Source of the DNA: Promicromonospora iranensis
GTDB taxonomy: Bacteria > Actinomycetota > Actinomycetes > Actinomycetales > Cellulomonadaceae
Direction of reading: 5' to 3'
Length of the DNA: 64,000 nt
Assembly (NCBI RefSeq): GCF_028994805.1
Contig: NZ_JAJQQP010000017.1
Coordinates: 959-64,958, forward strand
How positions within the stretch are numbered: the first letter of the stretch is position 1; each line of letters opens with the position of its first letter. Shown piece after piece: positions 1 to 64,000 of the stretch. The notes under the pieces are model-generated. The model saw only the letters and a program-made list of their open reading frames with translations. It was not told the DNA's origin and searched no databases. Made by a program: the position numbers and the translations under genes.

Positions 1-2
1 TC

Positions 3-95
3 GGGAAGCTGGGTGCTATCGGGATACCCGGCTTTCTGCTGATCGTCCTCCTCCTCTGGCTCTGGGAACGGTGGTCGCGCGCCGAGGAGAACTAG
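3..95 (+). CDS. C-terminal end of a membrane protein (partial)
   Basis: The reading frame is open from the left edge and ends at TAG (93-95). The 30 visible residues contain one hydrophobic segment (IPGFLLIVLLLWLWERW) followed by a short charged tail ending in RAEEN. This is a typical last transmembrane helix with a cytoplasmic tail. The rest of the gene lies outside the window, so no family can be assigned. Confidence 0.5.
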   Translation, partial: GKLGAIGIPGFLLIVLLLWLWERWSRAEEN

Positions 96-167
96 GCGTA
101 CTGACCCGCAGGCCCCGGTGCGCGACCTCCGCAGGCGGAGAGAGCTGCTTCGGAGGGTGCCAGGTGG

Positions 168-252
168 GCTGAACTGTGTTCGGCTGGACACCGGGTATGC
201 GGGCTGTGCCGAACTGTTCAGCCTGGCTGAACCGAGTCGGGCCGGGCCGAAC
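168..252. repeat. Cluster of six GCYGAAC heptamers upstream of the SDR gene
   Basis: Six copies of GC(T/C)GAAC or its complement lie in 85 bases: 168-174, 178-184 (inverted), 208-214, 216-222 (inverted), 226-232 and 246-252. Two pairs form imperfect palindromes, 7-3-7 at 168-184 and 7-1-7 at 208-222. The cluster ends 110 bases before the SDR start codon and sits in the only non-coding stretch here (96-361), so an operator array is a reasonable reading. No cognate regulator is adjacent. Confidence 0.45.
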
Positions 253-361
253 GAATTCAACCTGACCTGGCACCCACGAACGGGTCCACCTCGCCGCCCG
301 GGCGCTCGCCAACCCGCCTGCCCGCTGGCCAGCGGCAAAGACAGACAGCAAGGGGACAAAC

Positions 362-1156
362 ATGCGCATCGACCTGACCGGCAAGACCGCGCTCGTGACC
401 GGTTCGACCCAGGGCATCGGCCGGGCGATCGCCGCCACGCTCGCCGACGCGGGCGCCCGGGTAGCCATCAACGGACGGCGCACCGACGGGGTGGCGGAAA
501 CCATCGACGAGCTCCGGACCGTGTCGGCGGACCGTGACCTGGTCGCCGCGGCCGGCGACGTCACCGCAGCCCCCGGCGCCGCGGAGGTGCTCGCCGTGAC
601 GGGCGACGTGGACATCCTGGTCAACAACCTGGGCATCTTCGGCAGCACGCCGGCCCTCGAGATCGACGACGACGAGTGGCGCCGGTACTTCGAGATCAAC
701 GTGCTCGCCGCCGTTCGCCTGATCCGCTCCAGCCTGCCCGGAATGACGGCGCGTGGCTGGGGCCGGGTGCTCAACATCGCCAGCGACTCCGCGATCGTCA
801 TCCCGGCCGAGATGATCCACTACGGCGTCTCGAAGACGGCGCTGCTGGGCGTCTCCCGCGGTTTCGCGAAGGAGGCCGCTGGCACCGGCGTGACGGTCAA
901 CTCCGTCATCGCCGGCCCCACGCACACCGGCGGCGTCGAGAAGTTCGTCTACGAGCTGGTCGACCCGGCCCTGCCCTGGGACGAGGCGCAGCGCGAGTTC
1001 ATGCGGCTGCACCGCCCGCAGTCCCTGCTCCAGCGGCTCATCGAGCCGGAGGAGATCGCGAACATGGTCGCCTACCTCAGCTCGCCGCTCGCCTCGGCGA
1101 CGACGGGCGCAGCCGTCCGGGTCGACGGCGGATACGTGGACTCGATACTCCCCTGA
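362..1156 (+). CDS. SDR-family NAD(P)-dependent oxidoreductase
   Basis: Classical short-chain dehydrogenase/reductase of 264 residues. The cofactor motif TGSTQGIG lies at about residues 13-20, the NNLG structural motif at about 88-91, a serine at 141 or 143, and the catalytic YGVSK (Tyr154, Lys158). The C-terminal 'VRVDGGYV' segment is typical of FabG-like members. ATG 362 follows an AAGGGG ribosome-binding site. The substrate cannot be told from sequence; SDRs of this type oxidise or reduce hydroxyl/keto groups with NAD(P). It is followed by an unrelated CHAD gene 102 bases downstream, so it is probably monocistronic, possibly controlled by the heptamer cluster upstream. Confidence 0.88.
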   Translation: MRIDLTGKTALVTGSTQGIGRAIAATLADAGARVAINGRRTDGVAETIDELRTVSADRDLVAAAGDVTAAPGAAEVLAVTGDVDILVNNLGIFGSTPALEIDDDEWRRYFEINVLAAVRLIRSSLPGMTARGWGRVLNIASDSAIVIPAEMIHYGVSKTALLGVSRGFAKEAAGTGVTVNSVIAGPTHTGGVEKFVYELVDPALPWDEAQREFMRLHRPQSLLQRLIEPEEIANMVAYLSSPLASATTGAAVRVDGGYVDSILP

Positions 1157-1258
1157 CGTACTTCTCCGAGCCCGTCGGCCGAGCCGCTCCACGACCGCGC
1201 GCGGTAGCCTGGCCGCATCGCCGCAGATGCCACCACGCGTCCCGGGACCGCAGGCGAG

Positions 1259-2074
1259 ATGCTGACCCTCGCGGTCGGAGACCTCGTGCGCCGGATCCAC
1301 GACCGCGTCCCGGCGGCACTCGCCGACGAGCCGGACGCCGTGCACCGGCTACGCACCTCGGTCCGTCGGCTGCGCAACGTGCTCGCCGCGTTCCGCCGGT
1401 ACCTCGACAAGGACGCGACCGCCGAGCTCCGGTCCCTGCTCAAGGAGTGGGGCGACGTGCTGGGGCGGGCACGCGACCTGGAGGTCCGCACCCTGGACGC
1501 CGGGGCCACGGCCGATACAGCGGGTCTCGGCGCCGCGGACCGGTCGGCCCTCCTCGATCCGCTGGAGGCGGCGCACGAACAGGCGCACGCCGAGGTCGTC
1601 CGCTGGACCCGGTCGAAGCGGGGCCAGGATCTCGCGCGGCTCCTGGATGACTGGGCTGCCGCACCCCGACTGGATGAACGGGCGTCACGGTCGGCGAAGA
1701 AGGCCGCCCGCCGCGCCGTGCGGCGGCAGGCCGAGCGCACCCTCCGCTCGGCCACCGAGCTCACGGAGCTCGAGAAAGCGCACGAGCTGCGCAAGGCGGC
1801 GCGGCGGCTGCGGCACACCTGCGACGCGATCATGCGGAAGCCCGTCGGGCTGCTCGGCCGGAGGACGAAGGACGTCGGCGCCACCGCGCACCAGATCCAG
1901 TCCCTGCTCGGTGAGCACCGTGACGCCCTGCTCCTGGCGGCCCACGTCCGCGACCGGGCGAACGGCTCCGCGGCGTACGACGCCGTCGTCGACCTGTGCC
2001 AGGAGCGGGCCCTCACCGCGCTGGCGGACCTGCCTGCCGCGCTCGGCGAGCTGGGAGCCCCGAAAGAAAGGTGA
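1259..2074 (+). CDS. CHAD domain-containing protein
   Basis: A 271-residue, highly basic, alpha-helical protein. It carries the two characteristic CHAD repeats: 'AVHRLRTSVRRLRNVLAAFR' near residues 28-47, with His29, and 'HELRKAARRLRHTCD' near residue 175. CHAD domains (conserved histidine alpha-helical domain) bind inorganic polyphosphate and often accompany CYTH triphosphatases or polyphosphate granules. No CYTH domain is attached or adjacent here. The arginine-rich helices fit an anion-binding surface. ATG 1259 has only a weak ribosome-binding site (CAGGCGAG), so the start is less certain than the family. Confidence 0.85.
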   Translation: MLTLAVGDLVRRIHDRVPAALADEPDAVHRLRTSVRRLRNVLAAFRRYLDKDATAELRSLLKEWGDVLGRARDLEVRTLDAGATADTAGLGAADRSALLDPLEAAHEQAHAEVVRWTRSKRGQDLARLLDDWAAAPRLDERASRSAKKAARRAVRRQAERTLRSATELTELEKAHELRKAARRLRHTCDAIMRKPVGLLGRRTKDVGATAHQIQSLLGEHRDALLLAAHVRDRANGSAAYDAVVDLCQERALTALADLPAALGELGAPKER

Positions 2075-2213
2075 AAGTGATGGTGAACTTCTCGCCGTAA
2101 ATCGGGGGATCGGGTGAGGGAGGCGGGTCGCGGACCGCAGCACGCAGGTTCAGCACATACGGTCGTCTCGTCCTGCCCGTTCGCCTGTCGCCGTCCGCCC
2201 CCGAAGGAGCCCC

Positions 2214-3386
2214 GTGCAGCTGTTCGACCTGGTGCTTCTCGTGGTGCTGTTCATGGCCCTCATGGCGGGACTGAGCCGGGGCCTGCTGGCCACGCTCGGT
2301 GGTCTGATCGGGCTCGTCGTCGGTGGCGTCGCCGCGTTCTGGGCGGTCCCGGCCGTGAACGACCTGCTGCCGACCTCCGAGTGGCGCGGTCCGGTGTCCG
2401 TCGTCGTGGCCATCCTGCTGCCGCTCTTCGGTGCCTCCATCGGCGCGGGGATGGGCCGGAGCCTGCGGCAGGGTGTGGACCGCACCTCGCTCCGCCCGCT
2501 CGAACGCCTGCTGGGCGGGGTCGCGAACGTGGGCGTCGTCGCCCTCGCGCTCTCGTTCGTCGGCAACGCGGTCAGCGCCACGGGCGCGCCCGGTGTCGCC
2601 TCGGCGGTCTCGTCGTCCGCCGTCCTGCGCACGATCGACAACCTGACGCCGCCCGCCGTGGGCCGTCCGCTCGCCGAGATGCGCGCCATGGTCCTCGACG
2701 ACGGCCTGCCGCGCCTGAACATCCTGATGGTGCCGCGCGACACGCCGACGGTGCCCGCCGTCGACCTCGACGACCCGGCGCTGGAGGCGTCGGCGCAGTC
2801 GGTGGCCCGGATCTCCGGCATCGCCTACGCGTGCGGCAAGAGCTCCACCGGGTCGGGCTTCGTCGTGGCAACCGACCGCCTCGTGACCAACGCGCACGTC
2901 GTGGCCGGCGTGGACCGGCCCGTCATCGAGCTGCCGGGCGGGGCGGTCCAGGAGGGACGGGTGGTGTACTTCGACGCCGTCGACGACCTCGCCGTCATCG
3001 CCGTCGACGGGCTGGCCGCCGACCCGCTCGGCATCGCGCCGACGCTGACGGCGGGCGACCCCGCCGTCGTCCAGGGGTATCCGTACGGCGGTCCGTTCAC
3101 CTCCGGCAGTGCCGGGGTGGTGAGTGTCAGCACCGTCCGCGTCCCGGACGCGTACGGCGCGGGAGCGGCGCCCCGGGAGGTCTACTCCCTGGCCGCCGAG
3201 GTGCGCCCCGGCAACTCGGGCGGTCCGCTCCTGACGACGGGCGGCGAGGTGGCCGGCGTCATCTTCGCGCGCGACGACTCCGAGCAGAACATCGGCTACG
3301 CGATGACCAACGCCGAGCTGCTCCCGGTCGCCGAGCAGGCCGAGGGCCTCGACACCGCGGTGTCGACGGGGCAGTGCGCGAACTGA
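2214..3386 (+). CDS. marP: MarP-like membrane-anchored serine protease (CvpA + trypsin-like)
   Basis: A 390-residue protein. Residues 1-~125 carry four hydrophobic segments of the CvpA/colicin V production type; residues ~190-390 are a chymotrypsin-fold protease. The triad is visible as His228 (TNAHVV), Asp257 or Asp258 (AVDDLAV) and Ser335 (GNSGGPL). Cys207 and Cys388 match the cysteine pair that forms the regulatory disulfide in mycobacterial MarP. In mycobacteria MarP cleaves a peptidoglycan hydrolase in the periplasm and confers acid resistance; the same role here is inferred. GTG 2214 is preceded by GAAGGAG at good spacing. Confidence 0.9.
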   Translation: MQLFDLVLLVVLFMALMAGLSRGLLATLGGLIGLVVGGVAAFWAVPAVNDLLPTSEWRGPVSVVVAILLPLFGASIGAGMGRSLRQGVDRTSLRPLERLLGGVANVGVVALALSFVGNAVSATGAPGVASAVSSSAVLRTIDNLTPPAVGRPLAEMRAMVLDDGLPRLNILMVPRDTPTVPAVDLDDPALEASAQSVARISGIAYACGKSSTGSGFVVATDRLVTNAHVVAGVDRPVIELPGGAVQEGRVVYFDAVDDLAVIAVDGLAADPLGIAPTLTAGDPAVVQGYPYGGPFTSGSAGVVSVSTVRVPDAYGAGAAPREVYSLAAEVRPGNSGGPLLTTGGEVAGVIFARDDSEQNIGYAMTNAELLPVAEQAEGLDTAVSTGQCAN

Positions 3387-3474
3387 CGGCCGTCGCCGGC
3401 GGAGCGTCACGTCCGGCCACCCGCTGGAACCGCACGCTCGACGCCCTGGAGTCCGCCCTCGACCGAGGAGAGAT

Positions 3475-3957
3475 ATGACCACGACACCGCCCGCAGGCGC
3501 CGGAGCCCTCGGCATCGGCGACGACGGAACCTTCCGCATCCGGTTCGACCGCACGCTCCGCCATCCCCTGCCCGCCGTCTGGGCGGCCCTCACCGACCCG
3601 TCGAAGCTCTCGGTCTGGCTGCCGGGCTGCCGGATCGAGGCCCGTGTCGGCGGCGACGTCCGCTACGACTTCGGGGACGAGGGCGCGGCGACCGGCGAGG
3701 TGGTCGCGCTGCGCGCGGCCGACGACGCCGACCCCACCGCCGAGCTGGAGCACACGTGGCGCTGGGACGGGCTCCCGGTCTCGCTGGTCACCTGGCGGCT
3801 CGAGCCGGCCGACGGCGGGACGCGGCTCCTGCTCACCCATCGTGAGGTGGACCGCGAGCCCGCCACGGACTTCGCCGTCGGCTGGCACGTCATCCTCGAC
3901 AGCCTCGACCGTTACACGGACGGACGGCCGGTGGACAAGGACACGTCCAGCAGCTGA
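3475..3957 (+). CDS. SRPBCC (AHSA1-like) domain protein
   Basis: A 160-residue START/Bet v1-like protein. It has the usual AHSA1 layout: '[19 protein letters not shown]' at the N-terminal strand and helix, a central '[15 protein letters not shown]' hairpin, and a closing helix near '[12 protein letters not shown]'. The family binds hydrophobic ligands or acts as co-chaperone-like stress proteins; the ligand is unknown. ATG 3475 follows GAGGAGAG. Its 3' end overlaps the convergent oxidoreductase gene by 46 bases, so the last ~15 codons of each are read from both strands. Confidence 0.85.
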
Positions 3958-4619
3958 CCCAGGTCCCGGGCGTCGACGTTCGCCCCGAACACCGGCGTGC
4001 CGGGCTCCATGCGGACGCCCTCGGCGAGCTTCCCGGCGGCGACCGGGTCGAAGCCGAGCGCGTCCACGATCGCCGCCACGGCCGCGACGTCGTCCGGGTC
4101 GTCGCCGGCGATCCCTATCGCCGTGCGGCCGGGCGCGCCGGCGGGCCGGGCGCCGTCATCGAGGTCGTGATAGCCCATGTGGTTGAACGCCTTGACGACG
4201 CGGGACCCCGGGATCGACGCCTGGACGTGCTCGCTGGTGGACTCCCCCGGCGGCAGGATGCCGTCACGGGGGCCGTCGATCTCCCACCAGTGGTTCATGG
4301 CGTCGACGACCAGCTTGCCGTCGAGCATGCCGGACAGCGTGCCGGACGGGATCGTCCGGTACCGGCCGAGCGGCAGGGCGAGGACCACGGCGTCCGCCTC
4401 GCGGACCGCCGTCTCCGCGTCCACTGCGGCCGCGCCCGGTGCGAGCACCTCCACGGTGAGCGCGATGCGGGCCGGGTCGCCGGAGCCCGCCACGAGCACG
4501 CGGTACCCGGCCGCGACGCCGAGGCGGGCCAGCACGGTGCCAACCTTGCCGGCGCCGAGGATCCCGAGGGTGCGCACGGGTGTGCGCACCCCAGCGCGCC
4601 TAGCAACCGCAGCCATCAC
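3912..4619 (-). CDS. NADPH-dependent F420 reductase-like (NAD(P)-binding) protein
   Basis: A 235-residue Rossmann protein beginning '[18 protein letters not shown]', the GxGxxG nucleotide site of the F420:NADP oxidoreductase/NADP-oxidoreductase family. '[12 protein letters not shown]' and '[10 protein letters not shown]' are typical of this family, which moves hydride between NADPH and the deazaflavin F420. The start is GTG 4619 or the next codon ATG 4616; either overlaps the stop of the upstream LLM oxidoreductase gene, indicating translational coupling. Pairing with an LLM-type oxidoreductase suggests it recycles reduced cofactor for that enzyme (inference). True F420 use is unproven. Confidence 0.8.
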
Positions 4620-5674
4620 GCCACCGCCAACTTCGCCGGCTGCTCGGCGAGCAGCTCACGGACCATGGGGATCACCCGCGTGCCGTAGAGCTCGACGGCA
4701 CGCAGCCGGTCGCTGGCGCGCACGGTGCCGGCCGAGGAGTAGATGAGGTCGAACCGGCCGACGTCCAGGGCGCCGATGGCGCGCGCCATCTTGCGCGCCA
4801 CGGTCTCGGGCGAGCCGACGTAGAGGGAACCCTGCGCCACCTCGGCCTCGAACTCCTCGCGGCGCAGGGGCGGCCAGCCGCGCAGGGCCCCGATGCGGTC
4901 CCGGATCACCTTGTATCCGGGGTAGAACAGCTCCATCGCCTGCTCGTCGGTCTCGGCGACGAAGCCCGGCGAGTGCATGCCGACGGGGTAGGCGGTGGTG
5001 CCGAGCTCGTCTGCGGCCCGGCGGTAGAGGTCCACGTACGGCGCGAACCGTTCGGGAGCGCCGCCGATGATCGCGAGCATGAGCCGCAGCCCGTACCGAG
5101 CCGTGCGGACGACCGACTGCGGCGACCCGCCGACCCCGACCCAGGTGGTCAGTCGGCCCGAGTCGGTCTTGGGGAAGACGTCGGCCTCCGTGAGTGACGG
5201 CCGCAGCGCGCCCTCCCAGGTCACCGGCTTCTCGTCGAGCAGCTTCACGAACAGGTCGATCTTCTCGTCGAAGAGTTGGTCGTAGTCGCGCAGGTCGTAC
5301 CCGAACAGCGGGAACGACTCGGTGAACGACCCACGCCCGAGGATGATCTCGGCCCGACCGTTGGACAGTGCGTCGACGGTCGCGAACCGCTGGAACACCC
5401 GTACCGGGTCGTCGGAGCTGAGGACCGTCACACCAGAGGCGAGCTTGATGTTCGAGGTAGCGGTCGCGATGCCGGCCAGCACGGTCTCCGGCGTGGAGAT
5501 CGCGTACTCGGGCCGGTGGTGCTCGCCGACGGCGATCACGTCGACCCCCGTGTCGTCGGCGAGCACCGCCTCGTGCACGGTGCGACGAATCGCCTCGCCG
5601 TGGGACACGACCTCTCCGCGGTCATTCCGTGGCAGGTCGCCGAATGTGTCGATGCCGAACTCGATGTCGCCCAT
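4616..5674 (-). CDS. LLM-class flavin-dependent oxidoreductase
   Basis: A 352-residue bacterial luciferase-like monooxygenase (TIM barrel). Family signatures are '[13 protein letters not shown]', '[20 protein letters not shown]', '[16 protein letters not shown]' and the C-terminal '[10 protein letters not shown]'. These enzymes use FMNH2 or F420H2 for monooxygenation or hydride transfer. The start was set at ATG 5674 because GGAGGAG lies just upstream; an in-frame start at 5719 would run through the regulator's operator. It is divergent from a MarR gene and co-transcribed with the F420-reductase-like gene, so it is probably induced when MarR releases its ligand-sensitive operators. The substrate is unknown. 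Confidence 0.9.
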
Positions 5675-5705
5675 GAGAACTCCTCCACGCCTGCCCTGCA
5701 CATCT

Positions 5706-5750
5706 GATTGACGTGTCAATCATGTACCCGATATGGTTGACACGTCAATC
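5706..5750. promoter_or_regulatory. Twin palindromic operators for the MarR regulator
   Basis: Two near-identical 16-bp palindromes occupy the divergent promoter. GATTGACGTGTCAATC at 5706-5721 is a perfect 7-2-7 palindrome. GGTTGACACGTCAATC at 5735-5750 has one mismatch and is the reverse complement of the first at 15 of 16 positions. Centres are 29 bp apart. They lie between the LLM gene (minus) and the marR-type gene (plus), the classic position for MarR autoregulation and control of the divergent gene. Confidence 0.75.
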
Positions 5751-5763
5751 ACTGGAGGTCACC

Positions 5764-6243
5764 GTGACGAACAGCACGCCGCCCCGCTCCCGGCAGTCGC
5801 CGACCGCGGACGAGCTGCGCATCTGGCGCGGGTTCATCGAGACCGCGCAGGCGCTGAACGCGCGGCTGAGCAGCCGCCTGCACGAGGAGTCCGCGCTGTC
5901 GCCCGGCGACTACGCGGTGCTGCTCGCCCTGAGCGAGGCGGACGGTCGGCGGCTACGCTCCTCCGAGCTCGCGGACGCCGTCGGCTGGGAGCGCAGCCGC
6001 CTGTCCCACCACATCCGGCGCATGGAGGGGCGGGACCTCATCCGTCGCGACGACTGCGCTGTCGACTACCGCGGGGCCGAGGTCGTCCTCACGGACCACG
6101 GTGCGCAAGCCTTCCGGAGCGCGTCCGTACCGCACCTGCGCGCGGTGCGGGAGCTGTTCGTTGACGCCCTGACCCCCGAACAGCTGGACCAGGTGGAGCA
6201 GCTCACGAGAGCCCTCCAGGCCCGCCTGCACTCCCCCACCTGA
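5764..6243 (+). CDS. MarR-family transcriptional regulator
   Basis: A 159-residue winged-helix regulator. The DNA-binding part 'LRSSELADAVGWERSRLSHH' with 'IRRMEGRDLIRR' wing and the acidic C-terminal dimerisation helix 'ALTPEQLDQVEQLTRAL' are typical. GTG 5764 is chosen because GGAGGTC lies six bases upstream; the upstream in-frame ATG at 5713 falls inside the operator region. MarR dimers repress by binding palindromes and release on binding phenolic or other small ligands. It most likely controls itself and the divergent LLM oxidoreductase pair. Confidence 0.88.
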   Translation: MTNSTPPRSRQSPTADELRIWRGFIETAQALNARLSSRLHEESALSPGDYAVLLALSEADGRRLRSSELADAVGWERSRLSHHIRRMEGRDLIRRDDCAVDYRGAEVVLTDHGAQAFRSASVPHLRAVRELFVDALTPEQLDQVEQLTRALQARLHSPT

Positions 6244-6269
6244 TGGTTGTGGGCGGAACTACCCCGGAG

Positions 6270-6773
6270 CTACTCGGACGCCGCGAGGTCGGCCGCCAGC
6301 TCCTCCAGGAGGTCGTAGGCCTCCTGCATACCGCCCTCCATGCCGGTCGCGATGATCCCGTCCCGCACCTCCTTGCTGGAGACGACGGTACGGACCGTGA
6401 GCGTGGTACGTCCGTCCTGCTCGGTGAGCGTGTAGTGGTTCAGGCTGGGCTCGGAGTCGCCGTCCGGCATCCCTTCGAAGACCTCGGTCTGCACCATCCG
6501 CTCGGGGGCGTCGATCTCGCGGTACTCACCGTGGAACGCGACCTCGAAGCCGCCGTCCGCGGTCATGACGTACCGCCAGGCGCCGCCCACGCGCAGGTCG
6601 ACGGCGACGTCCGTCACCGTGCCGCGCTGCCCGGCCCACCAGCGCTTGACGAGGTCGGGCTCGGTGAGCACCTTCCACACGAGGTGGCGCGGCGCGTTGA
6701 ACTGCCGGGTGACCAGGATCTCGGTGTCGGTCGGCAGCGTCAGGACGGCGCTGCCCTTGGTCGTGGTGGCCAT
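6270..6773 (-). CDS. SRPBCC (AHSA1-like) protein, ArsR-linked
   Basis: A 167-residue AHSA1-type START-fold protein: 'VTRQFNAPRHLVWKVLTEPD', 'RWWAGQRGTV', 'MVQTEVFEGMPDGDSE' and the terminal helix 'GGMQEAYDLLEELAADL'. It is the second gene of a two-gene unit: the upstream ArsR gene ends one base before this ATG. Such ArsR-SRPBCC pairs are widespread in actinobacteria, but their ligand and physiological role are mostly unassigned. The last ~15 residues are acidic and alanine-rich. Confidence 0.87.
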   Translation of the reverse strand: MATTTKGSAVLTLPTDTEILVTRQFNAPRHLVWKVLTEPDLVKRWWAGQRGTVTDVAVDLRVGGAWRYVMTADGGFEVAFHGEYREIDAPERMVQTEVFEGMPDGDSEPSLNHYTLTEQDGRTTLTVRTVVSSKEVRDGIIATGMEGGMQEAYDLLEELAADLAASE

Positions 6774-6774
6774 G

Positions 6775-7155
6775 TCAGTCTCCTCTTCCAGTTTCAGTAC
6801 TTCCGGGTTCGGTACTTCGGGGTTCGTCAGTTCCGGCGAGCTCGTCGAGCACGCCGTCGATCAGGTCGAACCGCTCGTTCCAGAGCCGCTCGTACTGCCC
6901 GACCCAGGCGTGGACCGCCCGGAGGGGCGCGGCGTTCACCCGGTACAGACGCCGACGGCCGTCGTCGCGCACGTCCACCAGGCCCACCTCCCGCAGCACC
7001 CGCAGGTGCTTGGACACCTGGGGCTGGGCGAGCCCGAGCAGCTCGGTCAGGTCGCCCACCGCGAGCTCGCCGCCGGCCAGGGCGTCGAGGATCTCGCGAC
7101 GGCGCGGCTCGGCCACCGCGTTGAACGCGTCGGTCGTGGTCGCTGCTCGTGCCAT
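6775..7155 (-). CDS. ArsR-family (HTH_20-type) transcriptional regulator
   Basis: A 126-residue winged helix protein. 'EPRRREILDALAGGELAVGD' leads into the recognition helix 'LGLAQPQVSKHLRVLREVGL' and the wing 'VRDDGRRRLYRVN'. No CxC metal-binding motif is present in the recognition helix, so it is not a classic arsenic sensor. It is directly followed by the SRPBCC gene. The palindrome just upstream (7163-7186) is a likely autoregulatory site. The C-terminal ~20 residues are rich in T, E and S. Confidence 0.87.
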   Translation of the reverse strand: MARAATTTDAFNAVAEPRRREILDALAGGELAVGDLTELLGLAQPQVSKHLRVLREVGLVDVRDDGRRRLYRVNAAPLRAVHAWVGQYERLWNERFDLIDGVLDELAGTDEPRSTEPGSTETGRGD

Positions 7156-7162
7156 GGACCAA

Positions 7163-7186
7163 ACATATTCTCATATCGGAATGTGT
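7163..7186. promoter_or_regulatory. Putative ArsR operator/promoter palindrome
   Basis: ACATATTC (7163-7170) and GAATGTGT (7179-7186) form an 8-8-8 inverted repeat with one mismatch, 7 bases upstream of the arsR-type ATG. It is a conspicuous AT-rich island in this GC-rich DNA. On the minus strand it could also contain the -10 element. Confidence 0.5.
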
Positions 7187-7313
7187 CAAGAGGTCCGCGA
7201 GAAGAGGTCTGTCGAGGGGTCCGGTGAGCGGCCGGTGAGCGGCTCGGTGCGCGGCTCGGGTTGCGAGCAGCACCGAGCAGGAATTCGCTGGACACATGGC
7301 GCAGGAAGAGACG

Positions 7314-7598
7314 ATGAACTACCTCATCCCCGTGACGTTCCCCGACCTGGACACGGCCAAGAGCGGCGCGGAACCGCTCGTGGACACCTTGCTCGCCGCC
7401 GGCATCCAGGCCGAGATCGTCGCCGAGCCGGGCCTGGACTCCGAGGACGACGGCGGTCGCCCCGATCCGGGCCCGACCACCCGGGAGCTGCACGTCCACG
7501 CGAGCAGCGCCGACGAGGCGCGGCGCCGCGTCCAGGAGCTGACCGACGCGCGGTTCCCGGCCGGCATGGTGCTGCTGGGCGAGCCGACGCGGATCTGA
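7314..7598 (+). CDS. Conserved-looking small protein of unknown function
   Basis: A soluble 94-residue protein starting MNYLIPVTFPDLDTAKSGAE, with an acidic, glycine-rich centre and the C-terminal helix 'ADEARRRVQELTDARFP'. ATG 7314 has an AGGAAGAG site 3 bases upstream; an upstream ATG at 7296 gives six extra residues with poorer spacing. The pattern (strand, helix, strand, then strand, helix) resembles small regulatory ferredoxin-like folds, but no family is recognised. It lies 23 bases before the ferritin gene on the same strand and may be co-transcribed with it. Confidence 0.6.
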   Translation: MNYLIPVTFPDLDTAKSGAEPLVDTLLAAGIQAEIVAEPGLDSEDDGGRPDPGPTTRELHVHASSADEARRRVQELTDARFPAGMVLLGEPTRI

Positions 7599-7621
7599 CC
7601 TCCCCCGGTAGCGTGGGGCGC

Positions 7622-8167
7622 ATGACGACGATCTCGGAGAACTCTCAGTACCTGCGGCTGCTGGGCGAGCAGGTGGGCCACGAGCTGGCAGCGCACCTGC
7701 AGTACGTGGCGATCGCTGTCTGGTTCGACAGCCACGACCTGCCGCAGCTGGCCGCGCACTTCTACCGGCAGGCGCTCGAGGAGCGCAACCACGGGATGAT
7801 GATCGTCCAGTACCACCTGGACCGGTCGCTGCCCGTGAAGATCCCCGGTACCCCGGAGGTTCGCAACGACTTCGCCGACGTGATCGAGCCGCTCCAGCTC
7901 GCACTCGACCAGGAGCAGCAGGTCACCCGGCAGATCGAGGCGATCTTCCGGGCCGCGCGCGAGGAGGGTGACGCGCTCGGTGAGCAGTTCCTGATGTGGT
8001 TCCTCGAGGAGCAGGTCGAGGAGGTCGCCGCCGCGACGACCCTCGTTGCCGTCGCCAAGCGCGCCGGCGACAACCTGTTCGACCTGGAGAACTACGTCGC
8101 GCGCGAGACGATCGGCGACTCCGGCGAGTCCGCGGCCGCGCCGAGGGTGGCCGGCGGGGCGCTCTGA
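7622..8167 (+). CDS. ftn: Ferritin
   Basis: A 181-residue four-helix ferritin. Diiron ligands are visible as Glu21 (GHELAAH), Glu54 and His57 (LEERNHGM), with further acidic residues in 'ALDQEQQVTRQ' and 'WFLEEQVEEVA'. The length and the long helix 'DALGEQFLMWFLEEQVEEV' fit heme-free bacterial ferritin (Ftn); no bacterioferritin heme methionine pattern is obvious. It oxidises Fe(II) and stores it as a mineral core in a 24-mer. ATG 7622 was chosen by alignment to the family N-terminus; its ribosome-binding site is weak. Confidence 0.92.
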   Translation: MTTISENSQYLRLLGEQVGHELAAHLQYVAIAVWFDSHDLPQLAAHFYRQALEERNHGMMIVQYHLDRSLPVKIPGTPEVRNDFADVIEPLQLALDQEQQVTRQIEAIFRAAREEGDALGEQFLMWFLEEQVEEVAAATTLVAVAKRAGDNLFDLENYVARETIGDSGESAAAPRVAGGAL

Positions 8168-8197
8168 GCGAACGGCAGCTCAGTCCGGCCCGTCGGC

Positions 8198-9043
8198 TCA
8201 CCGCACGAGAAGCCTCCGCATCGCGGCCACCTCCGCCGGTACGGGCCGACGGCGGCGGAGCGCGGCGGGCGCCTCGCACAGGCCCCGGACCACGCCGGAC
8301 CTGTGGTTCGGGCTCTGCGCCGCGACCTGCCGGATCCGGCCGACGGCGTCGCGCCACGGCAGCCGCATCAGCGCGGTGAGCGTCGCAGCACGGGCCATCG
8401 CGTGCTGCCGCGCGCCCGGCGGCTGCCGGCTCGGTGACGGGTGGTGGTGCACCACCACATCCTGCACGTAGGACATCGCCCAGCCGCCGGCCGCGAGGTC
8501 GAGCGCGAGCCGCTCCTCCTCGCCGGGAAACCGGACCACGGGGTCGAAGCCGCCCGAGGCCAGGAAGGCGCTCCGGCGGACCATCGTGGCGCACGCCACG
8601 AAGCCCAGGAGCGCACTCCCGGGCACCGAGACCTCCTGTGGCAGCGGCGACGCGGCCATCTCCTCGCTCACCGGGTCGGTGCGCTCCTCGGAACCGACAA
8701 GAATCTTGGCGCAGACCAGACCGAGCCGGGGGTGGTCGGCCAGCACGTCCGCGGCGTCGTGCAGCGAACCCGGCGCCCACCACGAGTCGTCGTCGGCGAA
8801 GGCGACGAACGGCGTCGTCGCGGCCCGGGCCCCGATGGTCCGGGCCACGGCGCCGACGTTCCGCGGCAGCCGGATCACCCGCACCTCGGGAAAGGTCGCC
8901 GCGACGGCGTCGGCGCTGCCGTCGGTGGAGCCGTTGTCGACCAGGATCACCCGTGCCCGGTGGGCGGGCAGCGAGGCGAGCAGCTCGTCCCGGCGGTCTC
9001 GACTCGCGACCACGACGGTGACTCGCTCGTCCTCGATGTCCAT
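8198..9043 (-). CDS. Family 2 glycosyltransferase
   Basis: A 281-residue GT-A fold enzyme. 'VTVVVASRDRRDELLASLP' and 'ILVDNGSTDGSADAV' are the GT2 N-terminal signatures, and 'FVAFADDDSWW' holds the DDD/DxD nucleotide-sugar metal site. The middle 'ACATMVRRSAFLASGGFDP' motif is typical of acceptor-side GT2 enzymes. There are no membrane segments, so it acts in the cytoplasm or is peripheral. ATG 9043 follows GGGAGG; an upstream in-frame start at 9127 lacks a site and crosses the tandem repeat at 9071-9102. The sugar and acceptor are unknown. Confidence 0.88.
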   Translation of the reverse strand: MDIEDERVTVVVASRDRRDELLASLPAHRARVILVDNGSTDGSADAVAATFPEVRVIRLPRNVGAVARTIGARAATTPFVAFADDDSWWAPGSLHDAADVLADHPRLGLVCAKILVGSEERTDPVSEEMAASPLPQEVSVPGSALLGFVACATMVRRSAFLASGGFDPVVRFPGEEERLALDLAAGGWAMSYVQDVVVHHHPSPSRQPPGARQHAMARAATLTALMRLPWRDAVGRIRQVAAQSPNHRSGVVRGLCEAPAALRRRRPVPAEVAAMRRLLVR

Positions 9044-9070
9044 CGTCGCCTCCCAGCGTCTCGACGTCGG

Positions 9071-9102
9071 CCGACCTTCTCCAGCGCCGACCTTCTCCAG
9101 CG
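9071..9102. repeat. 16-bp perfect tandem duplication
   Basis: CCGACCTTCTCCAGCG occurs twice head to tail (9071-9086, 9087-9102) in the divergent intergenic region upstream of the glycosyltransferase gene. A second short tandem, TGACACCGTCTG twice at 9258-9281, lies just before the zinc-finger gene. Both look like recent slippage duplications. Confidence 0.7.
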
Positions 9103-9300
9103 TGGGCGCGGTCCGGTCCAGCCGCATCCCCGAGAGCGGTCGCCGACCGCACGGGGCCGGACGGCGCTCGACGTCTGCCCTGGTGGTGTATCACCGTCGG
9201 GTCGCGCGACTCCCGACTCGTGTGGAAATGTTGCCCAGCGAGCCGGGACTCCGTGTTTGACACCGTCTGTGACACCGTCTGGAGAGAGGGACAGGTTGGC

Positions 9301-9744
9301 GTGACGACCACTGGCGGTCCCCGGATCGGCGGTGCGCTCACCGGCCTCCACGCCGCACGCCGGACCGCTGTCTCCGAGCTCCGCTCCACGCTCGCGGTTC
9401 TGAACGTGCCGAGCGGACCCGCCGACTCCGGGAGCAGGCCTGACGCCGCACCCTTCGCCGTTCGTGGCACGCGCACGCGGGTCGTGCGCCGGCCCGAGTG
9501 CCGCGCCACCCGGGCCGCGTTGCACGACTATCTCCACAAGCGCCTGGTACCCAGTCGGCGCCACCGCGTCGAGGTGCACCTGGACCGCTGCGGTGAGTGC
9601 ACCCGCGCGTTCATCGATGTCCGGGAGGTCTCCTGGGCGCTCCGAGGCCTCGGGCGACAGCTGGACCGGCTGGCCACGCACGACCAGGCGTCCGTGCCCT
9701 TCGACATCCGCAGCGGCCATGGGGTGTCCGACCTCGAGCCGTGA
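9301..9744 (+). CDS. zf-HC2 (anti-sigma-factor-type) zinc-finger protein
   Basis: A 147-residue soluble protein. Residues 67-107 match the ZAS/zf-HC2 domain: Cys67 (PECRATRAALHDYL), then His93-x3-Cys97-x2-Cys100 (HLDRCGEC). These four residues bind zinc in anti-sigma factors such as RsrA. It has no transmembrane helix and no sigma-factor gene adjacent, so it may be a soluble orphan. The N-terminal ~55 residues are unrelated to the family and Gly/Ala/Ser-rich. GTG 9301 is preferred by distance to the finger, but its ribosome-binding site (GAGAGGGACAGG) is poorly spaced; an earlier start at 9220 is possible. Confidence 0.72.
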   Translation: MTTTGGPRIGGALTGLHAARRTAVSELRSTLAVLNVPSGPADSGSRPDAAPFAVRGTRTRVVRRPECRATRAALHDYLHKRLVPSRRHRVEVHLDRCGECTRAFIDVREVSWALRGLGRQLDRLATHDQASVPFDIRSGHGVSDLEP

Positions 9745-9758
9745 CCCGCGTCCGGCGC

Positions 9759-11273
9759 TCACCTGACGTTCTTGCCCTCCGCCGGGATCAGCCGCCACGC
9801 GACGACGGCGGCGAGCGCGGTCAGCACTGCCGCGACGACGCACGCCACCTGGAGGGACGCGACGAACGCTTCCTTGGCCGCCTCCAGCACGTCCGCCCGC
9901 TCACCGGCTACCGCTACCGCCGCGGCCAGCGAGTCGCCGGCCTGTACCCGGGCGTCCGCCGTCAGGTCGGCGGGCAGCGCGACGCGCGCCTGGTAGCCGA
10001 GGGTGACGAGCGAGCCGAGCACCGCGACACCGAGCGCGACCCCGAGCTCGTAGGCCGTCTCGGAGATCGCCGACGCCCCGCCCGCCTTGGCGGGCGGCAC
10101 GGCGGAGACGACGGCGTCGGTGGTCAGCGTCATGGCCAGCCCCACACCCAGGCCCGCGGGCACCAGGGCGAGCGCGAGCCAGACGTACTGGTCGGCGCCT
10201 TCGGCCGCCGCGATGGCGACCATGCCGAGCGCCGTGACCGCGAGGCCGAGAGCGATCGCGGGGCCGCGGCCGAACCGGGTGATGGACCAGCCCACCACCA
10301 CGACCACGACGATGGACGCGATGGTGGCCGGGAGCTCGGCGATGCCGGCGACCAGCGGGGAGTATCCCCGCACGAGCTGCAGGTACTGCGAGAAGAAGAA
10401 CAGCATGCCGGTGAGCGCGAAGATCGCTATGAGGTTCGCCGCCACCGCACCGCTGAACGCCGGGATCTTGAACAGCCCGATGTCGAGCAGCGGACCTCGC
10501 CCGTCGGCGACCAGGCGGGCCTGACGCCGCACGAAGGTGAACCCGGAGAGCACCGCCAGCGCCAGCACGCCGATCGCCAGCGCGTCGACGCCCTCGGAGG
10601 CCGCGTGCTTGATGGCCCACACCAGCGGCATCACGGCAGCGAACGACAGCAGCACCGACGGGACGTCGAGGCGTCCGGGCTCCGGGTCCTTCGCCTCGGG
10701 CAACAGCACGGCTCCCGCGATGACGAGGACGATGACCACCGGCACGTTGACGAGGAAGACCGAGCCCCACCAGAAGTGCTCGAGCAGCGCGCCGCCGACG
10801 AGCGGCCCGACAGCGGCGCCGCCACCGGCCGCCGCCGACCACACGGCGATGGCACGGCTGCGCTCCCGCGCCTCGGGGAACAGCGTCCGGATGAGCGACA
10901 GCGTCGAGGGCATGATCGTCGCGCCCGCCACGCCGAGCAGGAGCCGGGCGAGGATGAGGATCTCGGCGCTGGGCGCGAACGCCGCCAGCGCCGAGGCCGC
11001 GCCGAACGCCGTCGAGCCGATCAGCAGGAGGCGCTTGCGCCCGACCCGGTCCGCCAGGGTGCCCATCGCGACGAGGAGCCCGGCGATGGCCAGCGAGTAG
11101 ATGTCACCGATCCAGAGCACCTGGGTGGCGGTGGGCGCGAGGTCGCGGGTCAGTGAGGGAACCGCCAGGTAGAGGACGGTTCCGTCGATGGCGAGCAGGC
11201 CGACCGCCAGCACGAGGACGGCGAGAGCTGCCCACCGGCGGCGCGTGGAGAGAGCAGGAGATGAAGCGGTCAC
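9759..11273 (-). CDS. DHA2-family (EmrB/QacA-like) MFS multidrug efflux transporter
   Basis: A 504-residue integral membrane protein with about 14 hydrophobic segments. The DHA2 pattern is clear: 'LVLAVGLLAIDGTVLYLAVPSL' in TM1 (acidic residue in the first helix), 'GTLADRVGRKRLLLIGS' as motif A, and 'LLGVAGATIMPSTLSLI' as motif C. Such pumps export lipophilic cations or antibiotics with proton antiport. GTG 11273 lies only 5 bases downstream of the operator edge (11279), so the mRNA may be leaderless or nearly so. It is divergent from and almost certainly repressed by the TetR gene at 11368. Confidence 0.92.
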   Translation of the reverse strand: MTASSPALSTRRRWAALAVLVLAVGLLAIDGTVLYLAVPSLTRDLAPTATQVLWIGDIYSLAIAGLLVAMGTLADRVGRKRLLLIGSTAFGAASALAAFAPSAEILILARLLLGVAGATIMPSTLSLIRTLFPEARERSRAIAVWSAAAGGGAAVGPLVGGALLEHFWWGSVFLVNVPVVIVLVIAGAVLLPEAKDPEPGRLDVPSVLLSFAAVMPLVWAIKHAASEGVDALAIGVLALAVLSGFTFVRRQARLVADGRGPLLDIGLFKIPAFSGAVAANLIAIFALTGMLFFFSQYLQLVRGYSPLVAGIAELPATIASIVVVVVVGWSITRFGRGPAIALGLAVTALGMVAIAAAEGADQYVWLALALVPAGLGVGLAMTLTTDAVVSAVPPAKAGGASAISETAYELGVALGVAVLGSLVTLGYQARVALPADLTADARVQAGDSLAAAVAVAGERADVLEAAKEAFVASLQVACVVAAVLTALAAVVAWRLIPAEGKNVR

Positions 11274-11278
11274 CTGAC

Positions 11279-11304
11279 AACTGTACCGTCCAGCCGGTAC
11301 AGTT
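11279..11304. promoter_or_regulatory. TetR operator between efflux pump and regulator
   Basis: AACTGTACCG (11279-11288), spacer TCCAGC, CGGTACAGTT (11295-11304): a perfect 10-bp inverted repeat with a 6-bp spacer. It sits in the 94-base divergent gap, abutting the pump start codon and 63 bases from the regulator start. This is the expected position of a TetR dimer site shutting off both genes. Confidence 0.8.
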
Positions 11305-11367
11305 TCATCGAAGTGGTCCTTGAACTGGCCCTATAGTGCATGCCGAGGGTGAGTGAGGTGTTGGTCA

Positions 11368-11928
11368 GTGGGTCGAACGGCGGGCAGGGACCCGGAGCAG
11401 ACGCGCGCCGCGCTCCTGGACGCGGCGAGCCGCCTGGTCCGCGAGCGCGGGATCTCGGCGACCCTCGACGACGTCGCCCGCCGGGCGGGGGTCTCCAAGG
11501 GCGGGCTGCTCTATCACTTCGCGAGCAAGCACGAGCTGCTCCTCGCGCTGGCGACCGACTGGCTCGAGCGGTTCCGGGTAGCAGTGCTGGCCGCGGTCCC
11601 GCCGGACGACGACGCCCCCGGTCGCCTCGTGCGTGCCTACGTGCGCGTCTCGATCGACGGCGCGCTGGACGCGGCGGCGACACGCGACGCGCTGGTGGTC
11701 ATCGCGCACCTGTCGACGGTGGACGCGGTCACCGAGCTCGCTCGCGCCGACGCGCAGCGCTGGCAGGAGGACCTGCGCGCCGACGGCCTTCCCGAGGACG
11801 TGCTCTCGCTCGTCCTCGCGGCGGCGGACGGCGTCAGCGCCCAGCCGGTGTGGGGCATGGAGCCCGCGCCGGAGGAGCTGACGCGGCTCCGTGAGCACCT
11901 GCTCGCCCTGACGGTCGTCGACCGCTAG
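11368..11928 (+). CDS. TetR-family transcriptional regulator
   Basis: A 186-residue regulator. The N-terminal HTH reads 'ALLDAASRLVRERGISATLD', 'DVARRAGVSKGGLLYHFASK', the standard TetR DNA-binding helix pair. The C-terminal all-helical part is the ligand-binding/dimerisation domain. GTG 11368 has GAGGTG seven bases upstream; GTG 11353 would add five residues. It should bind the perfect inverted repeat at 11279-11304 and repress the divergent efflux gene until an exported compound binds. Confidence 0.9.
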   Translation: MGRTAGRDPEQTRAALLDAASRLVRERGISATLDDVARRAGVSKGGLLYHFASKHELLLALATDWLERFRVAVLAAVPPDDDAPGRLVRAYVRVSIDGALDAAATRDALVVIAHLSTVDAVTELARADAQRWQEDLRADGLPEDVLSLVLAAADGVSAQPVWGMEPAPEELTRLREHLLALTVVDR

Positions 11929-11960
11929 CAGCGCAGGACCTCGGGCTCGCCTCGGCCTGG

Positions 11961-12749
11961 TCAGGCTCCGTCGCCGATCCAGGTGTCCGCGAGCGCCTCC
12001 GACCCGCGGGCGAGCAGCGCGACGTCGGCCCCGACGAGCACGAAGGACGCCCCCGCGTCGAGGTACGCCTGGGCGACCGCCGGGTCGAAGGCGTTGACGC
12101 CGACGGGTTTGCCGGCCGCGCGCACGGCGTCGAACGTCGTACGGACCGCCGCGGTGACGTCCGGGTGGGACTGCTGCCCGAGCAACCCCAGGGAGGCCGC
12201 CAGGTCGGACGGTCCGACGAAGACGCCGTCGACCCCGTCGACCGCTGCGATGGCCGCCGCGCTCTCGACCCCGGTGGCCGACTCGACCTGCACGAACAGC
12301 GAGACGTACCGGTCGGCGTCGGCCATGTAGCCCGCCACGCGGTTCCAGCGCGCGCCCCGGGAGAGCGCGCTGCCGACCCCGCGGATGCCGCGCGGTGGGT
12401 AGCGCACGGCCCGCACGACGGCGGCGGCCTGCTCGGCGGTGTCGACCATGGGCACCAGGAGGTTCTGGGCGCCCAGGTCGAGCAGCTGCTTGAGCACCAC
12501 GGCATCGTCGGACGGCGCCCGCACGAGCGGCGTGACCGGGTACGGTGCCACCGCCTGCAGGAGCGCCGCCGTGGTCTCCAGGCCGATCGGTGAGTGCTCG
12601 CCGTCGATCAGCAGCCAGTCCAGGCCCGCACCCGCGCAGATCTCGGCCACCGGGGGGCTGCCGGTGCAGACCCACATGCCGATCTGCGGCCGGTCGGAAC
12701 CGGCGATGCGGTCGCGGAGGGTGGGCGGGAGGGTCAGACGAATCGGCAC
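11961..12749 (-). CDS. hpaI: HpaI-type 2-oxo acid class II aldolase
   Basis: A 262-residue HpcH/HpaI aldolase. Catalytic and metal residues are seen in 'LIDGEHSPIGLE' (His), 'PLVRAPSDD' (Arg), 'VQVESATGVE' (metal Glu) and 'FVGPSDLAASLG' (metal Asp). In homoprotocatechuate breakdown it splits 4-hydroxy-2-oxoheptanedioate into pyruvate and succinate semialdehyde. GTG 12749 overlaps the end of hpaH by 16 bases, so it is the last gene of the coupled minus-strand operon. The succinate semialdehyde made here is the substrate of the dehydrogenase encoded at 22055. Confidence 0.92.
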   Translation of the reverse strand: MPIRLTLPPTLRDRIAGSDRPQIGMWVCTGSPPVAEICAGAGLDWLLIDGEHSPIGLETTAALLQAVAPYPVTPLVRAPSDDAVVLKQLLDLGAQNLLVPMVDTAEQAAAVVRAVRYPPRGIRGVGSALSRGARWNRVAGYMADADRYVSLFVQVESATGVESAAAIAAVDGVDGVFVGPSDLAASLGLLGQQSHPDVTAAVRTTFDAVRAAGKPVGVNAFDPAVAQAYLDAGASFVLVGADVALLARGSEALADTWIGDGA

Positions 12750-13519
12750 GAGACGGTCCCCAGCTCTCGGTAGTCGACCAGCACGGTGTCGCCGGGCTCC
12801 ACCCACACGGGTCGCGTGAAGGAGCCGGCGAGGACGATCTCCCCGGGCTCCAGGGCGGCGTCGTGCTGGGCGAGCTTGTTCGCGAGCCAGGCGACGCCGG
12901 TGGCCGGGTGGTTGAGGACCGCGGCGGCGACGCCGGACTCCTCGATGGCCTCGTTGCGGTACAGGAGCGCCGAGACCCAGCGAAGGTCGGTCTCGCCGAC
13001 CCGCACCGGGTTGCCGCCGTAGACCATGCCGCCCATCGCCGCGTTGTCGCTGATCGTGTCGACGATGGTGCGCCCGGCCATCTCGATGCGCGAGGACAGG
13101 ATCTCCAGGGCCGGCACCACGTAGTCGGTGGCGCGCAGCACGTCGAACACCGTGACGTCCGGCCCCTTGAGCCCGTCGCGCAGCACGAAGGCCAGCTCGA
13201 CCTCGATCCGGACGTTCGAGAACCGCGAGTGCTCGATGACCGACCCGTTGTCGAAGACCATGTCGGCGAAGATCGCCCCGTAGTCCGGCTCGGTGATCCC
13301 GGTGGCCGCCTGCATGACCTTGGACGTGAGCCCGATCTTGCGGCCCACGGGCCGGCGCCCGGCCTCGATGCCGCGTCGGCGCCACGTGTTCTGCACCGCG
13401 TACGAGTCCTCGACGGTCATACCGGGGTACCGCGCGGTCAGGAGCGGCACCGTGGTGCGCTCGGCCTCGGCACGGGCCAGCTCGTCGGCGATGGTGGTGA
13501 TCGTCGCGTCGTCGAGCAT
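12734..13519 (-). CDS. hpaH: 2-oxohepta-3-ene-1,7-dioate hydratase
   Basis: A 261-residue FAH-superfamily hydratase, about the length of E. coli HpaH (267). Signatures are 'VGRKIGLTSKVMQAATGITE', 'PDYGAIFADM', 'RIEVELAFVL' (metal-binding ExE), and 'LAWLANKLAQHDAALEPGEI'-type C-terminus (VAWLANKLAQHDAALEPGEI). It adds water to 2-oxohept-3-ene-1,7-dioate to give the HpaI substrate. ATG 13519 begins 11 bases after the hpaD stop. Neighbours hpaD, hpaE and hpaI make the assignment firm rather than the related MhpD-type hydratase. Confidence 0.92.
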   Translation of the reverse strand: MLDDATITTIADELARAEAERTTVPLLTARYPGMTVEDSYAVQNTWRRRGIEAGRRPVGRKIGLTSKVMQAATGITEPDYGAIFADMVFDNGSVIEHSRFSNVRIEVELAFVLRDGLKGPDVTVFDVLRATDYVVPALEILSSRIEMAGRTIVDTISDNAAMGGMVYGGNPVRVGETDLRWVSALLYRNEAIEESGVAAAVLNHPATGVAWLANKLAQHDAALEPGEIVLAGSFTRPVWVEPGDTVLVDYRELGTVSCRFV

Positions 13520-13530
13520 GCGCTCCCCCG

Positions 13531-14676
13531 TCACAGCTGGTGCCCCAGCTTGTACTCGCCCTGCTTCCACGAGGGGAGCTCGTCGGCGTCGTCCTCGGGG
13601 CGGGTGTACGAGAACCCGTCGGCACCGATGGTCACGGCCATCTCGGAGGTGTCGGTGCGGGCGGCGACGGGCTGCGGGTTGCCGTCCAGGTCCAGGACGA
13701 GCGACGCCTCGGTGTACCAGGACGGGACCACCGGGTTGCCCCACCAGTCGCGACGCTGGTTGTCGTGCACGTCCCAGGTCACCACCGGGTTGTCGGGGTC
13801 GCCCGTGTAGTAGTCCTGCGTGTAGATCTCCACGCGGTGCCCGTCCGGGTCGCGCAGGTAGAGGTAGAAGGCGTTGGACACGCCGTGCCTGCCCGGGCCG
13901 CGCTCGATGTGGTCGGACAGCCGCAGCGCGCCGAGCTTGTCGCAGATCGCGATGATGTTGTGCTTCTCGTGCGTGGCGAACGCGACGTGGTGCATGCGCG
14001 GGCCGTCGCCGCCGGTCATCGCCGTGTCGTGCACGGTCGGCTTGCGGCGCATCCAGGCCGCGTAGGTGGTGCCCTCGGCGTCCTGGATGTCCTCGGTGAC
14101 GCGGAACCCGAGATCCTCCATGAACTTCACGGCGCGCGGCACGTCCGGCGTCACCTGGTTGAAGTGGTCCAGGCGCACCAGCGCGCCCGGGGTGTGGAGG
14201 TCGTACCGCCACGCGAGGCGCTCGACGTGGTCGACGTCGTAGAAGAACTCGTACGGGAAGCCGAGCGGGTCGGTGACCCGCACCGAGTCGCCGATGCCCC
14301 GGGTGAAGCCTTCCGCACGACGCTCGACGCGGCAGCCGAGCTCCGTGTAGAAGGCGACCGCCCGGTCCAGCTCCTCCGGGCTGCGCACCCGGTAGGAGAA
14401 GGCGGCGACGGCGGCCACCTCCCCCAGGCGCAGCACCAGGTTGTGGTGGATGAACTCCTCGAGGCTGCGCAGGTAGACGGTGTCCTCGTCCTCCTCCGTG
14501 ACGACCAGGCCGAGGACGTCGACGTAGAAGTTCCGCGAGGCGGCCAGGTCGGTGACCACCAGCTCCATGTACGCGCAGCGGAGGATGTCCGGCGGGGGCG
14601 CCAGGGGCGTGGGGATCGGGTCCGCGGCGATGATCGGCGCGTCGCTGGTCACGACGGGTCCGGCCGTGTCGGTCAT
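13531..14676 (-). CDS. hpaD: 3,4-dihydroxyphenylacetate (homoprotocatechuate) 2,3-dioxygenase
   Basis: A 381-residue type I extradiol dioxygenase of the Arthrobacter/Brevibacterium HPCD type, with two vicinal-oxygen-chelate modules at about 35-150 and 165-290. The Fe/Mn ligands are His171 (RLDHFNQV), His230 or His229 (RMHHVAF) and Glu283 (HRVEIYT). It opens the ring of homoprotocatechuate between C2 and C3 with O2. The first ~28 residues are a low-complexity extension. ATG 14676 starts two bases after the hpaE stop. Because related enzymes use other catechols, the exact substrate is inferred from the full pathway around it. Confidence 0.92.
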   Translation of the reverse strand: MTDTAGPVVTSDAPIIAADPIPTPLAPPPDILRCAYMELVVTDLAASRNFYVDVLGLVVTEEDEDTVYLRSLEEFIHHNLVLRLGEVAAVAAFSYRVRSPEELDRAVAFYTELGCRVERRAEGFTRGIGDSVRVTDPLGFPYEFFYDVDHVERLAWRYDLHTPGALVRLDHFNQVTPDVPRAVKFMEDLGFRVTEDIQDAEGTTYAAWMRRKPTVHDTAMTGGDGPRMHHVAFATHEKHNIIAICDKLGALRLSDHIERGPGRHGVSNAFYLYLRDPDGHRVEIYTQDYYTGDPDNPVVTWDVHDNQRRDWWGNPVVPSWYTEASLVLDLDGNPQPVAARTDTSEMAVTIGADGFSYTRPEDDADELPSWKQGEYKLGHQL

Positions 14677-14678
14677 CT

Positions 14679-16214
14679 TCAGGCTCCCTTGCCGAAGGTT
14701 TGCTTGCCGAAAGTCGGGTTGTGCACCGTGCCGAGCGTGACGTGCACGGCCTGCTGGTCGGTGTAGAAGTCGATGGAGCGGTAGCCGCCCTCGTGCCCGA
14801 GGCCCGAGGCCTTGACCCCGCCGAACGGCGTGCGCAGGTCGCGCACGTTGTTCGAGTTGAGCCAGACCATGCCCGCCTCGATCGCCTGCGAGAAGTTGTG
14901 CGCCCGCTTCAGGTCGTTGGTCCACACGTAGGCGGCCAGCCCGTACCTGACCCCGTTGGCCAGGGCGAGCGCCTCCTCCTCGGTGTCGAACGGGGTGATG
15001 GCCACGACGGGGCCGAAGATCTCCTCCTGGAAGATCCGGGCCGACGGCGGCACGTCCGCGAAGACGGTCGGCGCCACGTAGTTGCCGGTCTCGAAGCCCT
15101 CGGGCCGGCCGCCGCCGGCCACCAGCCGGCCCTCCGTCTTGCCGATCTCGATGTAGGAGACGACCTTGTCGTAGTGCTCGGGGTGCACCAGTGCGCCGAC
15201 CTCGGTCCGCGGGTCCTGCGGGTCCCCGACCACCACTCGCTTCGCCTGCTCGGCGTAGCGCTCGACGAACTCGTCGTAGACCGCCCGCTCGACGAGGATG
15301 CGGCTGCCCGCGGTGCACCGCTCGCCGTTGAGCGAGAAGACTCCGAAGATGGTCGCGTCGATGGCGGCGTCCAGGTCGGCGTCGGCGAAGACGACGGCCG
15401 GCGACTTGCCGCCCAGCTCCATCGAGAGGCCCTTGAGGTACGGGGCGGCGTTGGCGAAGATGAGCTGACCGGTGCTGCTCTCCCCCGTGAACGAGATGAG
15501 CGGCACGTCCGGGTGCTTGACCAGCGCGTCGCCCGCCTCCTCGCCGAGGCCGTTGACCAGGTTGAACACGCCGACGGGAAGCCCCGCCTCCTCGAAGATG
15601 CCCGCCCACAGCGACGCCGACAGGGGCGTGAACTCCGCGGGCTTGAGCACCACGGTGTTCCCCGTCGCGAGCGCCGGGCCGAGCTTCCAGGACTCGAGCA
15701 TGAACGGTGTGTTCCAGGGCGTGATGAGGCCGGCGACGCCGATCGGCTTGCGGTTGACGTAGTTGATCTGGCGGCCGGGCACCTTGAAGGTGTCGTCCGC
15801 TTGCGCCACGACCAGGTCGGCGAAGAACCGGAAGTTCTCCGCGGCCCGGCGCGCCTGGCCCAGCGCCTGCGTGATCGGCAGGCCGGAGTCGAAGCTCTCC
15901 AGCTCGGCCAGCCGCGCGTCGCGGGACTCGACGATGTCGGCGATGCGGTGCAGGATCCGGGAGCGCTCGCGCGGGACCATCCTCGGCCAGGGCCCGTTCA
16001 GGAACGCGTCGCGCGCCGCGTCGACCGCCCGGTCGACGTCCGCCTGCTTTCCCGCGGCCGCCTGGAGGTACACGTCGTTGGTCACCGGTTCGAGCACGTC
16101 GAACGTGTCGCCGTCGGCCGAGTCGACGAACTTTCCCCCGATGTAGTGCTGGATGCGGTCCGGCAGGTCGGCCGGCACGTGGCGGGTCCCCTGCTGGGTC
16201 ACCTGGTTGCTCAC
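14679..16214 (-). CDS. hpaE: 5-carboxymethyl-2-hydroxymuconate semialdehyde dehydrogenase
   Basis: A 511-residue aldehyde dehydrogenase. Key sites are 'TPWNTPFMLESW' (catalytic Asn), 'SMELGGKSPAVVF' (general-base Glu) and 'NGERCTAGSRIL' (nucleophile Cys), with 'FGGVKASGLGHEGG' near the end. It oxidises the ring-cleavage product of HpaD with NAD+. GTG 16214 overlaps the stop of the GntR gene by 4 bases (GTGA) and has AGGGAG upstream. The placement immediately before hpaD, with hpaH and hpaI following, fixes its role within the ALDH superfamily. Confidence 0.92.
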   Translation of the reverse strand: MSNQVTQQGTRHVPADLPDRIQHYIGGKFVDSADGDTFDVLEPVTNDVYLQAAAGKQADVDRAVDAARDAFLNGPWPRMVPRERSRILHRIADIVESRDARLAELESFDSGLPITQALGQARRAAENFRFFADLVVAQADDTFKVPGRQINYVNRKPIGVAGLITPWNTPFMLESWKLGPALATGNTVVLKPAEFTPLSASLWAGIFEEAGLPVGVFNLVNGLGEEAGDALVKHPDVPLISFTGESSTGQLIFANAAPYLKGLSMELGGKSPAVVFADADLDAAIDATIFGVFSLNGERCTAGSRILVERAVYDEFVERYAEQAKRVVVGDPQDPRTEVGALVHPEHYDKVVSYIEIGKTEGRLVAGGGRPEGFETGNYVAPTVFADVPPSARIFQEEIFGPVVAITPFDTEEEALALANGVRYGLAAYVWTNDLKRAHNFSQAIEAGMVWLNSNNVRDLRTPFGGVKASGLGHEGGYRSIDFYTDQQAVHVTLGTVHNPTFGKQTFGKGA

Positions 16215-16957
16215 TGTGTCTCCCTGAGTGGTGTCGGGCGGGGACCGGTCCTGTCGGGCTCTGCCCTGCCGGCGCGAGCGTCCAGGAAGGCCTGCATGGT
16301 CGCCCAGCGGTGGTTGCGCGCGGCGATCTCGATCTCGAGCGGGTCGGCCCCGCCGGCGATCAGGTCGAGGATGTGGGCGTGCTCGGCCACGGAGTCCCTG
16401 GCGCGTCCGGGCACGAACGCGAAGGTGGAGTCCCGCAGCCCGGAGAGCTGGGCCCAGCCACGGTGGACCATGTCCAGCAGCAGCTTGTTGGGGCACGACT
16501 CGAACAGCACCGAGTGGAACTGGCGGTTGAGGGCGGTGAACGCGTGCGGGTCGAAGTGGTCGAGCACCGCACGCAGGTGGTCGTTCACCTCCGTCGCCCG
16601 CTGGAGGTCGGCGGCGGAGATGGCGGGCGCCGAGAGACCGGTAGCGGCTCCTTCGACGACACCGAGGGCCTGCATGGCGTCGACGTACCCGTGCTCGTCG
16701 ACCATGGCGACCCGCGCGCCGACGTTGCGCTCGTAGGTCACCAGACCCTCGGCCTCCAGGCGGCGGATCGCCTCGCGCACGGGCACGACGCTCATCGCCA
16801 GCTCGTCCGCGATGCTCTGCAGCACGAGGCGGTATCCCGGGCTCAGCTCGTGCAGCGCGATGCGGTCGCGCAGGTAGTCGTACGCGAGCTGCGACTTGCT
16901 CAGCGCACCGGCGAACGCGGTCTCGACGGCCGAAGCGGTCGCGTCTCCGCCCGTCAT
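16211..16957 (-). CDS. GntR-family (FCD) regulator of the hpa cluster
   Basis: A 248-residue FadR/FCD-type regulator. The winged helix is 'LVLQSIADELAMSVVPVREA' with 'IRRLEAEGLVTY'; the C-terminal FCD domain carries the metal-site residues in 'HAFTALNRQFHSVLF', 'AEHAHILDLI' and 'ARNHRWAT'. FCD regulators usually bind a carboxylate intermediate of the pathway they control. The gene is embedded in the operon: ATG 16957 overlaps the FAH-RraA stop (ATGA) and its own stop overlaps hpaE (GTGA). It probably acts on the divergent promoter at 18544-18717. Confidence 0.9.
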   Translation of the reverse strand: MTGGDATASAVETAFAGALSKSQLAYDYLRDRIALHELSPGYRLVLQSIADELAMSVVPVREAIRRLEAEGLVTYERNVGARVAMVDEHGYVDAMQALGVVEGAATGLSAPAISAADLQRATEVNDHLRAVLDHFDPHAFTALNRQFHSVLFESCPNKLLLDMVHRGWAQLSGLRDSTFAFVPGRARDSVAEHAHILDLIAGGADPLEIEIAARNHRWATMQAFLDARAGRAEPDRTGPRPTPLRETQ

Positions 16958-18543
16958 CGCGACTCCCCGGGGGCCTGGGACTCCTGAGGCGCCTGGAACT
17001 CCTGGGGCTCGTGCGCCTTCTGGGACTCGTACCGCGCACGCCATGCCGCGTTCGGGGGGAACAGGCCGTCGACCGGGTGGCCGGCGGCCACCTGCTGCGC
17101 CACCCAGGCGTCCTGCTCCTCCTGGGCGATCGTCGCGTCCGCGACCTCCTCGGCCAGGTGCGGCGGCACGACGACGACGCCGTCCGCGTCACCCACGACG
17201 ACATCGCCGGGCAGCACCGTCGCACCGCCGCAGGCGACCGCGACATCCGTGTCCCACGGCACGTGTCGACGACCGAGCACCGCCGGGTGCGGACCGCCCG
17301 AGAAGACCGGGAGGCCCGTGGCGGCCACGGCCTCGAAGTCGCGCACGCCGCCGTCCGTGACCACGCCGGCCGCCCCGCGCACCTGCGCGCGCAGGGCGAG
17401 GACGTCACCGAGGGTCGCCGAGCCTTTCTCGCCCCGTGCCTCGATCACGATGACCTCACCGGCACCGACGGTGTCGAACATCCGCTTCTGCGCGTTGTAG
17501 CCGCCACCGTGCGCGGCGAACAGGTCCTCCCGGTTGGGCACGAAGCGCAGCGTCCGCGCCCGGCCGACGATCGTCGCGCCCGGCACGTTCGGCCGCAGGC
17601 CCTCGATTATCACGTTGTCCAGGCCGCGCTTGCGCAGCTGGGCGGAGAGGCCCGCGACCGGTGCGCGCCGCAGCTTGTCCGCGAGCTCGTCGGTGAGCGC
17701 GAACGGCTCCGGCTCCCCCTCCGGCTCCCCCTCCGGCTCCGGCTCCGGCGGGAGGCCCGCCGCCGCACGACTCCCCCAGGCCTCGGCGCGCTGCGTGTCG
17801 TCGATCTTCGGCCCGGCGCCGACGTCGGAGAACGGCACCTCGCCCTGCACCACCGTCGTCACCAGGCGGCCCGACGACGGCGCGCCGGGTGCCGTCGGAG
17901 CATCCACCTCGACCTCGACGACGTCGCCCGGCACCACGACGCTCGACCCGGCGGGCGTGCCCGTGAGGACGAGGTCACCCGTCTCGAGCGTGAGGTGCTG
18001 GGACAGGTCGGCCACGATCTGCGCGAACGGGAACAGCAGCGCGTCGTCGCCGGTGGTGTCCTCCTGCACGAGCCCGCCGTTGACCCACGTGCGCACGCGG
18101 AGCGCGGCCGGGTCGACCGCACGGGCGTCGATGAGCGCCGGGCCGACCGGCGTGTAGCCGTCGCGCCCTTTGGAGCGCACGTTCGAGCCCTTGTCGGCCC
18201 AGCGCAGGTCGTAGACACCGAGGTCGTTGGCGGCGGTCACGGCCGCGACGTGCTCCCACGCCTCCTCGACGGACACGTGCCGGGCCGGCTCGCCGATGAC
18301 GAGCGCGATCTCCCCCTCGAAGGCGAGCAGCTCCGTGCCGGCCGGCCGCTCGACCACACCTCCGGGGGCGCCGAGCGAGCTCGTCGGCTTGAGGAAGTAC
18401 GACGGCGCGGCGGGCCGCCGTCCGCGCTGGTCGGCGCGCGAGAGGTAGGCGAGATGGACGGCGACGATCTTGCCCGGCCGCTGTGCGAGCGGCCCGCCGA
18501 CCGACGGCGTGGACGTCGTCGAGGCCTGCGCTTCGGTACCCAT
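16954..18543 (-). CDS. hpaG: FAH-family isomerase/decarboxylase fused to an RraA-like domain (HpaG-like)
   Basis: A 529-residue two-domain enzyme. Residues ~25-240 are an FAH domain with the metal motif LAFEGEIALVIG (Glu76, Glu78), Asp112 (YDLRWADKGSN) and 'TGTPAGSSVVVPGD'. A proline-glutamate linker (~265-280) leads to an RraA/HMG-aldolase-like domain (~281-500) with 'SATLGDVLALRA' and the substrate/metal motif 'TDGGVRDFEAV' (Arg401, Asp402). E. coli HpaG has two FAH halves, one isomerase and one decarboxylase; here the second half is replaced by RraA, a fold known for oxaloacetate decarboxylation. First gene of the minus operon. The tail after ~505 is repetitive in Q, E, P and A. Confidence 0.85.
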   Translation of the reverse strand: MGTEAQASTTSTPSVGGPLAQRPGKIVAVHLAYLSRADQRGRRPAAPSYFLKPTSSLGAPGGVVERPAGTELLAFEGEIALVIGEPARHVSVEEAWEHVAAVTAANDLGVYDLRWADKGSNVRSKGRDGYTPVGPALIDARAVDPAALRVRTWVNGGLVQEDTTGDDALLFPFAQIVADLSQHLTLETGDLVLTGTPAGSSVVVPGDVVEVEVDAPTAPGAPSSGRLVTTVVQGEVPFSDVGAGPKIDDTQRAEAWGSRAAAGLPPEPEPEGEPEGEPEPFALTDELADKLRRAPVAGLSAQLRKRGLDNVIIEGLRPNVPGATIVGRARTLRFVPNREDLFAAHGGGYNAQKRMFDTVGAGEVIVIEARGEKGSATLGDVLALRAQVRGAAGVVTDGGVRDFEAVAATGLPVFSGGPHPAVLGRRHVPWDTDVAVACGGATVLPGDVVVGDADGVVVVPPHLAEEVADATIAQEEQDAWVAQQVAAGHPVDGLFPPNAAWRARYESQKAHEPQEFQAPQESQAPGESR

Positions 18544-18604
18544 GAGCTCCCTTACCCGTCGTTCCGCCGGTCGTCGTCCCCCGTGCTCCGGATGACCCTG
18601 GCGC

Positions 18605-18628
18605 TTTGTATCTCAAATCGTATATGGT
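18605..18628. promoter_or_regulatory. Candidate GntR operator in the divergent hpa promoter
   Basis: The 174-base gap between hpaG-rraA and the transporter gene contains one AT-rich patch. TTTG-TATCT-CAAA at 18605-18617 is a short inverted repeat, and ATCGTATATGGT at 18617-18628 resembles the TNGTATACNA-type palindromes bound by FCD GntR proteins, with two mismatches between arms. It is the best candidate site for the cluster's regulator and for the two promoters. Confidence 0.45.
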
Positions 18629-18717
18629 CCAGGAGTACCCGGCAAGGCCGCTCCGGCCGAGCCCACCACGACCGGCCCGCCAACGACGGCGGACCTGGAT
18701 GACGAGGGAGTCATGCG

Positions 18718-20097
18718 ATGTCACGCCTAGCCCCGGACGGTCCCGCAGCGGCCGGTGCCTCGGATCCCCGCGAGCGCCGCCGCGTCGTCCTCGCGACCAT
18801 CGTCGGCACGACGGTCGAGTGGTACGACTTCTTCATCTACGCCTCGGCCGCCGGCCTCGTCTTCGGCCAGCTGTTCTTCGAGCCCGCCGGGTCGAGCCTC
18901 GGCACGCTCCTGGCGTTCGGCTCGGTGGGTGTCAGCTTCCTGTTCCGTCCGCTCGGCGCGTTCGTCGCCGGGCATCTCGGTGACAAGTACGGGCGGCGCG
19001 TGGTGCTCGTCCTGACCCTGGTCCTCATGGGGGTGGCCACCGCGCTCATCGGACTGCTGCCGACCTACGCCCAGATCGGCGTCGCCGCGCCGGTGCTGCT
19101 CGTGCTGCTGCGGATCCTCCAGGGCATCTCGGCCGGCGGTGAGTGGGGTGGGGCGGTCCTCATGGCCTGCGAGCACGCACCGGTCGCGCGGCGTGGCCTG
19201 TTCGGGGCCTCGCCCCAGGTCGGTGTCCCGCTCGGCCTGCTGCTCGCGTCCGGGGTGCTGGGCATCATGAACGCCGTGGCACCCGGCGACGCCTTCCTCA
19301 CCTGGGGCTGGCGCGTCCCGTTCCTGCTGAGCGTCGTACTCATCGGCATCGGGTACTGGGTGCGCCGCAGCGTCGAGGAGAGCCCGGTGTACGTCGAGAT
19401 CGCCCAGCGCGCGGAGACCACCCGTCAGCCGCTGCTCCAGCTCTTCCGCAAGCACACGCCCCTGGTGATCGTCGCCGCCCTGGTCTTCGCCGGCAACAAC
19501 GCCGTCGGCTACATGACCACCGGCGGCTACATCCAGCGCTACGCGTCCGACCCGGCAGGGCCGGTCGGGCTCGACCGCGGACCGGTGCTCTGGGCGGTGA
19601 CGGCGTCCGCCGTCGTCTGGCTCGTCTCGACCTGGTTCGCGGGCGCCGTGTCCGACCGCCTCGGCCGCCGCACCACCTACGCGATCGGCTTCGTGGTGCA
19701 GCTGGCCGGCGTCCTGGCCCTGTTCCCGCTGGTCAACGGCGGGACGTTCGGCTCGCTGCTGCTCGGCCTGATCTTCCTGTCCGTCGGCCTCGGCCTCACC
19801 TACGGGCCGCAGGCGGCGCTCTACGCCGAGCTGTTCCCCGCCTCCATCCGGTTCTCCGGCGTCTCGATCTCCTACGCGATCGGGTCGATCCTCGGCGGCG
19901 CGTTCGCGCCGGCGATCGCCACGGCACTGGTCCAGGCGACGGGTACGACGGCGGCGGTCACCATGTATCTGGCGGGCATGACGGTGATCGGTCTCGCGGC
20001 GACCCTCGTGCTGCGCGACCGCACGGGCATCCCGCTGGGGCCGGACCACGAGGAGCTGCAGGCCGCCAGCCCGATCTACGGCCTCGCCAGGGCCTGA
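18718..20097 (+). CDS. MHS-family MFS transporter (aromatic acid/metabolite uptake)
   Basis: A 459-residue major facilitator with 12 predicted helices. 'IVGTTVEWYDFFIYASAAGL' is the signature first helix of the metabolite:H+ symporter (MHS) family, and 'GHLGDKYGRRVVLVLTL' the A-motif loop. MHS proteins import carboxylates such as shikimate, ketoglutarate, protocatechuate or hydroxybenzoate. As first gene of the plus-strand hpa operon it most likely imports the aromatic acid that the hydroxylase and ring-cleavage enzymes degrade. ATG 18718 is preceded by a weak purine stretch. Confidence 0.9.
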   Translation: MSRLAPDGPAAAGASDPRERRRVVLATIVGTTVEWYDFFIYASAAGLVFGQLFFEPAGSSLGTLLAFGSVGVSFLFRPLGAFVAGHLGDKYGRRVVLVLTLVLMGVATALIGLLPTYAQIGVAAPVLLVLLRILQGISAGGEWGGAVLMACEHAPVARRGLFGASPQVGVPLGLLLASGVLGIMNAVAPGDAFLTWGWRVPFLLSVVLIGIGYWVRRSVEESPVYVEIAQRAETTRQPLLQLFRKHTPLVIVAALVFAGNNAVGYMTTGGYIQRYASDPAGPVGLDRGPVLWAVTASAVVWLVSTWFAGAVSDRLGRRTTYAIGFVVQLAGVLALFPLVNGGTFGSLLLGLIFLSVGLGLTYGPQAALYAELFPASIRFSGVSISYAIGSILGGAFAPAIATALVQATGTTAAVTMYLAGMTVIGLAATLVLRDRTGIPLGPDHEELQAASPIYGLARA

Positions 20098-20129
20098 GCC
20101 GCGGGCACCACGAACAGAACGGGAGAACG

Positions 20130-22058
20130 ATGCAGTTCCACCATCACGGCTACGTTTCCGGGGACCCGCGTGTCCAGCCGGCGGCCGGCTACGGTCTCGA
20201 GCGGCCCACCGAGCTGCCCGACGAGGTCGACGTGCTCATCGTCGGCAGCGGCCCGGCGGGCATGATCGCCGCAGCACAGCTCGCGCAGTTCCCCGACATC
20301 CGGACCCACGTCGTCGAGCGGCGGGCCGGCCGCCTCGAGATGGGCCAGGCGGACGGCATCCAGGCGCGCAGCGTCGAGACGTTCCAGGCGTTCGGGTTCG
20401 CCGAGCGCATCACGGCCGAGGCCTACCGGATCACCGAGATGGCGTTCTGGAAGCCCGACCCCGCCAACCCCTCGAACATCGTGCGCGGCGCCGTCCCGCC
20501 CGACGACGCCCACGGGATCAGCGAGTTCCCGCACCTCATCGTCAACCAGGCCCGGGTGCTCGACTACTTCGCCGAGGTCGCGGCCACGGCGCCCGCCCGC
20601 GTGACCCCGGACTACGGCCTGGAGGTCGTGGGGCTCACCGTGGCCGACCACGGCACGCACCCGGTCACGGTGACACTGCGGCACACGGCCGGGCCGCAGG
20701 AGGGCACCCACCGGACGGTGCGCGCCGGCTACGTGGTCGGGGCCGACGGTGCGCACAGCGCCGTCCGGCAGGCGATCGGCCGCAAGCCGGTGGGCGACCG
20801 GGCCAACCACGCCTGGGGCGTGATGGACGTGCTCGCCGTGACGGACTTCCCCGACGTGCGTACCAAGTGCGCCATCCAGTCGCACGACGGCGGGTCCATC
20901 CTGCTCATCCCCCGCGAGGGCGGGTTCCTGGCACGCTGGTACGTGGACCTCGGCGAGGTGCCGCCGGATGACGGCAGCCGCATCCGCGCCACGTCGCTCG
21001 AGGAGGTCATCACGCGGGCGAACCGGATCATCCACCCCTACACGCTGGACGTGAAGGACGTGCCCTGGCACAGCGTGTACGAGGTGGGCCACCGGGTGAC
21101 CGACGGGTTCGACGACGTCCCCGACGAGCTCACCGGGACCCGCACGCCCCGCGTGTTCCTCACGGGCGACGCCTGCCACACGCACAGCGCCAAGGCCGGG
21201 CAGGGCATGAACGTGTCGATGCAGGACGGCTGGAACATCGCCTGGAAGCTGGCGCACGTGCTCACGGGCCGGGCGCCGGAGGGGCTGCTGGCCACCTACT
21301 CGGCCGAACGGCAGGTCGTCGCCCAGAACCTCATCGACTTCGACCGGGAGTGGTCACGCCTCATGGCCACACCTCCCGAGGACCTGCCCGACCCGACCTA
21401 TCTCGAGGACTTCTACGTCAAGACCGCCGAGTTCCCGTGCGGGTTCATGACGCAGTACCAGCCATCGATGATCGTGTCGGAGCCGGTCCATCAGCACCTC
21501 GCCACCGGCTTCCCGATCGGCAAGCGGTTCAAGTCGGCCCCGGTGGAACGCGTCGCCGAGGGCAACCCCGCTCACCTCGGCCACCATGCCCGCGCCGACG
21601 GCCGGTGGCGCGTCTACGCGTTCGCCGACGCCGCCGCGCCGGGCGAGCCCTCGGCGCTCCGAGAATGGGCGGAGTGGCTGGGCACCGCGCCGGGCTCCCC
21701 GCTGCTGCGGCACACCCCCGCGGGGACCGACCCGGACTCGGTGCTCGACGTCAAGGTCGTCTACCAGCAGGACCACTTCGGCGTCGAGTTCCCCGACGTG
21801 CCGGAGGTCTTCACGCCGCGAGTCGGCCCGTTCGGGCTGGTGGACTACGAGAAGGTGTACGCGACCGACCCGGCACAGGACATCTTCGAGCTGCGCGGCA
21901 TCGACCGCGGTGGCGCGGTAGTCGTCGTGCGGCCCGACCAGTACGTTGCCGCTGTACTCCCACTGAGCGCGAGGGACGAGCTCAGCGCGTTCTTCGCCGG
22001 GGCACTGCTGCCGCAGGACACCACGCGCACGACCACGCGCACGAAGGAGAACGCATGA
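20130..22058 (+). CDS. FAD-dependent aromatic hydroxylase (3-hydroxybenzoate 4-monooxygenase/phenol 2-monooxygenase type)
   Basis: A 642-residue group A flavoprotein monooxygenase. It shows the FAD Rossmann motif 'VLIVGSGPAGMIAAAQL' (residues ~36-52), the DG motif 'VVGADGAHSAVRQ', and the GD motif 'FLTGDACHTHSAKAGQGMN'. The C-terminal ~180 residues are the thioredoxin-like domain of phenol hydroxylases. Length and layout match MobA (3-hydroxybenzoate 4-hydroxylase, ~640 aa). In this cluster, hydroxylating 3-hydroxyphenylacetate at C4 would give homoprotocatechuate, the HpaD substrate; that assignment is inference. ATG 20130 follows GGGAG and its stop overlaps the next gene (ATGA). Confidence 0.88.
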   Translation: MQFHHHGYVSGDPRVQPAAGYGLERPTELPDEVDVLIVGSGPAGMIAAAQLAQFPDIRTHVVERRAGRLEMGQADGIQARSVETFQAFGFAERITAEAYRITEMAFWKPDPANPSNIVRGAVPPDDAHGISEFPHLIVNQARVLDYFAEVAATAPARVTPDYGLEVVGLTVADHGTHPVTVTLRHTAGPQEGTHRTVRAGYVVGADGAHSAVRQAIGRKPVGDRANHAWGVMDVLAVTDFPDVRTKCAIQSHDGGSILLIPREGGFLARWYVDLGEVPPDDGSRIRATSLEEVITRANRIIHPYTLDVKDVPWHSVYEVGHRVTDGFDDVPDELTGTRTPRVFLTGDACHTHSAKAGQGMNVSMQDGWNIAWKLAHVLTGRAPEGLLATYSAERQVVAQNLIDFDREWSRLMATPPEDLPDPTYLEDFYVKTAEFPCGFMTQYQPSMIVSEPVHQHLATGFPIGKRFKSAPVERVAEGNPAHLGHHARADGRWRVYAFADAAAPGEPSALREWAEWLGTAPGSPLLRHTPAGTDPDSVLDVKVVYQQDHFGVEFPDVPEVFTPRVGPFGLVDYEKVYATDPAQDIFELRGIDRGGAVVVVRPDQYVAAVLPLSARDELSAFFAGALLPQDTTRTTTRTKENA

Positions 22059-23518
22059 CCGACACCCGCGAGTCCGACCTGCTCGACGCCGTCCCCGACG
22101 GGCTGCTCATCGGCGGCCGGTGGCGGCCAGCCGCGGCGGGCGCCACGCTCACCGTCGAGGACCCGTCGACCGGCACGACCATCAAGACCATCGCCGACGC
22201 CGGCCCCGAGGACGGCGCCGCAGCGCTCGACGCGGCCGTCGACGCGACGGCGGACTGGGCGGCGACGCCCGCCCGCGTGCGGGGCGAGATCCTCCGCCGC
22301 GCGTTCGACCTGCTGCAGGAGCGCAGCGAGGAGTTCGCGCTCCTCATGACCCTCGAGATGGGCAAGCCGCTCGCGGAGGCCCGCGGCGAGGTGACGTACG
22401 GCGGCGAGTTCCTGCGCTGGTTCTCCGAGGAGGCCGTGCGCGTCTCCGGCCGCTACGGGCCCAACCCGGAGGGCACCGGACGCATCATCGTGAGCCAGCA
22501 CCCCGTAGGCCCCTGCTTCCTCATCACGCCCTGGAACTTCCCGCTGGCCATGGCGACGCGCAAGATCGCGCCCGCGCTGGCGGCCGGCTGCACGGTGGTC
22601 ATCAAGCCCGCGGCGCTGACTCCGCTGACCACCCTGTACTTCGCGCGGCTGCTGCAGGACGCCGGGCTACCCGACGGCGTTGTGAACGTGATCACCACGT
22701 CCAGCTCCGGCGCCGTCTCCGGCCCGATCATCGCCGACCCGCGGCTGCGCAAGCTGTCCTTCACCGGCTCCACGCCCGTGGGACAGAAGCTCCTGGAGCA
22801 GGCGGCGCCCGGCGTGCTGCGCACCTCCATGGAGCTGGGCGGCAACGCCCCGTTCGTGATCTTCGAGGACGCCGACCTGGACCAGGCGGTGGGGGGTGCC
22901 CTGGCGGCGAAGTTCCGCAACATCGGGCAGGCCTGCACAGCCGCCAACCGCTTCATCGTGCACTCCTTGGTCGCCGACGAGTTCGCCCGCCGGGTCACCG
23001 CCGCGGTGAACGACTTCGTGGTCGGCCGCGGCACCGAGTCCGGCGTGAACATCGGCCCGCTGGTGGACGACAAGGCCGTCGCCAAGGCGGAGGCGCTCGT
23101 CCAGGACGCGGTGTCCCGGGGCGCCGAGGTCACCACGGGCGGCTCCCGCATCGACGGGCCCGGCACCTTCTACGAGCCGACGGTGCTCACCGGTGTCGCG
23201 CCCGGCAGCGACATCCTGCGCGAGGAGATCTTCGGCCCGGTGCTCGCGATCGCCACCTTCGACACGGAGGACGAGGCGGTGGCCCTGGCCAACGACACGG
23301 AGTACGGGCTCGTCAGCTACGTCTACACCGAGAGCCTGTCGCGCGGTCAGCGGATGATCGAGCGCCTGGAGACCGGGATGATGGGGCTCAACGTCGGGGT
23401 CGTCTCCAACGCCGCCGCGCCGTTCGGCGGCTGGAAGATGTCCGGGCTCGGCCGCGAGGGCGGCGCCGAGGGCATCCACGAGTACCTCCAGACCAAGTAC
23501 ACGCTCACGCCGGCCTGA
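22055..23518 (+). CDS. gabD: NAD(P)-dependent succinate-semialdehyde dehydrogenase
   Basis: A 487-residue aldehyde dehydrogenase. 'ITPWNFPLAMATRKIAPALA' (Asn), 'MELGGNAPFVIF' (Glu) and 'NIGQACTAANRF' (Cys) are the catalytic sites; 'RKIAPALAAGC' and 'MTLEMGKPLAEARGEVTYG' are GabD-like. It oxidises succinate semialdehyde, the aldehyde released by HpaI, to succinate for the TCA cycle. ATG 22055 overlaps the hydroxylase stop (ATGA), so it is translationally coupled. It completes the pathway encoded by both arms of the cluster. Confidence 0.9.
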   Translation: MTDTRESDLLDAVPDGLLIGGRWRPAAAGATLTVEDPSTGTTIKTIADAGPEDGAAALDAAVDATADWAATPARVRGEILRRAFDLLQERSEEFALLMTLEMGKPLAEARGEVTYGGEFLRWFSEEAVRVSGRYGPNPEGTGRIIVSQHPVGPCFLITPWNFPLAMATRKIAPALAAGCTVVIKPAALTPLTTLYFARLLQDAGLPDGVVNVITTSSSGAVSGPIIADPRLRKLSFTGSTPVGQKLLEQAAPGVLRTSMELGGNAPFVIFEDADLDQAVGGALAAKFRNIGQACTAANRFIVHSLVADEFARRVTAAVNDFVVGRGTESGVNIGPLVDDKAVAKAEALVQDAVSRGAEVTTGGSRIDGPGTFYEPTVLTGVAPGSDILREEIFGPVLAIATFDTEDEAVALANDTEYGLVSYVYTESLSRGQRMIERLETGMMGLNVGVVSNAAAPFGGWKMSGLGREGGAEGIHEYLQTKYTLTPA

Positions 23519-23716
23519 CGGCAGCCAGCAGACCGTCGCCCTCGAACGGCGTCCGGCGGGAGACCAACGTCTACCGCGCGGACGCCGCTCCCGGGCCCGG
23601 GCCGAGGTGCAGCAGCCCACCGAGGGCGGCGTCGGAGACCGCCTGGGCATCAAGGTCATAGGTGGAGCTGAATGCCACGAGCTCGTCCGGTCGCGCGCCT
23701 CGCCGGTCGCAACGGA

Positions 23717-24532
23717 TCACGTGAGGTGGTCGAAGTCGCCGCGGGCCCATGCCGCGTGGCGCTCCGCGGAGCGCAGCACGATCGACCGGGCGTCGGCCGG
23801 GATGACACCCCGGAAGTTGTTGTAGAGCCGGTCGAACTCGAACCGCCTCACGTGGTGCGCGATCCGCAGCACCACCACACCCGACAGCGGGATGCGGTTG
23901 GGGTAGCTGCGCATGAAGGACACCGACGCCCGGTCCGGGTTGGCGAAGATCGTGTCGCCACCCAGCAGCACGCCCCTGCCCGCCGCGCCGGACGCCCAGT
24001 GCGCCACCACGGAACCCGGGAAGTGCCCGCCCGGCTGGCTCAGCGTGACGCCGGGCAGGATCTCGCGGTCACCCTTCCACAGCTCGACGGCGTCGTCGGA
24101 CCGGGCGAGCCAGCCGGCGTCGGCCTCGCTGACCAGGATCGGGACCCCGCCGAGCCGGCGGCTCCACTCCACCTGCACCCCGTACATGTGCGGATGGCTC
24201 GCCACGATGTACGCCAGCCCGCCCAGATCCTCCACGGCGGTGACGGCGTCGTCGTCCAGGTAGGCCAGGACGTCGAACATCAGGTTGCCCGCACTGGTGC
24301 GGACGATCTTCGCAGTAGGACCGATGCCGACGTCGGGCACCGTCGTGAGGCCGACCAGGTCGGGCTCCAGCTCCTCGACGGCGACGCTCTGCCCCTCGGC
24401 GACCAGCTCGTCGAGCGTGGTCCAGTGCTGCCCGTCGGCCGGAACCAGCTCACGCTCGTCGGCGCAGATCGCGCACACGGCGGGCCGTGGCTCGTGCTCC
24501 ACGCCGCACCTGCGGCAGATCCAGAACGTCAT
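23717..24532 (-). CDS. MBL-fold hydrolase with N-terminal zinc ribbon
   Basis: A 271-residue protein. The N-terminus 'WICRRCGVEHEPRPAVCAIC' is a CxxC...CxxC rubredoxin-like zinc ribbon. The rest resembles a metallo-beta-lactamase fold: 'ASHPHMYGVQVEW' replaces the usual HxHxDH, followed by 'PGGHFPGSVVAH' and 'LLGGDTIF'. Only some zinc ligands of the fold are therefore present. The family occurs widely in actinobacteria without a defined substrate. ATG 24532 has AAGGGG about 9 bases upstream. It is convergent with gabD and separated from it by 198 bases with no clear feature. Confidence 0.75.
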   Translation of the reverse strand: MTFWICRRCGVEHEPRPAVCAICADERELVPADGQHWTTLDELVAEGQSVAVEELEPDLVGLTTVPDVGIGPTAKIVRTSAGNLMFDVLAYLDDDAVTAVEDLGGLAYIVASHPHMYGVQVEWSRRLGGVPILVSEADAGWLARSDDAVELWKGDREILPGVTLSQPGGHFPGSVVAHWASGAAGRGVLLGGDTIFANPDRASVSFMRSYPNRIPLSGVVVLRIAHHVRRFEFDRLYNNFRGVIPADARSIVLRSAERHAAWARGDFDHLT

Positions 24533-25045
24533 GCGGCGGTTCCCCTTCATCGGGCCGTTGTCCCGGCCCGTGCGCCAGCGGCGTGGGCCGTGGCCGGCGA
24601 TCCCAGTGTCCACCGAAAGGCGTCCGAGTCGCTGGCCGGGGAAGCACACCGGCGCAGACGAGGCGGCATGCCTGCCAGGGACACGCTCGCACCAGGTTCA
24701 CCCCGGACAGCCGGGAAAGAAGTAGCGGCCGGTCATGGATGCCCGTCGGGAACGGTTCGTGTCCGCCCTCACCGATGCCGGGTGGTCGAGGCGGGCGACG
24801 GCCCGGCGCCAGGCGCCCAGCCGGGCAGTAACAGGGCCAGGCACAGCACCTCTCGATCGGCTTGGCTTGTGCCCGACACAGCCACCGCTCATCAGACGCG
24901 GGTGATCACCAGGAAGTCTGGTCTTCGTCGGTCCGGTCGCCTCGCACCTGCTCCTGCCCGAGTTCAGCGTGTACTCCGCGAGCGGTCGTTGACGGTACGT
25001 GCGACAGTCGACCGGCCGGAGACTCGAGAGGAAGGCGGCAGGAGC
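24533..25045. other. 513-base intergenic region without a recognised gene
   Basis: Between the MBL gene (minus) and the TraR/DksA gene (plus). No RNA gene, clear hairpin or repeat was seen. A 56-codon frame starting at ATG 24733 or nearby has no good ribosome-binding site and ends in low-complexity residues, so it is not called. The region must hold the promoters of both divergent genes. Confidence 0.5.
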
Positions 25046-25396
25046 ATGCCTCCGATCACCGACATCCATGCGCTGTTGATCGCCGACCGCGAGCGCACGG
25101 CCGACCTGATCTCCTCTCTTTCCGGCAACATCGCCTCGATGGTGGAGGCGTCGCAGCTCACCGCGTCCGACGACGAGCACGACCCCGAAGGGTCGACGAT
25201 CGCCTTCGAGCGCTCACAGGCGAGCACGCTGCTCGCCGCGGCCAGAAACCACCTGGACGACGTGGACGCAGCGCTCGCGAGGTTCGCCGCCGGCAACTAC
25301 GGCTACTGCGAACGCTGCGGAGGCGCGGTCGCACGGGACCGCCTGCTGGCCCGGCCCACGGCCCGCACGTGCATCGGCTGTGCCGCCGCCGGCTAG
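25046..25396 (+). CDS. TraR/DksA-family C4 zinc-finger protein
   Basis: A 116-residue protein: an acidic coiled-coil N-terminal two thirds ('ASTLLAAARNHLDDVDAALA') followed by a C-terminal zinc finger with Cys88-x2-Cys91 and Cys109-x2-Cys112 ('YGYCERCGGAVARDRLLARP'). DksA-like proteins enter the RNA polymerase secondary channel; the actinobacterial relatives are mostly uncharacterised, so a role in transcription control is inferred. ATG 25046 follows GGCAGGAG. No operon partner is evident. Confidence 0.87.
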   Translation: MPPITDIHALLIADRERTADLISSLSGNIASMVEASQLTASDDEHDPEGSTIAFERSQASTLLAAARNHLDDVDAALARFAAGNYGYCERCGGAVARDRLLARPTARTCIGCAAAG

Positions 25397-25619
25397 TTGA
25401 CACCGCGTTGTCGACAAGCTGGCACCCCCACGGCAATCCAGACACCCGCGCCACCCAACCACCCCGCCAGCGGCGATATACTCCGAAACGTCAAGGCGGA
25501 CACCACCTACACCACCGCCTGCGCTCGAAAAAGGGGCGCGCGGCGGGCCAGGGGCCTGGCCCGCACGGGACACATACGGACCGCACCACTCATCCGTCAC
25601 TGTTTCCCTGGAGGCCCTC

Positions 25620-27284
25620 GTGCCCACCGTTTCCGCACACGTCGCCCGTACCGTCGCCCGCCACGTCGACCATGTCTTCGGCGTCATGGGCAACGGCAAC
25701 GCCTGGTTCCTCGACGCCCTGGAGCGCTCGACGACCGCGCGCTTCACCGCCGTCCGGCACGAGGCCGGTGGCGTGGTCGCCGCCGACGCCCACTTCCGCG
25801 CGTCGGGCCGCATCGCCGCCGCGACCGCCACCTACGGGGCCGGCTTCACCAACGCGCTCACCGCGCTCGCCGAGGCGGCGGCGGCCCGGGTGCCGCTCGT
25901 CCTGCTGGCCGGCGACGAGCCGACGTCGGGCCCGCGCCCCTGGGACGTCGACCAGATCGCGCTGGCAGCCGCCGTCGGCGCCCGCACCTATACCGTCGGC
26001 CGCGCGGACGCCGCGGCTACCAGCGTCATCGCCATCGAGCACTCCCTGACCTACCGCGTGCCCGTGGTGCTGGCCATCCCTTACGACGTCGCCGCCCTGG
26101 AGGCCGGTCCGGTCCCGGACGCGCCGGAACCCACGCTCCCCCGGCCGATGGTCCCGGCGGGGCCGTTCGACGCCGCCGCCATCACCGACCTCGCCAAGCA
26201 CCTCGCCACCGCGGAGCGGCCCCTGCTGCTCGCGGGCCGCGGCGCGTGGCTGGCGGGCGCGGGCGAGGCGCTCGGCGAGCTCGCGGAGGCCACGGGCGCG
26301 CTGACGGCGACGACCGCGCTGGGCCGCGGCGTCTTCCCCGACGGCCGGTACGACCTCGGTGTCGCGGGCGGCTTCGGCGCCGAGCGGGCCATGGAGCTGG
26401 TGCGCGAGGCCGACGTCGCCGTCGTGGTCGGCGCATCGCTCAACCAGTTCACCATGCGGTTCGGCGACCTGTTCGCGCCGGGCACGCGCGTGGTCCAGGT
26501 CGACACCGCACCCGCCGCGACGCACCGGCACGTCGGGGGCTTCGTGCGGGGCGACGCCACGCTCGTGACCCGCATCCTCCTGGACGAGCTGCAGACCCTG
26601 GGCGCCAAGCCCTCCGGCTGGCGCGAGACGGTGGACGTCGCCGCAGCCCGCCGCTACGACACCGGACCCGCCGACGGCATCGCCCCCGACGGGCGCCTCG
26701 ACCCGCGCGCCGTCGCGCACCGCCTCGCCGACCTGCTGCCCGCCGAGCGCGTGGTCGTGTCCGACGGCGGGCACTTCATCGGCTGGGCCAACATGTACTG
26801 GCCGGTCGCCTCCCCCGACCGCATGGTGATGGTCGGCACCGCCTACCAGTCCATCGGGCTCGGCTTCCCCAGCGTCGCCGGCGCCGCCGCGGCCCGCCCC
26901 GACGACGCCGTCGTGCTGACCACCGGCGACGGCGGAGCGCTCATGGCGCTGGCCGACCTCGAGACCGCGGTGCGCACCGCCGGCGGCCGGGGCATCACCG
27001 TGGTCTGGAACGACGCCGCGTACGGCGCCGAGGTGCACGTGTACGGGCGGCAGGGCATCACGAAGGAGCCGATGCTCATCCCCGAGACCGACTTCGCGGC
27101 GCTCGCGGCGGCAGTCGGCGCGGAGGGTGTCGTCGTGCGTTCCCTCGCCGACCTGGACCGTGTTGCCCGGTGGACCGCCGAGCCCGTCGCCGACCGCCGC
27201 TTCCTGCTGCTCGACTGCCGGGTCTCCGGGGACGTCGTCGCGCCGTACCAGGAGGAGATCCTGGCGGCGAACCGCACTCGCTAG
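25620..27284 (+). CDS. Thiamine pyrophosphate-dependent enzyme (acetolactate synthase/benzoylformate decarboxylase-like)
   Basis: A 554-residue ThDP enzyme with the three standard domains: PYR (1-165, catalytic Glu in 'TAVRHEAGGVVAA'), central Rossmann-like (~185-320) and PP (~360-540) with the ThDP/Mg motif 'TTGDGGALMALADLETAV' to 'VVWNDAAYG'. The family includes acetolactate synthase large subunits, benzoylformate decarboxylase and sulfoacetaldehyde acetyltransferase; which applies here is not clear. No small regulatory subunit is adjacent. GTG 25620 follows a TGGAGG site. It stands alone, 95 bases before the large respiratory operon. Confidence 0.87.
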   Translation: MPTVSAHVARTVARHVDHVFGVMGNGNAWFLDALERSTTARFTAVRHEAGGVVAADAHFRASGRIAAATATYGAGFTNALTALAEAAAARVPLVLLAGDEPTSGPRPWDVDQIALAAAVGARTYTVGRADAAATSVIAIEHSLTYRVPVVLAIPYDVAALEAGPVPDAPEPTLPRPMVPAGPFDAAAITDLAKHLATAERPLLLAGRGAWLAGAGEALGELAEATGALTATTALGRGVFPDGRYDLGVAGGFGAERAMELVREADVAVVVGASLNQFTMRFGDLFAPGTRVVQVDTAPAATHRHVGGFVRGDATLVTRILLDELQTLGAKPSGWRETVDVAAARRYDTGPADGIAPDGRLDPRAVAHRLADLLPAERVVVSDGGHFIGWANMYWPVASPDRMVMVGTAYQSIGLGFPSVAGAAAARPDDAVVLTTGDGGALMALADLETAVRTAGGRGITVVWNDAAYGAEVHVYGRQGITKEPMLIPETDFAALAAAVGAEGVVVRSLADLDRVARWTAEPVADRRFLLLDCRVSGDVVAPYQEEILAANRTR

Positions 27285-27379
27285 CACGGGCCTGCTGGGC
27301 CACTTGCGAGTGGCAGGAGCGTTGTTAACGTCGAACGGCCGACCCAACGCCGCACCGCGATCCTCCGTGAGGTGATCCC

Positions 27380-28450
27380 GTGACCGCCGACGAGAGCACG
27401 ACCGACCGACCTGGGCGCGATGCCAGCAGGGATCCTGGGCCGGTGGTGACCCGGCGGTCGGTGCTCAAGTCCCTGTCGATGATCGGTGGGGCCGGGCTCG
27501 TCGGCGGGGCGACCCTGGCCGGCTGCACCCCGGACGCCACTGGTCCGGCCGGAGCAGCCGGGACGGCGACCACCGACGAGCGCGTCCATCAGCCCGAGCG
27601 GTCCCCGCTGCCACCCGACGAGGCACCGGACAGCCTGCGCTTCTTCACCGAGCAGGAGGCGCGCCTGCTCGAGGCGATGCTCGCGCGCCTGGTGCCCGGC
27701 GACGACCGGGACCCGGGCGCCGTCCAGATGGGAGTGGCGACGTACATCGACGGCAAGCTCGCCGACCACGACCCGTATGCCGAGCCCACGTACACGCACG
27801 GTCCCTTCGCGAGCACCTACGAGGAGGCGCCGAGCGAGGTGGAGGAGGGTGCCGTGCCGATCGCCGAGAGACAGCTCTACCGGTACGGGCACCAGGGCCG
27901 CCGGCCTCCACAGGAGACCTACCGGCTCGGTCTGGGTGCCCTCGACCGGTACGCGCAGACCCGGTACGGTCGCTTCTTCGCCGATCTCGGTCCGGAACGC
28001 CAGGACGAGATCCTCGTGGTGCTCGACGACCACGGGCAGCGCAGCGAGGCCGCCGACCAGGTCACCGGCAGCGCCGCGGAGGGCAGCGACGACGGGGCCG
28101 AGACCTCGACCAGCGACGACGGGGCCGAGACCTCGACCAGCGACGACGTGCTGGACCAGGCCGAAGAGGTGTTCGGCGAGGTGGACCCCGGCGGCTTCTT
28201 CTCGATGGTGCGCACGGACACGATCGAGGGCATGTTCGCCGACCCCGCGTACGGCGGCAACAAGGACCTGGCGGGCTGGCGCCTGGTCGGATGGCCGGCG
28301 GCACAGCGCTCCTACTCACCGGAGGAGATGCTCCGGGGCACGGACAAGCAGCCGCGGTCGATGCACGGGCTGCCCGTCATGAACCCAGACCGCCCGGGCG
28401 GCGGCAGAGGTGCGCTCGAGCGGCCCCACGACCACGTCGGGAAGGGCTGA
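27380..28450 (+). CDS. Tat-exported lipoprotein, gluconate 2-dehydrogenase subunit 3 family
   Basis: A 356-residue protein. It has a textbook Tat signal 'TRRSVLKSLSMIGGAGL' (Arg25-Arg26) ending in the lipobox LAGC (Cys49), so it should be a Tat-exported lipoprotein. Residues ~85-220 match the small subunit of three-subunit FAD dehydrogenases ('LRFFTEQEARLLEAMLARLV', 'PPQETYRLGLGALDRY', 'DTIEGMFADPAYGGN'). In Burkholderia glucose dehydrogenase this subunit carries the signal that exports the flavoprotein as a hitchhiker. A duplicated Ser/Asp/Glu insert lies at ~236-256. GTG 27380 follows GAGGTGA. First gene of the operon running to 41521. Confidence 0.88.
   Translation: MTADESTTDRPGRDASRDPGPVVTRRSVLKSLSMIGGAGLVGGATLAGCTPDATGPAGAAGTATTDERVHQPERSPLPPDEAPDSLRFFTEQEARLLEAMLARLVPGDDRDPGAVQMGVATYIDGKLADHDPYAEPTYTHGPFASTYEEAPSEVEEGAVPIAERQLYRYGHQGRRPPQETYRLGLGALDRYAQTRYGRFFADLGPERQDEILVVLDDHGQRSEAADQVTGSAAEGSDDGAETSTSDDGAETSTSDDVLDQAEEVFGEVDPGGFFSMVRTDTIEGMFADPAYGGNKDLAGWRLVGWPAAQRSYSPEEMLRGTDKQPRSMHGLPVMNPDRPGGGRGALERPHDHVGKG
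28085..28147. repeat. 27-bp tandem duplication inside the subunit 3 gene
   Basis: A 27-bp unit beginning AGCGACGACGGGG is repeated perfectly (28085-28111, 28112-28138) and followed by its first 9 bases (28139-28147). It encodes the acidic stretch SDDGAETST twice plus SDD. The repeats are in frame and lie in a probable surface loop, so the duplication lengthens a linker without breaking the gene. Confidence 0.85.
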
Positions 28451-28451
28451 G

Positions 28452-30218
28452 ATGCGGCGACACGATCCGGTGGACATCGTCACGATCGGCGGCGGCATGT
28501 CCGCCTCGATCCTCGCCTCCCAGATCCTGCCACCGACGTCGCTGCAGATGGTCTCGCTGGAGCAGGGGCCGGCCCAGTGGACCTACCCCGACTTCGCCCA
28601 CAACCACGACTCCCTGCGCTTCCAGAATCGCTTCGCCATGATGCAGGACATCTCGCGGACCACCTGGACCTGGCGGCCCGACGAACGCTCGCCGTCGCTC
28701 CCCTACCGCCAGTTCGGCAGCTTTCACCCCGGCCAGGGGCTCGGCGGCTCCATGGTGCACTGGACGGCACTGACCTGGCGGTTCCTGCCGGACGACTTCC
28801 GCTACCGCAGCCTCAACGAGGAGAAGTACGGCCGCGACCGCATCCCCGCGGAGATGACCACGCAGGACTGGCCGATCGGCTACGACGACCTCGAGCCGTA
28901 CTACGACCAGCTCGAGTACGACATGGGTGTCTCGGGCCGGGCCGGGAACCTCGGCGGGCAGATCCTGCCGGGCGGAAACCCGTTCGAGGGTGAGCGGCAG
29001 CGCCCGTACCCGAACCCGCCGCTCGCCCGGAGCAAGTTCGGCCAGCTGTTCGAGGATGCCTCCGCGGGCCTGGACCTGCACCCCTTCCCCACACCGGCGG
29101 GCATCCTGTCGCAGGGCTACACCGACCCGTACGGCAACACCCGCGCCGGCTGCCTGTACTGCGGGTTCTGCACGCGCTACGGCTGCGAGGTCGGCGCCAA
29201 GACGAGCCCGCTGACCACCTGGCTTCCACCGGCCCTGGACACGGGCCGCTACGAGGTGCGTACCGGCTGCCGGGTGCTGCGGATCGAGACCGCCGACGAC
29301 GGCCGGGCCACGGGCGTGCGGTACGTCGACTCGCGGGGCGAGGAGCACGTGCAGCCGGCCGAGGTGGTGGTCTGCTCGGCGTTCACGCTGGAGAACGTCC
29401 GGATGCTGCTCCTGTCCCGAGGCGGCGCGCACCCGGACGGGATCGGCAACGACCGTGGACAGGTGGGGCGCAACTACACCTACCAGCTCGAGCAGTCCCC
29501 CGCGAAGGGTCTGTGGGAGGACGAGTCGTTCAACTTCTTCATGGGCAACGGCTGCACCAACTCGCAGATCTACGACTACAACGGCGACAACTTCGACCAC
29601 TCCGACCTCGATTTCCTGGGCGGCGCGGCCATCGCGGCCGCGGCCGGCCAGCGCGAGCCGATCAGCTCGTCGAACACGCTCCTCGACGGCTTCGCGGACC
29701 GGCAGTGGGGCGCGGAGTGGAAGTCGATGCTGGGCCGCTACTGGGACCAGGTCGGCACGGTGAACGTCCAGGGGGACAGTCCGGCCTATGCCGGCAACTT
29801 CCTGGACCTCGATCCCACCTACCGGGACGAGTGGGGCCTGCCGATGCTGCGCATCACCTTCGACTGGCGCGAGAACGAGCGGAACATGCATCGCTTCCTC
29901 GCCGCCCGCTGCGAGGAGATCCTCCGGGCGATGAACCCCGACCGGGTCACCGTGGAGGCCGAGCTGGGTCCCTACCGGATCGACCAGTACCAGAGCACGC
30001 ACCCGACGGGAGGGGCGATCATGGGCCGGGACCCGGGCGACAGCGTGACCAACAGCTACGGGCAGGTGTGGGACACGCCCAACGTGTTCGTCACCGGGGC
30101 CGCCCTGTACCCGCAGAATCCCGGGGCGAACCCGACCGGCACGGTGGGCGCGCTGGCTCTGCGCACGGCCGAGGCCATCCGGGACCGCTACTTCGCCCGG
30201 CCCGGAGAGCTGCTGTGA
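28452..30218 (+). CDS. GMC-family FAD dehydrogenase (gluconate/sugar 2-dehydrogenase-type large subunit)
   Basis: A 588-residue GMC flavoprotein. 'VDIVTIGGGMSASILASQIL' is the FAD Rossmann motif, 'PGQGLGGSMVHWTAL' the GMC signature, and 'STHPTGGAIMG' with 'PQNPGANPTGTVGALAL' the catalytic His and Asn segments. A cysteine cluster C234-x2-C237-x2-C240-x4-C245 (GCLYCGFCTRYGCEVGAKTS) resembles the Fe-S site of FAD glucose dehydrogenase. It has no signal peptide and is probably exported with the Tat-tagged subunit 3, whose stop is one base upstream. Likely a periplasmic sugar or alcohol dehydrogenase; the substrate is unknown. Confidence 0.88.
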   Translation: MRRHDPVDIVTIGGGMSASILASQILPPTSLQMVSLEQGPAQWTYPDFAHNHDSLRFQNRFAMMQDISRTTWTWRPDERSPSLPYRQFGSFHPGQGLGGSMVHWTALTWRFLPDDFRYRSLNEEKYGRDRIPAEMTTQDWPIGYDDLEPYYDQLEYDMGVSGRAGNLGGQILPGGNPFEGERQRPYPNPPLARSKFGQLFEDASAGLDLHPFPTPAGILSQGYTDPYGNTRAGCLYCGFCTRYGCEVGAKTSPLTTWLPPALDTGRYEVRTGCRVLRIETADDGRATGVRYVDSRGEEHVQPAEVVVCSAFTLENVRMLLLSRGGAHPDGIGNDRGQVGRNYTYQLEQSPAKGLWEDESFNFFMGNGCTNSQIYDYNGDNFDHSDLDFLGGAAIAAAAGQREPISSSNTLLDGFADRQWGAEWKSMLGRYWDQVGTVNVQGDSPAYAGNFLDLDPTYRDEWGLPMLRITFDWRENERNMHRFLAARCEEILRAMNPDRVTVEAELGPYRIDQYQSTHPTGGAIMGRDPGDSVTNSYGQVWDTPNVFVTGAALYPQNPGANPTGTVGALALRTAEAIRDRYFARPGELL

Positions 30219-30652
30219 CCCGCGCCGGGGCGCCGACCCGGACGACGGCACGCGCGACGACCCGCCCGACCGCCAGGATCGCGGCGGGAGCGGCGTCAGT
30301 TCTGGTCGCCGTCGCCGTCATGTCCGGGTGCGCGGGGAACAACGTGCCGCCGCCCACGGAGGTACGCCTGACCGCCGAGGGATTCGAACCGGTGACCGTG
30401 GAGACGTCCGCCGGCAGCGAGGTGCGGTTCGTCAACCGCTCGGAACGGCCACAGCACCTGGCATCCATCGCGCTCGACGACGGCGCGGCGGCCGTTCCGC
30501 CAGGAGCCGCTCCGATCGACTCGGGCCGGCTGGTGGCGGGCGCCACCTATGCGGCGCGGCTGGACGTACCGGGTGAGTACGTCGTCGAGGCCCGGCTGGC
30601 CGGGACCGGCACGCCGGCGCTCGTCACGATCCAGGTGAAGGAGCTGCCATGA
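30215..30652 (+). CDS. Cupredoxin-like lipoprotein without evident copper ligands
   Basis: A 145-residue lipoprotein (lipobox VMSGC, Cys39). The mature part reads like a plastocyanin-fold beta-sandwich ('RLTAEGFEPVTVETSAGSEV', 'VRFVNRSERPQHLASIALDD'), but the Cys...His...Met copper loop is missing; the only histidine in the loop is in 'RPQHLAS'. It may be a structural or degenerate cupredoxin between the dehydrogenase and the oxidase. GTG 30215 overlaps the GMC stop (GTGA) and its stop overlaps ctaC (ATGA), so it is tightly coupled to both. Confidence 0.72.
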   Translation: MTRAGAPTRTTARATTRPTARIAAGAASVLVAVAVMSGCAGNNVPPPTEVRLTAEGFEPVTVETSAGSEVRFVNRSERPQHLASIALDDGAAAVPPGAAPIDSGRLVAGATYAARLDVPGEYVVEARLAGTGTPALVTIQVKELP

Positions 30653-31677
30653 TCGATCTCCGTGTCCCTGTGATGTTCCCGCCCGCCAGCGAGGACGCCA
30701 GCCGGGTCGACAGCCACTGGCAGCTGATGCTGATAGTGGGATCGGTGGTCTGGGTCGTCGTCGTGACCGTCGCGCTCGTCGCGGTGCTGCGCCGGCGGCG
30801 CGGCGGCGGGCAGGAGGGCACCGAGCAGACCGACGACGCGCCCCGGCCGACGACCGGCAACGGGCACCTCGTCGTGGGGTTCCTGGGGGCGGTGGTACCC
30901 GCACTGATCATCATCGGGGTGATGGCCGACTCGGTGCTGGTCCTCCGCGACACCGGCAGTGCCAGCAGCGCCGCCGACGCGACGGTCGTCGAGGTCGACG
31001 GCAAGCAGTACTGGTGGGAGGTGCGGTACCCGGAGCAGGGCGTGGAGACGGCCAACGAGATCCACATCCCCACGGGTCAGGACGTTCGCGTCGAGCTGAC
31101 CAGCACGGACGTCATCCACAGCTTCTGGGTGCCTCAGCTCAGCGGCAAGGTGGACCTCGTCCCGGGCGAGACCAACGTGCTGACGCTCAGCGCCGACGAG
31201 CCCGGCACCTACTGGGGCCAGTGCGCGGAGTACTGCGGTCTCCAGCACGCGTGGATGCGGTTCGTGGTGGTCGCGCACGACGAACCGGAGTACGCCGGCT
31301 GGCTCGAGGCGCAGGCCCGGCCCGCTGAGCCCGCCGACCCCGCAGAGGGCGACGGGGACGACGTCGAGAGCGGCCCCGGGCCCGCCTCCGGACCGGTCTC
31401 GGACGTCGCCGCCGGCCGGGAGATCTTCATGTCCTCGTCCTGCGTCTACTGCCACACCGTCGCCGGCACGGAGGCACAGGGCACGCTCGGGCCGGACCTG
31501 ACGCACCTGGCGAGCCGGCAGATGATCGGGGCCGGCGTGCTGCCCAACGACCGCGAGAGCCTTGCCCGCTGGATCGAGCACCCGCAGGACGTCAAGCCGG
31601 GCAACGCCATGCCCGGCACCGAGCTGGAGGACGACGAGCTCGACGACCTCATCACCTATCTGGAGAGCCTGGAGTAG
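30649..31677 (+). CDS. ctaC: Cytochrome c oxidase subunit II with fused cytochrome c (caa3-type)
   Basis: A 342-residue subunit IIc. Two membrane helices (~27-47, ~73-98) are followed by the CuA cupredoxin domain with His157, Cys192, Glu194, Cys196, His200 and Met203 (GQCAEYCGLQHAWM). After an acidic linker (~222-252) comes a monoheme cytochrome c domain: Cys265-x2-Cys268-His269 (CVYCH), with Met321 (NAMPG) as probable sixth ligand. It receives electrons and passes them to heme a. ATG 30649 overlaps the previous stop (ATGA). The c-type heme requires the maturation genes downstream. Confidence 0.93.
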   Translation: MIDLRVPVMFPPASEDASRVDSHWQLMLIVGSVVWVVVVTVALVAVLRRRRGGGQEGTEQTDDAPRPTTGNGHLVVGFLGAVVPALIIIGVMADSVLVLRDTGSASSAADATVVEVDGKQYWWEVRYPEQGVETANEIHIPTGQDVRVELTSTDVIHSFWVPQLSGKVDLVPGETNVLTLSADEPGTYWGQCAEYCGLQHAWMRFVVVAHDEPEYAGWLEAQARPAEPADPAEGDGDDVESGPGPASGPVSDVAAGREIFMSSSCVYCHTVAGTEAQGTLGPDLTHLASRQMIGAGVLPNDRESLARWIEHPQDVKPGNAMPGTELEDDELDDLITYLESLE

Positions 31678-31680
31678 CGC

Positions 31681-34212
31681 GTGACGACGACGGACCAGCA
31701 GCCAGCGCCGACTGCCGAGGAGCGGGCACGCTTCGAGGAGGTCTGGGCCCGGCCGCGCGGCTGGCGCCGGGCCCTCACGTCCGTGCAGCACAAGTCCGTC
31801 GGTACGCGCTACATGGTCACCGCGTTCGTGTTCTTCTTCGTGGGCGGCCTGCAGGCGCTGCTCATGCGCGTGCAGCTCGCGCAGCCCGAGCAGCAGGTGC
31901 TCTCGGCCCAGACGTACAACGAGCTGTTCACCATGCACGGCACGACCATGATGTTCCTCTTCGCCGTGCCGTTCCTCGAAGGGCTGGCGGCGTACCTGCT
32001 GCCGCTGATGCTCGGCGCACGCGACATGCCGTTCGCCCGCTACAACACGTTCAACTACTGGTGCTACCTGCTGGCCGGGATCATCCTGTACAGCAGCTTC
32101 CTGGTCGGCATGGTGCCCGATGCCGGCTGGTTCGCCTACGTCCCGCTGTCCGGGCCGGAGTTCGCCGACAAGGCCATGGACATCTGGCTGTTCGGGCTGG
32201 CGCTGGCCGAGCTGGCGGCGATCGGGGCGGCGATCGAGATGATCGTGGTGGTGCTCGGCATGCGTGCGCCCGGCATGTCGCTGGACCGCATGCCGATCTT
32301 CGCGTGGACCATGCTGTGCGTCGCGGGCATGATCATCCTGGCCTTCGTGCCCCTGCTGGTGGGCTCGCTGCTGCTCGAGCTCGACCGCAACGTCGGTACC
32401 TCCTTCTTCGAGACGGACCGGGGCGGCGACCCGCTGCTGTGGCAGCACCTGTTCTGGATCTTCGGGCACCCCGAGGTCTACGTCATGTTCCTGCCGGGCG
32501 CCGCCATCATCAGCCACGTGATCCCGGTGCACTCCCGCCACCGGCTCGTGGGCTATCCCTTCGTCGTCGCCGCGGTGGTCGTGACGGCGATCATGAGCCT
32601 GGGCCTGTGGGTGCACCACATGTACACGACCGGGCTGCCACCGGTGACCCTGTCGTTCTTCACCGCGGCGAGCATGTCGATCAGCGTGGCGTCCGGTGTG
32701 CAGGTGGTCGCCTGGCTGGCGACCCTCTGGTCCGGCCGGCCGCGGCTGACCGTGCCGATGCTCTTCTCGCTCGGCTTCCTGTTCACGTTCGTCGCGGGTG
32801 GCATCACGGGCGTCATGGTCGCCTCCGCGCCGTTCGACGCCCAGGTGCACGACACCTACTTCGTCGTCGCGCACTTCCACTACGTGCTGATCGGCGGCAT
32901 GCTGTTCCCCGTCCTCGCGGGCCTGTTCCACTGGTGGCCCAAGTTCACGGGCCGGATGCCGTCGCCCCGGCTCGGCAAGGTGAGCTTCTGGCTGGCGTTC
33001 GTCGGCTTCCACCTCACGTTCTTCCCCATGCACCTGACCGGGATGTGGGGCATGCCGCGGCGGGTGTTCACGTACGACGCCGGGCTCGGCGTCGGCCTGC
33101 TGAACCTGCTGTCCACCATCGGCGCGTTCGTCTTCGCCACCGGGCTCGTGCTCGCGGCGATCACCCTGGTCGGCGCGCTGCGCCGCGGGGAGCGGTCGGG
33201 ACCGAACCCCTGGGGTGCCGACACGCTCGAGTGGGCGGCCGACTCACCGCCCTCGGCGCCCAACTTCGCCCGGATCCCGGTCGTGGGCAGCCGGGCCCCG
33301 CTGTGGGACCCGCCGCCGGACGATCCCGAGCTCGACCGGATGGCCGCCGCGTTCGACCATGCCCCGCAGAACGTCCGTGCCACACCGTTCACGACCGTGC
33401 TGAGCGCGCGGCCGGGCACGGCGGCGGTACAGGCGAGCCCCAGCATCTGGCCGCTGCTGGCCGCCGGCGGGCTCGCCCTGGCGGCGGTCGGCCTGCTCGT
33501 GGAGAGCGGCTGGGTCGTGGGCCTGAGCGTGCTCCTGATCGTCGCCGGCCTCGTGGTGTGGGAGCTTCAGAACGAGCGCGAGCTCGGCGCCGGTGAGGCC
33601 AAGGAGCCGGTGGGGGGCGAGTACCTGGTCGAGGCCCCCGGCCCGCGGTCGCCCGGCTGGTGGGGAGCGACGATGGCGGCGGTGGTGCTTGTGGTCGCCG
33701 TGTCGACCGTCGCGTTCAGCATGCTCTTCCTCCAGGTCAACGCACCGGTGTGGCCCGACGGCGCGACGCTCGGCACGCCGTGGCTGTCGGCGGGGACCGG
33801 GCTCGCCCTGCTGGTGGCGATCGCGGCGTCCTGGTGGGGGTCACGCCAGGGCCCGCTCGAGCACGACGCCACGCCGGTGGCTCGCACGGCCCACCTCGCG
33901 GCCGGCGCGACGACGGCGACCGCCGGCACGGTGGCGCTGGCCCTGGCCGTCGCCCAGTGGCCGGCCGGGGGCCTGGACCACACGGCCCACGCCTACGACT
34001 CCGGGGTCCTCATGCTGGTCGGCACGCTGGCGCTGGCGACGGTGCTCGGCCTGGGGATCACCGTGTCCGCCCTCGTCGCCCGCCTGACGCACACGCGCGA
34101 CGTCCGCCCTCGCATCATGCTGCAGAACGCCGCGGTCCTGTGGACCGGAGTGCTCGTCGTCTGGGCGGTGGCCTGGGTGGCCACGGACCTGCTGCCCACG
34201 GTGGTGGTCTGA
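31681..34212 (+). CDS. ctaD: Fused cytochrome c oxidase subunits I and III
   Basis: An 843-residue membrane protein. Residues 1-~500 are subunit I: His86 and His400 (heme a), His263 with Tyr267 (GHPEVY, CuB and His-Tyr cross-link), His312-His313 (WVHHMY, CuB) and His398 (heme a3; VVAHFHYV). Residues ~590-843 add about seven helices in the position of subunit III, which is fused to subunit I in Thermus-type caa3 oxidases. It reduces O2 to water and pumps protons. GTG 31681 follows the ctaC stop by three bases. The subunit III part is weakly conserved. Confidence 0.93.
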   Translation: MTTTDQQPAPTAEERARFEEVWARPRGWRRALTSVQHKSVGTRYMVTAFVFFFVGGLQALLMRVQLAQPEQQVLSAQTYNELFTMHGTTMMFLFAVPFLEGLAAYLLPLMLGARDMPFARYNTFNYWCYLLAGIILYSSFLVGMVPDAGWFAYVPLSGPEFADKAMDIWLFGLALAELAAIGAAIEMIVVVLGMRAPGMSLDRMPIFAWTMLCVAGMIILAFVPLLVGSLLLELDRNVGTSFFETDRGGDPLLWQHLFWIFGHPEVYVMFLPGAAIISHVIPVHSRHRLVGYPFVVAAVVVTAIMSLGLWVHHMYTTGLPPVTLSFFTAASMSISVASGVQVVAWLATLWSGRPRLTVPMLFSLGFLFTFVAGGITGVMVASAPFDAQVHDTYFVVAHFHYVLIGGMLFPVLAGLFHWWPKFTGRMPSPRLGKVSFWLAFVGFHLTFFPMHLTGMWGMPRRVFTYDAGLGVGLLNLLSTIGAFVFATGLVLAAITLVGALRRGERSGPNPWGADTLEWAADSPPSAPNFARIPVVGSRAPLWDPPPDDPELDRMAAAFDHAPQNVRATPFTTVLSARPGTAAVQASPSIWPLLAAGGLALAAVGLLVESGWVVGLSVLLIVAGLVVWELQNERELGAGEAKEPVGGEYLVEAPGPRSPGWWGATMAAVVLVVAVSTVAFSMLFLQVNAPVWPDGATLGTPWLSAGTGLALLVAIAASWWGSRQGPLEHDATPVARTAHLAAGATTATAGTVALALAVAQWPAGGLDHTAHAYDSGVLMLVGTLALATVLGLGITVSALVARLTHTRDVRPRIMLQNAAVLWTGVLVVWAVAWVATDLLPTVVV

Positions 34213-34213
34213 C

Positions 34214-34594
34214 ATGGCCGCACCTGGACCTGCCCGGCGGCGCTCCCCCGCCCTCGCCCTCGTCGGTGTGCTCCTCCCGCCCGTCGCCTGGCTCTGCGCC
34301 CTCGGGCTGTCCTACCTGGTGCAGGACTTCGCCTGCACGGCGTACGCCAGCGCCGGCCACAGCCCGCCCGCCACGGTGATCGGCGCGGTCGTCGTGGGGC
34401 TCGACGTGGTGCTGCTGGCGCTGGCCGTCTCCGCCGGGATCATGGCCTGGCGCGTGCACCGGCAGGCCCGGGACACCGAACCCTCCTCGCCGCTGGGCTT
34501 CCTCGGTCTGCTGGGGCTGCTCCTGTCCGTCGGCTTCGGGGCGGGGATCGTCCTGGTGGCCGTCAACCCACTCGTCCTGGAGGTCTGCGCATGA
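34214..34594 (+). CDS. Small membrane protein of the oxidase operon (unknown function)
   Basis: A 126-residue protein with three hydrophobic segments (~13-35, ~54-78, ~94-117) and three cysteines. The first segment 'LVGVLLPPVAWLCALGLSYL' has the 'LLPPxAW' pattern I associate with small proteins next to caa3 oxidase genes in proteobacteria, but no function is known to me. ATG 34214 follows the oxidase stop by one base, and its stop overlaps ccmC (ATGA). Position suggests an accessory subunit or assembly factor; it is too short and unlike CcmB to replace that protein. Confidence 0.75.
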   Translation: MAAPGPARRRSPALALVGVLLPPVAWLCALGLSYLVQDFACTAYASAGHSPPATVIGAVVVGLDVVLLALAVSAGIMAWRVHRQARDTEPSSPLGFLGLLGLLLSVGFGAGIVLVAVNPLVLEVCA

Positions 34595-35352
34595 GGCAGA
34601 ACCACGACTCTTCCGGCACTTCCGGTGCGCCGCGGGGCGGCCGGGTGCTGACGCTCGCCGCGGTCACGAGCACGGCGCTCGCGCTCGTGCTGGCCCTGCT
34701 CGTCGCACCGCCCGACGCCGTGCAGGGCCAGGCACAGCGCTGGATGTACCTGCACGTCCCGGCGGCGTGGTCGGCGTACGTGTGCTTCGCCGTCGTGCTC
34801 GTCGCGAGCCTTCCCATGGCGCTGCGCGGTGCGGTCCGGCCGCTGGCCGTGGCCCGGGCCGCGGCCGAGGCCGGGGTGGTGCTCACGACGCTGACCCTGG
34901 CCACCGGCAGCGTCTGGGGCGCCCAGACCTGGGGCACCTGGTGGGTGTGGGACGCCCGGGTGACGACGACGGTGGCCATGGGTCTGGTCTACGTCGCCCT
35001 CCTCGCGGCCCTGGCGCTCGCCACCGGGCCGGGCGGACGACGCGCCGCGGGACTCGTGGGCGTGCTCGGCTTCGCCCTGGTCCCGGTGGTGCACCTGTCA
35101 GTGGTGTGGTGGCGCACGCTCCACCAGCCGCCGACGTTGCTGGCGCCTGGTGCCGGGGCGCCGATCGCGCCCGCCATGGCGTGGGCGCTCGGGGCATCGG
35201 TCGTGGCGTGCATGCTGCTGACGGCGGTCGTGGTGCTGGCTCGCACGCGGCGGTACGCCCTGCTCACTTCCGCGGACCCCACCAAGGACGCCACACCGGA
35301 CGCCACCACCGACGCCGACAAGGCCGCCGACCGGCTCCGGGTGGCGCCATGA
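34591..35352 (+). CDS. ccmC: Heme-handling protein CcmC (System I cytochrome c maturation)
   Basis: A 253-residue heme-handling protein with six hydrophobic segments. The WWD motif 'GSVWGAQTWGTWWVWDARVT' lies at ~107-124, flanked by the two external histidines His55 (YLHVP) and His168 (VVHLSV), as in proteobacterial CcmC. CcmC loads heme onto the chaperone CcmE, encoded immediately downstream. ATG 34591 overlaps the upstream stop and its own stop overlaps ccmE (ATGA). The last ~30 residues are a Thr/Asp/Ala-rich cytoplasmic tail. System I genes are not the usual maturation route in actinobacteria. Confidence 0.92.
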   Translation: MRQNHDSSGTSGAPRGGRVLTLAAVTSTALALVLALLVAPPDAVQGQAQRWMYLHVPAAWSAYVCFAVVLVASLPMALRGAVRPLAVARAAAEAGVVLTTLTLATGSVWGAQTWGTWWVWDARVTTTVAMGLVYVALLAALALATGPGGRRAAGLVGVLGFALVPVVHLSVVWWRTLHQPPTLLAPGAGAPIAPAMAWALGASVVACMLLTAVVVLARTRRYALLTSADPTKDATPDATTDADKAADRLRVAP

Positions 35353-35747
35353 GGCCGGCGGTCCCCCGTGGCCGAGCGCGCGCCTGGCTCGTGCTGGCCA
35401 TCGCCGGCCTCGGCCTCGCCGGTCTGCTGGCCTCCGCAGCCCAGGACGGGCTCACCTACTGGGGTACGCCCAGCGAGCTGACGGCGCAGGGGCCGCCCGA
35501 ACGCGATGTGCGCCTCGGCGGCCTGGTGGTGACGGGCAGCGTGGTGGAAGAAGCAGCGGGCACCTCGTTCGTGCTGACCGACGGCGCCACCGACGTGACC
35601 GTGCGCTACGCGGGCGTGCTGCCCGCGACGGTCCGCGAGGGCGAGGGCGCGGTCGTCGAGGGTGTGCTCGACGGGCAGGTGCTCCACGCCCGGTCCGTGC
35701 TGCTGCGGCACTCGAACGAGTACCGGCCGCCCGAGGGCGCGTCATGA
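35349..35747 (+). CDS. ccmE: Heme chaperone CcmE
   Basis: A 132-residue protein with one N-terminal membrane anchor (~13-31) and a beta-barrel domain. The heme-binding motif HxxxY is present as His121-Ser-Asn-Glu-Tyr125 (LLRHSNEYRPPEG), matching the HDENY motif of E. coli CcmE; it is the histidine, not the cysteine, variant. CcmE carries heme covalently from CcmC to the CcmF/H ligation complex. It overlaps both neighbours by 4 bases. It is short, with little beyond the barrel. Confidence 0.93.
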   Translation: MRPAVPRGRARAWLVLAIAGLGLAGLLASAAQDGLTYWGTPSELTAQGPPERDVRLGGLVVTGSVVEEAAGTSFVLTDGATDVTVRYAGVLPATVREGEGAVVEGVLDGQVLHARSVLLRHSNEYRPPEGAS

Positions 35748-38233
35748 CGGCGGGGCTCATGGCGGGCGGCACCGTCCTGCTGGTCCTGGCGCTGACGGCG
35801 TCGGTGACCGCCGCGGTCGCGTGCGGCGCTGCTGCACGCACGCCGACCGCACGCACGCCCGGTCGGGAGCGGTTCGGCACGTGGGCGCTGGTCGGGAGCG
35901 CCGCGGCGATCGTCGCCGCCGTCGTGCTCCTGGAGGCCGCCCTGCTGCGCCAGGACACCACGTGGTCCTACGTGCAGCGCGTGACGGACACCGGCATGTC
36001 GGCGTACTACCGCGTCTCGGCGATGTGGTCCGCGCTGGAGGGATCGCTGCTGCTGTGGCTGGCCGCGCTCGCGACCGTCGCCGTGGTCGCCCTCTTCACG
36101 ACGCGTCGGCTGGCGCCGCCGGACCGGGCAACGGTCCTGAGCGTGCTCGCCGCGACGATCGCGCTGTTCTGCGTGGTGTCCCTGGTCGCGTCGCCGTTCA
36201 CGGCGTCGTCCGGGTCGGGCGGGTCGCCGAGCCCGTTGCTGCGCGACCACGTGGCCATGGGGATGCATCCCCCTCTGCTCTACGGCGGCTTCGCGGCCCT
36301 GGCCGTGCCCTACGCGCTGTCCGTGGCGGCGCTGGTGCGACGACGGCTGCCGCGGGGCTGGGCAGCGACCACCCGGGCCTGGAACGTCGGGGCGTGGACG
36401 CTGCTGACCGCCGGCGTCGGGCTCGGCGCGTGGTGGTCCTATGCCGTCCTCGGCTGGGGCGGGTACTGGGCCTGGGACCCGGTCGAGAACGCCTCGCTGC
36501 TGCCGTGGCTCGCGTCGACCGCGCTGCTGCACGCGGTGGGCCCGCGCACGCGGAGCGGACGGTGGCGCACCTGGGCGGTCGTCCTGTCCGGCCTCGGGTT
36601 CGTGCTCGTGGTCCTGGCGCAGCTCGTCACGCGGTCCGGGATCGTGGAGTCCGTCCACGCGTTCACGACGTCGGCGCTGGGCCCCGTCCTGGTGGCCGTG
36701 CTCGGTGTGGTGGCGGTGCCGTGGGTGATCCTGCTCGGGCGTGCCCGCTCCCCCGCAGCGCCCACGCCCCTGGGCGACGCCCAGGGCGGGAGCGGTGTAC
36801 GGAGCGGTGTACGAAACTCTGTCCGGGCGACCGCACTGGACGGCCAGCGCGCGCTGCTGATCGTCGTCCTCGTGGTGGTGGCCGTCGGCACGCTGCTGCC
36901 CACGGCGCTCCTGCTGCTCACCGGGGAGCGGGTCTCCGTGGGCCCGCCCTGGTATCAGCGCACGCTGGCACCGTTCGCGCTGCTGCTCCTGGTGCTGCTC
37001 GCCACGGCGCCCTGGCTCGCCCGGTCCCGCAGGCCGCCGCACCCACTCGTCCCGGGGGCTGTCGGCGCGGTGGTGTGCTGCGTCGTCGGCCTCACGGTCC
37101 GCGACCCCGTGCTGGCCGTCGTGGCCGGGCTGGCCGCGTTCACCGTCACCGCTGGGGTTCCCGTGCGCCGCGGACGGGCCGGCCCGGGACCCGACCGGCA
37201 CGCGACCGGCTCCTGGCTCGCGCACACCGGCGTCGCGCTGGGTGCGGTCGCCGTCATCGCCGGGAGCCACGGGACGGTGCGGGAGGCGGTGCTGCCCGTC
37301 GGTGAGACGTTGAGCGCAGGGGACACCACGGCGACGCTCGTCCGCCTCGACCGGCTCGACGAGGCAGGCCGACAGGTGGCCGAGGCCGAGCTCCTCGTCG
37401 GCCGGGACGGAGAGCTCGTCGGCACCGCCCGACCGCAGCTGCGCTGGTATGCCGACGACGCGGCGATGCTCGCCGGGCCGGACATCCGCAGCAGCTTCCT
37501 CGAGGACGTGTACGTCACCCTCCTGGACGCCGACCCCGCCGCGGGCACCGCGACCGTACGGCTCGCGGTGACACCGCTGGTCGGGTGGATCTGGGCCGGC
37601 GTCGCGCTCGCCGTCGCCGGCGGCACGCTGGCGGCCGTGCCCGGCCGGCGGTCCGGCGGCCGAGGCCGGCTCGGCGCCGGTCCCCGGCCGGCCTCCGGCT
37701 CGACGGCCCCCGCCCACCATCCCCTGTCCCCGCGGACGACGGCCCGGGTACTGACGGTCGTGGTGCTACCGATGCTCGTGCTCGGCCTGGCGGGTTGCGC
37801 CTCGACCGAGGAGGACGAGCCGAGCCCGGCCCCGCCGCTGGCCGGCGAGGGTCTCGACGGGCGCGAGTACGACGTCGCCGAGCTGCGCGGCTCGGTGGTG
37901 CTCGTCACGGCCTGGGCATCGTGGTGCGCCCCGTGCCGGGACGAGATGCCCGTGCTCGCCGACGCCCAGGAGGAGCTCGGGGACGCCGGGCTGGAAGTGC
38001 TCGGCATCAACGTCCGCGACCTGCCCGAGCCCGCACGGCAGTTCGCCGCCGAGCACGAGGTGTCGTTCCCGAGCATCGTGGACCAGCAGGGCACCATGTC
38101 GGTCGCCTGGGGTCTGCGCGGTGTCCCGGTCACCTATCTCGTGGACCGCGAGGGCCACCTCGTCGAACGGCATCCCGGGCCGGTCACGGCGACCTGGATC
38201 GACACCGTCGTGGAACCGGAGGTGCGCGGATGA
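35744..38233 (+). CDS. ccmF: CcmF heme ligase fused to CcmG thioredoxin
   Basis: An 829-residue fusion. Residues 1-~645 are CcmF with many membrane helices, 'AMGMHPPLLYGGF' (His175) and the WWD motif 'GWGGYWAWDPVENASLLPWL' (~237-256). After a cytoplasmic-type linker, a helix ending in a lipobox-like LAGC (Cys685) leads to a TlpA/CcmG thioredoxin domain with the active site WCAPC (Cys728, Cys731) and 'GVPVTYLVD'. The topology is consistent, placing both active sites outside. CcmF ligates heme to apocytochrome; CcmG keeps its CxxCH reduced. No stop or clear internal start separates them. ATG 35744 overlaps ccmE. Confidence 0.92.
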   Translation: MTAGLMAGGTVLLVLALTASVTAAVACGAAARTPTARTPGRERFGTWALVGSAAAIVAAVVLLEAALLRQDTTWSYVQRVTDTGMSAYYRVSAMWSALEGSLLLWLAALATVAVVALFTTRRLAPPDRATVLSVLAATIALFCVVSLVASPFTASSGSGGSPSPLLRDHVAMGMHPPLLYGGFAALAVPYALSVAALVRRRLPRGWAATTRAWNVGAWTLLTAGVGLGAWWSYAVLGWGGYWAWDPVENASLLPWLASTALLHAVGPRTRSGRWRTWAVVLSGLGFVLVVLAQLVTRSGIVESVHAFTTSALGPVLVAVLGVVAVPWVILLGRARSPAAPTPLGDAQGGSGVRSGVRNSVRATALDGQRALLIVVLVVVAVGTLLPTALLLLTGERVSVGPPWYQRTLAPFALLLLVLLATAPWLARSRRPPHPLVPGAVGAVVCCVVGLTVRDPVLAVVAGLAAFTVTAGVPVRRGRAGPGPDRHATGSWLAHTGVALGAVAVIAGSHGTVREAVLPVGETLSAGDTTATLVRLDRLDEAGRQVAEAELLVGRDGELVGTARPQLRWYADDAAMLAGPDIRSSFLEDVYVTLLDADPAAGTATVRLAVTPLVGWIWAGVALAVAGGTLAAVPGRRSGGRGRLGAGPRPASGSTAPAHHPLSPRTTARVLTVVVLPMLVLGLAGCASTEEDEPSPAPPLAGEGLDGREYDVAELRGSVVLVTAWASWCAPCRDEMPVLADAQEELGDAGLEVLGINVRDLPEPARQFAAEHEVSFPSIVDQQGTMSVAWGLRGVPVTYLVDREGHLVERHPGPVTATWIDTVVEPEVRG

Positions 38234-39159
38234 CCCGGCGTCGTCCCGGGGCCGTGGCCGTGCTGGCGGCCGTCGTGGCCCTCGTCGCGGTGGCCGGGGC
38301 GGTGTTCGCCGTCGCGGGCCAGGAGCCGCCGACGCCGCGCGAGCAGACCCGCGCGGTCGCGAGCACGCTGCGCTGCCCGTCCTGCGTCGGGGAGCACGTC
38401 GCCGACTCGACGTCGCCCGTCGCCGAGTCGATGCGCCTGGTGGTGGCTGAGCAGCTCGACGCCGGCCGCTCCCCGGACCAGGTGCGGGCCTGGTTCGCCG
38501 ACGCCTACGGCGACGACGTGCTGCTCGAGCCGCCACGACGCGGCCCGGGCTGGGCGCTCTGGGTGGTGCCCCTGGTCGTGGTCGGCGCGGCGTCGCTGTG
38601 GTTCGCCCGACGGCGAGGACGGCCCGCCCTCGGCACCACGGCGGTCGTCGTCGGTGTGACGCTGCTCGGCGTCTGGTGGCTGGCGCCGGGTGCGCTGACC
38701 GGCCCGGACGACGCCGCCCGGGCCGGGACGGACGACACGACGAACAGCACGGCAGACGGCACAGCCAGCCCTCCACGCGTCGCCGTGACCGTGCTCGAGG
38801 ACGCAGCGGCCGACCAGCCCGGCCGCGTCGAGCTGCGGGCGGCACTCGCCCGCCAGCTCGAGAAGGCGGGGCGCACGGACGACTCGGTCGCCCAGTGGGC
38901 CGCCGCGGTACGGCTCCGGCCGATGGACCCGGACCTGCGCTACCGCCATGCGTTCGCGCTGGTGCGCACGGGCGCGTCCGGCGAGGCGGTCTCGGTGCTG
39001 GACGGCACGCTGACGGTCGACCCCGACCATGCGCCGACCCTCCTGCTGCTCGGCTCCGTGCTCGAGGAGTCCGACCCCGAGCGCTCGGCAGAGCTCCGGG
39101 AGCGGTACCGGGCGGCGCGCGACGGCGCCGAGGAACAGTCGGCCGAGGTGCCGCCATGA
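38230..39159 (+). CDS. ccmH: CcmH with C-terminal TPR (CcmH/CcmI-like)
   Basis: A 309-residue protein. After an N-terminal membrane segment it carries the CcmH redox motif LRCPSC (Cys49, Cys52) and 'SPDQVRAWFADAYGDDVLLE', typical of CcmH. Two further helices (~100-150) precede a TPR-like region ('RVELRAALARQLEKAGRTDD', 'HAPTLLLLGSVLEESD') resembling the CcmI part that binds apocytochrome C-termini. It works with CcmG in thiol reduction and with CcmF in ligation. ATG 38230 overlaps the ccmFG stop and its own stop overlaps the cupredoxin gene. Confidence 0.92.
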   Translation: MTRRRPGAVAVLAAVVALVAVAGAVFAVAGQEPPTPREQTRAVASTLRCPSCVGEHVADSTSPVAESMRLVVAEQLDAGRSPDQVRAWFADAYGDDVLLEPPRRGPGWALWVVPLVVVGAASLWFARRRGRPALGTTAVVVGVTLLGVWWLAPGALTGPDDAARAGTDDTTNSTADGTASPPRVAVTVLEDAAADQPGRVELRAALARQLEKAGRTDDSVAQWAAAVRLRPMDPDLRYRHAFALVRTGASGEAVSVLDGTLTVDPDHAPTLLLLGSVLEESDPERSAELRERYRAARDGAEEQSAEVPP

Positions 39160-39557
39160 GGCGGCGGGCCGCCCGAGCCGTACCGGCGGTGCTCCTGGCC
39201 GCCGTCCTGGCCGCGGGCTGCTCGGCGTCGGACGACGGCGCGCCGGGACCCGACATGTCCGGGGTCGTGACTTCGACGCTGCGGGTCGGCCTGACCGAGT
39301 GGAGCATCGAGACCGGCGGCGCCGTACCCGCGGCGGGTGAGCTCACCGTGCTGGTGACCAACACGGGCGCCACGGGCCACGACCTCGTCGTGCACGGCGA
39401 GCACGGCACCTGGCAGACGCCGGTCCTCGCCGCGGGCGAGCGGCACGAGCTGACCGTCACCGCGGTGCCGGGCGAGACGCTCGAGCTGGTCTGCAGCGTC
39501 TCCGGGCACCATGCCGCCGGCATGAGCGCGGAGCTCGACGTCGCGGAGGACCGGTGA
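39156..39557 (+). CDS. Type-1 copper (cupredoxin) lipoprotein
   Basis: A 133-residue lipoprotein (lipobox AAGC, Cys22) with a complete blue-copper ligand set: His75 (ATGHDLVVH), Cys113, His118 and Met123 in 'CSVSGHHAAGM' (C-x4-H-x4-M). It could shuttle electrons to the cytochrome domain of subunit II or deliver copper to CuA/CuB. Both ends overlap neighbours by 4 bases (ATGA, GTGA). Unlike the lipoprotein at 30215 it retains all copper ligands, which argues for a redox or copper-delivery role. Confidence 0.85.
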   Translation: MRRRAARAVPAVLLAAVLAAGCSASDDGAPGPDMSGVVTSTLRVGLTEWSIETGGAVPAAGELTVLVTNTGATGHDLVVHGEHGTWQTPVLAAGERHELTVTAVPGETLELVCSVSGHHAAGMSAELDVAEDR

Positions 39558-41521
39558 ACCGCCAGTCGTCCGCAGCCGCCCTGGCGACCGTGTCCGGCGT
39601 CGCGCTCGCGGCCGCGGTGGTCGCTGCCGTCTGGGGGCTGGTGGCCGGCGGGATGACCGACCCCGTGCTGCGCGACCCGGGCGCCCTCGTCCGGTGGGGG
39701 CTGCCGCTCACCGAGGTGGTCGCCCGGCTGTCGGCAACGGTGACGATCGGCGGGCTGGCGCTGGCGACAGCGGTCCTGGCACCCGCCGCGGCCGCCCCGG
39801 CCGTTCGAGCGGCCACGGTCTCCGCCGTGGTCTGGGCAGCGGCCCAGGCGGTCTGTCTGCCCCTCACGGCCCTCACCGTCGTCGGCTCCCCGACCGCCGA
39901 CGACGGCACCCCCGCCCTCGGCGTGCTGCTCGGCACGCCTCTGGGACCATCCCTCCTCTGGGCCGCGGCGCTGGCCCTGGTGGTGGCGGTCGTGCTGCTG
40001 GTGGTGTCTCGCCCCGGCCGCGTACCCGCCGCCCTCATGGTCGCGCTCCTCGCGCTGGTCCCGGTCGCCGCCGCCGGGCACGCCGGGCACGGACCGGGCC
40101 ACGGCGCGGCCTCCGCGCTGTGGCTCCACCTCGGCGCGGCCACGATCTGGGCGGGCGGGCTGCTGGTGCTGGTGGCGCTCACGTACGCGCCGGGGGCCGG
40201 TCCGGCCCGTGGTGCCGCCTCCCTCACCACGGTCCGGCGGTTCTCGCGGGTGGCGGGCTGGTGCTACGTCGTCGTCGCCGCGTCGGGCCTGTTCGCCGTG
40301 CTCGAGCTGTCCGTCTCGCCCAGCGCGCTCCTGACCACCGGGTGGGGCGCCCTGCTCCTGGCCAAGGCGGCCCTGTTCGCCGGCCTCGGCGTCGCCGGGT
40401 GGGCCCATCGCCGGCGGGTGCTCGCGCGCGCCGCGCTGACCGGTGGGCAGCCCCTCGCCCGGCTCGCCCTCGGTGAGGTGGTGGTGCTGGCAGCGGCCGT
40501 CGGGCTCGGCGTCGCCCTCGGGGCCTCCGCGCCACCGTCCGCCCCCGCCGACGCCGGAGCGCTGCCACCGCTCTCGGTGTCGACCGCCCTGAGCCGATGG
40601 AGCCCGGAGCCGGTGCTGGCGCTGGCGGCGCTCGCCGGGCTGGTGACCTACGTGCGGTGGGTCGTCCGGCTGGCCCGGCGCGGGGACCGCTGGCCCGCGG
40701 GCCGGGTGGTCGCCTGGGTCGCCGCCATGGTCCTGCTGCTCTGGGTCACCAGCGGTGGTCCGGCAGCGTACGGCCATGTGCTGATCAGTGCCCACATGGT
40801 GCAGCACATGGTGCTGGTCACCGCGCTCCCGGTGCTCGCGGCCCTGGCGTCGCCGGTGACCCTCGCGCTGCGCGCTCTGCCGGCCACGACGGACGGCCCG
40901 CCCGGGCCGCGGGACCGCCTGCTCGCCGTGCTCGGCAGCAGAGCCGCGCGGGTGCTCCTGCACCCGGTGGTGGCGACCGCCAACGTCGTGGTCAGCATGG
41001 CCGTCTTCTACGCGACGCCGCTGTTCGATCGGAGCCTGACCAACGGCGTCGTGCACCTGCTGGCGGTGCTGCACTTCAGCCTGGCGGGGTACGCGTTCAT
41101 GACGATCCTCATCGGCACGGACCCCGTGCCGCACCGGCCGCCGTACCCGCTGCGGCTGCTCATGCTGGCGCCCGCCATGGTGCTGCACACCGGGCTGGGG
41201 CTCGTGCTGGTCACCAGCTCGCAGGTGGTGCTCGCCGCCACGGTGCTGGCCGAGTCGCGGCCGGCCTGGCTCACCGACCCGGTGACCGACCAGCAGGCCG
41301 CCGGGGCGCTCGTCTGGGCGCTCGGCGAGGTGCCCGCGCTGGGCATCGCACTGCTGATCGCCGCCCGCTGGGCGGCGGCGGACGAACGGGACCAGCGCAG
41401 GGCGGCCCGCCGGGCCGTGGCCGAGCCCCGCGCCGTCAGCCCTTCGAGCCCGTCGTCGCGATCCCCTGCACGAAGTACCGCTGGCCCGCGAAGAACAGGA
41501 GGATCATCGGCACGGTCGTGA
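39554..41521 (+). CDS. ctaG: CopD-CtaG fusion membrane protein (copper delivery/oxidase assembly)
   Basis: A 655-residue polytopic protein. Residues ~1-330 are CopD-like (nine or so helices with 'AAAGHAGHGPGHGAASALWL' His-rich loop), and ~345-615 are the caa3-type CtaG domain ('HVLISAHMVQHMVLVTALPV', 'FYATPLFDRSLTNG'). This fusion is common in actinobacteria and serves copper uptake/oxidase assembly. The C-terminal ~40 residues are Ser/Pro/Arg-rich and are encoded antisense to the end of the ABC permease gene, an 86-base convergent overlap. GTG 39554 overlaps the cupredoxin stop. Last gene of the operon. Confidence 0.9.
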   Translation: MNRQSSAAALATVSGVALAAAVVAAVWGLVAGGMTDPVLRDPGALVRWGLPLTEVVARLSATVTIGGLALATAVLAPAAAAPAVRAATVSAVVWAAAQAVCLPLTALTVVGSPTADDGTPALGVLLGTPLGPSLLWAAALALVVAVVLLVVSRPGRVPAALMVALLALVPVAAAGHAGHGPGHGAASALWLHLGAATIWAGGLLVLVALTYAPGAGPARGAASLTTVRRFSRVAGWCYVVVAASGLFAVLELSVSPSALLTTGWGALLLAKAALFAGLGVAGWAHRRRVLARAALTGGQPLARLALGEVVVLAAAVGLGVALGASAPPSAPADAGALPPLSVSTALSRWSPEPVLALAALAGLVTYVRWVVRLARRGDRWPAGRVVAWVAAMVLLLWVTSGGPAAYGHVLISAHMVQHMVLVTALPVLAALASPVTLALRALPATTDGPPGPRDRLLAVLGSRAARVLLHPVVATANVVVSMAVFYATPLFDRSLTNGVVHLLAVLHFSLAGYAFMTILIGTDPVPHRPPYPLRLLMLAPAMVLHTGLGLVLVTSSQVVLAATVLAESRPAWLTDPVTDQQAAGALVWALGEVPALGIALLIAARWAAADERDQRRAARRAVAEPRAVSPSSPSSRSPARSTAGPRRTGGSSARS

Positions 41522-42281
41522 TGACCGACGCCGTGACCACCACCTCCCACTGCGACTCGCCGCCGGGGCCGAACTGGTCGATCACCGCCTTGAGACCGCG
41601 CGGCACGGTAAAGGTCGACGTGTCCTGCAGGTACACCAGCGGGCGCATCAGGTCGGTCCAGGAGGCCTGCGCCTCGAAGAGGAACGTCAGCACCAGCGCC
41701 GGGCGGCACAGCGGCACCGCCACCAGCCAGAACAACTTCCACTCGCTCGCGCCGTCGAGCCGGGCCGCCTCGAACGGCTCGCGCGGCAGGCTCAGGAAGA
41801 ACTGCCGCAGCAGGAACACGTAGAACGCGCTCGCGAACAGGTTCTGCGCCCACAGCGGCACGTGGGTGCCCACGAACCCGAGCTGGTGCCAGATCAGGTA
41901 GGTCGGGATCAGGGTCACGGCGCCCGGCAGCATCATCGTCGCGAGCACCAGCCCGAACAACGGTCCGCGCCCGCGGAACCGGTAGTGCGCGAAGCCCCAC
42001 GCGACCAGGGCGCTGGAGACCGTCACGGCGGTGGCCGCGAGCGCCGTGACGACCAGCGTGTTGCCCAGCCAGAGCGCGAGGGGCGCGGACTCCCACACGG
42101 TGAGGTAGTTCTCGAGCGTGGGGTGCCGGGGTATCAGCCGGTTGTCGAAGATCTCGGCGCGCGGCTTGAGCGACGCCGACAGCAGCCAGACCAGCGGGTA
42201 GACGAAGACGACGGTGAGCGCGACCAGGGCGACGAGGACCGGGACGCGCGTCCAGCGCCGGCGCTGGGTCGCGGCGCTCAT
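41436..42281 (-). CDS. Carbohydrate ABC transporter permease (MalG type)
   Basis: A 281-residue permease with six helices and the EAA loop 'EPFEAARLDGASEWKLFWLV' that docks the ATPase. The N-terminal 'YPLVWLLSASLKPRAEI' and C-terminal 'GQRYFVQGIATTGSKG' are hallmarks of the CUT1 MalG family. ATG 42281 overlaps the stop of the upstream permease (ATGA). No ATPase is encoded in the cluster; CUT1 importers of actinobacteria often share a genome-wide MsiK-like ATPase. Confidence 0.93.
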   Translation of the reverse strand: MSAATQRRRWTRVPVLVALVALTVVFVYPLVWLLSASLKPRAEIFDNRLIPRHPTLENYLTVWESAPLALWLGNTLVVTALAATAVTVSSALVAWGFAHYRFRGRGPLFGLVLATMMLPGAVTLIPTYLIWHQLGFVGTHVPLWAQNLFASAFYVFLLRQFFLSLPREPFEAARLDGASEWKLFWLVAVPLCRPALVLTFLFEAQASWTDLMRPLVYLQDTSTFTVPRGLKAVIDQFGPGGESQWEVVVTASVITTVPMILLFFAGQRYFVQGIATTGSKG

Positions 42282-43195
42282 CGCTGCTCCCCCTCGTAGT
42301 AGACGAGTTTGCGGGACACGAGGAGCTGCACGGCGGTGACCAGCATGATCACCACGAACAGGAGCCACGCCAGCGCGGACGCGTACCCCATGTGCAGCTC
42401 GGCGAAGCCCTCGCGGAACAGGTAGATCACGTAGAAGAGGGCGGCGTCGTTCGCATAAGTGGAGTTGCCGGCGCCGAAGTAGGCCGAGTACGCCTCGGTG
42501 AACATCTGGAACGCGGCGATGGTGTTGACCACGGTGACGAAGAACAGGGCGCCGCTGATCATGGGGAGCGTGACGGTGCGGGTCCGGCGCCACCAGCCGG
42601 CGCCGTCGACGCGGGCGGCGTCGTACAGCTCGACGGGCACGTCCTGCAGCGCGGCCAGCAGGATGACGACGGCGGCGCCGACGGACCAGAGGCTGACCAG
42701 CGCGAGGCCCGGCTTGATCCAGTCGGGGTCGGTGGTCCAGCTCGGCCCGTCGATGCCGAGGGCACCGAGCGCCTCGTTGACGAGGCCGTACTCGCCGTTG
42801 AACAGCAGGAGGAGGAGCACGCCGACGGCGACGGGGGGCGTCATCTTCGGCACGAAGAACGCCGTGCGGAAGAACCCGGAGGCCCGGCCGGCCTGGTGCA
42901 GCAGGAGGGCGAGCGCGAGGGCGACGACCACGTACAGCGGCACCTGGAGCAGGGTGTACTGCAGCGTGTTCCACAGCGCGAGGCGCACCTGCGGGTCCTG
43001 GACCATGCGCTCGTAGTTCTCCAGGCCGACGAACGACGGGTCGGTCAGCACGTCGTAGTCGGTCAGGGAGAGGTAGGCGCTGTAGATGATCGGCCAGGCG
43101 GTGAACACCAGGAAGCCGAAGATCCAGGGGCTGATGAAGGCCAGGCCGGCGTTGCGCTCGCGACGGGCGCGAGCGCTGGGGCGCGGGGACGTCAC
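42278..43195 (-). CDS. Carbohydrate ABC transporter permease (MalF/UgpA type)
   Basis: A 305-residue CUT1 permease. 'AFISPWIFGFLVFTAWPIIY' and 'SLTDYDVLTDPSFVGLENYE' are the family N-terminus, and 'VPVELYDAARVDGAGWWRRT' the EAA loop. Six helices are visible. GTG 43195 overlaps the stop of the binding-protein gene (GTGA), and the gene ends in an ATGA overlap with the second permease, so the three genes are one operon. Confidence 0.93.
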   Translation of the reverse strand: MTSPRPSARARRERNAGLAFISPWIFGFLVFTAWPIIYSAYLSLTDYDVLTDPSFVGLENYERMVQDPQVRLALWNTLQYTLLQVPLYVVVALALALLLHQAGRASGFFRTAFFVPKMTPPVAVGVLLLLLFNGEYGLVNEALGALGIDGPSWTTDPDWIKPGLALVSLWSVGAAVVILLAALQDVPVELYDAARVDGAGWWRRTRTVTLPMISGALFFVTVVNTIAAFQMFTEAYSAYFGAGNSTYANDAALFYVIYLFREGFAELHMGYASALAWLLFVVIMLVTAVQLLVSRKLVYYEGEQR

Positions 43196-44646
43196 TGCTT
43201 CTCGTCCCACGTGGCCCACGCCTCGTCGAGCGCGGACTGTGCCTCCTCCTGCGCCTGGGCCAGGGCCTCCGCGGGTGCCTGCTGGCCGTTGAGCACGCGG
43301 TTGACGCCGTCCTGCCAGGCGGTCTCGAACTCGGCGCCGGCGGGGTTGGCCGGGAGGGTGAACGTGTGGTCGTTGGCCTCGTACATCGCGTCGACGGCGT
43401 CGTCCCACGGTGCGGGCGGGTCGGCGGGCACCAGCGTGTCGCGGATCTGCTGGTCCGCCTCCTCGTTGCCGGTCAGGACGCCGGTGAAGACGAGCCCGTC
43501 GGCCGCCCGCGCGTCTGCCCGGGCCTGTGCGGCCTCGGTCCAGGCCTCGGTCTCGGTCATGCGGGCCGCGTACGCGCAGGCGGCGGCCGGGTCCTCGGCC
43601 CCGACGGGGATCGCCCAGGCGGAGCCCGTCGCGAAGGCGTGCACCTCGCCGTCGGGCCCCTTGACGGGGCCGAACGCCAGCGGGGCGTCCGGAGAGCTCT
43701 CGTTCAGGACGTTGACGTACCACTGCTCCATCGCCATGGCGCCGAGCTGGCCGGTGGCGAACTGGTTGCCCGCGCCGAAGAAGTCCGCCGAGTCGCGGAA
43801 GGTCTTGACCTGGGGGAACCCGCCCTGGGCGGCGTAGACGGCCACCGCGTCCTCGAGCGCCTCCACCACCGCGGGGTCGTCCAGCTGGGCGGTCCGGCCG
43901 TCCTCGGACAGGAGGTCCGCACCCCGGCCCTTGGCCCACAGCGGCAGGAACTCGGGCAGCTTGGAGTCGACGCCGATGACGGACAGCTTGCCGCCCTCGC
44001 GCCGCGTCATGGCCTCGGTGGCGTCCAGGACGGCGTCCGGGTCCGACCCGTCGACGTCCGCGAGGGTCAGGTCCGCGTCCGCGAGAAGGTCGGCGTTGGC
44101 CATGGTGATCTGCACCATGTTGAACTCGGGGATGCCGTAGAGCTCGTCGCCGAAGGTCACCTCCGCCAGCGCCGGGTCGACGAAGGCGTCGGTGTCGATC
44201 CCCTGCTCCTCGGCGCAGGCTGACAGCGGCAGGATCGCGCCGCGCGAGGCGAACGTCCCGATCTGGTCGCGCTCGGCATAGATCAGGTCGGGCGGGTTGC
44301 CCGCCGCCGCGGCGGACAGGAACGCCTGCGGGTCGAGCGCGCCCTCGGACAGCGTGACGTCGGTCCCGAGCGCCTCGGTCGCGCGCTCGTGCCGCACCTC
44401 GCCGATCTCGTCGCCGGTCCCGAAGCCCATCACCTGGAGCGTGCCGCCGGGCGACGGCGACGCCCCGAAGTCGACGTCGGAGCCGGCACCGTCCTCCGCG
44501 CCGATGCCGGTGGCGCAGCCCGTCGACCCGAGGAGCACGAACAGGACCCCGGTCGCGACAGGGCCTACGGCGCGGCCCGGTCCGTGGCCCGCCGCACGGC
44601 CGGCGGAGCGGGGCGAGTGCGCGGGGCGCTGACGTGACGCGGACAT
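43192..44646 (-). CDS. Carbohydrate ABC transporter substrate-binding lipoprotein
   Basis: A 484-residue extracellular solute-binding protein (family 1). A long basic N-terminus and hydrophobic segment end in the lipobox GSTGC (Cys44). The mature part has the usual two-lobe pattern: 'AAGNPPDLIYAERDQIGTFA', 'GIPEFNMVQITMANADLLAD', and the tail 'FETAWQDGVNRVLNGQQAPA'. It is acidic throughout, as usual for secreted actinobacterial proteins. ATG 44646 follows GGAGGATCACC. First gene of the importer operon. No glycosidase or LacI regulator is next to it, so the sugar cannot be guessed. Confidence 0.92.
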   Translation of the reverse strand: MSASRQRPAHSPRSAGRAAGHGPGRAVGPVATGVLFVLLGSTGCATGIGAEDGAGSDVDFGASPSPGGTLQVMGFGTGDEIGEVRHERATEALGTDVTLSEGALDPQAFLSAAAAGNPPDLIYAERDQIGTFASRGAILPLSACAEEQGIDTDAFVDPALAEVTFGDELYGIPEFNMVQITMANADLLADADLTLADVDGSDPDAVLDATEAMTRREGGKLSVIGVDSKLPEFLPLWAKGRGADLLSEDGRTAQLDDPAVVEALEDAVAVYAAQGGFPQVKTFRDSADFFGAGNQFATGQLGAMAMEQWYVNVLNESSPDAPLAFGPVKGPDGEVHAFATGSAWAIPVGAEDPAAACAYAARMTETEAWTEAAQARADARAADGLVFTGVLTGNEEADQQIRDTLVPADPPAPWDDAVDAMYEANDHTFTLPANPAGAEFETAWQDGVNRVLNGQQAPAEALAQAQEEAQSALDEAWATWDEKQ

Positions 44647-44836
44647 GGTGATCCTCCTCCGTGCGGGCTGCCGGCATCGCTCGACGGCCGGCTCGGGATC
44701 ATCGTGTGCCCGGGCCGATGCACTCGCACGAGAAGCGGTTCTCGCCCCGGGGGCCGCGGGCGCCTCACCCCCGGGGGGGACGGCCTCGCACCGGGCGCGG
44801 AGCGCCGCGACAGCCCGGTCCTGCCATGATGTTGGT

Positions 44837-45412
44837 GTGAGCACCTACGACCTGCACGTCACCGAAGCCGACCCGGCCCGTGTCGTCACGGTCCTGCCCG
44901 GGAGCGGCTACACCGCCATGGCGCCCCTGCTCTGGTACGCGCGCAGCGCGCTGCGCGACCTGGGCTGGACGGTCCGCACCCTGGAGTGGACGTCCGCGCC
45001 GTCCTTCGGCTCGGCCCGCGAGGTGTACGCGGAGGTGCTCGACGGCGGTGACGCTCCCGGCGGCGACGCGCTGCACCTGGTGGTGGCCAAGTCGCTCGGC
45101 ACGCTCGCGATGCCGATGGCGGTCCGCCTCGGCCTGCCCGGCGTCTGGCTCACCCCGGTGCTCACCGGCGAGCAGGCGTCCGACGTGCGGGAGACGGCCG
45201 CCGACCTGGACGAGGACCACCTGCTGATCGGCGGCACCGCCGACCCCCTGTGGGACGGTGACCTCGCGGACGGCTCGGAGGCCGACGTCCTCGAGGTGGA
45301 GAACGCCGACCACAGCCTGGAGGTGCCGGGCGACCGGGCGGAGAACCTGGCCATCCTCGACGAGGTGGTCAGCGCGATCGAGGAGTTCGCGGGCTCGTTC
45401 GGCGAGGAGTGA
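44837..45412 (+). CDS. Small alpha/beta hydrolase-like protein
   Basis: A 191-residue protein with a compact alpha/beta hydrolase layout: 'VTVLPGSGYTAMAPLLWYAR', nucleophile elbow 'VVAKSLGTLA' (Ser86, an AxSxG variant), 'IGGTADPLWDG' (acid) and 'VENADHSLEVPGD' (His). There is no cap domain or signal peptide. The substrate is unknown. GTG 44837 is the best start given the N-terminal strand; the ribosome-binding site is poor. It is convergent with the FAD oxidase gene, 24 bases away. Confidence 0.78.
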   Translation: MSTYDLHVTEADPARVVTVLPGSGYTAMAPLLWYARSALRDLGWTVRTLEWTSAPSFGSAREVYAEVLDGGDAPGGDALHLVVAKSLGTLAMPMAVRLGLPGVWLTPVLTGEQASDVRETAADLDEDHLLIGGTADPLWDGDLADGSEADVLEVENADHSLEVPGDRAENLAILDEVVSAIEEFAGSFGEE

Positions 45413-45436
45413 CGCCGGCCCGGCCGGGCGCGCCCC

Positions 45437-46789
45437 TCAACGTGCCGGCGTCACTGCTGCGGGCGGGATGTTCTGGTTCAGGTGGAAGACGTTGTCCGGG
45501 TCGTAGACGGCCTTGACCGCGGCGAGCCTGGCCAGCTTCTCCGGCGGATAGGCCCGTCCGACGCCGGCGGCGCCGTCGTCACCCAGCGCGTTGACGTAGG
45601 CGCCACTGGCGAAGGGGGCGACGCGTGCCGCGCTCGCCCGCGTCGCGGCGATCCGCGCCGCGTCCTCGGCCGGGTCGGTCCAGCCGGTGGCCGCCACGTA
45701 CTCGAAGCGGGTGTCCCGCTGGCTGAACGCGGCGTCGCCGTCCGGCACGTCCGCGACGGCCCCGCCGTAGGCCTGGAGGCCCGCGCGCACGCCGGGCTCG
45801 GTGGCGAGCAGCGCCTCGATCGCGCCGAGGGACAGCTCGCGGACGTAGTGGCCCTTCCAGTAGCGCCGCACGGCGTGCCCCGCTGTGCTGTCCTCCCGGG
45901 TCTGGAGGTCCAGGTAGGACAGCTCCTCGACCCGGCGGGTCACCGGGGCGCCCGGCGCCCCGGGTCCTGCTTCCAGCCCTGCGCCGAACTCTGCCGCGTG
46001 CGCCCGGCCGGCCCGCGGGTCGCCGACCCACACGAAGCCGAGCGTCACCAGGCCGTCGTGCACGCCCGCGGTGTAGGTGGCCGCGCGCGGAGCCCGGACC
46101 GCGAGGTCGCGCCACCGGGCGAGGACCGGCGCCGCTCCCCCGACGGGAAGATCGAGCTCGACGCCGAGCGCACGGGTGCCGACGTCGTGCAGCCGGAACT
46201 CGAACTCGGTCACCACGCCGAAGTTCCCGCCACCGCCCCGCAGCGCCCAGAACAGCTCGGGCCGCTCGTCGGCCGAGGCGCGGACCACCTCGCCGGCCGC
46301 CGTGACCACCTGGTACGAGACGACGTTGTCGCAGGCCAGACCGCACTGCCGGGCCAGCCAGCCCATCCCGCCGCCCAGAGTGAGCCCGCCGACGCCGGTG
46401 TGCGACACGTTGCCCGCCGTCGTGGCGAGACCGTAGGGCTGCGTGGCGGCGTCGAGCGCTCCCAGCAGGGCGCCGCCCTGCACCCACGCCCGCCTGCGCT
46501 CCGGGTCGACGCGGACCTCGCCCATCGGCGTGAGGTCGATCATCAGCCCGCCGTCAGGCACCCCGTGCCCGACGACGCTGTGGCCGCCGCAGCGGACACC
46601 GACCTCCAGGCCCTCGCGCCGCGCCAGGGCCAGCGCCGCCACGACGTCGTCGGCCCGACGGCAGCGGACCACCAGCGCGGGCCGGTGGTCCACCATCGCG
46701 TTCCACACCGTGCGTGCCTCGTCGAACCCGGCGTCGCCCGGGTGCCGGACGTCGAGCCCTGGGACCGCGGTTCCGTCGATCATGTCCAT
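45437..46789 (-). CDS. FAD-linked oxidoreductase (berberine bridge enzyme-like)
   Basis: A 450-residue PCMH/VAO-type flavoprotein. 'VGVRCGGHSVVGHGV' contains His70, the usual site of 8-alpha-histidyl FAD; the second covalent site (Cys) is replaced in 'GNVSHTGVGGLTLGGGMGWL', so the flavin is probably singly attached. The C-terminal 'YDPDNVFHLNQNI' is the BBE motif. Such enzymes oxidise sugars or secondary metabolites with O2. ATG 46789 follows GGAGGA. There is no signal peptide. No pathway genes surround it. Confidence 0.88.
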   Translation of the reverse strand: MDMIDGTAVPGLDVRHPGDAGFDEARTVWNAMVDHRPALVVRCRRADDVVAALALARREGLEVGVRCGGHSVVGHGVPDGGLMIDLTPMGEVRVDPERRRAWVQGGALLGALDAATQPYGLATTAGNVSHTGVGGLTLGGGMGWLARQCGLACDNVVSYQVVTAAGEVVRASADERPELFWALRGGGGNFGVVTEFEFRLHDVGTRALGVELDLPVGGAAPVLARWRDLAVRAPRAATYTAGVHDGLVTLGFVWVGDPRAGRAHAAEFGAGLEAGPGAPGAPVTRRVEELSYLDLQTREDSTAGHAVRRYWKGHYVRELSLGAIEALLATEPGVRAGLQAYGGAVADVPDGDAAFSQRDTRFEYVAATGWTDPAEDAARIAATRASAARVAPFASGAYVNALGDDGAAGVGRAYPPEKLARLAAVKAVYDPDNVFHLNQNIPPAAVTPAR

Positions 46790-46884
46790 GCGCTCGCTCC
46801 TCCTGGGAACCAGGTCCCGCACGGGACCGGTGCAGGAGAGACCGCTGGACGCCGCCGGACTCATCGGGATCCGGGCGGCACGGC

Positions 46885-47211
46885 TCAGACGCCGATCTTC
46901 TCCCGCACCATCGCGGTCACCTTGCCCATGTTCACGGTCCAGCCCACCCCGAAGACCCGCGGTCCCACGACGTTCTCGGCGTCCGGGTCCCACAGCCGCT
47001 CACGGGCGCGCGCCAGGGTCGGGACGCGCAGCTCGTACGGGACCACCGAGGCGATCTTGCCGTGCCACGTGCGCTCCGCCGCCGGCGTGCGCAGCTCCTT
47101 GACGACCGCCGCGGCGGTCAGCGCGAGCGCCACGAGCGTCAGGAACTTCTTCAGGCCACCGCCGCCGTGCGCCGCCTTCTCCGCGTGGTCGGTGTGCTTC
47201 TTGCGCGACAT
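46885..47211 (-). CDS. DUF5808-like small membrane protein
   Basis: A 108-residue protein: a basic N-terminus, one transmembrane helix (~21-40), then a C-terminal domain 'TWHGKIASVVPYELRVPTLA', 'RERLWDPDAENVVGPRVFGV', 'GWTVNMGK'. This pattern (VP.DFR-PT...R-W-PD...FGVGW..N) matches the DUF5808 family as I know it; function is unknown. ATG 47211 follows GGGAGG; an upstream in-frame start at 47280 has no site. Confidence 0.75.
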   Translation of the reverse strand: MSRKKHTDHAEKAAHGGGGLKKFLTLVALALTAAAVVKELRTPAAERTWHGKIASVVPYELRVPTLARARERLWDPDAENVVGPRVFGVGWTVNMGKVTAMVREKIGV

Positions 47212-47292
47212 CTTGTGCCTCCCGTGCTCTCGGTTTCTGGCCTTCGCGTCGAACCGGCCTTCGCGACCATCCTGGGGCATGCCCGGCCCACT

Positions 47293-47313
47293 GGCCCGCG
47301 CAACGCGCGGGCC
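47293..47313. terminator. Hairpin downstream of the lipid-kinase gene
   Basis: GGCCCGCGC (47293-47301), loop AAC, GCGCGGGCC (47305-47313): a perfect 9-bp GC stem 25 bases past the stop of the minus-strand kinase gene. There is no U-tract, as is common in high-GC actinobacteria. Confidence 0.55.
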
Positions 47314-47337
47314 CTGCCCGGTCGGGCAGCGCCGCGC

Positions 47338-48285
47338 TCAGCGGACCCAAACCGCGCTCGCCTGGACGGTGATCGAGACCCGGGTCGCCTCGCCGAGGTC
47401 CTCGCCGTCGATCTCGAACACCCGGGGCTCCTCCAGCTCCAGCCGCAGGCTCCGCACGCGGAGGTGCGTGGCGCTCTCGCTGCTCTCGGCCACCTTGCCG
47501 CGCGTCGCAAGGCGCTTGATCCCGTTGTCCCAGACCATGTTCCGCATGGTGTCGAGCCACCCGGCCGCACCGTCGGCGCTCAGCAGGAGCAGGTCGAGCT
47601 CTCCGTCCCCGGGATCGGCGTCGGGCAGGAGGTTGAAGCCGCCCTGCAGCGTGCCGCAGTTGCCGACCAGCAGCGTGTGCACGCGGTGCCCGTCGTGCGG
47701 CTGGCCGTCCGCGGTGATCCGGACCTCGAGGGGGTCGCTCGCGGCGAGCGCCCGTCCCATCGACTCCACGTAGGCCAGCCAGCCGACCTTGTCCTTGAGG
47801 TCGTCGTCGGTCTCGGTGATCATGTGCGCGTCGAGGCCGAACCCGGCCAGGACCGCGAACGCGTGGCGCTCGGGCCCGCCGGCGAGCTCGATCTCGAGCC
47901 ATCCGACGTCGAGGGCCCGCGCCTGACCCGTGAGCGCCCGCGTGAACGCGGCGGGGACGTCGCCGAGGGGCACCTCGAGGTTCCGGGCGAGGAGGTTCCC
48001 GGTGCCGAGCGGGACGATCGCCAGCTCGGTCTCGGTCTCGGCCTCCGCGAGGCGTTCGGCGACGGCCCGCACGGTCCCGTCGCCGCCCGCGGCCACCACC
48101 ACGTCGGCGCGCGCCGCGATCGCCTGCGCCGCGACGCCCTGGCCCGCGTCGTCCTCGCTCGTCGCGAACCAGAGGACCTCGGTGTCCGGCCCGGCCGCGG
48201 AGATCGCCCGGGTCAACCCGGACTCGAGCTCCTGCCGGGTCGTCTTGGACGGGTTCCAGATGATGCCGACGCGTTGTGCGGTCAT
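47338..48285 (-). CDS. Diacylglycerol/sphingosine kinase family lipid kinase
   Basis: A 315-residue DAGK_cat protein. The nucleotide-binding motif GGDGT is at 67-71 (VVAAGGDGTVRAVAE), followed by 'IVPLGTGNLLARNLEVP' and the C-terminal 'VFEIDGEDLGEATRVSITVQ'. These are the YegS/DgkB-type lipid kinase hallmarks. It probably phosphorylates diacylglycerol or a related lipid at the membrane. ATG 48285 is family-typical (MTAQRVGIIWNPSK). There are no partners. Confidence 0.9.
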   Translation of the reverse strand: MTAQRVGIIWNPSKTTRQELESGLTRAISAAGPDTEVLWFATSEDDAGQGVAAQAIAARADVVVAAGGDGTVRAVAERLAEAETETELAIVPLGTGNLLARNLEVPLGDVPAAFTRALTGQARALDVGWLEIELAGGPERHAFAVLAGFGLDAHMITETDDDLKDKVGWLAYVESMGRALAASDPLEVRITADGQPHDGHRVHTLLVGNCGTLQGGFNLLPDADPGDGELDLLLLSADGAAGWLDTMRNMVWDNGIKRLATRGKVAESSESATHLRVRSLRLELEEPRVFEIDGEDLGEATRVSITVQASAVWVR

Positions 48286-48345
48286 GTCGGCATGCTTCCA
48301 CAGCAGGTCAGGAGCCTCGACCGGAACCCGCCGGACGCCGGGCGG

Positions 48346-49302
48346 TCAGGTGTCCCGGACCGCCGCGGCGAACCGCTCCGCGAGCGCCCTGACGGCCTCC
48401 TGGAGCTCTGGTCCGCCCTCGACCCGGAACGGGTGGGGCACGCTCGCCAGCCACTCCTGCGCGTACATGGCCGGGTTCCGCGTGCTGCCGACGAGCACGC
48501 ACCCGTCGCCGACCGCTTCGAGCCGGCCCATCTGCGCCCCGACCCAGGGCGCGACGTCGGCGAGCGGGGCGTCGAACACGACGCGGGTGGTGAACCGCCA
48601 CCCCGTGCCCAGGTGCTCCTCGAGTGCGGCCACGGGATCGAGGTCGACGGGCGGCACGAACGCCTGGCTGGTGCGCTCGACCGCGAGGACCCGGTCGACG
48701 CGGTAGGTGCGGGTGGCGCCGGCGCGGTGGGAGTGGCACAGGAGGTACCACCGGCCGTAGCGCACGACGACGGCCCACGGGTCCACCTCGGCGACCCACT
48801 CGCTGCCGGACTCGCCCCGGTAGGTGACCAGCACCCGCCGTCGGACGGCGATGGCTGCGACGAGGTCGCTGGTGACGGCGGTGTCCGGCCGGGCCGCGTG
48901 CCGGTCGGGTGCGGCGGACGCGTGCTCGCGCAGCAGGGCGGCCTGCCGGCCCACGTCCTCGGGCAGCGCCCGGATCACCTTGCCGAGCGCGGCGCCGACG
49001 AGGTCGTCGCCGTCCGCGTCGGGGTGGCCGTCGAGCACGGCCATCACCAGGCCCAGCGCCTCGGTCTGCGTGAACGTGACCGGAGGGAGCCGGGTCCCTC
49101 GCCCGAGGCGGTAGCCGCCGTGCGGGCCTCGGGCCGACGAGACGGGGATGCCTGCCTCGCGCAAGATCTCGACGTACCGGCGAGCGGCCCGCTCCGTGAC
49201 GCCCAGCCGGTCGGCGAGCTCGTTCGCCGTCGTGCCGGGGCGGGTCTGCAGGACCTCCAGCGCACGGAGCGCGCGTGCGGTGGGACTGATCTCGGAGGGC
49301 AC
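48346..49302 (-). CDS. WYL-domain transcriptional regulator
   Basis: A 318-residue regulator: an N-terminal winged helix 'TANELADRLGVTERAARRYV' with 'EILREAGIPVSSARGPHGGY', a middle WYL domain ('RVLVTYRGESGSEWVAEVDP', 'WAVVVRYGRWYLLCHSHRAG') and a WCX C-terminus ('RVVFDAPLADVAPWVG'). WYL regulators sense nucleic-acid-like or other ligands. The N-terminal 'SPTARALRALEVLQTRPG' is typical of the DeoR/HTH_11 type. It faces the SRPBCC gene across an 87-base divergent gap, so it may control that gene or itself. Confidence 0.9.
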   Translation of the reverse strand: MPSEISPTARALRALEVLQTRPGTTANELADRLGVTERAARRYVEILREAGIPVSSARGPHGGYRLGRGTRLPPVTFTQTEALGLVMAVLDGHPDADGDDLVGAALGKVIRALPEDVGRQAALLREHASAAPDRHAARPDTAVTSDLVAAIAVRRRVLVTYRGESGSEWVAEVDPWAVVVRYGRWYLLCHSHRAGATRTYRVDRVLAVERTSQAFVPPVDLDPVAALEEHLGTGWRFTTRVVFDAPLADVAPWVGAQMGRLEAVGDGCVLVGSTRNPAMYAQEWLASVPHPFRVEGGPELQEAVRALAERFAAAVRDT

Positions 49303-49389
49303 ACGTGCAGGCTACGGCCGATTCCCGGCGCGAGTGCGAGTGAGTCTCGACCAGGTCACGGTGAAGGGACCCGACGAAAGGAGAACCTC

Positions 49390-49839
49390 GTGGCCAGCAT
49401 CACGAAGTCGATCGACGTGGACGTCCCCGTCCGTACCGTCTACAACCAGTGGACGCAGTTCGAGGAGTTCCCGCGGTTCATGGAGGGCGTCGAGGAGATC
49501 CGCCAGCTCGACCCGACCCACACGCACTGGAAGACGAAGGTGGGCGGGGTCGAGCGGGAGTTCGACGCCGAGATCACCGAGCAGCATCCGGACGAGCGTG
49601 TGGCGTGGGCGAGCAGGACCGGCCCGGACCAGGCCGGTGTCGTCACGTTCCACAAGCTCCAGGCCGACCAGACCCGGGTGACCGTGCAGCTCGACTGGGA
49701 GCCCGACAGCGCCACCGAGAAGGTGGGCAGCGCGCTGAACTTCGACGACCGGCGCGTCCAGGGTGACCTCGAACGGTTCAAGGAGTACATCGAGTCGCGC
49801 GGCACCGAGACGGGCGCCTGGCGCGGCGACGTGACCTGA
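49390..49839 (+). CDS. SRPBCC family (polyketide cyclase/Coq10-like) protein
   Basis: A 149-residue START-fold protein: 'ITKSIDVDVPVRTVYNQWTQ', 'FEEFPRFMEGVEEIRQLD', 'HWKTKVGGVEREFDAEITEQ' and the closing helix 'VQGDLERFKEYIESRG'. It matches the small cyclase/dehydrase-type SRPBCC proteins often linked to stress or membrane genes. The ligand is unknown. GTG 49390 follows AAAGGAG. A strong hairpin (49848-49878) ends it. Confidence 0.87.
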   Translation: MASITKSIDVDVPVRTVYNQWTQFEEFPRFMEGVEEIRQLDPTHTHWKTKVGGVEREFDAEITEQHPDERVAWASRTGPDQAGVVTFHKLQADQTRVTVQLDWEPDSATEKVGSALNFDDRRVQGDLERFKEYIESRGTETGAWRGDVT

Positions 49840-49847
49840 CGGGTACC

Positions 49848-49878
49848 GGCCGGCCCGGGCCAGGCGCCCGGGCCGGCC
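49848..49878. terminator. Bidirectional terminator hairpin
   Basis: GGCCGGCCCGGGC (49848-49860), loop CAGGC, GCCCGGGCCGGCC (49866-49878): a perfect 13-bp stem with a 5-base loop between two convergent genes, ending 22 bases from the reductase stop. It probably terminates both. Confidence 0.75.
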
Positions 49879-49900
49879 AGGCCCGCAGGCACCGGAACGG

Positions 49901-50473
49901 TCAGCGCACGACCTCGAAGATCTGCTTCTGGACACCGTTCTTGTACGCCTCGTGCTCGACGAGCCGGAGCTCCTGGGCCGCCTTGTCGGCGTCGCTGAAC
50001 AGCGGCTTGCCCTGGCCCAGGAGCACCGGGAACACGAGCAGGTGGTACGCGTCGACGAGCCCGGCGTCCCCGAGCGCCCGGGTCAGCGAGACGCTGCCGT
50101 GCACCTGGATCTCGCCGACGTCGGAGTCCTTGAGCCTCGCGACGTCGTCCAGCGAGCGCAGGATGGTCGTCTCACCCCAGTTGTCGACCAGGTCGTCGTC
50201 CGTCAGTGTCGTGGAGACGACGTACTTGGGCAGCGCGTTGTAGCGCACGAACTCCGCCATGTCAGGCCAGACCGGAGCGAACATCTGGTAGCTCGTGCGG
50301 CCCAGCAGCAGAGCACCCGCTTCTTCCTGCTCGCGAGTCTTGAGCTCGTACATCTCCTGCGCGGGGGTGACCGTCAGATAAGTCCACTCCGTGTCGTGCA
50401 GCTCGGGGTCTCCCCCGGTCGGGTCGACCTTGCCGTCGAGCGAGACGAAGTGCGTGGCGACGATGGTGCTCAT
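49901..50473 (-). CDS. Dihydrofolate reductase family (RibD C-terminal domain) protein
   Basis: A 190-residue protein. 'MSTIVATHFVSLDGKVDPTG', 'ALLLGRTSYQMFAPVWPDMA', 'KYVVSTTLTDDDL', 'LKDSDVGEIQVHGSVSLTRA' and 'AYHLLVFPVLLGQGKPLFSD' are the consensus blocks of the RibD_C/DHFR-like family. True DHFR catalytic residues are not conserved in this group, so the substrate is unknown; an NADPH-dependent reductase is likely. ATG 50473 has an adequate purine-rich site. It is divergent from the hydrolase gene at 50656. Confidence 0.88.
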   Translation of the reverse strand: MSTIVATHFVSLDGKVDPTGGDPELHDTEWTYLTVTPAQEMYELKTREQEEAGALLLGRTSYQMFAPVWPDMAEFVRYNALPKYVVSTTLTDDDLVDNWGETTILRSLDDVARLKDSDVGEIQVHGSVSLTRALGDAGLVDAYHLLVFPVLLGQGKPLFSDADKAAQELRLVEHEAYKNGVQKQIFEVVR

Positions 50474-50655
50474 GGAGGGTTCTCTCCCTGGGTCGTGGTG
50501 GCCACGCGGATGCGCGGCTCTCTGCCTGGTCTGACGACCGGGCGCGAAAAACTCATCGGCTCTCGACCACGCATCAATCCGGAAGCAGAACGTCCGGAAC
50601 TGGCTCTAACGTGGTGCTCACCGGCATCCTGCCGCACTCACCACGGGAGAGAAAC

Positions 50656-51345
50656 ATGGACATCCTGCTCATCGGAGGCCTCTGGCTCGACACGTCCGCC
50701 TGGGACGACGTGGTGCCGGAGCTCGAAGTGCTCGGCCATCGCGCCGTGCCGGTCGCGCTCCCCGGTCAGGGCGACGGTTCGACGTCGGCGACGCTGGACG
50801 ACCAGGTCGCCGCGGTGCTCGCGGCGGTCGACGCGGCGGACGGGGCACCTCTGGTCGTCGGCCACTCGGCCGCCTGCACCCTGGCCTGGCTCGCCGCCGA
50901 TGCCCGCCCGGAGAAGGTGGCCGGCGTGGTGCTGGTCGGCGGTTTCCCGTGGGACGACGGCAAGCTCTACGCCGACCTGTTCGAGATCACCGACGGCGTC
51001 ATGCCGTTCCCGGGCTGGGGCCCGTTCGAAGGGCCGGACTCCGCGGACCTCGACGAGGCCGCTCGCAGCACCTTCGCGACCCAGGCTGTCCCGGTCCCCG
51101 AAGGGGTCGCCCGGGGCCTGGTGCACCTGGCCGACGAGCGCCGGTTCGACGTACCCGTGACCGTCGTGTGCCCGGAGTTCGCCGCAGAACAGGCGAGGCA
51201 GTGGATCGACGCCGGCGACGTGCCGGAGCTCGCGCGGACCAAGCACGTGGACCTGGTCGACCTGGACTCGGGCCACTGGCCGATGTTCACGCGTCCGGCG
51301 GAGCTGGCCGGGCTGCTGGCGGGGGCGGCGCAGCAGCAGGCCTGA
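50656..51345 (+). CDS. Alpha/beta hydrolase
   Basis: A 229-residue alpha/beta hydrolase. Nucleophile Ser71 lies in 'LVVGHSAACTLAW' (GHSAA), the acid probably follows 'VTVVCPEF', and the histidine is in 'LDSGHWPMFTRP'. The N-terminal 'MDILLIGGLWLDTSAWDDVV' is typical of small esterase-like hydrolases. ATG 50656 follows GGGAGAG at proper spacing; the earlier in-frame start at 50611 lacks a site. The 182-base divergent gap upstream holds no obvious palindrome. Confidence 0.87.
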   Translation: MDILLIGGLWLDTSAWDDVVPELEVLGHRAVPVALPGQGDGSTSATLDDQVAAVLAAVDAADGAPLVVGHSAACTLAWLAADARPEKVAGVVLVGGFPWDDGKLYADLFEITDGVMPFPGWGPFEGPDSADLDEAARSTFATQAVPVPEGVARGLVHLADERRFDVPVTVVCPEFAAEQARQWIDAGDVPELARTKHVDLVDLDSGHWPMFTRPAELAGLLAGAAQQQA

Positions 51346-51349
51346 CCCT

Positions 51350-51383
51350 GGACCCGCGGGCCCGGAGCCGCGGGCGCGGGTCC
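51350..51383. terminator. Terminator hairpin between convergent genes
   Basis: GGACCCGCG (51350-51358) pairs with CGCGGGTCC (51375-51383) around a 16-base GC-rich loop that can itself fold. It lies in the 63-base gap between the hydrolase gene and the convergent membrane-protein gene. Confidence 0.6.
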
Positions 51384-51408
51384 GCGTGCAGGGGCGAAGG
51401 TCCGGCGC

Positions 51409-52002
51409 TCAGCGTTTCAGGCCGAGTGATCGCAGCTCCAGGTCCGCCAGCCGACGCACCGCTGCGGGGTCGCCGTCGCGCCACGCGCGCACCGGGTCGT
51501 CGGAGACGCGGGTCAGGGCGCGCAGCGGCTGGTTCGCCAGGGCGCGCAGCGCCAGCAGCTGCGGATCGCCGCCGGTGAACCGTCGGGCGGCACTCGCCCG
51601 GCGGATGAACCGGACCCGGAACGGCACGTACAGCACGGCGACCAGCAGCACCGGGATCAGGAACACCGCGATCCCGACCAGCAGCGCGATGTCGGCCACC
51701 GTCTCGGCCTGCGCGCGCCCGGCGGCGGCCAGGCTCTCCGCGGCGTCCGCGGCGCCGCGGAAGGGAGCGGCCAGGTCGTCCCCCACGCCGGGGATACCGC
51801 CGATCCGGCCCTCGACGTCCTGGAAGCGGCCGGCCATCTCGTCAGCCGCCGACGCCGTCGTCCGGCCCGGCCGCCCGAGCGTCAGGGTCGCGTCGTGCGT
51901 CTCGCGCCCGGCCCAGGCCCAGCCCGTGATCCAGGCGAGCAGCATCAGGTCACCGAGCACCTGACGGGCACACCGGGCTGGTGCTACGGCGTACAACCTC
52001 AT
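51409..52002 (-). CDS. Membrane protein of unknown function
   Basis: A 197-residue protein. A first hydrophobic segment (~16-33) is followed by an Ala/Gly-rich extracytoplasmic region (~35-100), a second helix ('IALLVGIAVFLIPVLLVAVL') and a basic cytoplasmic tail with 'RALANQPLRALTRVSDDPVR'. Such two-helix proteins are common in actinobacteria; no function is recognised. ATG 52002 is used; its ribosome-binding site is GAGG, poorly spaced. Confidence 0.7.
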   Translation of the reverse strand: MRLYAVAPARCARQVLGDLMLLAWITGWAWAGRETHDATLTLGRPGRTTASAADEMAGRFQDVEGRIGGIPGVGDDLAAPFRGAADAAESLAAAGRAQAETVADIALLVGIAVFLIPVLLVAVLYVPFRVRFIRRASAARRFTGGDPQLLALRALANQPLRALTRVSDDPVRAWRDGDPAAVRRLADLELRSLGLKR

Positions 52003-52139
52003 GGTCTGGCCCTCCGGACGTCAGCAAGTCGCACGCCGCACCGTAGCGGACACGAGCCACTTCTCGGGCGCCACCGCGCGACCGATCTGTGGTTGCATAC
52101 ATCCCGACTTTCGTTTCCGACATTGTGGAGGTATTGCCC

Positions 52140-52349
52140 ATGACCACCAACGACGAGCTCAGCCGCACGTTCGTGGAGTTCGACGGCGACGGCGACGGCC
52201 GCATCACCGCCGACGAGTTCCGCCAGGCCATGGCCGCCCGGGGCGAGGAGACCTCCGACAAGGACCTCGAGCAGATCTTCGGCCAGGCCGACCACGACGA
52301 GGACGGCAAGATCGACCTGGCGGAGTTCACCGAGGCCTGGCACGCCTGA
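52140..52349 (+). CDS. EF-hand calcium-binding protein (calerythrin/CabB-like)
   Basis: A 69-residue acidic protein with two complete EF-hands: loop 1 DGDGDGRITADE and loop 2 DHDEDGKIDLAE, both with canonical Asp/Asp/Asp...Glu positions at 1, 3, 5 and 12. Streptomyces has similar small calcium buffers (CabA-E). It likely buffers or senses Ca2+ in the cytoplasm. ATG 52140 follows TGGAGG; an upstream in-frame start at 52089 would add residues unrelated to EF-hands. Confidence 0.9.
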   Translation: MTTNDELSRTFVEFDGDGDGRITADEFRQAMAARGEETSDKDLEQIFGQADHDEDGKIDLAEFTEAWHA

Positions 52350-52476
52350 GCACGTCTGAGCACACCGGACCGCAGGAACCGGAGGTCCAGACACGCGGCG
52401 GCCAGGCGCGGAGCAGCACCATCCGCGCGGGGCTCTACGCTTGTCTGTCACGCGTTTCCGCGGAAAGGAGCCCTAC

Positions 52477-53121
52477 GTGGCGTGGACCTCGCTCGTCCTG
52501 GATCTCCTGGGCGTCTTCTTCTTCGCCGTGTCGGGCTCGCTGCTCGCCGTCCGGCGCGAGTTCGACATCATCGGCTCGCTCCTGCTGGGCACGTGCGTCG
52601 GCCTCGGCGGAGGGATCCTGCGGGACGTGATCCTCGACGTCGGCGTGCCGCGCGCGTTCGACTCGCCGATCTACCTCGTGCCGCCCGTCGTCGCGGCGAC
52701 CGTCGTGTACTTCTTCGCCCACGCCGTGCAGCGCTTCCACGACCTCCTGCTCACGTTCGACGCCGCGGGCATGGCGCTCTTCTCCGTCACCGGCACGCTC
52801 GTGGCACTGGCTGCGGGAATGAACCCGACGGCGTCCGCGATGCTCGGTGTGGTCACCGCCGTGGGCGGAGGCGTCATCCGCGACGTCGTCGCCAACGACG
52901 TGCCGCAGATCTTCCGCGCTCGCGGCCTCTACGCCATCCCCGCGCTGATCGGAGCCGCGCTGACCAGCTTCACGTCCTGGGCCGACTGGTTCGGCGTCGG
53001 CACCGGGACCGCGATCGCCGCGCTGGTGTTCGCCCTGCGGATGGTCTCCCTGCGGTACCGCTGGGGAGCCCCTCCGGCCGGTGGCCATCACGGTCCGACG
53101 CCGGCGCCGTCGTCGGTCTGA
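52477..53121 (+). CDS. TRIC-type cation channel family protein (UPF0126/YicG-like)
   Basis: A 214-residue membrane protein with seven helices in two repeats, each with the glycine-rich kink: 'GTCVGLGGGILRDVILD' and 'GVVTAVGGGVIRDVVANDVP'. These are the KEV/GGG-RD motifs of prokaryotic trimeric intracellular cation channels. The ion is probably K+ or Na+. GTG 52477 follows AAAGGAG; the start at 52441 has no site. The C-terminal ~20 residues are His/Gly/Pro-rich. Confidence 0.9.
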   Translation: MAWTSLVLDLLGVFFFAVSGSLLAVRREFDIIGSLLLGTCVGLGGGILRDVILDVGVPRAFDSPIYLVPPVVAATVVYFFAHAVQRFHDLLLTFDAAGMALFSVTGTLVALAAGMNPTASAMLGVVTAVGGGVIRDVVANDVPQIFRARGLYAIPALIGAALTSFTSWADWFGVGTGTAIAALVFALRMVSLRYRWGAPPAGGHHGPTPAPSSV

Positions 53122-53265
53122 CGCCGTCCGGGCCTGGCCCGCGCACCGGCTCGCGACGCCCAGCCGGGGATGCCGAATATGCCCGAGATGCGAGTAACCG
53201 GGAACAGGAGCAGGGTCGAAGACAGCACGGCACGACAATGTGCCGTGAGGAGGAAGGAGATCGAC

Positions 53266-53415
53266 ATGCCATCGTGGCTCATTCTCATCCTGGTCGGCGT
53301 GGCTCTCGTCATTCTCGGAGTCGCCACGGAGATCGGCCAGTTCCTCGTCTGGATCGGCGTGATCGTGCTCGTGGCCAGCCTGATCCTCGGTCTGGTCGGC
53401 CGGCGCCGCACTTGA
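53266..53415 (+). CDS. Small two-helix membrane protein
   Basis: A 49-residue hydrophobic protein with two helices ('SWLILILVGVALVILGVA' and 'WIGVIVLVASLILGLVG') and an RRRT tail. ATG 53266 has an ideal AAGGAG site. Short proteins of this kind are conserved in actinobacteria, often near stress genes, without known function. A strong hairpin (53439-53490) follows 23 bases after the stop. Confidence 0.8.
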   Translation: MPSWLILILVGVALVILGVATEIGQFLVWIGVIVLVASLILGLVGRRRT

Positions 53416-53438
53416 CGCCGTGACGCACTGATTCCCTC

Positions 53439-53490
53439 CGGACCGCGATCTGCTGCCGACCGGCCGTGCCGAGCAGCAGATCGCGGTCCG
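53439..53490. terminator. Long perfect hairpin after the small membrane protein gene
   Basis: An 18-bp perfect stem (53439-53456 with 53473-53490; arm starts CGGACCGCGATCTGCTGC) encloses a 16-base loop. It lies in the 305-base gap 53416-53720. The rest of that gap (53491-53720) shows no gene; a TTGACC near 53608 is the only promoter-like element noted. Confidence 0.7.
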
Positions 53491-53720
53491 AGGGCAGCAC
53501 TTCCTTGATCCCTCGACGCCCTGCCGTCCCACCCGCCGCGCACCGCAGCGCGAGCCCACGCCCAGCCCTCCAGCCGGTCAGCTGCTGAAGATCCCCATCA
53601 TCACCTTGACCGCGATACGCCGGTGGCCACAGATTCGATCCCGATTGGCCCGGCGCGGCACTCTTACGCCGTCGCGCACCGGAGCCCGGTGGCGGCCGTC
53701 CGGGCCGGACTGGAGTCACT

Positions 53721-54704
53721 GTGGAATCTGTGGAATCAGACCGAGGGCCCGTGCTCGACCGGCGCAGCCTGCTCCTGGGCGCGACCGTGCTCGGCTCGGC
53801 CGCCGCCCTGGGCGTGGCCGCACCGGCCCGCGCCGCCGTGCCGGGCTTTCCCACGTTCACCCGCCTGGGCGCGGCGCTGGACAAGTCCGCCCTCGCCTAC
53901 AACCCCACGAACGAGCTCATCTTCCCGGCGATCCTGCACGTCGCCGGGCGGGTGCAGAACCCCTTGGGCGCCTGGTACATGTACTACGCCCCGCACGACG
54001 CGCCCGGCGGGATCTGCCTGGCGTACGCCGACTCCCTCGCCGGCCCGTGGCGTGAGCACCCGGGCAACCCGATCGTGTCCCGCACCTGGTCGCCGCACTA
54101 CTCGGTCAGCCATGTCTCGAGCCCGCACGCGGTCTGGAACGCCGCGGACCGCACGGTCTACCTCTACTTCCACGGGGAGAACACCACCACCAGGGTCGCG
54201 ACCTCGACCGACGGGCGCAGCTTCTCGTACGGCGGCACCGTGCTCACCACCGGGATGCTGCCCAGCGACGTCACCGAGACCTCCTACGCGCGCGTCTTCC
54301 CGCACCCGGCACGGCCCGGCATGCACATCATGCTGTTCATGGGCGCCCAGGCCGGGACGCGCAAGATCTTCATCGGCTGGTCGCACCAGCTGGCCTCGGG
54401 CTGGCAGTTCAAGCCCGAACCGCTGATCTCGCCGGCAGCAGGCGAGGGCGGCCAGCTCTCCGGCGCGCACTACTGGTCCCGCGACGGCGGCGGCCACGTG
54501 GTCTACCACTCGGGCAGCGGCGCGATCCACGTCGCCCACGTGGGCACGAGCTTCGACCGGGAGAACCACCTCGGTGTCCTGTACACCGAGCCGGTCGCGA
54601 ACCGGGCCGCGGCTCCGAGCTTCGCCGAGGAGGGCGGCCGCCTCTACATGTTCTACGAGGCCGGACAGCGCGGGAACACCAACATCGCCATCGCGCGCGC
54701 CTGA
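53721..54704 (+). CDS. Secreted beta-propeller glycosidase-like protein (Tat signal)
   Basis: A 327-residue secreted protein. The Tat signal 'LDRRSLLLGATVLGSAAALG' ends near 'APARAAVP'. The mature part repeats the five-bladed propeller pattern of GH43/GH117-like enzymes: 'GAWYMYYAPHDAPGGICLAY', 'LAGPWREHPGNPI', 'HVSSPHAVWNAADRTVYLYF', 'EEGGRLYMFYEAGQRG'. Catalytic acids cannot be assigned with confidence, so it is called glycosidase-like only. GTG 53721 follows GGAGT. A hairpin at 54712 ends the gene. No sugar-uptake genes are adjacent. Confidence 0.75.
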   Translation: MESVESDRGPVLDRRSLLLGATVLGSAAALGVAAPARAAVPGFPTFTRLGAALDKSALAYNPTNELIFPAILHVAGRVQNPLGAWYMYYAPHDAPGGICLAYADSLAGPWREHPGNPIVSRTWSPHYSVSHVSSPHAVWNAADRTVYLYFHGENTTTRVATSTDGRSFSYGGTVLTTGMLPSDVTETSYARVFPHPARPGMHIMLFMGAQAGTRKIFIGWSHQLASGWQFKPEPLISPAAGEGGQLSGAHYWSRDGGGHVVYHSGSGAIHVAHVGTSFDRENHLGVLYTEPVANRAAAPSFAEEGGRLYMFYEAGQRGNTNIAIARA

Positions 54705-54711
54705 CCGGACG

Positions 54712-54741
54712 TCCGGCCCGGCTCCAGCGAGCCGGGCCGGA
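54712..54741. terminator. Terminator hairpin
   Basis: TCCGGCCCGGCT (54712-54723), loop CCAGCG, AGCCGGGCCGGA (54730-54741): a perfect 12-bp stem eight bases after the propeller-protein stop. Confidence 0.75.
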
Positions 54742-54957
54742 GCGGCCGGAGAACTTGTCGATCGGCGATACGGGGAGACTGACAATCCTTCCCGACCTCA
54801 CCGCGTCGACCCCCAAGCAGCGGGCATGAACCTCGGCACCGCCGTCGGCACCGCCGCGCTAGGTCTGCAGCGATGTACTACCGACCGAGGTCTCGCCTCT
54901 CTACAGTCGCGCGGGAGCGCGCCTCCGTGAGAGCCGGAACAGTCCTTGGGGGGACCT

Positions 54958-55941
54958 GTGCTTCGCATCCACTTCTCCGCCGCCGACCTGGTGCGCACCC
55001 GGGTCGGGACCCGGCTCGACCCGATGTGGGAGCTGGTCCTCAGCGTCCACCAGGTGGCCCGGCCCGACTCGTACTTCGCCTCCTGGAGCAGGCTCGCCCG
55101 GCGCAGGCTCGCCCAGGCCAGGACGGTGCGTGACGCAGAGCTGCTCGCGACGTTGACGCCGGCACGCGGCTACTTCCCCGACTTCCTGACGCCCGCCGCC
55201 CTGCCGACGGAGCTCGAGGCCGGTGTGGAGACCGTGCTGTCCACGGACAAGCGACGTCTCCGGGCGGAGGTCGCCCGGCTCGACGGCGGCAGAGGAGCCG
55301 GACAGTGGCTCGACGACGTGGCGGCGGGCCGGCCCGCCGCGCTGCACCGCCTCGGCGTCGCGATGCGGCGCTACCACCGGACGGTGCTGACCCCGCACGT
55401 CGACCAGGCGGCGGAGATCACCGGTCGCTGGGTGGCCGGTCTGGCGCACCGGACCCTTGCGCACGGTGTCGACGCGGTGCTGAGCCGGCTCGGCCCGAGG
55501 ACCCGCTGGCGGGCGCCCGTCCTGGAGATCGACTACCCCGTGACGCGGGACCTCCACCTGGAGGGCCGTGGGCTGTCTCTCGTCCCCACCTTCTTCGGCA
55601 TCAACCACCCGATCACGCTGGCCGACCCGCAGCTGCAGCCCGTGCTGGTCTACCCGGTCAGCCGCGAACCGTTCTGGCGGCCCGACAGCTGCGCCACGGA
55701 CCAGCAGCAGGCCGACGCCCTCGGCGAGCTCCTGGGCCCGACGAGGGCGTCGGTGCTCCGGGTGCTGGACACGGAGCTGTCGACCACCGCCCTGGCGGCA
55801 CGGACCTCCGCCTCACCCTCCAGCGTCAGCCGGCACACCGCCGTGCTCCGGCGGGCCGGGCTGATCACCACCTGGCGCAGCGGCACCAGCGTGCTGCACA
55901 TGCGCACCGCCATGGGCCACGACCTGGTCCACGGCCGCTGA
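54958..55941 (+). CDS. Winged-helix transcriptional regulator (DUF5937/ArsR-like)
   Basis: A 327-residue protein. The N-terminal ~240 residues match the DUF5937 type found before a C-terminal ArsR-like helix-turn-helix ('LRIHFSAADLVRTRVGTRLD', 'MWELVLSVHQ'). The HTH is near the C-terminus: 'ELSTTALAARTSASPSSVSR', 'HTAVLRRAGLITTWR'. The effector is unknown. GTG 54958 with GGGGGAC upstream is chosen; TTG 54946 would add four residues. No target gene is obvious. Confidence 0.85.
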   Translation: MLRIHFSAADLVRTRVGTRLDPMWELVLSVHQVARPDSYFASWSRLARRRLAQARTVRDAELLATLTPARGYFPDFLTPAALPTELEAGVETVLSTDKRRLRAEVARLDGGRGAGQWLDDVAAGRPAALHRLGVAMRRYHRTVLTPHVDQAAEITGRWVAGLAHRTLAHGVDAVLSRLGPRTRWRAPVLEIDYPVTRDLHLEGRGLSLVPTFFGINHPITLADPQLQPVLVYPVSREPFWRPDSCATDQQQADALGELLGPTRASVLRVLDTELSTTALAARTSASPSSVSRHTAVLRRAGLITTWRSGTSVLHMRTAMGHDLVHGR

Positions 55942-55950
55942 CCGTCGGCA

Positions 55951-56018
55951 GCCCTACCGCGCAGCCCTGTCGCGCCGCCCTACCGCGCCGCCCTACCGCG
56001 CAAGGCTTTGCGGCAGGG
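55951..56018. repeat. Four 13-bp tandem repeats ending in a hairpin
   Basis: Four units of GCCCTACCGCGC(A/C) lie head to tail at 55951-55963, 55964-55976 (two changes), 55977-55989 and 55990-56002. The last unit pairs with GCGGCAGGG (56010-56018), giving a 9-bp stem with one mismatch. The array starts ten bases past the regulator's stop and probably serves as its terminator. Confidence 0.7.
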
Positions 56019-56107
56019 CGCATTTCGTTGCCGCGCCCGCACACATTTTCTACGTTGCGTCTGCCCGATTTCACCCAGATATCCGACCCACGGAGACGCA
56101 GCCTGTC

Positions 56108-58447
56108 ATGAACCTGCCCCTGACCCGAGAGCCCGCGCCCGCGCGGCGCCGCTGGTGGGAACGTCCTGGAAGACCCGTGCTCCGCGTGGTCGCGCTCGGT
56201 GTGGCCGCGGCCGTCACCGGCGCCACGCTCGTGCCGGTGCTCGACGCGCCGGAGGCGCAGGCGCACTCGCACACGGAGTTCTGCTCGGAGCTCGTCAACC
56301 AGTCCGAGGAGTACATCTACGAGGAGTTCCCGGAGGACGGTGCCGAGCCCGTCGAGGCCGAGGGTGAGAGCTACACCTTCGACACCGAGCTGGACGCGAT
56401 ACTCGACTCCTACGTGGAACCGACCAGGGAGTACCTGGACCGGGTCCCCGACGAGTGGGCCGCCGAGCCGATGGACAGCACGAAGCGCCTCGAGTGGAGC
56501 TACAAGACCCATCGTGCCGGGCATCCTGACACCCAGCTGTCGTGGGAGGACTGGAAGGACACGTACGGGGACGTCAACCGTGACCAGAACCGAGGCCTCG
56601 CCTACGAGCGGGCGGCGCTCTCGTCCCTGTTCCCGATGGACACCGCCGACTGGCTGTGCCGGGACCTCAGCCTGCAGGACGGCCGTACGACGAGTGCGGT
56701 CAACAACCGGACGCGACAGTTCGTCAACGTCTCTCCCGGGAGCACGATCTCGACGGCGCAGCTCAAGTCGTACAAGGACCTGACCTCTGTCGGCTACAAG
56801 GCGCACCACGTGTTCAGCAGCACGCCGAGCGCCGCCACGGCGCAGCAGGTGCGGGCCTCCGGAGCCAGCTACTCGGTGCAGCGGGCGACCGGGGTGCAGA
56901 CCAACCCGCCTCCGCCCCGCGGCGACTCGTTCAACCCGGACTGCCGGAGCCGGGCGAGGTGTCCCTGGCGGCCGAGCGGCGGCACCGTGCACAACGCGGC
57001 GCGCGCGTCGGGCACCAGCGCGAGCAACGCCGCGAGCCTGCGCACCACCAGCAACCAGCTGATGAGCTCCGCGCCGCGCCAGTTCCGGCCGCCCTTCCCC
57101 CTGGGCGGCATCGACTGGACGTCCCTGGAGCTGCGGTACGTCTCGGACGACCCGGGCGCGCAGGAGTTCGACTACGCCTTCTCCGCGGCCGAGGTGCCGG
57201 AGGGTGCGGACCCGTCGTGGGGCGGCGAGGCGGTGCTCGACCTGTCGTCGGACGCCCTGTTCACCTGGCTCGCCCTCGAGCGAGACCAGTTCTGGGTGAA
57301 CCTCAACCCCGACCAGCCCGACACGATCATCGACGAGCAGTTCGCCACGACCGAGGCGGGCCGGGTCCTGCTCGAGTCGGACTTCGAGCTGAAGAGCACC
57401 CTCTACGACACCATGGACCCGGGGACCGGGTCCGGGCGCGCGTTCTTCGAGTCGCTCGAGCCCGGCCCGAACGGCGAGCTCTGCTGGGGCTCGTGGCGCA
57501 TGTGGGTCGAGCCGCTGCCGGCGACGGCCCGTGAGGACGGCGACCAGCTGTACATCCTGGACGCGCCGCTGCGGGTCCAGATGGAGCCGTTCGACGTCTC
57601 CGCACCAGGGGCAGGGCCGACCTGCGAGGAAGTCGTGTCCGAGAAGATCGCGGACCGGAACCTCCAGCGGCTCATCGAGAGCATGGTCCCGCTGATCGAG
57701 GAAGCAGTGAACACCGCTCCCGAGTACGCGGACCTGCGCCGTGTCTACACCGCGCGGATCGCCGCGGAGTGGCTGCGCCAGCGCGACGCCGTCCGGCCGG
57801 GTGCGTTCCACGACATCATCGACAGTGGCGACGTGTCGCAGTGGCCGGTGCGGGAGGGCTGGGAACCGCAGAGCGTGTACGACGCGTTCCTCGAGGCCCG
57901 GGAGACCGTGCAGTTCCGTTACGAGTACGAGCACGGCGACATGGAGTACTACCTGGACGTCACCGGGGGCATCGAGTTCCCGGACGCCCCGCGCGACCCG
58001 ATGCCCGCCGCACAGTTCGAGCGGGAGCACCCGACGCTGCCCACGACCGTCAGGAGCGCCAAGTTCGAGGCGGTGGCGGACCGCGACGTCGACCCGGGGG
58101 CGGACGTCGGGACGGCCTGGCTCGGCGGCGGCACGCTGTCGGACATCGAGCCGGATCCCGAGCCGACCCCCTCGCCGAGCCCGACCGGCGACGGGCCGGG
58201 CGGTGACCGCCCGGGTGACGACGGACCCGGTACCGGCCCGCCGGGCGACGACCCGGGCGACAGTCCGGGTGACGACGGTCCCGACCCGAGCGAGCCCACC
58301 CCGGACGCCGCCGGCCGTCCGGACGACGGGGAGCTGGCCGCCACCGGGTTCTCGGGTGGCTGGCCGATCTGGACGGCGCTCGCGCTGCTGGTGACCGGAG
58401 CGGGCCTGATCGTGCTGCGCGCCCGCCTCCGGGCACGACGGCGGTAG
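56108..58447 (+). CDS. Large sortase-anchored (LAxTG) surface protein of unknown function
   Basis: A 779-residue secreted protein. A basic N-terminus and hydrophobic segment (~25-45) form a signal peptide ending near 'APEAQAHSH'. The extracellular part is acidic; its middle has Ser/Ala/Gly-rich stretches, and 'AVNTAPEYADLRRVYTARIA' near residues 535-555 looks like a conserved helical core. A Pro/Asp/Gly-rich wall-spanning region (~680-735) leads to LAATG (743-747), a helix and RARLRARRR, which is a class E sortase sorting signal. No enzymatic family is recognised. ATG 56108 is used; the site upstream is weak (GGAGACG). Confidence 0.82.
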   Translation: MNLPLTREPAPARRRWWERPGRPVLRVVALGVAAAVTGATLVPVLDAPEAQAHSHTEFCSELVNQSEEYIYEEFPEDGAEPVEAEGESYTFDTELDAILDSYVEPTREYLDRVPDEWAAEPMDSTKRLEWSYKTHRAGHPDTQLSWEDWKDTYGDVNRDQNRGLAYERAALSSLFPMDTADWLCRDLSLQDGRTTSAVNNRTRQFVNVSPGSTISTAQLKSYKDLTSVGYKAHHVFSSTPSAATAQQVRASGASYSVQRATGVQTNPPPPRGDSFNPDCRSRARCPWRPSGGTVHNAARASGTSASNAASLRTTSNQLMSSAPRQFRPPFPLGGIDWTSLELRYVSDDPGAQEFDYAFSAAEVPEGADPSWGGEAVLDLSSDALFTWLALERDQFWVNLNPDQPDTIIDEQFATTEAGRVLLESDFELKSTLYDTMDPGTGSGRAFFESLEPGPNGELCWGSWRMWVEPLPATAREDGDQLYILDAPLRVQMEPFDVSAPGAGPTCEEVVSEKIADRNLQRLIESMVPLIEEAVNTAPEYADLRRVYTARIAAEWLRQRDAVRPGAFHDIIDSGDVSQWPVREGWEPQSVYDAFLEARETVQFRYEYEHGDMEYYLDVTGGIEFPDAPRDPMPAAQFEREHPTLPTTVRSAKFEAVADRDVDPGADVGTAWLGGGTLSDIEPDPEPTPSPSPTGDGPGGDRPGDDGPGTGPPGDDPGDSPGDDGPDPSEPTPDAAGRPDDGELAATGFSGGWPIWTALALLVTGAGLIVLRARLRARRR

Positions 58448-58480
58448 CGGGAGCCGGCCCGGTGGCCGGGCACCCGGGAA

Positions 58481-58525
58481 CGGCGTCCTCGTCGAGGCTC
58501 AGCAGTACCTTCGACGAGGACGCCG
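58481..58525. terminator. Long perfect hairpin after the surface-protein gene
   Basis: CGGCGTCCTCGTCGA (58481-58495) pairs perfectly with TCGACGAGGACGCCG (58511-58525) around a 15-base loop, 33 bases past the stop. The remaining gap to 58713 holds no gene. Confidence 0.7.
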
Positions 58526-58713
58526 CGCCGACCGCGGCGTCGTGCACGTCGCCGGGCCGGGTAGATGTGTAGGAGGTCTTGTCGCGGTATGTCGGATCAC
58601 TCCCCGGCTTGCCTTAACCTTCGAGGGCAGCGCGGCGAGCACCAGCAGGGGCGCACCACGTCTGCTCGCTGGTTCCCCAGACCTCGGAGACGCATCACTG
58701 TGAGAGCACGAAC

Positions 58714-59466
58714 GTGAGAGCTAGAACCTGGACCGCCGCCCTCGCGGCCGTACTGCTGCTGACCGGCTGCGGCTCGAGCGAGGGCCCGAGCGAGGGCGAG
58801 TGGCTGCAGGAGCTCGAGTACCCGCCGGCCCCGCAGCAGCAGCTCCCCCAGGCTGCGCCTGCCGGGCGGGAACCCACCGCCGAGGTTCCGCTCGCGAGGC
58901 TGGCCCACACCGGCTGGCTGCGCGACACCGCGGAGCGTACGGAGATCCCGCGCCGAGCTCTGGCGGCCTATGCCGGCGCCGCACTCCGGCTGGCCCAGAC
59001 CCAGCCGGAGTGCGGCATCGGGTGGAACACGCTGGCGGGCATCGGCGCGGTCGAGTCGATCCACGGCACCTACCTCGGGGCACGAGCCGACGCCGAGGGC
59101 TTGGTCAGCCCGTCGATCATCGGCATCCCCCTGGACGGCAGCGAGGGGGTCAAGGCCATCGCCGACACCGACGGCGGTGAGCTCGACGAGGACCAGGAAT
59201 GGGACCGCGCCGTCGGACCGATGCAGTTCATCCCGACCACCTGGGCGGACTACGCCGAGGACGGCAACCTCGACGGCGAGGCCGACCCGCACCAGATCGA
59301 CGACGCGGCCCTGTCCGCCGGCCACTACCTGTGCGAGAGCGGTGGTGACGTCACCACCGACGACGGCTGGACGGCCGCGCTGTCGGCCTACAACCAGTCG
59401 GTGTCGTACGCCCACGACGTGGCCGATCTCGCCGGGTCGTACGGGGAGCAGCCCCAGCCCTCCTGA
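58714..59466 (+). CDS. Lytic murein transglycosylase lipoprotein (SLT fold)
   Basis: A 250-residue lipoprotein (lipobox LTGC, Cys19). The SLT-type domain shows the catalytic Glu114 in 'LAGIGAVESIHGTYLG', followed by 'AVGPMQFIPTTWADYAEDGN' and 'DDAALSAGHYLC', then 'ALSAYNQSVSYAHDV'. It cleaves peptidoglycan at the outer face of the membrane. GTG 58714 encodes MRARTWTAAL; a few residues further upstream are possible. The Gln/Pro-rich stretch (~37-50) is a flexible spacer. Confidence 0.9.
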   Translation: MRARTWTAALAAVLLLTGCGSSEGPSEGEWLQELEYPPAPQQQLPQAAPAGREPTAEVPLARLAHTGWLRDTAERTEIPRRALAAYAGAALRLAQTQPECGIGWNTLAGIGAVESIHGTYLGARADAEGLVSPSIIGIPLDGSEGVKAIADTDGGELDEDQEWDRAVGPMQFIPTTWADYAEDGNLDGEADPHQIDDAALSAGHYLCESGGDVTTDDGWTAALSAYNQSVSYAHDVADLAGSYGEQPQPS

Positions 59467-59497
59467 CACCCGCGCGCGGGCCGGCTGGGTCAGCGGG

Positions 59498-60376
59498 TCA
59501 GCGAGGTGAGCGGTCCTGCGCCGTCAGCGTGCGCAGGACCGTGACGACGCCGTGCTCCTCGAGCGTCCCGGTGACCTCGTCCGCGGCGTCGACGACGGCG
59601 GCCGGGGCGTGACCCATCGCGACGCCGCGTGCCGCCCAGGCGATCATCTCCAGGTCGTTGACCCCGTCCCCCACGGCCAGCGTCCGCCGGGGGTCCACGC
59701 CGATCCGCTCCCGGATCCGCTCGAGCCCCGTCGCCTTGCTCACGCCGCTCGGGGTCACGTCGACCCAGTCCGGCCCGGCCGGGGTCGGGGTGACCCCGAG
59801 CGCACGCAGCGGCACCATCAGGTCGATGATGCCCTCGGCCCGGAGGATGACCCGCGGGGCGGGCACGTTCCACAGCTCCGTGTCGGGGACCCTGCGCTGC
59901 TCCCCGTTCACGAGCCTCCGGTCGAAGAGGCGGTCGACCCGGTAGCCCCAGCCGACCTCCTCGACACCGACCTGGACGGCGGGAAGGGCAGCGCGGGCGA
60001 GGCGGATCACCGGCTCGACGTCGAAGGCGTACATCTTCTCGAGCCGGTAGCCGCCGGGCAGGGTGTCGCCGACGCGCGCGACCACCGCGCCGTTGGACGC
60101 GACGACCCAGCCCTGGTCGATGCCGAGCCGCCGGGCGACGGGCAGCACGCCCACCAGGGACCGGCCCGAGGCGAGCACCACATGGTGCCCCGCCCGCCGC
60201 ACGTCCTGGACCGCTTCGACGGTCACGGCGGGGACGGTCGTGCCGCCGGCGGACAGCGTGCCGTCGATGTCGAGCGCTACCAGGGCGCCGACGCCGGCAC
60301 CCCCTCCGGGAAAGGGCACCGGGGCCCGCTGCGTGTCGGTGGTGGACGGCGTCACGGTACCTGTCGTCTGCGTCAT
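59498..60376 (-). CDS. HAD-superfamily (Cof-type) phosphatase
   Basis: A 292-residue HAD hydrolase. Motif I is 'LVALDIDGTLSAGG', followed by 'VRRAGHHVVLASGRSLVGVL' (motif II area), a Lys in 'SGVSKATGLERI' and motif III 'LAVGDGVNDLEMIAWA'. The cap is of the C2 (Cof) type. Substrates of this class are sugar or cofactor phosphates. ATG 60376 is used; an in-frame GTG at 60409 is also possible. It is convergent with the transglycosylase gene. Confidence 0.9.
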   Translation of the reverse strand: MTQTTGTVTPSTTDTQRAPVPFPGGGAGVGALVALDIDGTLSAGGTTVPAVTVEAVQDVRRAGHHVVLASGRSLVGVLPVARRLGIDQGWVVASNGAVVARVGDTLPGGYRLEKMYAFDVEPVIRLARAALPAVQVGVEEVGWGYRVDRLFDRRLVNGEQRRVPDTELWNVPAPRVILRAEGIIDLMVPLRALGVTPTPAGPDWVDVTPSGVSKATGLERIRERIGVDPRRTLAVGDGVNDLEMIAWAARGVAMGHAPAAVVDAADEVTGTLEEHGVVTVLRTLTAQDRSPR

Positions 60377-60480
60377 GCAGCTCAGACGCGCGGCACGCCG
60401 GGATGTCACAGCACTTCCGGCACCGATGTTCCCGTGCCGGTCCGCGCCGCGGGTCAGGCGGCGCAGAGCAGGACCAGCGA

Positions 60481-60522
60481 GCGGCCTGCGGAACCGGCTC
60501 GGGTGCCGGTTCCGCAGGCCGC
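60481..60522. terminator. 18-bp perfect terminator hairpin downstream of csbD
   Basis: GCGGCCTGCGGAACCGGC (60481-60498), loop TCGGGT, GCCGGTTCCGCAGGCCGC (60505-60522). It lies 16 bases past the stop of the minus-strand CsbD gene. Confidence 0.8.
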
Positions 60523-60538
60523 GCGCGGGAGGGTGGTT

Positions 60539-60733
60539 CTACCTCTTGAAGGCGTCCTTGACGTCGTCCGCCGCGTCCTTGACGTTCTCCCCCGCGTCCT
60601 TGACATCAGCCTTGCTCTGGTCGGTCTTGCCCTCGGCGGCGAGATCCTCGTCGTCGGTGGCCTTCCCCAGAGACTCCTTCGCCTTGCCGACACCTCGCTC
60701 CGCTGCGTTCTGCGCCTTGTCCCCTGAGCTCAT
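60539..60733 (-). CDS. CsbD family stress protein
   Basis: A 64-residue, highly charged, Lys/Asp/Ala-rich protein: 'NAAERGVGKAKESLGKATDD', 'EDLAAEGKTDQSKADVKDAG'. This is the CsbD pattern of small sigma-factor-controlled general stress proteins in Gram-positives. ATG 60733 follows AGAAGGGAAAG. It is monocistronic with an ideal terminator. Confidence 0.88.
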   Translation of the reverse strand: MSSGDKAQNAAERGVGKAKESLGKATDDEDLAAEGKTDQSKADVKDAGENVKDAADDVKDAFKR

Positions 60734-60892
60734 CAGCTTTCCCTTCTCTCCTCGGCCCCCGAGGTCCCGGGAACCGGTTCAACGTGCACACCCTCAGGCT
60801 GACGCGGGCCAGACCCACTCGCCTCCGGGGCCGCCCGCTTCGTGGCACGATCGCCCTACCCGGATGCGGGTCCTATCCCGAGGAGGAGCATC

Positions 60893-61697
60893 GTGCGCAA
60901 GGTGACGGTCTACGACGTCGCAGAGCTCGCCGGAGTCTCCATCGCGACCGTCTCGTTCGCCTTCACGCGACCCGACAAGGTCAAGGCGGAGACGCTCCGG
61001 AACGTCATGGCCGCGGCCGACCAGCTCGGCTACGTGCCCAGCGCGAGCGCGCGCGGCCTGGCCCGTGGCAGGACCGGCGCGATCGGCATCTACTCCTACG
61101 ACTACCTGCTCGACCCCGACCACGACAAGCCCGCGACGGACACCCAGACCGCGGCCCCGGACGGACGCCTCTTCCCGCTCTACGCCGACGAGGTCCAGCG
61201 GGGCGTCCAGATCGAGTGCCGACGCCGCGGCTACGCGCTCATGCTCGGCGGGAACCGGGCGTCCGACCACCTGCCGCACGTCATCGAGGTGGCCGGCCGG
61301 GTGGACGGGCTCATCGCGTTCGCCGGGGCCCTGACGGACGGCGCACGCCGTCAGGTCACCGCACGCATCCCGGTCGTCGAGCTCGGCGGCCTCGAGCGTG
61401 ACGCCGCCCGCACCGTCCTCGTCGACAACGAGAGCGGCATGGTCGACCTCGCTCGTCATCTCGTCGAGCAGCACCGCCACCAGCGGTTCGCCTACGTGGG
61501 CGAGCTCGGCACCCAGGAGTTCAAGGCTCGACGCCGCGGCTTCGAACGGGCGCTGTCCGCCGCCGGCATCACCGTGCCGGACGTCGTACCCGCCCACGCG
61601 GGCGACGACGCCTCCACGCTCCGCGCCGTCGCGGAGATCCTCGCGCTTCCCGAGCTGCCCGACGCCATCGTGTGCGACACGGACCAGTCGGCGCTCG
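60893..61697 (+). pseudogene. Truncated LacI-family regulator gene
   Basis: GTG 60893 has an excellent AGGAGGAG site and begins 'VRKVTVYDVAELAGVSIATV', a complete LacI HTH. The ligand-binding domain runs normally to about residue 265 ('LPDAIVCDTDQSALAAG', near 61690) and then stops resembling LacI; the usual last ~70 residues are missing. The frame does not stop but continues as low-complexity translation antisense to the next gene up to ~62836. A family LacI is ~335-340 residues. The break coincides with the start of a GH43-like tail in another frame, so a deletion is the simplest explanation. Confidence 0.75.
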
Positions 61698-61874
61698 CGG
61701 CGGGCCGTCGTCGATGGGAGCGAGCACGAGCTGACCCGCTTCGACGGCCGGTATCTCTCGACGGAGGTGGCCGGTGGCTTCACCGGCCGCGTCGTGGGGC
61801 TCCGGGCGCTCGACGGCATCGTCGACGTCAGCGAGGTGCGCTACACCCCGCTGCTGTCCGGCGGGACGGCTTAG
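61698..61874 (+). pseudogene. C-terminal remnant of a GH43-type glycosidase gene
   Basis: In the frame +1 to lacI, the last ~57 codons before TAG (61872-61874) read 'DGSEHELTRFDGRYLSTEVA' and 'GGFTGRVVGLRALDGIVDVS', the kind of C-terminal sequence I know from actinobacterial family 43 glycoside hydrolases (LSTEVAGGFTGRV...). There is no start, no catalytic part and no room for one. It is most likely the surviving 3' end of a deleted glycosidase gene once downstream of lacI. Its stop overlaps the convergent regulator stop. Confidence 0.6.
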
Positions 61875-62731
61875 GAAGCGCCGACGGCGGCGCCCGCGGC
61901 AACCCGCAGGAAGTCGAGCTTCTCGGCCGCCTCGGACCCGGTCGCCGCCGTGTACACGACGATGCGCAGGTCGGAACCGGCGACGCTGAGCACGTCGCAG
62001 TCGAGCTCGATGTCGCCGGCGAGATCGGTCCGCACGACCTTCCGCTCGGACTGGTGCTCGCCCACGACGCCGCTCTCCCACAGCTCCCGGAACCGCTCGC
62101 TCGACTCCAGCAGGTCCGTGACCAGGGCGCGCACGCGGTCGTCGGCGGGGTACCGGCCGTGCACCCGGCGCAGGTCCGCCACGAGGGACGCCTCGAACCC
62201 GGTGCGGCTGCCCGACCGGACGACGATCGGCTGTTCGCCCTCGTCCAGCGTGTCCCCGGAGAAGAGCGCCCGGATCAGGTTCCGGCCGCGACCCTTCGGG
62301 CCCGGCTCACCCTGCAGCGCCGCCCACAGCGGGCTCCACGTCACGAGGTCCCACGACGCGGTGAAGACCGCCAGCGGGACCTCCCCGAGCCGGGCGATCA
62401 GGCGCTGGACCCCGGGCGGGATGTGCGCGGGCACCTCGCGGGGCGACGGCGGCAGCAGCCCCGCGACCACGAACAGGTGGTCACGCTCCGCGTCGGTGAG
62501 CTGGAGCGCGCGGGCGAGCGCCGCCGCGACCTGGCTGGACGGCCGTGTGGCACGCCCCTGCTCCAGGCGGACGACGTAGTCGACGCTCAGCCCGGCCAGC
62601 GAGGCCAGCTCCTCGCGCCGCAACCCCGACGTCCGGCGCGACGGGTCGAGGGGGAACCCGACGTCGACGGGCGAGAGGCGGTCACGCCAGGCGTGCAGGA
62701 GCGTCCCGAGGTCAGTCTGCGAACCGTGCAT
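61871..62731 (-). CDS. XRE/MmyB-type helix-turn-helix regulator
   Basis: A 286-residue regulator. An N-terminal XRE HTH ('SRRTSGLRREELASLAGLSV', 'DYVVRLEQGRATRPSSQVAA') is followed by a MmyB-like C-terminal PAS-type ligand-binding domain ('LGEVPLAVFTASWDLVTWSP', 'DLRRVHGRYPADDRVRALVT'). This is the common actinobacterial HTH-MmyB family. ATG 62731 starts MHGSQTDLGTLLHAW; the earlier frame to 62845 lacks similarity. It is divergent from the SDR at 62833 and probably controls it. Confidence 0.88.
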   Translation of the reverse strand: MHGSQTDLGTLLHAWRDRLSPVDVGFPLDPSRRTSGLRREELASLAGLSVDYVVRLEQGRATRPSSQVAAALARALQLTDAERDHLFVVAGLLPPSPREVPAHIPPGVQRLIARLGEVPLAVFTASWDLVTWSPLWAALQGEPGPKGRGRNLIRALFSGDTLDEGEQPIVVRSGSRTGFEASLVADLRRVHGRYPADDRVRALVTDLLESSERFRELWESGVVGEHQSERKVVRTDLAGDIELDCDVLSVAGSDLRIVVYTAATGSEAAEKLDFLRVAAGAAVGAS

Positions 62732-62832
62732 CACGCCAGTGTCGCAGCGGCAGCACGATCCTGGGTGGTACTGCTGGTCCGTACGTCCAGGCGGGCCTGG
62801 TCCTCCCCACGGCGACGCCGCAGAGTCGGGGC

Positions 62833-63525
62833 ATGACGACAACACTGATCACCGGTGCCAACAAGAGCCTCGGACACGAGACCGCCCGCCGCCTCATCGA
62901 GGCCGGGCACACGGTCTGGATGAGCGCCCGCGACCCCGAACGCGGTCAGCGGGCCGCGGACGCGCTCGGCGGGCGGTTCGTACAGCTCGACGTGACGAGC
63001 GACGCGTCGGTCGCCCGTGCGGCCGAGACGATCGCGGCGGCCGGCGGCATCGACGTCCTGATCAACAATGCGGGCGTGCTGGGCCCGACCAGGCCGGCCG
63101 CCGAGCTCACCGCAGAGGACGCCCTGAGCGTCTACGACACCAACGTCTTCGGCATCATCCGCATGATCCGGGCCTTCGCCCCCATCCTGCGCCGGTCGAC
63201 CGCTCCCACCATCGTCAACGTGACCAGCGGCCTGGGGTCCTTCAGTGCCGTGCACGATCCCGAGCGCGTCGAGTTCGAGGTCCTCGCCCCGCTCTACACG
63301 TCCTCGAAGTCAGCGGTCACGATGCTCACCGTGCAGTACGCCAGGGCCTTCCCCGAGATGCGGGTCAACGCCGCCGACCCCGGCTACACCGCCACCGACT
63401 TCAACGGCCACGGCGGCCACCAGACGGTCCAGGAGGGCACCGACGCGATCGTCGAGCTGGCCACCCGCGACGGCAAGGGTCCGACGGGCACGTACATCGA
63501 CCGCTTCGGCGTCGCGCCCTTCTGA
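62833..63525 (+). CDS. SDR-family oxidoreductase
   Basis: A 230-residue short-chain dehydrogenase: 'TLITGANKSLGHETARRLIE' (cofactor motif), 'IDVLINNAGVLGP' (NNAG), 'IVNVTSGLGSF' (Ser) and 'YTSSKSAVTML' (Tyr-x3-Lys). The C-terminus 'TYIDRFGVAPF' is short. SDRs next to a divergent MmyB regulator are a common actinobacterial pair. ATG 62833 has GTCGGGG upstream. The substrate is unknown. Confidence 0.9.
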   Translation: MTTTLITGANKSLGHETARRLIEAGHTVWMSARDPERGQRAADALGGRFVQLDVTSDASVARAAETIAAAGGIDVLINNAGVLGPTRPAAELTAEDALSVYDTNVFGIIRMIRAFAPILRRSTAPTIVNVTSGLGSFSAVHDPERVEFEVLAPLYTSSKSAVTMLTVQYARAFPEMRVNAADPGYTATDFNGHGGHQTVQEGTDAIVELATRDGKGPTGTYIDRFGVAPF

Positions 63526-63547
63526 CGTCCTGGCGGGGGAGCGCCGG

Positions 63548-64000
63548 TCAGCGCTCCCCCGCCGGCAGGTCGCGGCCGATCAGCCGGGAGATCGCCACCT
63601 CGGTGGCGCCGGCCATGTCGACGGAGCCGGGCTCCAGCAGCCACTGGAGCTGCAGGCCGTCCATGGTCGCGACGATCACCCGGGCGGTCGTCCCGGTATC
63701 GACATCGGCGGCCACCTCCCCCCGCTGCTGCGCCTCGTCGAGAGCCTCGACCAGCAGGGCGTGCAACCCCTGGTAGCGGCCGCGGAACCAGTCCTGCGCG
63801 GGGTGCTGGGCCGTCACGCTCTCCGCCGCGAGCACGGTGTAGAGCCGCACGATGCCCTCGCGCTCCGTGTTGCGCCGCACGGTCTCGACGAGGTGGCGCA
63901 GGAACGCCAGGCCGCGGGGACGTTCGTTGCCGAGCTCCTCGATGTCCGTGGAGTCGCGCAGGTCGAGCACCCCGGTGAGCAGGCTCGCCTTGGACGAGAA
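63548..64000 (-). CDS. TetR-family regulator (C-terminal part; 5' end outside window)
   Basis: The frame is open through the right edge. The visible 150 residues start 'FSSKASLLTGVLDLRD', the end of a TetR HTH (…YYHFSSKASLL), and continue with a TetR C-terminal domain: 'AFLRHLVETVRRNTEREGIV', 'YQGLHALLVEALDEAQQRGE', 'TTARVIVATMDGLQLQWLLE'. The N-terminal DNA-binding helices lie beyond base 64000. It is convergent with the SDR gene, 22 bases apart. Confidence 0.88.
   Translation of the reverse strand, partial: FSSKASLLTGVLDLRDSTDIEELGNERPRGLAFLRHLVETVRRNTEREGIVRLYTVLAAESVTAQHPAQDWFRGRYQGLHALLVEALDEAQQRGEVAADVDTGTTARVIVATMDGLQLQWLLEPGSVDMAGATEVAISRLIGRDLPAGER

Follow-up and report, generated by a model that had tools for sequence, protein, structure and literature searches.

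Twelve plus-strand genes at positions 27380–41521 of the window (the whole stretch of 64,000 nucleotides analysed here, from a soil actinobacterium) form one tightly packed operon, as seen from their reading frames and from Pfam and NCBIfam matches, and this operon is real. We lean towards reading it as a horizontally moving respiratory cassette, in which electrons would leave a dehydrogenase by way of an Fe-S cluster and the CtaC heme c and reach oxygen with neither quinone nor bc1 taking part. That the chain from dehydrogenase to oxidase is a dedicated one is well supported; its carrier and its substrate we infer. If the reading is true, one transfer of about 14 kb gives a bacterium a whole fuel-to-oxygen chain. 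The block also seems to lack parts considered necessary in those versions of the oxidase and of the heme-attachment kit that have been studied. Two features add to the initial annotation: the Lys of the oxidase K-channel is replaced by Gln, and the heme-attachment genes come without a CcmB over the cut-off.

Operon architecture

The initial annotation had placed the operon correctly, in coordinates and in strand, but had counted eleven genes and ten junctions. There are twelve genes and eleven junctions: eight four-base overlaps, two 1-nt gaps (5' of genes 2 and 6) and one 3-nt gap (5' of gene 5). The tight packing stands; the earlier junction counts do not. Pfam and NCBIfam assign the genes to Gluconate_2-dh3, GMC, COX2 plus cytochrome c, COX1, CcmC-type, CcmE, CcmF plus redoxin (CcmG-like), CcmH plus TPR, and CopD plus Caa3_CtaG families, which bears out the caa3 oxidase, Ccm and CopD-CtaG already proposed. 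The features are as follows.

27303–27379, +: conserved leader, probable promoter/operator region (blocks CTTGCGAGTG and GTTGTTA.CGTCGA; four upstream regions aligned)
27380–28450, +: gluconate 2-dehydrogenase subunit 3 family protein (hitchhiker subunit), Tat signal and lipobox (PF13618, E 7.8e-28; signal by eye)
28452–30218, +: GMC flavoenzyme, catalytic subunit (PF05199, PF00732; phmmer to 6a2u, E 1e-33; invariant columns)
30215–30652, +: cup1, cupredoxin-like lipoprotein without the copper-loop Cys (PF13473 below cut-off; ligand alignment)
30649–31677, +: CtaC, oxidase subunit II, CuA and C-terminal heme-c domain (PF00116, PF00034, TIGR02866; ligands)
31681–34212, +: CtaD, oxidase subunit I with C-terminal extension (PF00115, E 6.7e-147; TIGR02891; alignments)
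34214–34594, +: small membrane protein, three TM helices by eye (no Pfam match at E 0.01; in 10 of 10 aligned operons, with two conserved Cys)
34591–35352, +: CcmC, heme handling, with His55, WWD motif and His178 (PF01578; TIGR01191 below its cut-off; alignment)
35349–35747, +: CcmE heme chaperone, HSNEY with His121 and Tyr125 (PF03100, E 2.8e-23; alignment)
35744–38233, +: CcmF fused to a CcmG/ResA-like thioredoxin, WASWCAPC (PF16327, PF01578, PF00578)
38230–39159, +: CcmH, LRCPSC, with a CcmI-like TPR part (PF03918, E 3.3e-26; TPR_19)
39156–39557, +: cup2, lipoprotein with the type-1 copper ligand pattern His75/Cys113/His118/Met123 (weak CopI/sulfocyanin matches below cut-off; alignment)
39554–41521, +: CopD-CtaG fusion, copper handling/oxidase assembly (PF09678, E 1.8e-66; PF05425, E 5.6e-13)

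Conservation and probable mobility

A search of other actinobacterial genomes for the same gene order, as the initial annotation had proposed, found it in nine, as far as the available sequence reaches: Promicromonospora umidemergens (12 genes), two Myceligenerans, Xylanimonas, Citricoccus, Microbacterium, Labedella, Aeromicrobium and Salinibacterium. Chance grouping is thereby excluded. Homologous sequence in P. umidemergens, M. salitolerans and M. pegani starts at 27303; in the congener P. umidemergens it spans 27303–41418 and then stops. Because this homology ends at the operon's ends, the operon seems to move as a unit. Its marker, CcmF, is carried by 2 of 13 genomes of the genus. Among open-licence PMC papers we found none on this operon. 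The upstream TPP enzyme (25620–27284) lies outside the conserved block, and we rejected the idea of reading the substrate from neighbouring genes after inspecting the reading frames in the relatives' flanks (L014, L017, L018, L022 and shorter contigs).

The dehydrogenase

The GMC catalytic subunit and the adjacent Tat subunit of the Gluconate_2-dh3 family make up the pair typical of FAD-GDH/FDH complexes (Pfam; Tat by eye). A Tat-exported GMC dehydrogenase had been proposed before. The GMC family holds, but the Tat signal, RRSVLKS...LAGC with lipobox, sits on the small subunit and not on the GMC protein itself. By analogy with the FAD-glucose-dehydrogenase family, the folded flavoenzyme would be exported through the small subunit's signal, with the lipobox anchoring it outside the membrane, where FAD would draw electrons from a small reduced compound, at an OH group of an alcohol or sugar.

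The GMC protein has a Cys234/237/240/245 motif, His103 and the pair His517/Asn560. Cys234, Cys240 and Cys245 are invariant in all 13 aligned homologs and align with Cys212/218/222 of Burkholderia cepacia glucose dehydrogenase, named as 3Fe-4S ligands in a passage of PMC6719666. These positions point to a putative surface Fe-S cluster at Cys234/240/245, which would take the electrons from FAD. The AlphaFold model was rejected as structural support: it is too poor (mean pLDDT 64.9; residues 216–252 under 50) to give any.

The proposed electron route

By Pfam, none of the operon genes encodes a multiheme quinone-reducing or multiheme cytochrome c subunit. In several related operons the next step would be a lipoprotein cytochrome c, the free gene of which adjoins CcmC in L014, L016, L017 and L018 and the subunit-3/GMC pair in L019, L022 and L023. 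This gene is missing in the present lineage: a profile of six such mono-heme cytochromes significantly matches only CtaC in the genome. Since it is missing, electrons most likely go straight from the putative Fe-S cluster to the CtaC heme-c domain, and from there would reach oxygen through CuA, heme a and heme a3-CuB.

Alternatively, cup2 (originally also cup1) might shuttle electrons from the GMC protein to CtaC and so replace the missing cytochrome. Cupredoxins are known electron donors to oxidases, and cup2 fits the type-1 ligand set, although its family matches fall below cut-off; all 9 aligned rows keep the Cys and the two His, and 8 of them keep the Met. The cup1 copper loop, however, has no Cys here, so that by ligand alignment there is no intact type-1 site, and the Cys is kept in just 3 of 11 rows. 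Moreover, cup2-like genes close the Ccm clusters in G236, G357 and, weakly, G421, where no GMC match was found in the 18–19 kb fetched, and hence cup2 tracks the Ccm and oxidase genes, not the dehydrogenase. A type-1 copper lipoprotein gene follows the Ccm set in 10 of the 12 genomes with the set (of the other two, the contig ends before the cup2 position in L013 and none matched in L016). Neither protein is thus a safe electron carrier, and both as sure carriers we rejected. Two cupredoxin-like lipoproteins had been listed among the operon's products; the ligand pattern of cup2 survives, the copper site of cup1 (below the Pfam cut-off) does not, and the role of both is weakened. With its pattern intact cup2 could be a carrier, but we consider such a shuttle unlikely.

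It is also quite unlikely that the bc complex feeds this oxidase, which would then be a second general terminal oxidase with the dehydrogenase merely co-transcribed. The genome does carry a diheme QcrC-like protein encoded near the housekeeping aa3 locus, and CtaC could be fed by this QcrC through its heme-c domain. A Deinococcus plasmid carries the genes of a K-type oxidase, whose subunit II is CtaC-like, together with Rieske and cytochrome b genes. The operon itself, however, encodes no bc subunit, and 11 of the 13 genomes of the genus lack CcmF, its marker. In addition, linkage of dehydrogenase to oxidase genes is seen in Actinobacteria and one alphaproteobacterium, and the two lie side by side in one contig each of Thermomicrobiales and Thermoleophilia. 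Not every GMC relative is paired in this way: around those of Thermus and Halorussus, an incomplete gene table lists neither an oxidase nor a cytochrome gene within some 6 kb. Of the chain proposed in the initial annotation, the self-contained unit is supported, as is a dedicated oxidase beside the genome's ordinary aa3 oxidase, the QcrC-like protein and ResB (System II).

The oxidase

CtaC has what a caa3 subunit II should have: the CuA site CAEYCGLQHAWM, the heme-c motif CVYCH and Met321. CtaD residues 31–604 match the Thermus subunit I+III chain 2yev_A, and the C-terminal extension is subunit IV/III-like by inspection only. The D-channel residues are kept (Asp115, Asn122 and Glu265 for D132, N139 and E286). 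At the position of the K-channel Lys362 stands Gln341, and this position is Gln in all 15 aligned oxidases of this type. The Lys is kept in the genome's housekeeping aa3 and in the Deinococcus plasmid oxidase. At the K-channel entrance (subunit II Glu101), none of the 15 has an acid in the column of the housekeeping Glu, in an alignment that is loose here: in L017 a Glu lies four columns further along, and the Deinococcus Glu (motif ELIWT) falls two columns away.

We rejected the idea that the replacement is confined to GMC-linked oxidases, because Gln occurs as well in G236 and in a Rhizobium oxidase encoded next to an FdhF/YdeP gene. In L089, a Paraburkholderia plasmid oxidase not counted among the 15, the Lys is replaced by Ala and E286 by Trp. 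Among 902 COX1-matching plasmid records, the K-channel residue or surroundings were inspected in four (H1, H3, H14 and H15). A passage of PMC10341450 gives as consensus that K-channel proton delivery needs K362, and a passage of PMC8239418 counts seven K-channel losses in family A oxidases under one tree rooting. Hence, such loss is not new as such; on this Gln variant we found no paper among open-licence PMC papers. Oxygen reduction would here take its chemical protons without the usual Lys, which makes the operon a natural test of whether turnover and proton pumping by an A-type oxidase are possible in its absence.

Heme attachment

The operon's Ccm set is limited to C, E, F-G and H-I. CcmC, CcmE, CcmF, CcmG and CcmH are present with their motifs (Pfam, alignment), as in System I, and, judging from families, CcmC-E-F-G-H-I would load the heme c of CtaC while CopD-CtaG handles copper. 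The initial annotation called System I unusual in actinobacteria. This is true of the class, with System I in 9 of 394 genomes, but not of the phylum, where 175 of 396 carry CcmF, and we dropped the idea of a phylum-wide rarity.

No CcmB exceeds the cut-off of 24.9 bits in any of the 12 genomes that carry this Ccm set (our own, nine operon genomes, G236 and G357), in a search whose positive controls match in 6 of 14 named genomes and in which 8 of the 9 operon relatives come without a completeness figure. The best match in our own genome (23.3 bits) was rejected as CcmB; by eye its frame reads as a drug-type ABC-2 permease adjoining an ABC ATPase. By Pfam none of the 12 operon genes is CcmA-like; ABC ATPases are so common that CcmA is hard to single out genome-wide. 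The overlap of ccmC and ccmE leaves no room for ccmD between them. CcmB is present in G421, which has CcmF-G-H and the weak cup2-like gene (36%), and matches exceed the cut-off in a Thermoleophilia MAG (G036) and a Chloroflexi MAG (G039, 27.9 bits). Across the phylum, 3 of the 175 CcmF-bearing genomes have no CcmB match at E 0.001 (G439, G492 and G545, assemblies of about 300–430 contigs). In the CcmF tree, the 12 without CcmB form a clade with a support of only 90/63; L062 (G439) and L046 (G492) are labelled 'CcmB' there by default.

That the Ccm genes are decayed leftovers, with System II maturing CtaC, is very improbable: ResB is present and CcmB was not found in the genome, but the checked motifs (CcmC His and WWD region, CcmE HxxxY, CcmF WWD, CcmH CxxC) are kept in ten operons, with one CcmC Trp changed to Ala in L018 as the lone exception, and the frames are open and overlapping within the window, which argues for selection.

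If the Ccm genes are functional, holoCcmE would be released without a recognisable CcmB. Passages of PMC9616876 and PMC12077264 hold that release of heme-loaded CcmE requires CcmAB ATPase activity, and among open-licence PMC papers we found none on a natural System I without CcmAB. What frees heme-loaded CcmE, if not this ATPase, is a second question for which the operon is a natural test; perhaps cup2 or constant take-up on CcmF helps. Tentatively, and without yet leaning that way, we suggest that the mobile module naturally does without two 'essential' parts, with a System I that frees holoCcmE without CcmAB and a K-channel-less A-type oxidase in a low-flux dedicated chain, both as simplifications in a private chain that bypasses quinone.

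Comparison with known systems

The dehydrogenase resembles the FAD glucose dehydrogenase of B. cepacia and fructose dehydrogenase (PDB 6a2u, 8grj and 7w2j). They share the GMC protein with an exported hitchhiker subunit, and Fe-S ligand Cys and the His/Asn pair at matching aligned places. Overall similarity is low (phmmer E about 1e-33), and the operon differs in having no multiheme c subunit, a four-Cys motif (CxxCxxCx4C) and caa3 genes alongside.

In Thermus (2yev) and Bacillus caa3, subunit II carries CuA plus heme c, as does the operon's. The likeness to Thermus extends to the subunit I+III chain matched by CtaD, and a passage of PMC9145763 reports CtaG in Bacillus. In contrast to both, the operon's K-channel Lys is Gln, and its oxidase is tied to dehydrogenase and System I genes.

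System I (CcmABCDEFGHI) is matched by CcmC, CcmE with HxxxY, CcmF, the CcmG-like part, CcmH and the CcmI-like part; the operon differs by having no CcmB over the cut-off, no ccmD room, a CcmF-CcmG fusion and a copper lipoprotein gene after the set. The streamlined archaeal Ccm is also a reduced System I. In a passage of PMC9084895 it consists of CcmABCEF and so keeps CcmAB, without CcmD, CcmH and CcmI, whereas the operon lacks a recognisable CcmB and keeps CcmH-CcmI.

A further parallel is Dinoroseobacter shibae plasmid pDSHI02, on which as a unit we found no literature. Its annotated order is subunit 3, GMC, two c cytochromes, coxB, ctaD, a small ORF and an oxidase assembly protein. Unlike the operon, it shows no Ccm or cupredoxin annotation across the 13.6 kb fetched, and it has extras: the two c cytochromes, followed by a gene for an amine-oxidase-like protein and one for a third cytochrome c. 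The dehydrogenase-oxidase core is the same, with Gln at the K-channel position, a COX1 of 853 against 843 aa and a GMC protein about 40% identical. Its c-type cytochromes between dehydrogenase and caa3 genes are as expected if electrons pass from dehydrogenase to cytochrome c to caa3.

Gene content, distribution and probable transfer

Twelve tightly packed genes occupy 27380-41521 on the plus strand (window reading frames, candidate starts). The initial annotation had the strand and the coordinates right, but it counted 11 genes where we find 12. At candidate starts, eight of the 11 junctions overlap by four bases, two leave a 1-nt gap and one a 3-nt gap.

Genes of the operon in order (plus strand, 27380-41521; family scans)
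Gene 1: Gluconate_2-dh3 subunit (subunit 3)
Gene 2: GMC oxidoreductase
Gene 3: weak cupredoxin (cup1)
Gene 4: COX2 + cytochrome c (CtaC)
Gene 5: COX1 (CtaD)
Gene 6: 34214-34594, small membrane protein, no Pfam family matched
Gene 7: CcmC
Gene 8: CcmE
Gene 9: CcmF fused to redoxin (CcmG-like)
Gene 10: CcmH with TPR (CcmI-like)
Gene 11: weak cupredoxin (cup2)
Gene 12: CopD fused to Caa3_CtaG

The families that make up the operon are known ones; we did not find their combination described in the openly licensed literature searched. Its genes, their order, their distribution and the residue changes are direct observations. We infer that it works like a private chain in which a flavoenzyme outside the cytoplasm feeds an oxygen reductase of its own, maturation genes included; for such a chain the electron route, the substrate, the path of protons and the release of holoCcmE are likewise putative. 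GC content is 0.75-0.765 across 34001-42000, against about 0.695-0.75 in the remaining 2-kb steps of the window. The small membrane protein keeps two Cys across ten operons, and in Dinoroseobacter a hypothetical gene of similar size comes after ctaD.

The source genome (5.84 Mb, 31 contigs, 100% complete) is the only one of 394 class genomes with a GMC protein match at E 1e-100 or better. An alignment-based search at 1e-120 found the protein in 13 of 356 phylum genomes, namely the source genome and 12 from other classes. The best relative of the GMC protein comes from Promicromonospora umidemergens (92% identity), and CcmF occurs in two of 13 same-genus genomes, our own counted. Scanning genome contigs with the GMC protein gave 13 loci, one of which (L011) is the same DNA as another (L007).

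The gene order, which the initial annotation proposed to look for in actinobacterial genomes, recurs in nine others, as far as their available DNA reaches. It is conserved over 12 genes in P. umidemergens, as far as the contig ends in Myceligenerans salitolerans and M. pegani, and also in Xylanimonas oleitrophica, Citricoccus zhacaiensis, Microbacterium album, Labedella populi, Aeromicrobium phragmitis and Salinibacterium sedimenticola. The available DNA of the Labedella locus gave no cup2 match, and CcmG is a separate gene in Aeromicrobium. In four loci (Microbacterium, Labedella, Aeromicrobium, Salinibacterium) the opposite strand carries a CtaG homolog upstream.

DNA similarity to P. umidemergens forms a single unbroken piece, 27303-41418, and stops there; the 20-kb stretch compared, which extends 3.6 kb upstream of the operon and 2.4 kb beyond its downstream end, gave no further match longer than 80 bases. 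The match to both Myceligenerans loci likewise starts at 27303, and the 77 bases 5' of gene 1 contain blocks conserved among four operons. Because similarity starts at 27303 and ends at 41418, with no match over 80 bases elsewhere in the stretch compared, the block behaves as one transferred unit that carries its own short leader.

Neighbouring features
25620-27284: TPP-dependent enzyme (three TPP_enzyme domains), ending 95 bases ahead of the operon
42278-44844, minus strand: adjoining frames resembling ABC transporter permeases and a binding protein (by eye); 43192-44844, the sole frame scanned here, had no Pfam match at E 0.01
45437-46993, minus strand: berberine-bridge-type FAD enzyme (FAD_binding_4 + BBE)

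The TPP-dependent enzyme is probably unrelated to the operon, since it lies outside the block common to the relatives.

Dehydrogenase and electron carrier

A Tat signal and a lipobox sit on gene 1 (by eye). Among solved structures, FAD glucose dehydrogenase (6a2u, E 1e-33) and fructose dehydrogenase come closest to the GMC protein by sequence. The passages of PMC6719666 on the glucose enzyme describe a 3Fe-4S cluster held by Cys212, Cys218 and Cys222, and a small subunit acting as a 'hitchhiker'. In a phmmer alignment the window protein has Cys234, Cys240 and Cys245 at these positions; together with an extra Cys237, His103, His517 and Asn560 they are invariant among 13 aligned homologs. The structure model of the GMC protein was of low confidence and our conclusions were made without it.

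What receives the electrons? On Deinococcus, Azospirillum and Pseudoroseomonas plasmids a cytochrome c gene follows the subunit-3/GMC pair; Thermus and Halorussus GMC relatives have no annotated cytochrome gene within about 6 kb. Four loci of relatives (L014, L016, L017, L018) have a gene for a mono-heme lipoprotein cytochrome c after the one for the small membrane protein and before ccmC, and three (L019, L022, L023) have it immediately upstream of the subunit-3/GMC pair. In the window ccmC overlaps the gene for the small membrane protein, with no cytochrome c gene between them, and no cytochrome c match was found at this place in L007, L012, L013, L015 and L020. The only significant match in the source genome of a profile built from six of these cytochromes is CtaC (E 1e-18); the second (E 0.135) lies inside a diheme QcrC-like gene.

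We favour a route in which electrons would pass from the putative Fe-S cluster of the dehydrogenase directly to the heme-c domain of CtaC, because no separate cytochrome c was found and cup2-like genes occur without a nearby GMC match. The main rival is that cup2 carries electrons between dehydrogenase and CtaC, as would suit the Cys and both His that it retains in 9 of 9 aligned rows (cup1 retains its Cys in 3 of 11, the window row not among them). However, cup2-like genes also terminate the Ccm clusters of two further genomes, G236 and G357, where the 18-19 kb fetched around the clusters gave no match to the GMC protein. Direct transfer thus remains the favoured route.

Oxidase

CtaC has a complete CuA site and a heme-c domain; both the active-site Tyr and the residues of the D-channel are present in CtaD. 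The K-channel Lys362 is replaced by Gln in all 15 aligned oxidases of the operon type (the window, nine actinobacterial operons, a Thermoleophilia MAG, a Thermomicrobiales MAG, Dinoroseobacter, Rhizobium acidisoli and G236). Lys362 is retained in the housekeeping oxidase of the source genome and in one Deinococcus plasmid oxidase; an oxidase from a Paraburkholderia plasmid, not counted in the 15, carries Ala there. The same 15 have likely lost the entrance Glu of subunit II: in a loose alignment the E101 column, Glu in the housekeeping oxidase, is occupied by Gly, Ala, Leu or some other non-acidic residue, with a Glu four columns further in L017 and the Deinococcus Glu two columns off. The oxidase need not be dead, because the remaining cofactor ligands checked are intact.

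The Dinoroseobacter shibae cluster runs subunit 3, GMC, cytochrome c, cytochrome c, coxB, ctaD, small ORF, assembly protein; hence the dehydrogenase-oxidase core is wider than its actinobacterial form. In R. acidisoli the same oxidase type comes after an FdhF/YdeP-type gene, which suggests that it is used with different dehydrogenases.

On the R. acidisoli plasmid (L088), 2015-9809 holds in one row an FdhF/YdeP-type oxidoreductase, cytochrome c, coxB, ctaD, subunit 3, an assembly protein and a second cytochrome c, possibly another dehydrogenase-dedicated oxidase; the D-channel Asp132 position of its COX1 is Asn. The G236 record (L074) carries at 41-14445 a divergent caa3 and Ccm cluster next to antiporter-like genes (Mrp-type, by eye). 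COX1 of this record, like that of L019, has Asp at the E286 position.

Cytochrome c maturation

The source genome encodes ResB (System II). It has no CcmB above the cut-off, nor have nine operon-bearing relatives (G002, G029-G035, G037), eight of them without any match at E 0.001; G236 and G357 gave no CcmB match. A 22.6-bit match in G030 was rejected, as its frame resembles an ABC-2 permease (by eye). CcmB above the cut-off is absent from all 12 of these genomes, which carry the CcmC-E-F-G-HI set of the operon type (cup2 was seen in ten); the four of them that have a completeness figure (the source genome, G002, G236 and G357) are 99-100% complete. It is present in 7 of 7 other CcmF-bearing genomes of the order or class tested (G017, G019, G105, G184, G298, G354, G421). 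In the phylum sample, a CcmB match at E 0.001, weak or better, occurs in 172 of 175 CcmF genomes, our genome being among the 172 solely through a match below the cut-off. The 12 group together (support 90/63) in a tree built from 47 CcmF proteins, and G421 is their sister (98/97 for the 13).

Literature-named motifs persist across ten operons: CcmC keeps His55 and His178 (P-His positions, matched by motif) and its WWD region, with one Trp replaced by Ala in L018, and CcmE has HSNEY in 10 of 10. For E. coli, PMC12077264 and PMC9616876 report that CcmCD make holoCcmE even where CcmAB is missing, and that its release comes about through the ATPase activity of CcmAB. Without CcmB, a naturally occurring System I would therefore need either another route for releasing CcmE or an unrecognised partner.

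In the G357 record (L071), at about 2000-12400, formate-dehydrogenase-like genes (by eye) and a CcmC-E-F-G-HI-cup2 cluster are arranged back to back; this genome is one of those without CcmB. Genes for a cytochrome c and a CtaG-like protein are close by.

Comparison with known systems

For the canonical features tested, the Ccm set departs from System I in having no CcmB above the cut-off, and the oxidase from caa3 enzymes in the K-channel Lys. The dehydrogenase resembles FAD glucose dehydrogenase, whose three 3Fe-4S cysteines align with cysteines of the window GMC protein.
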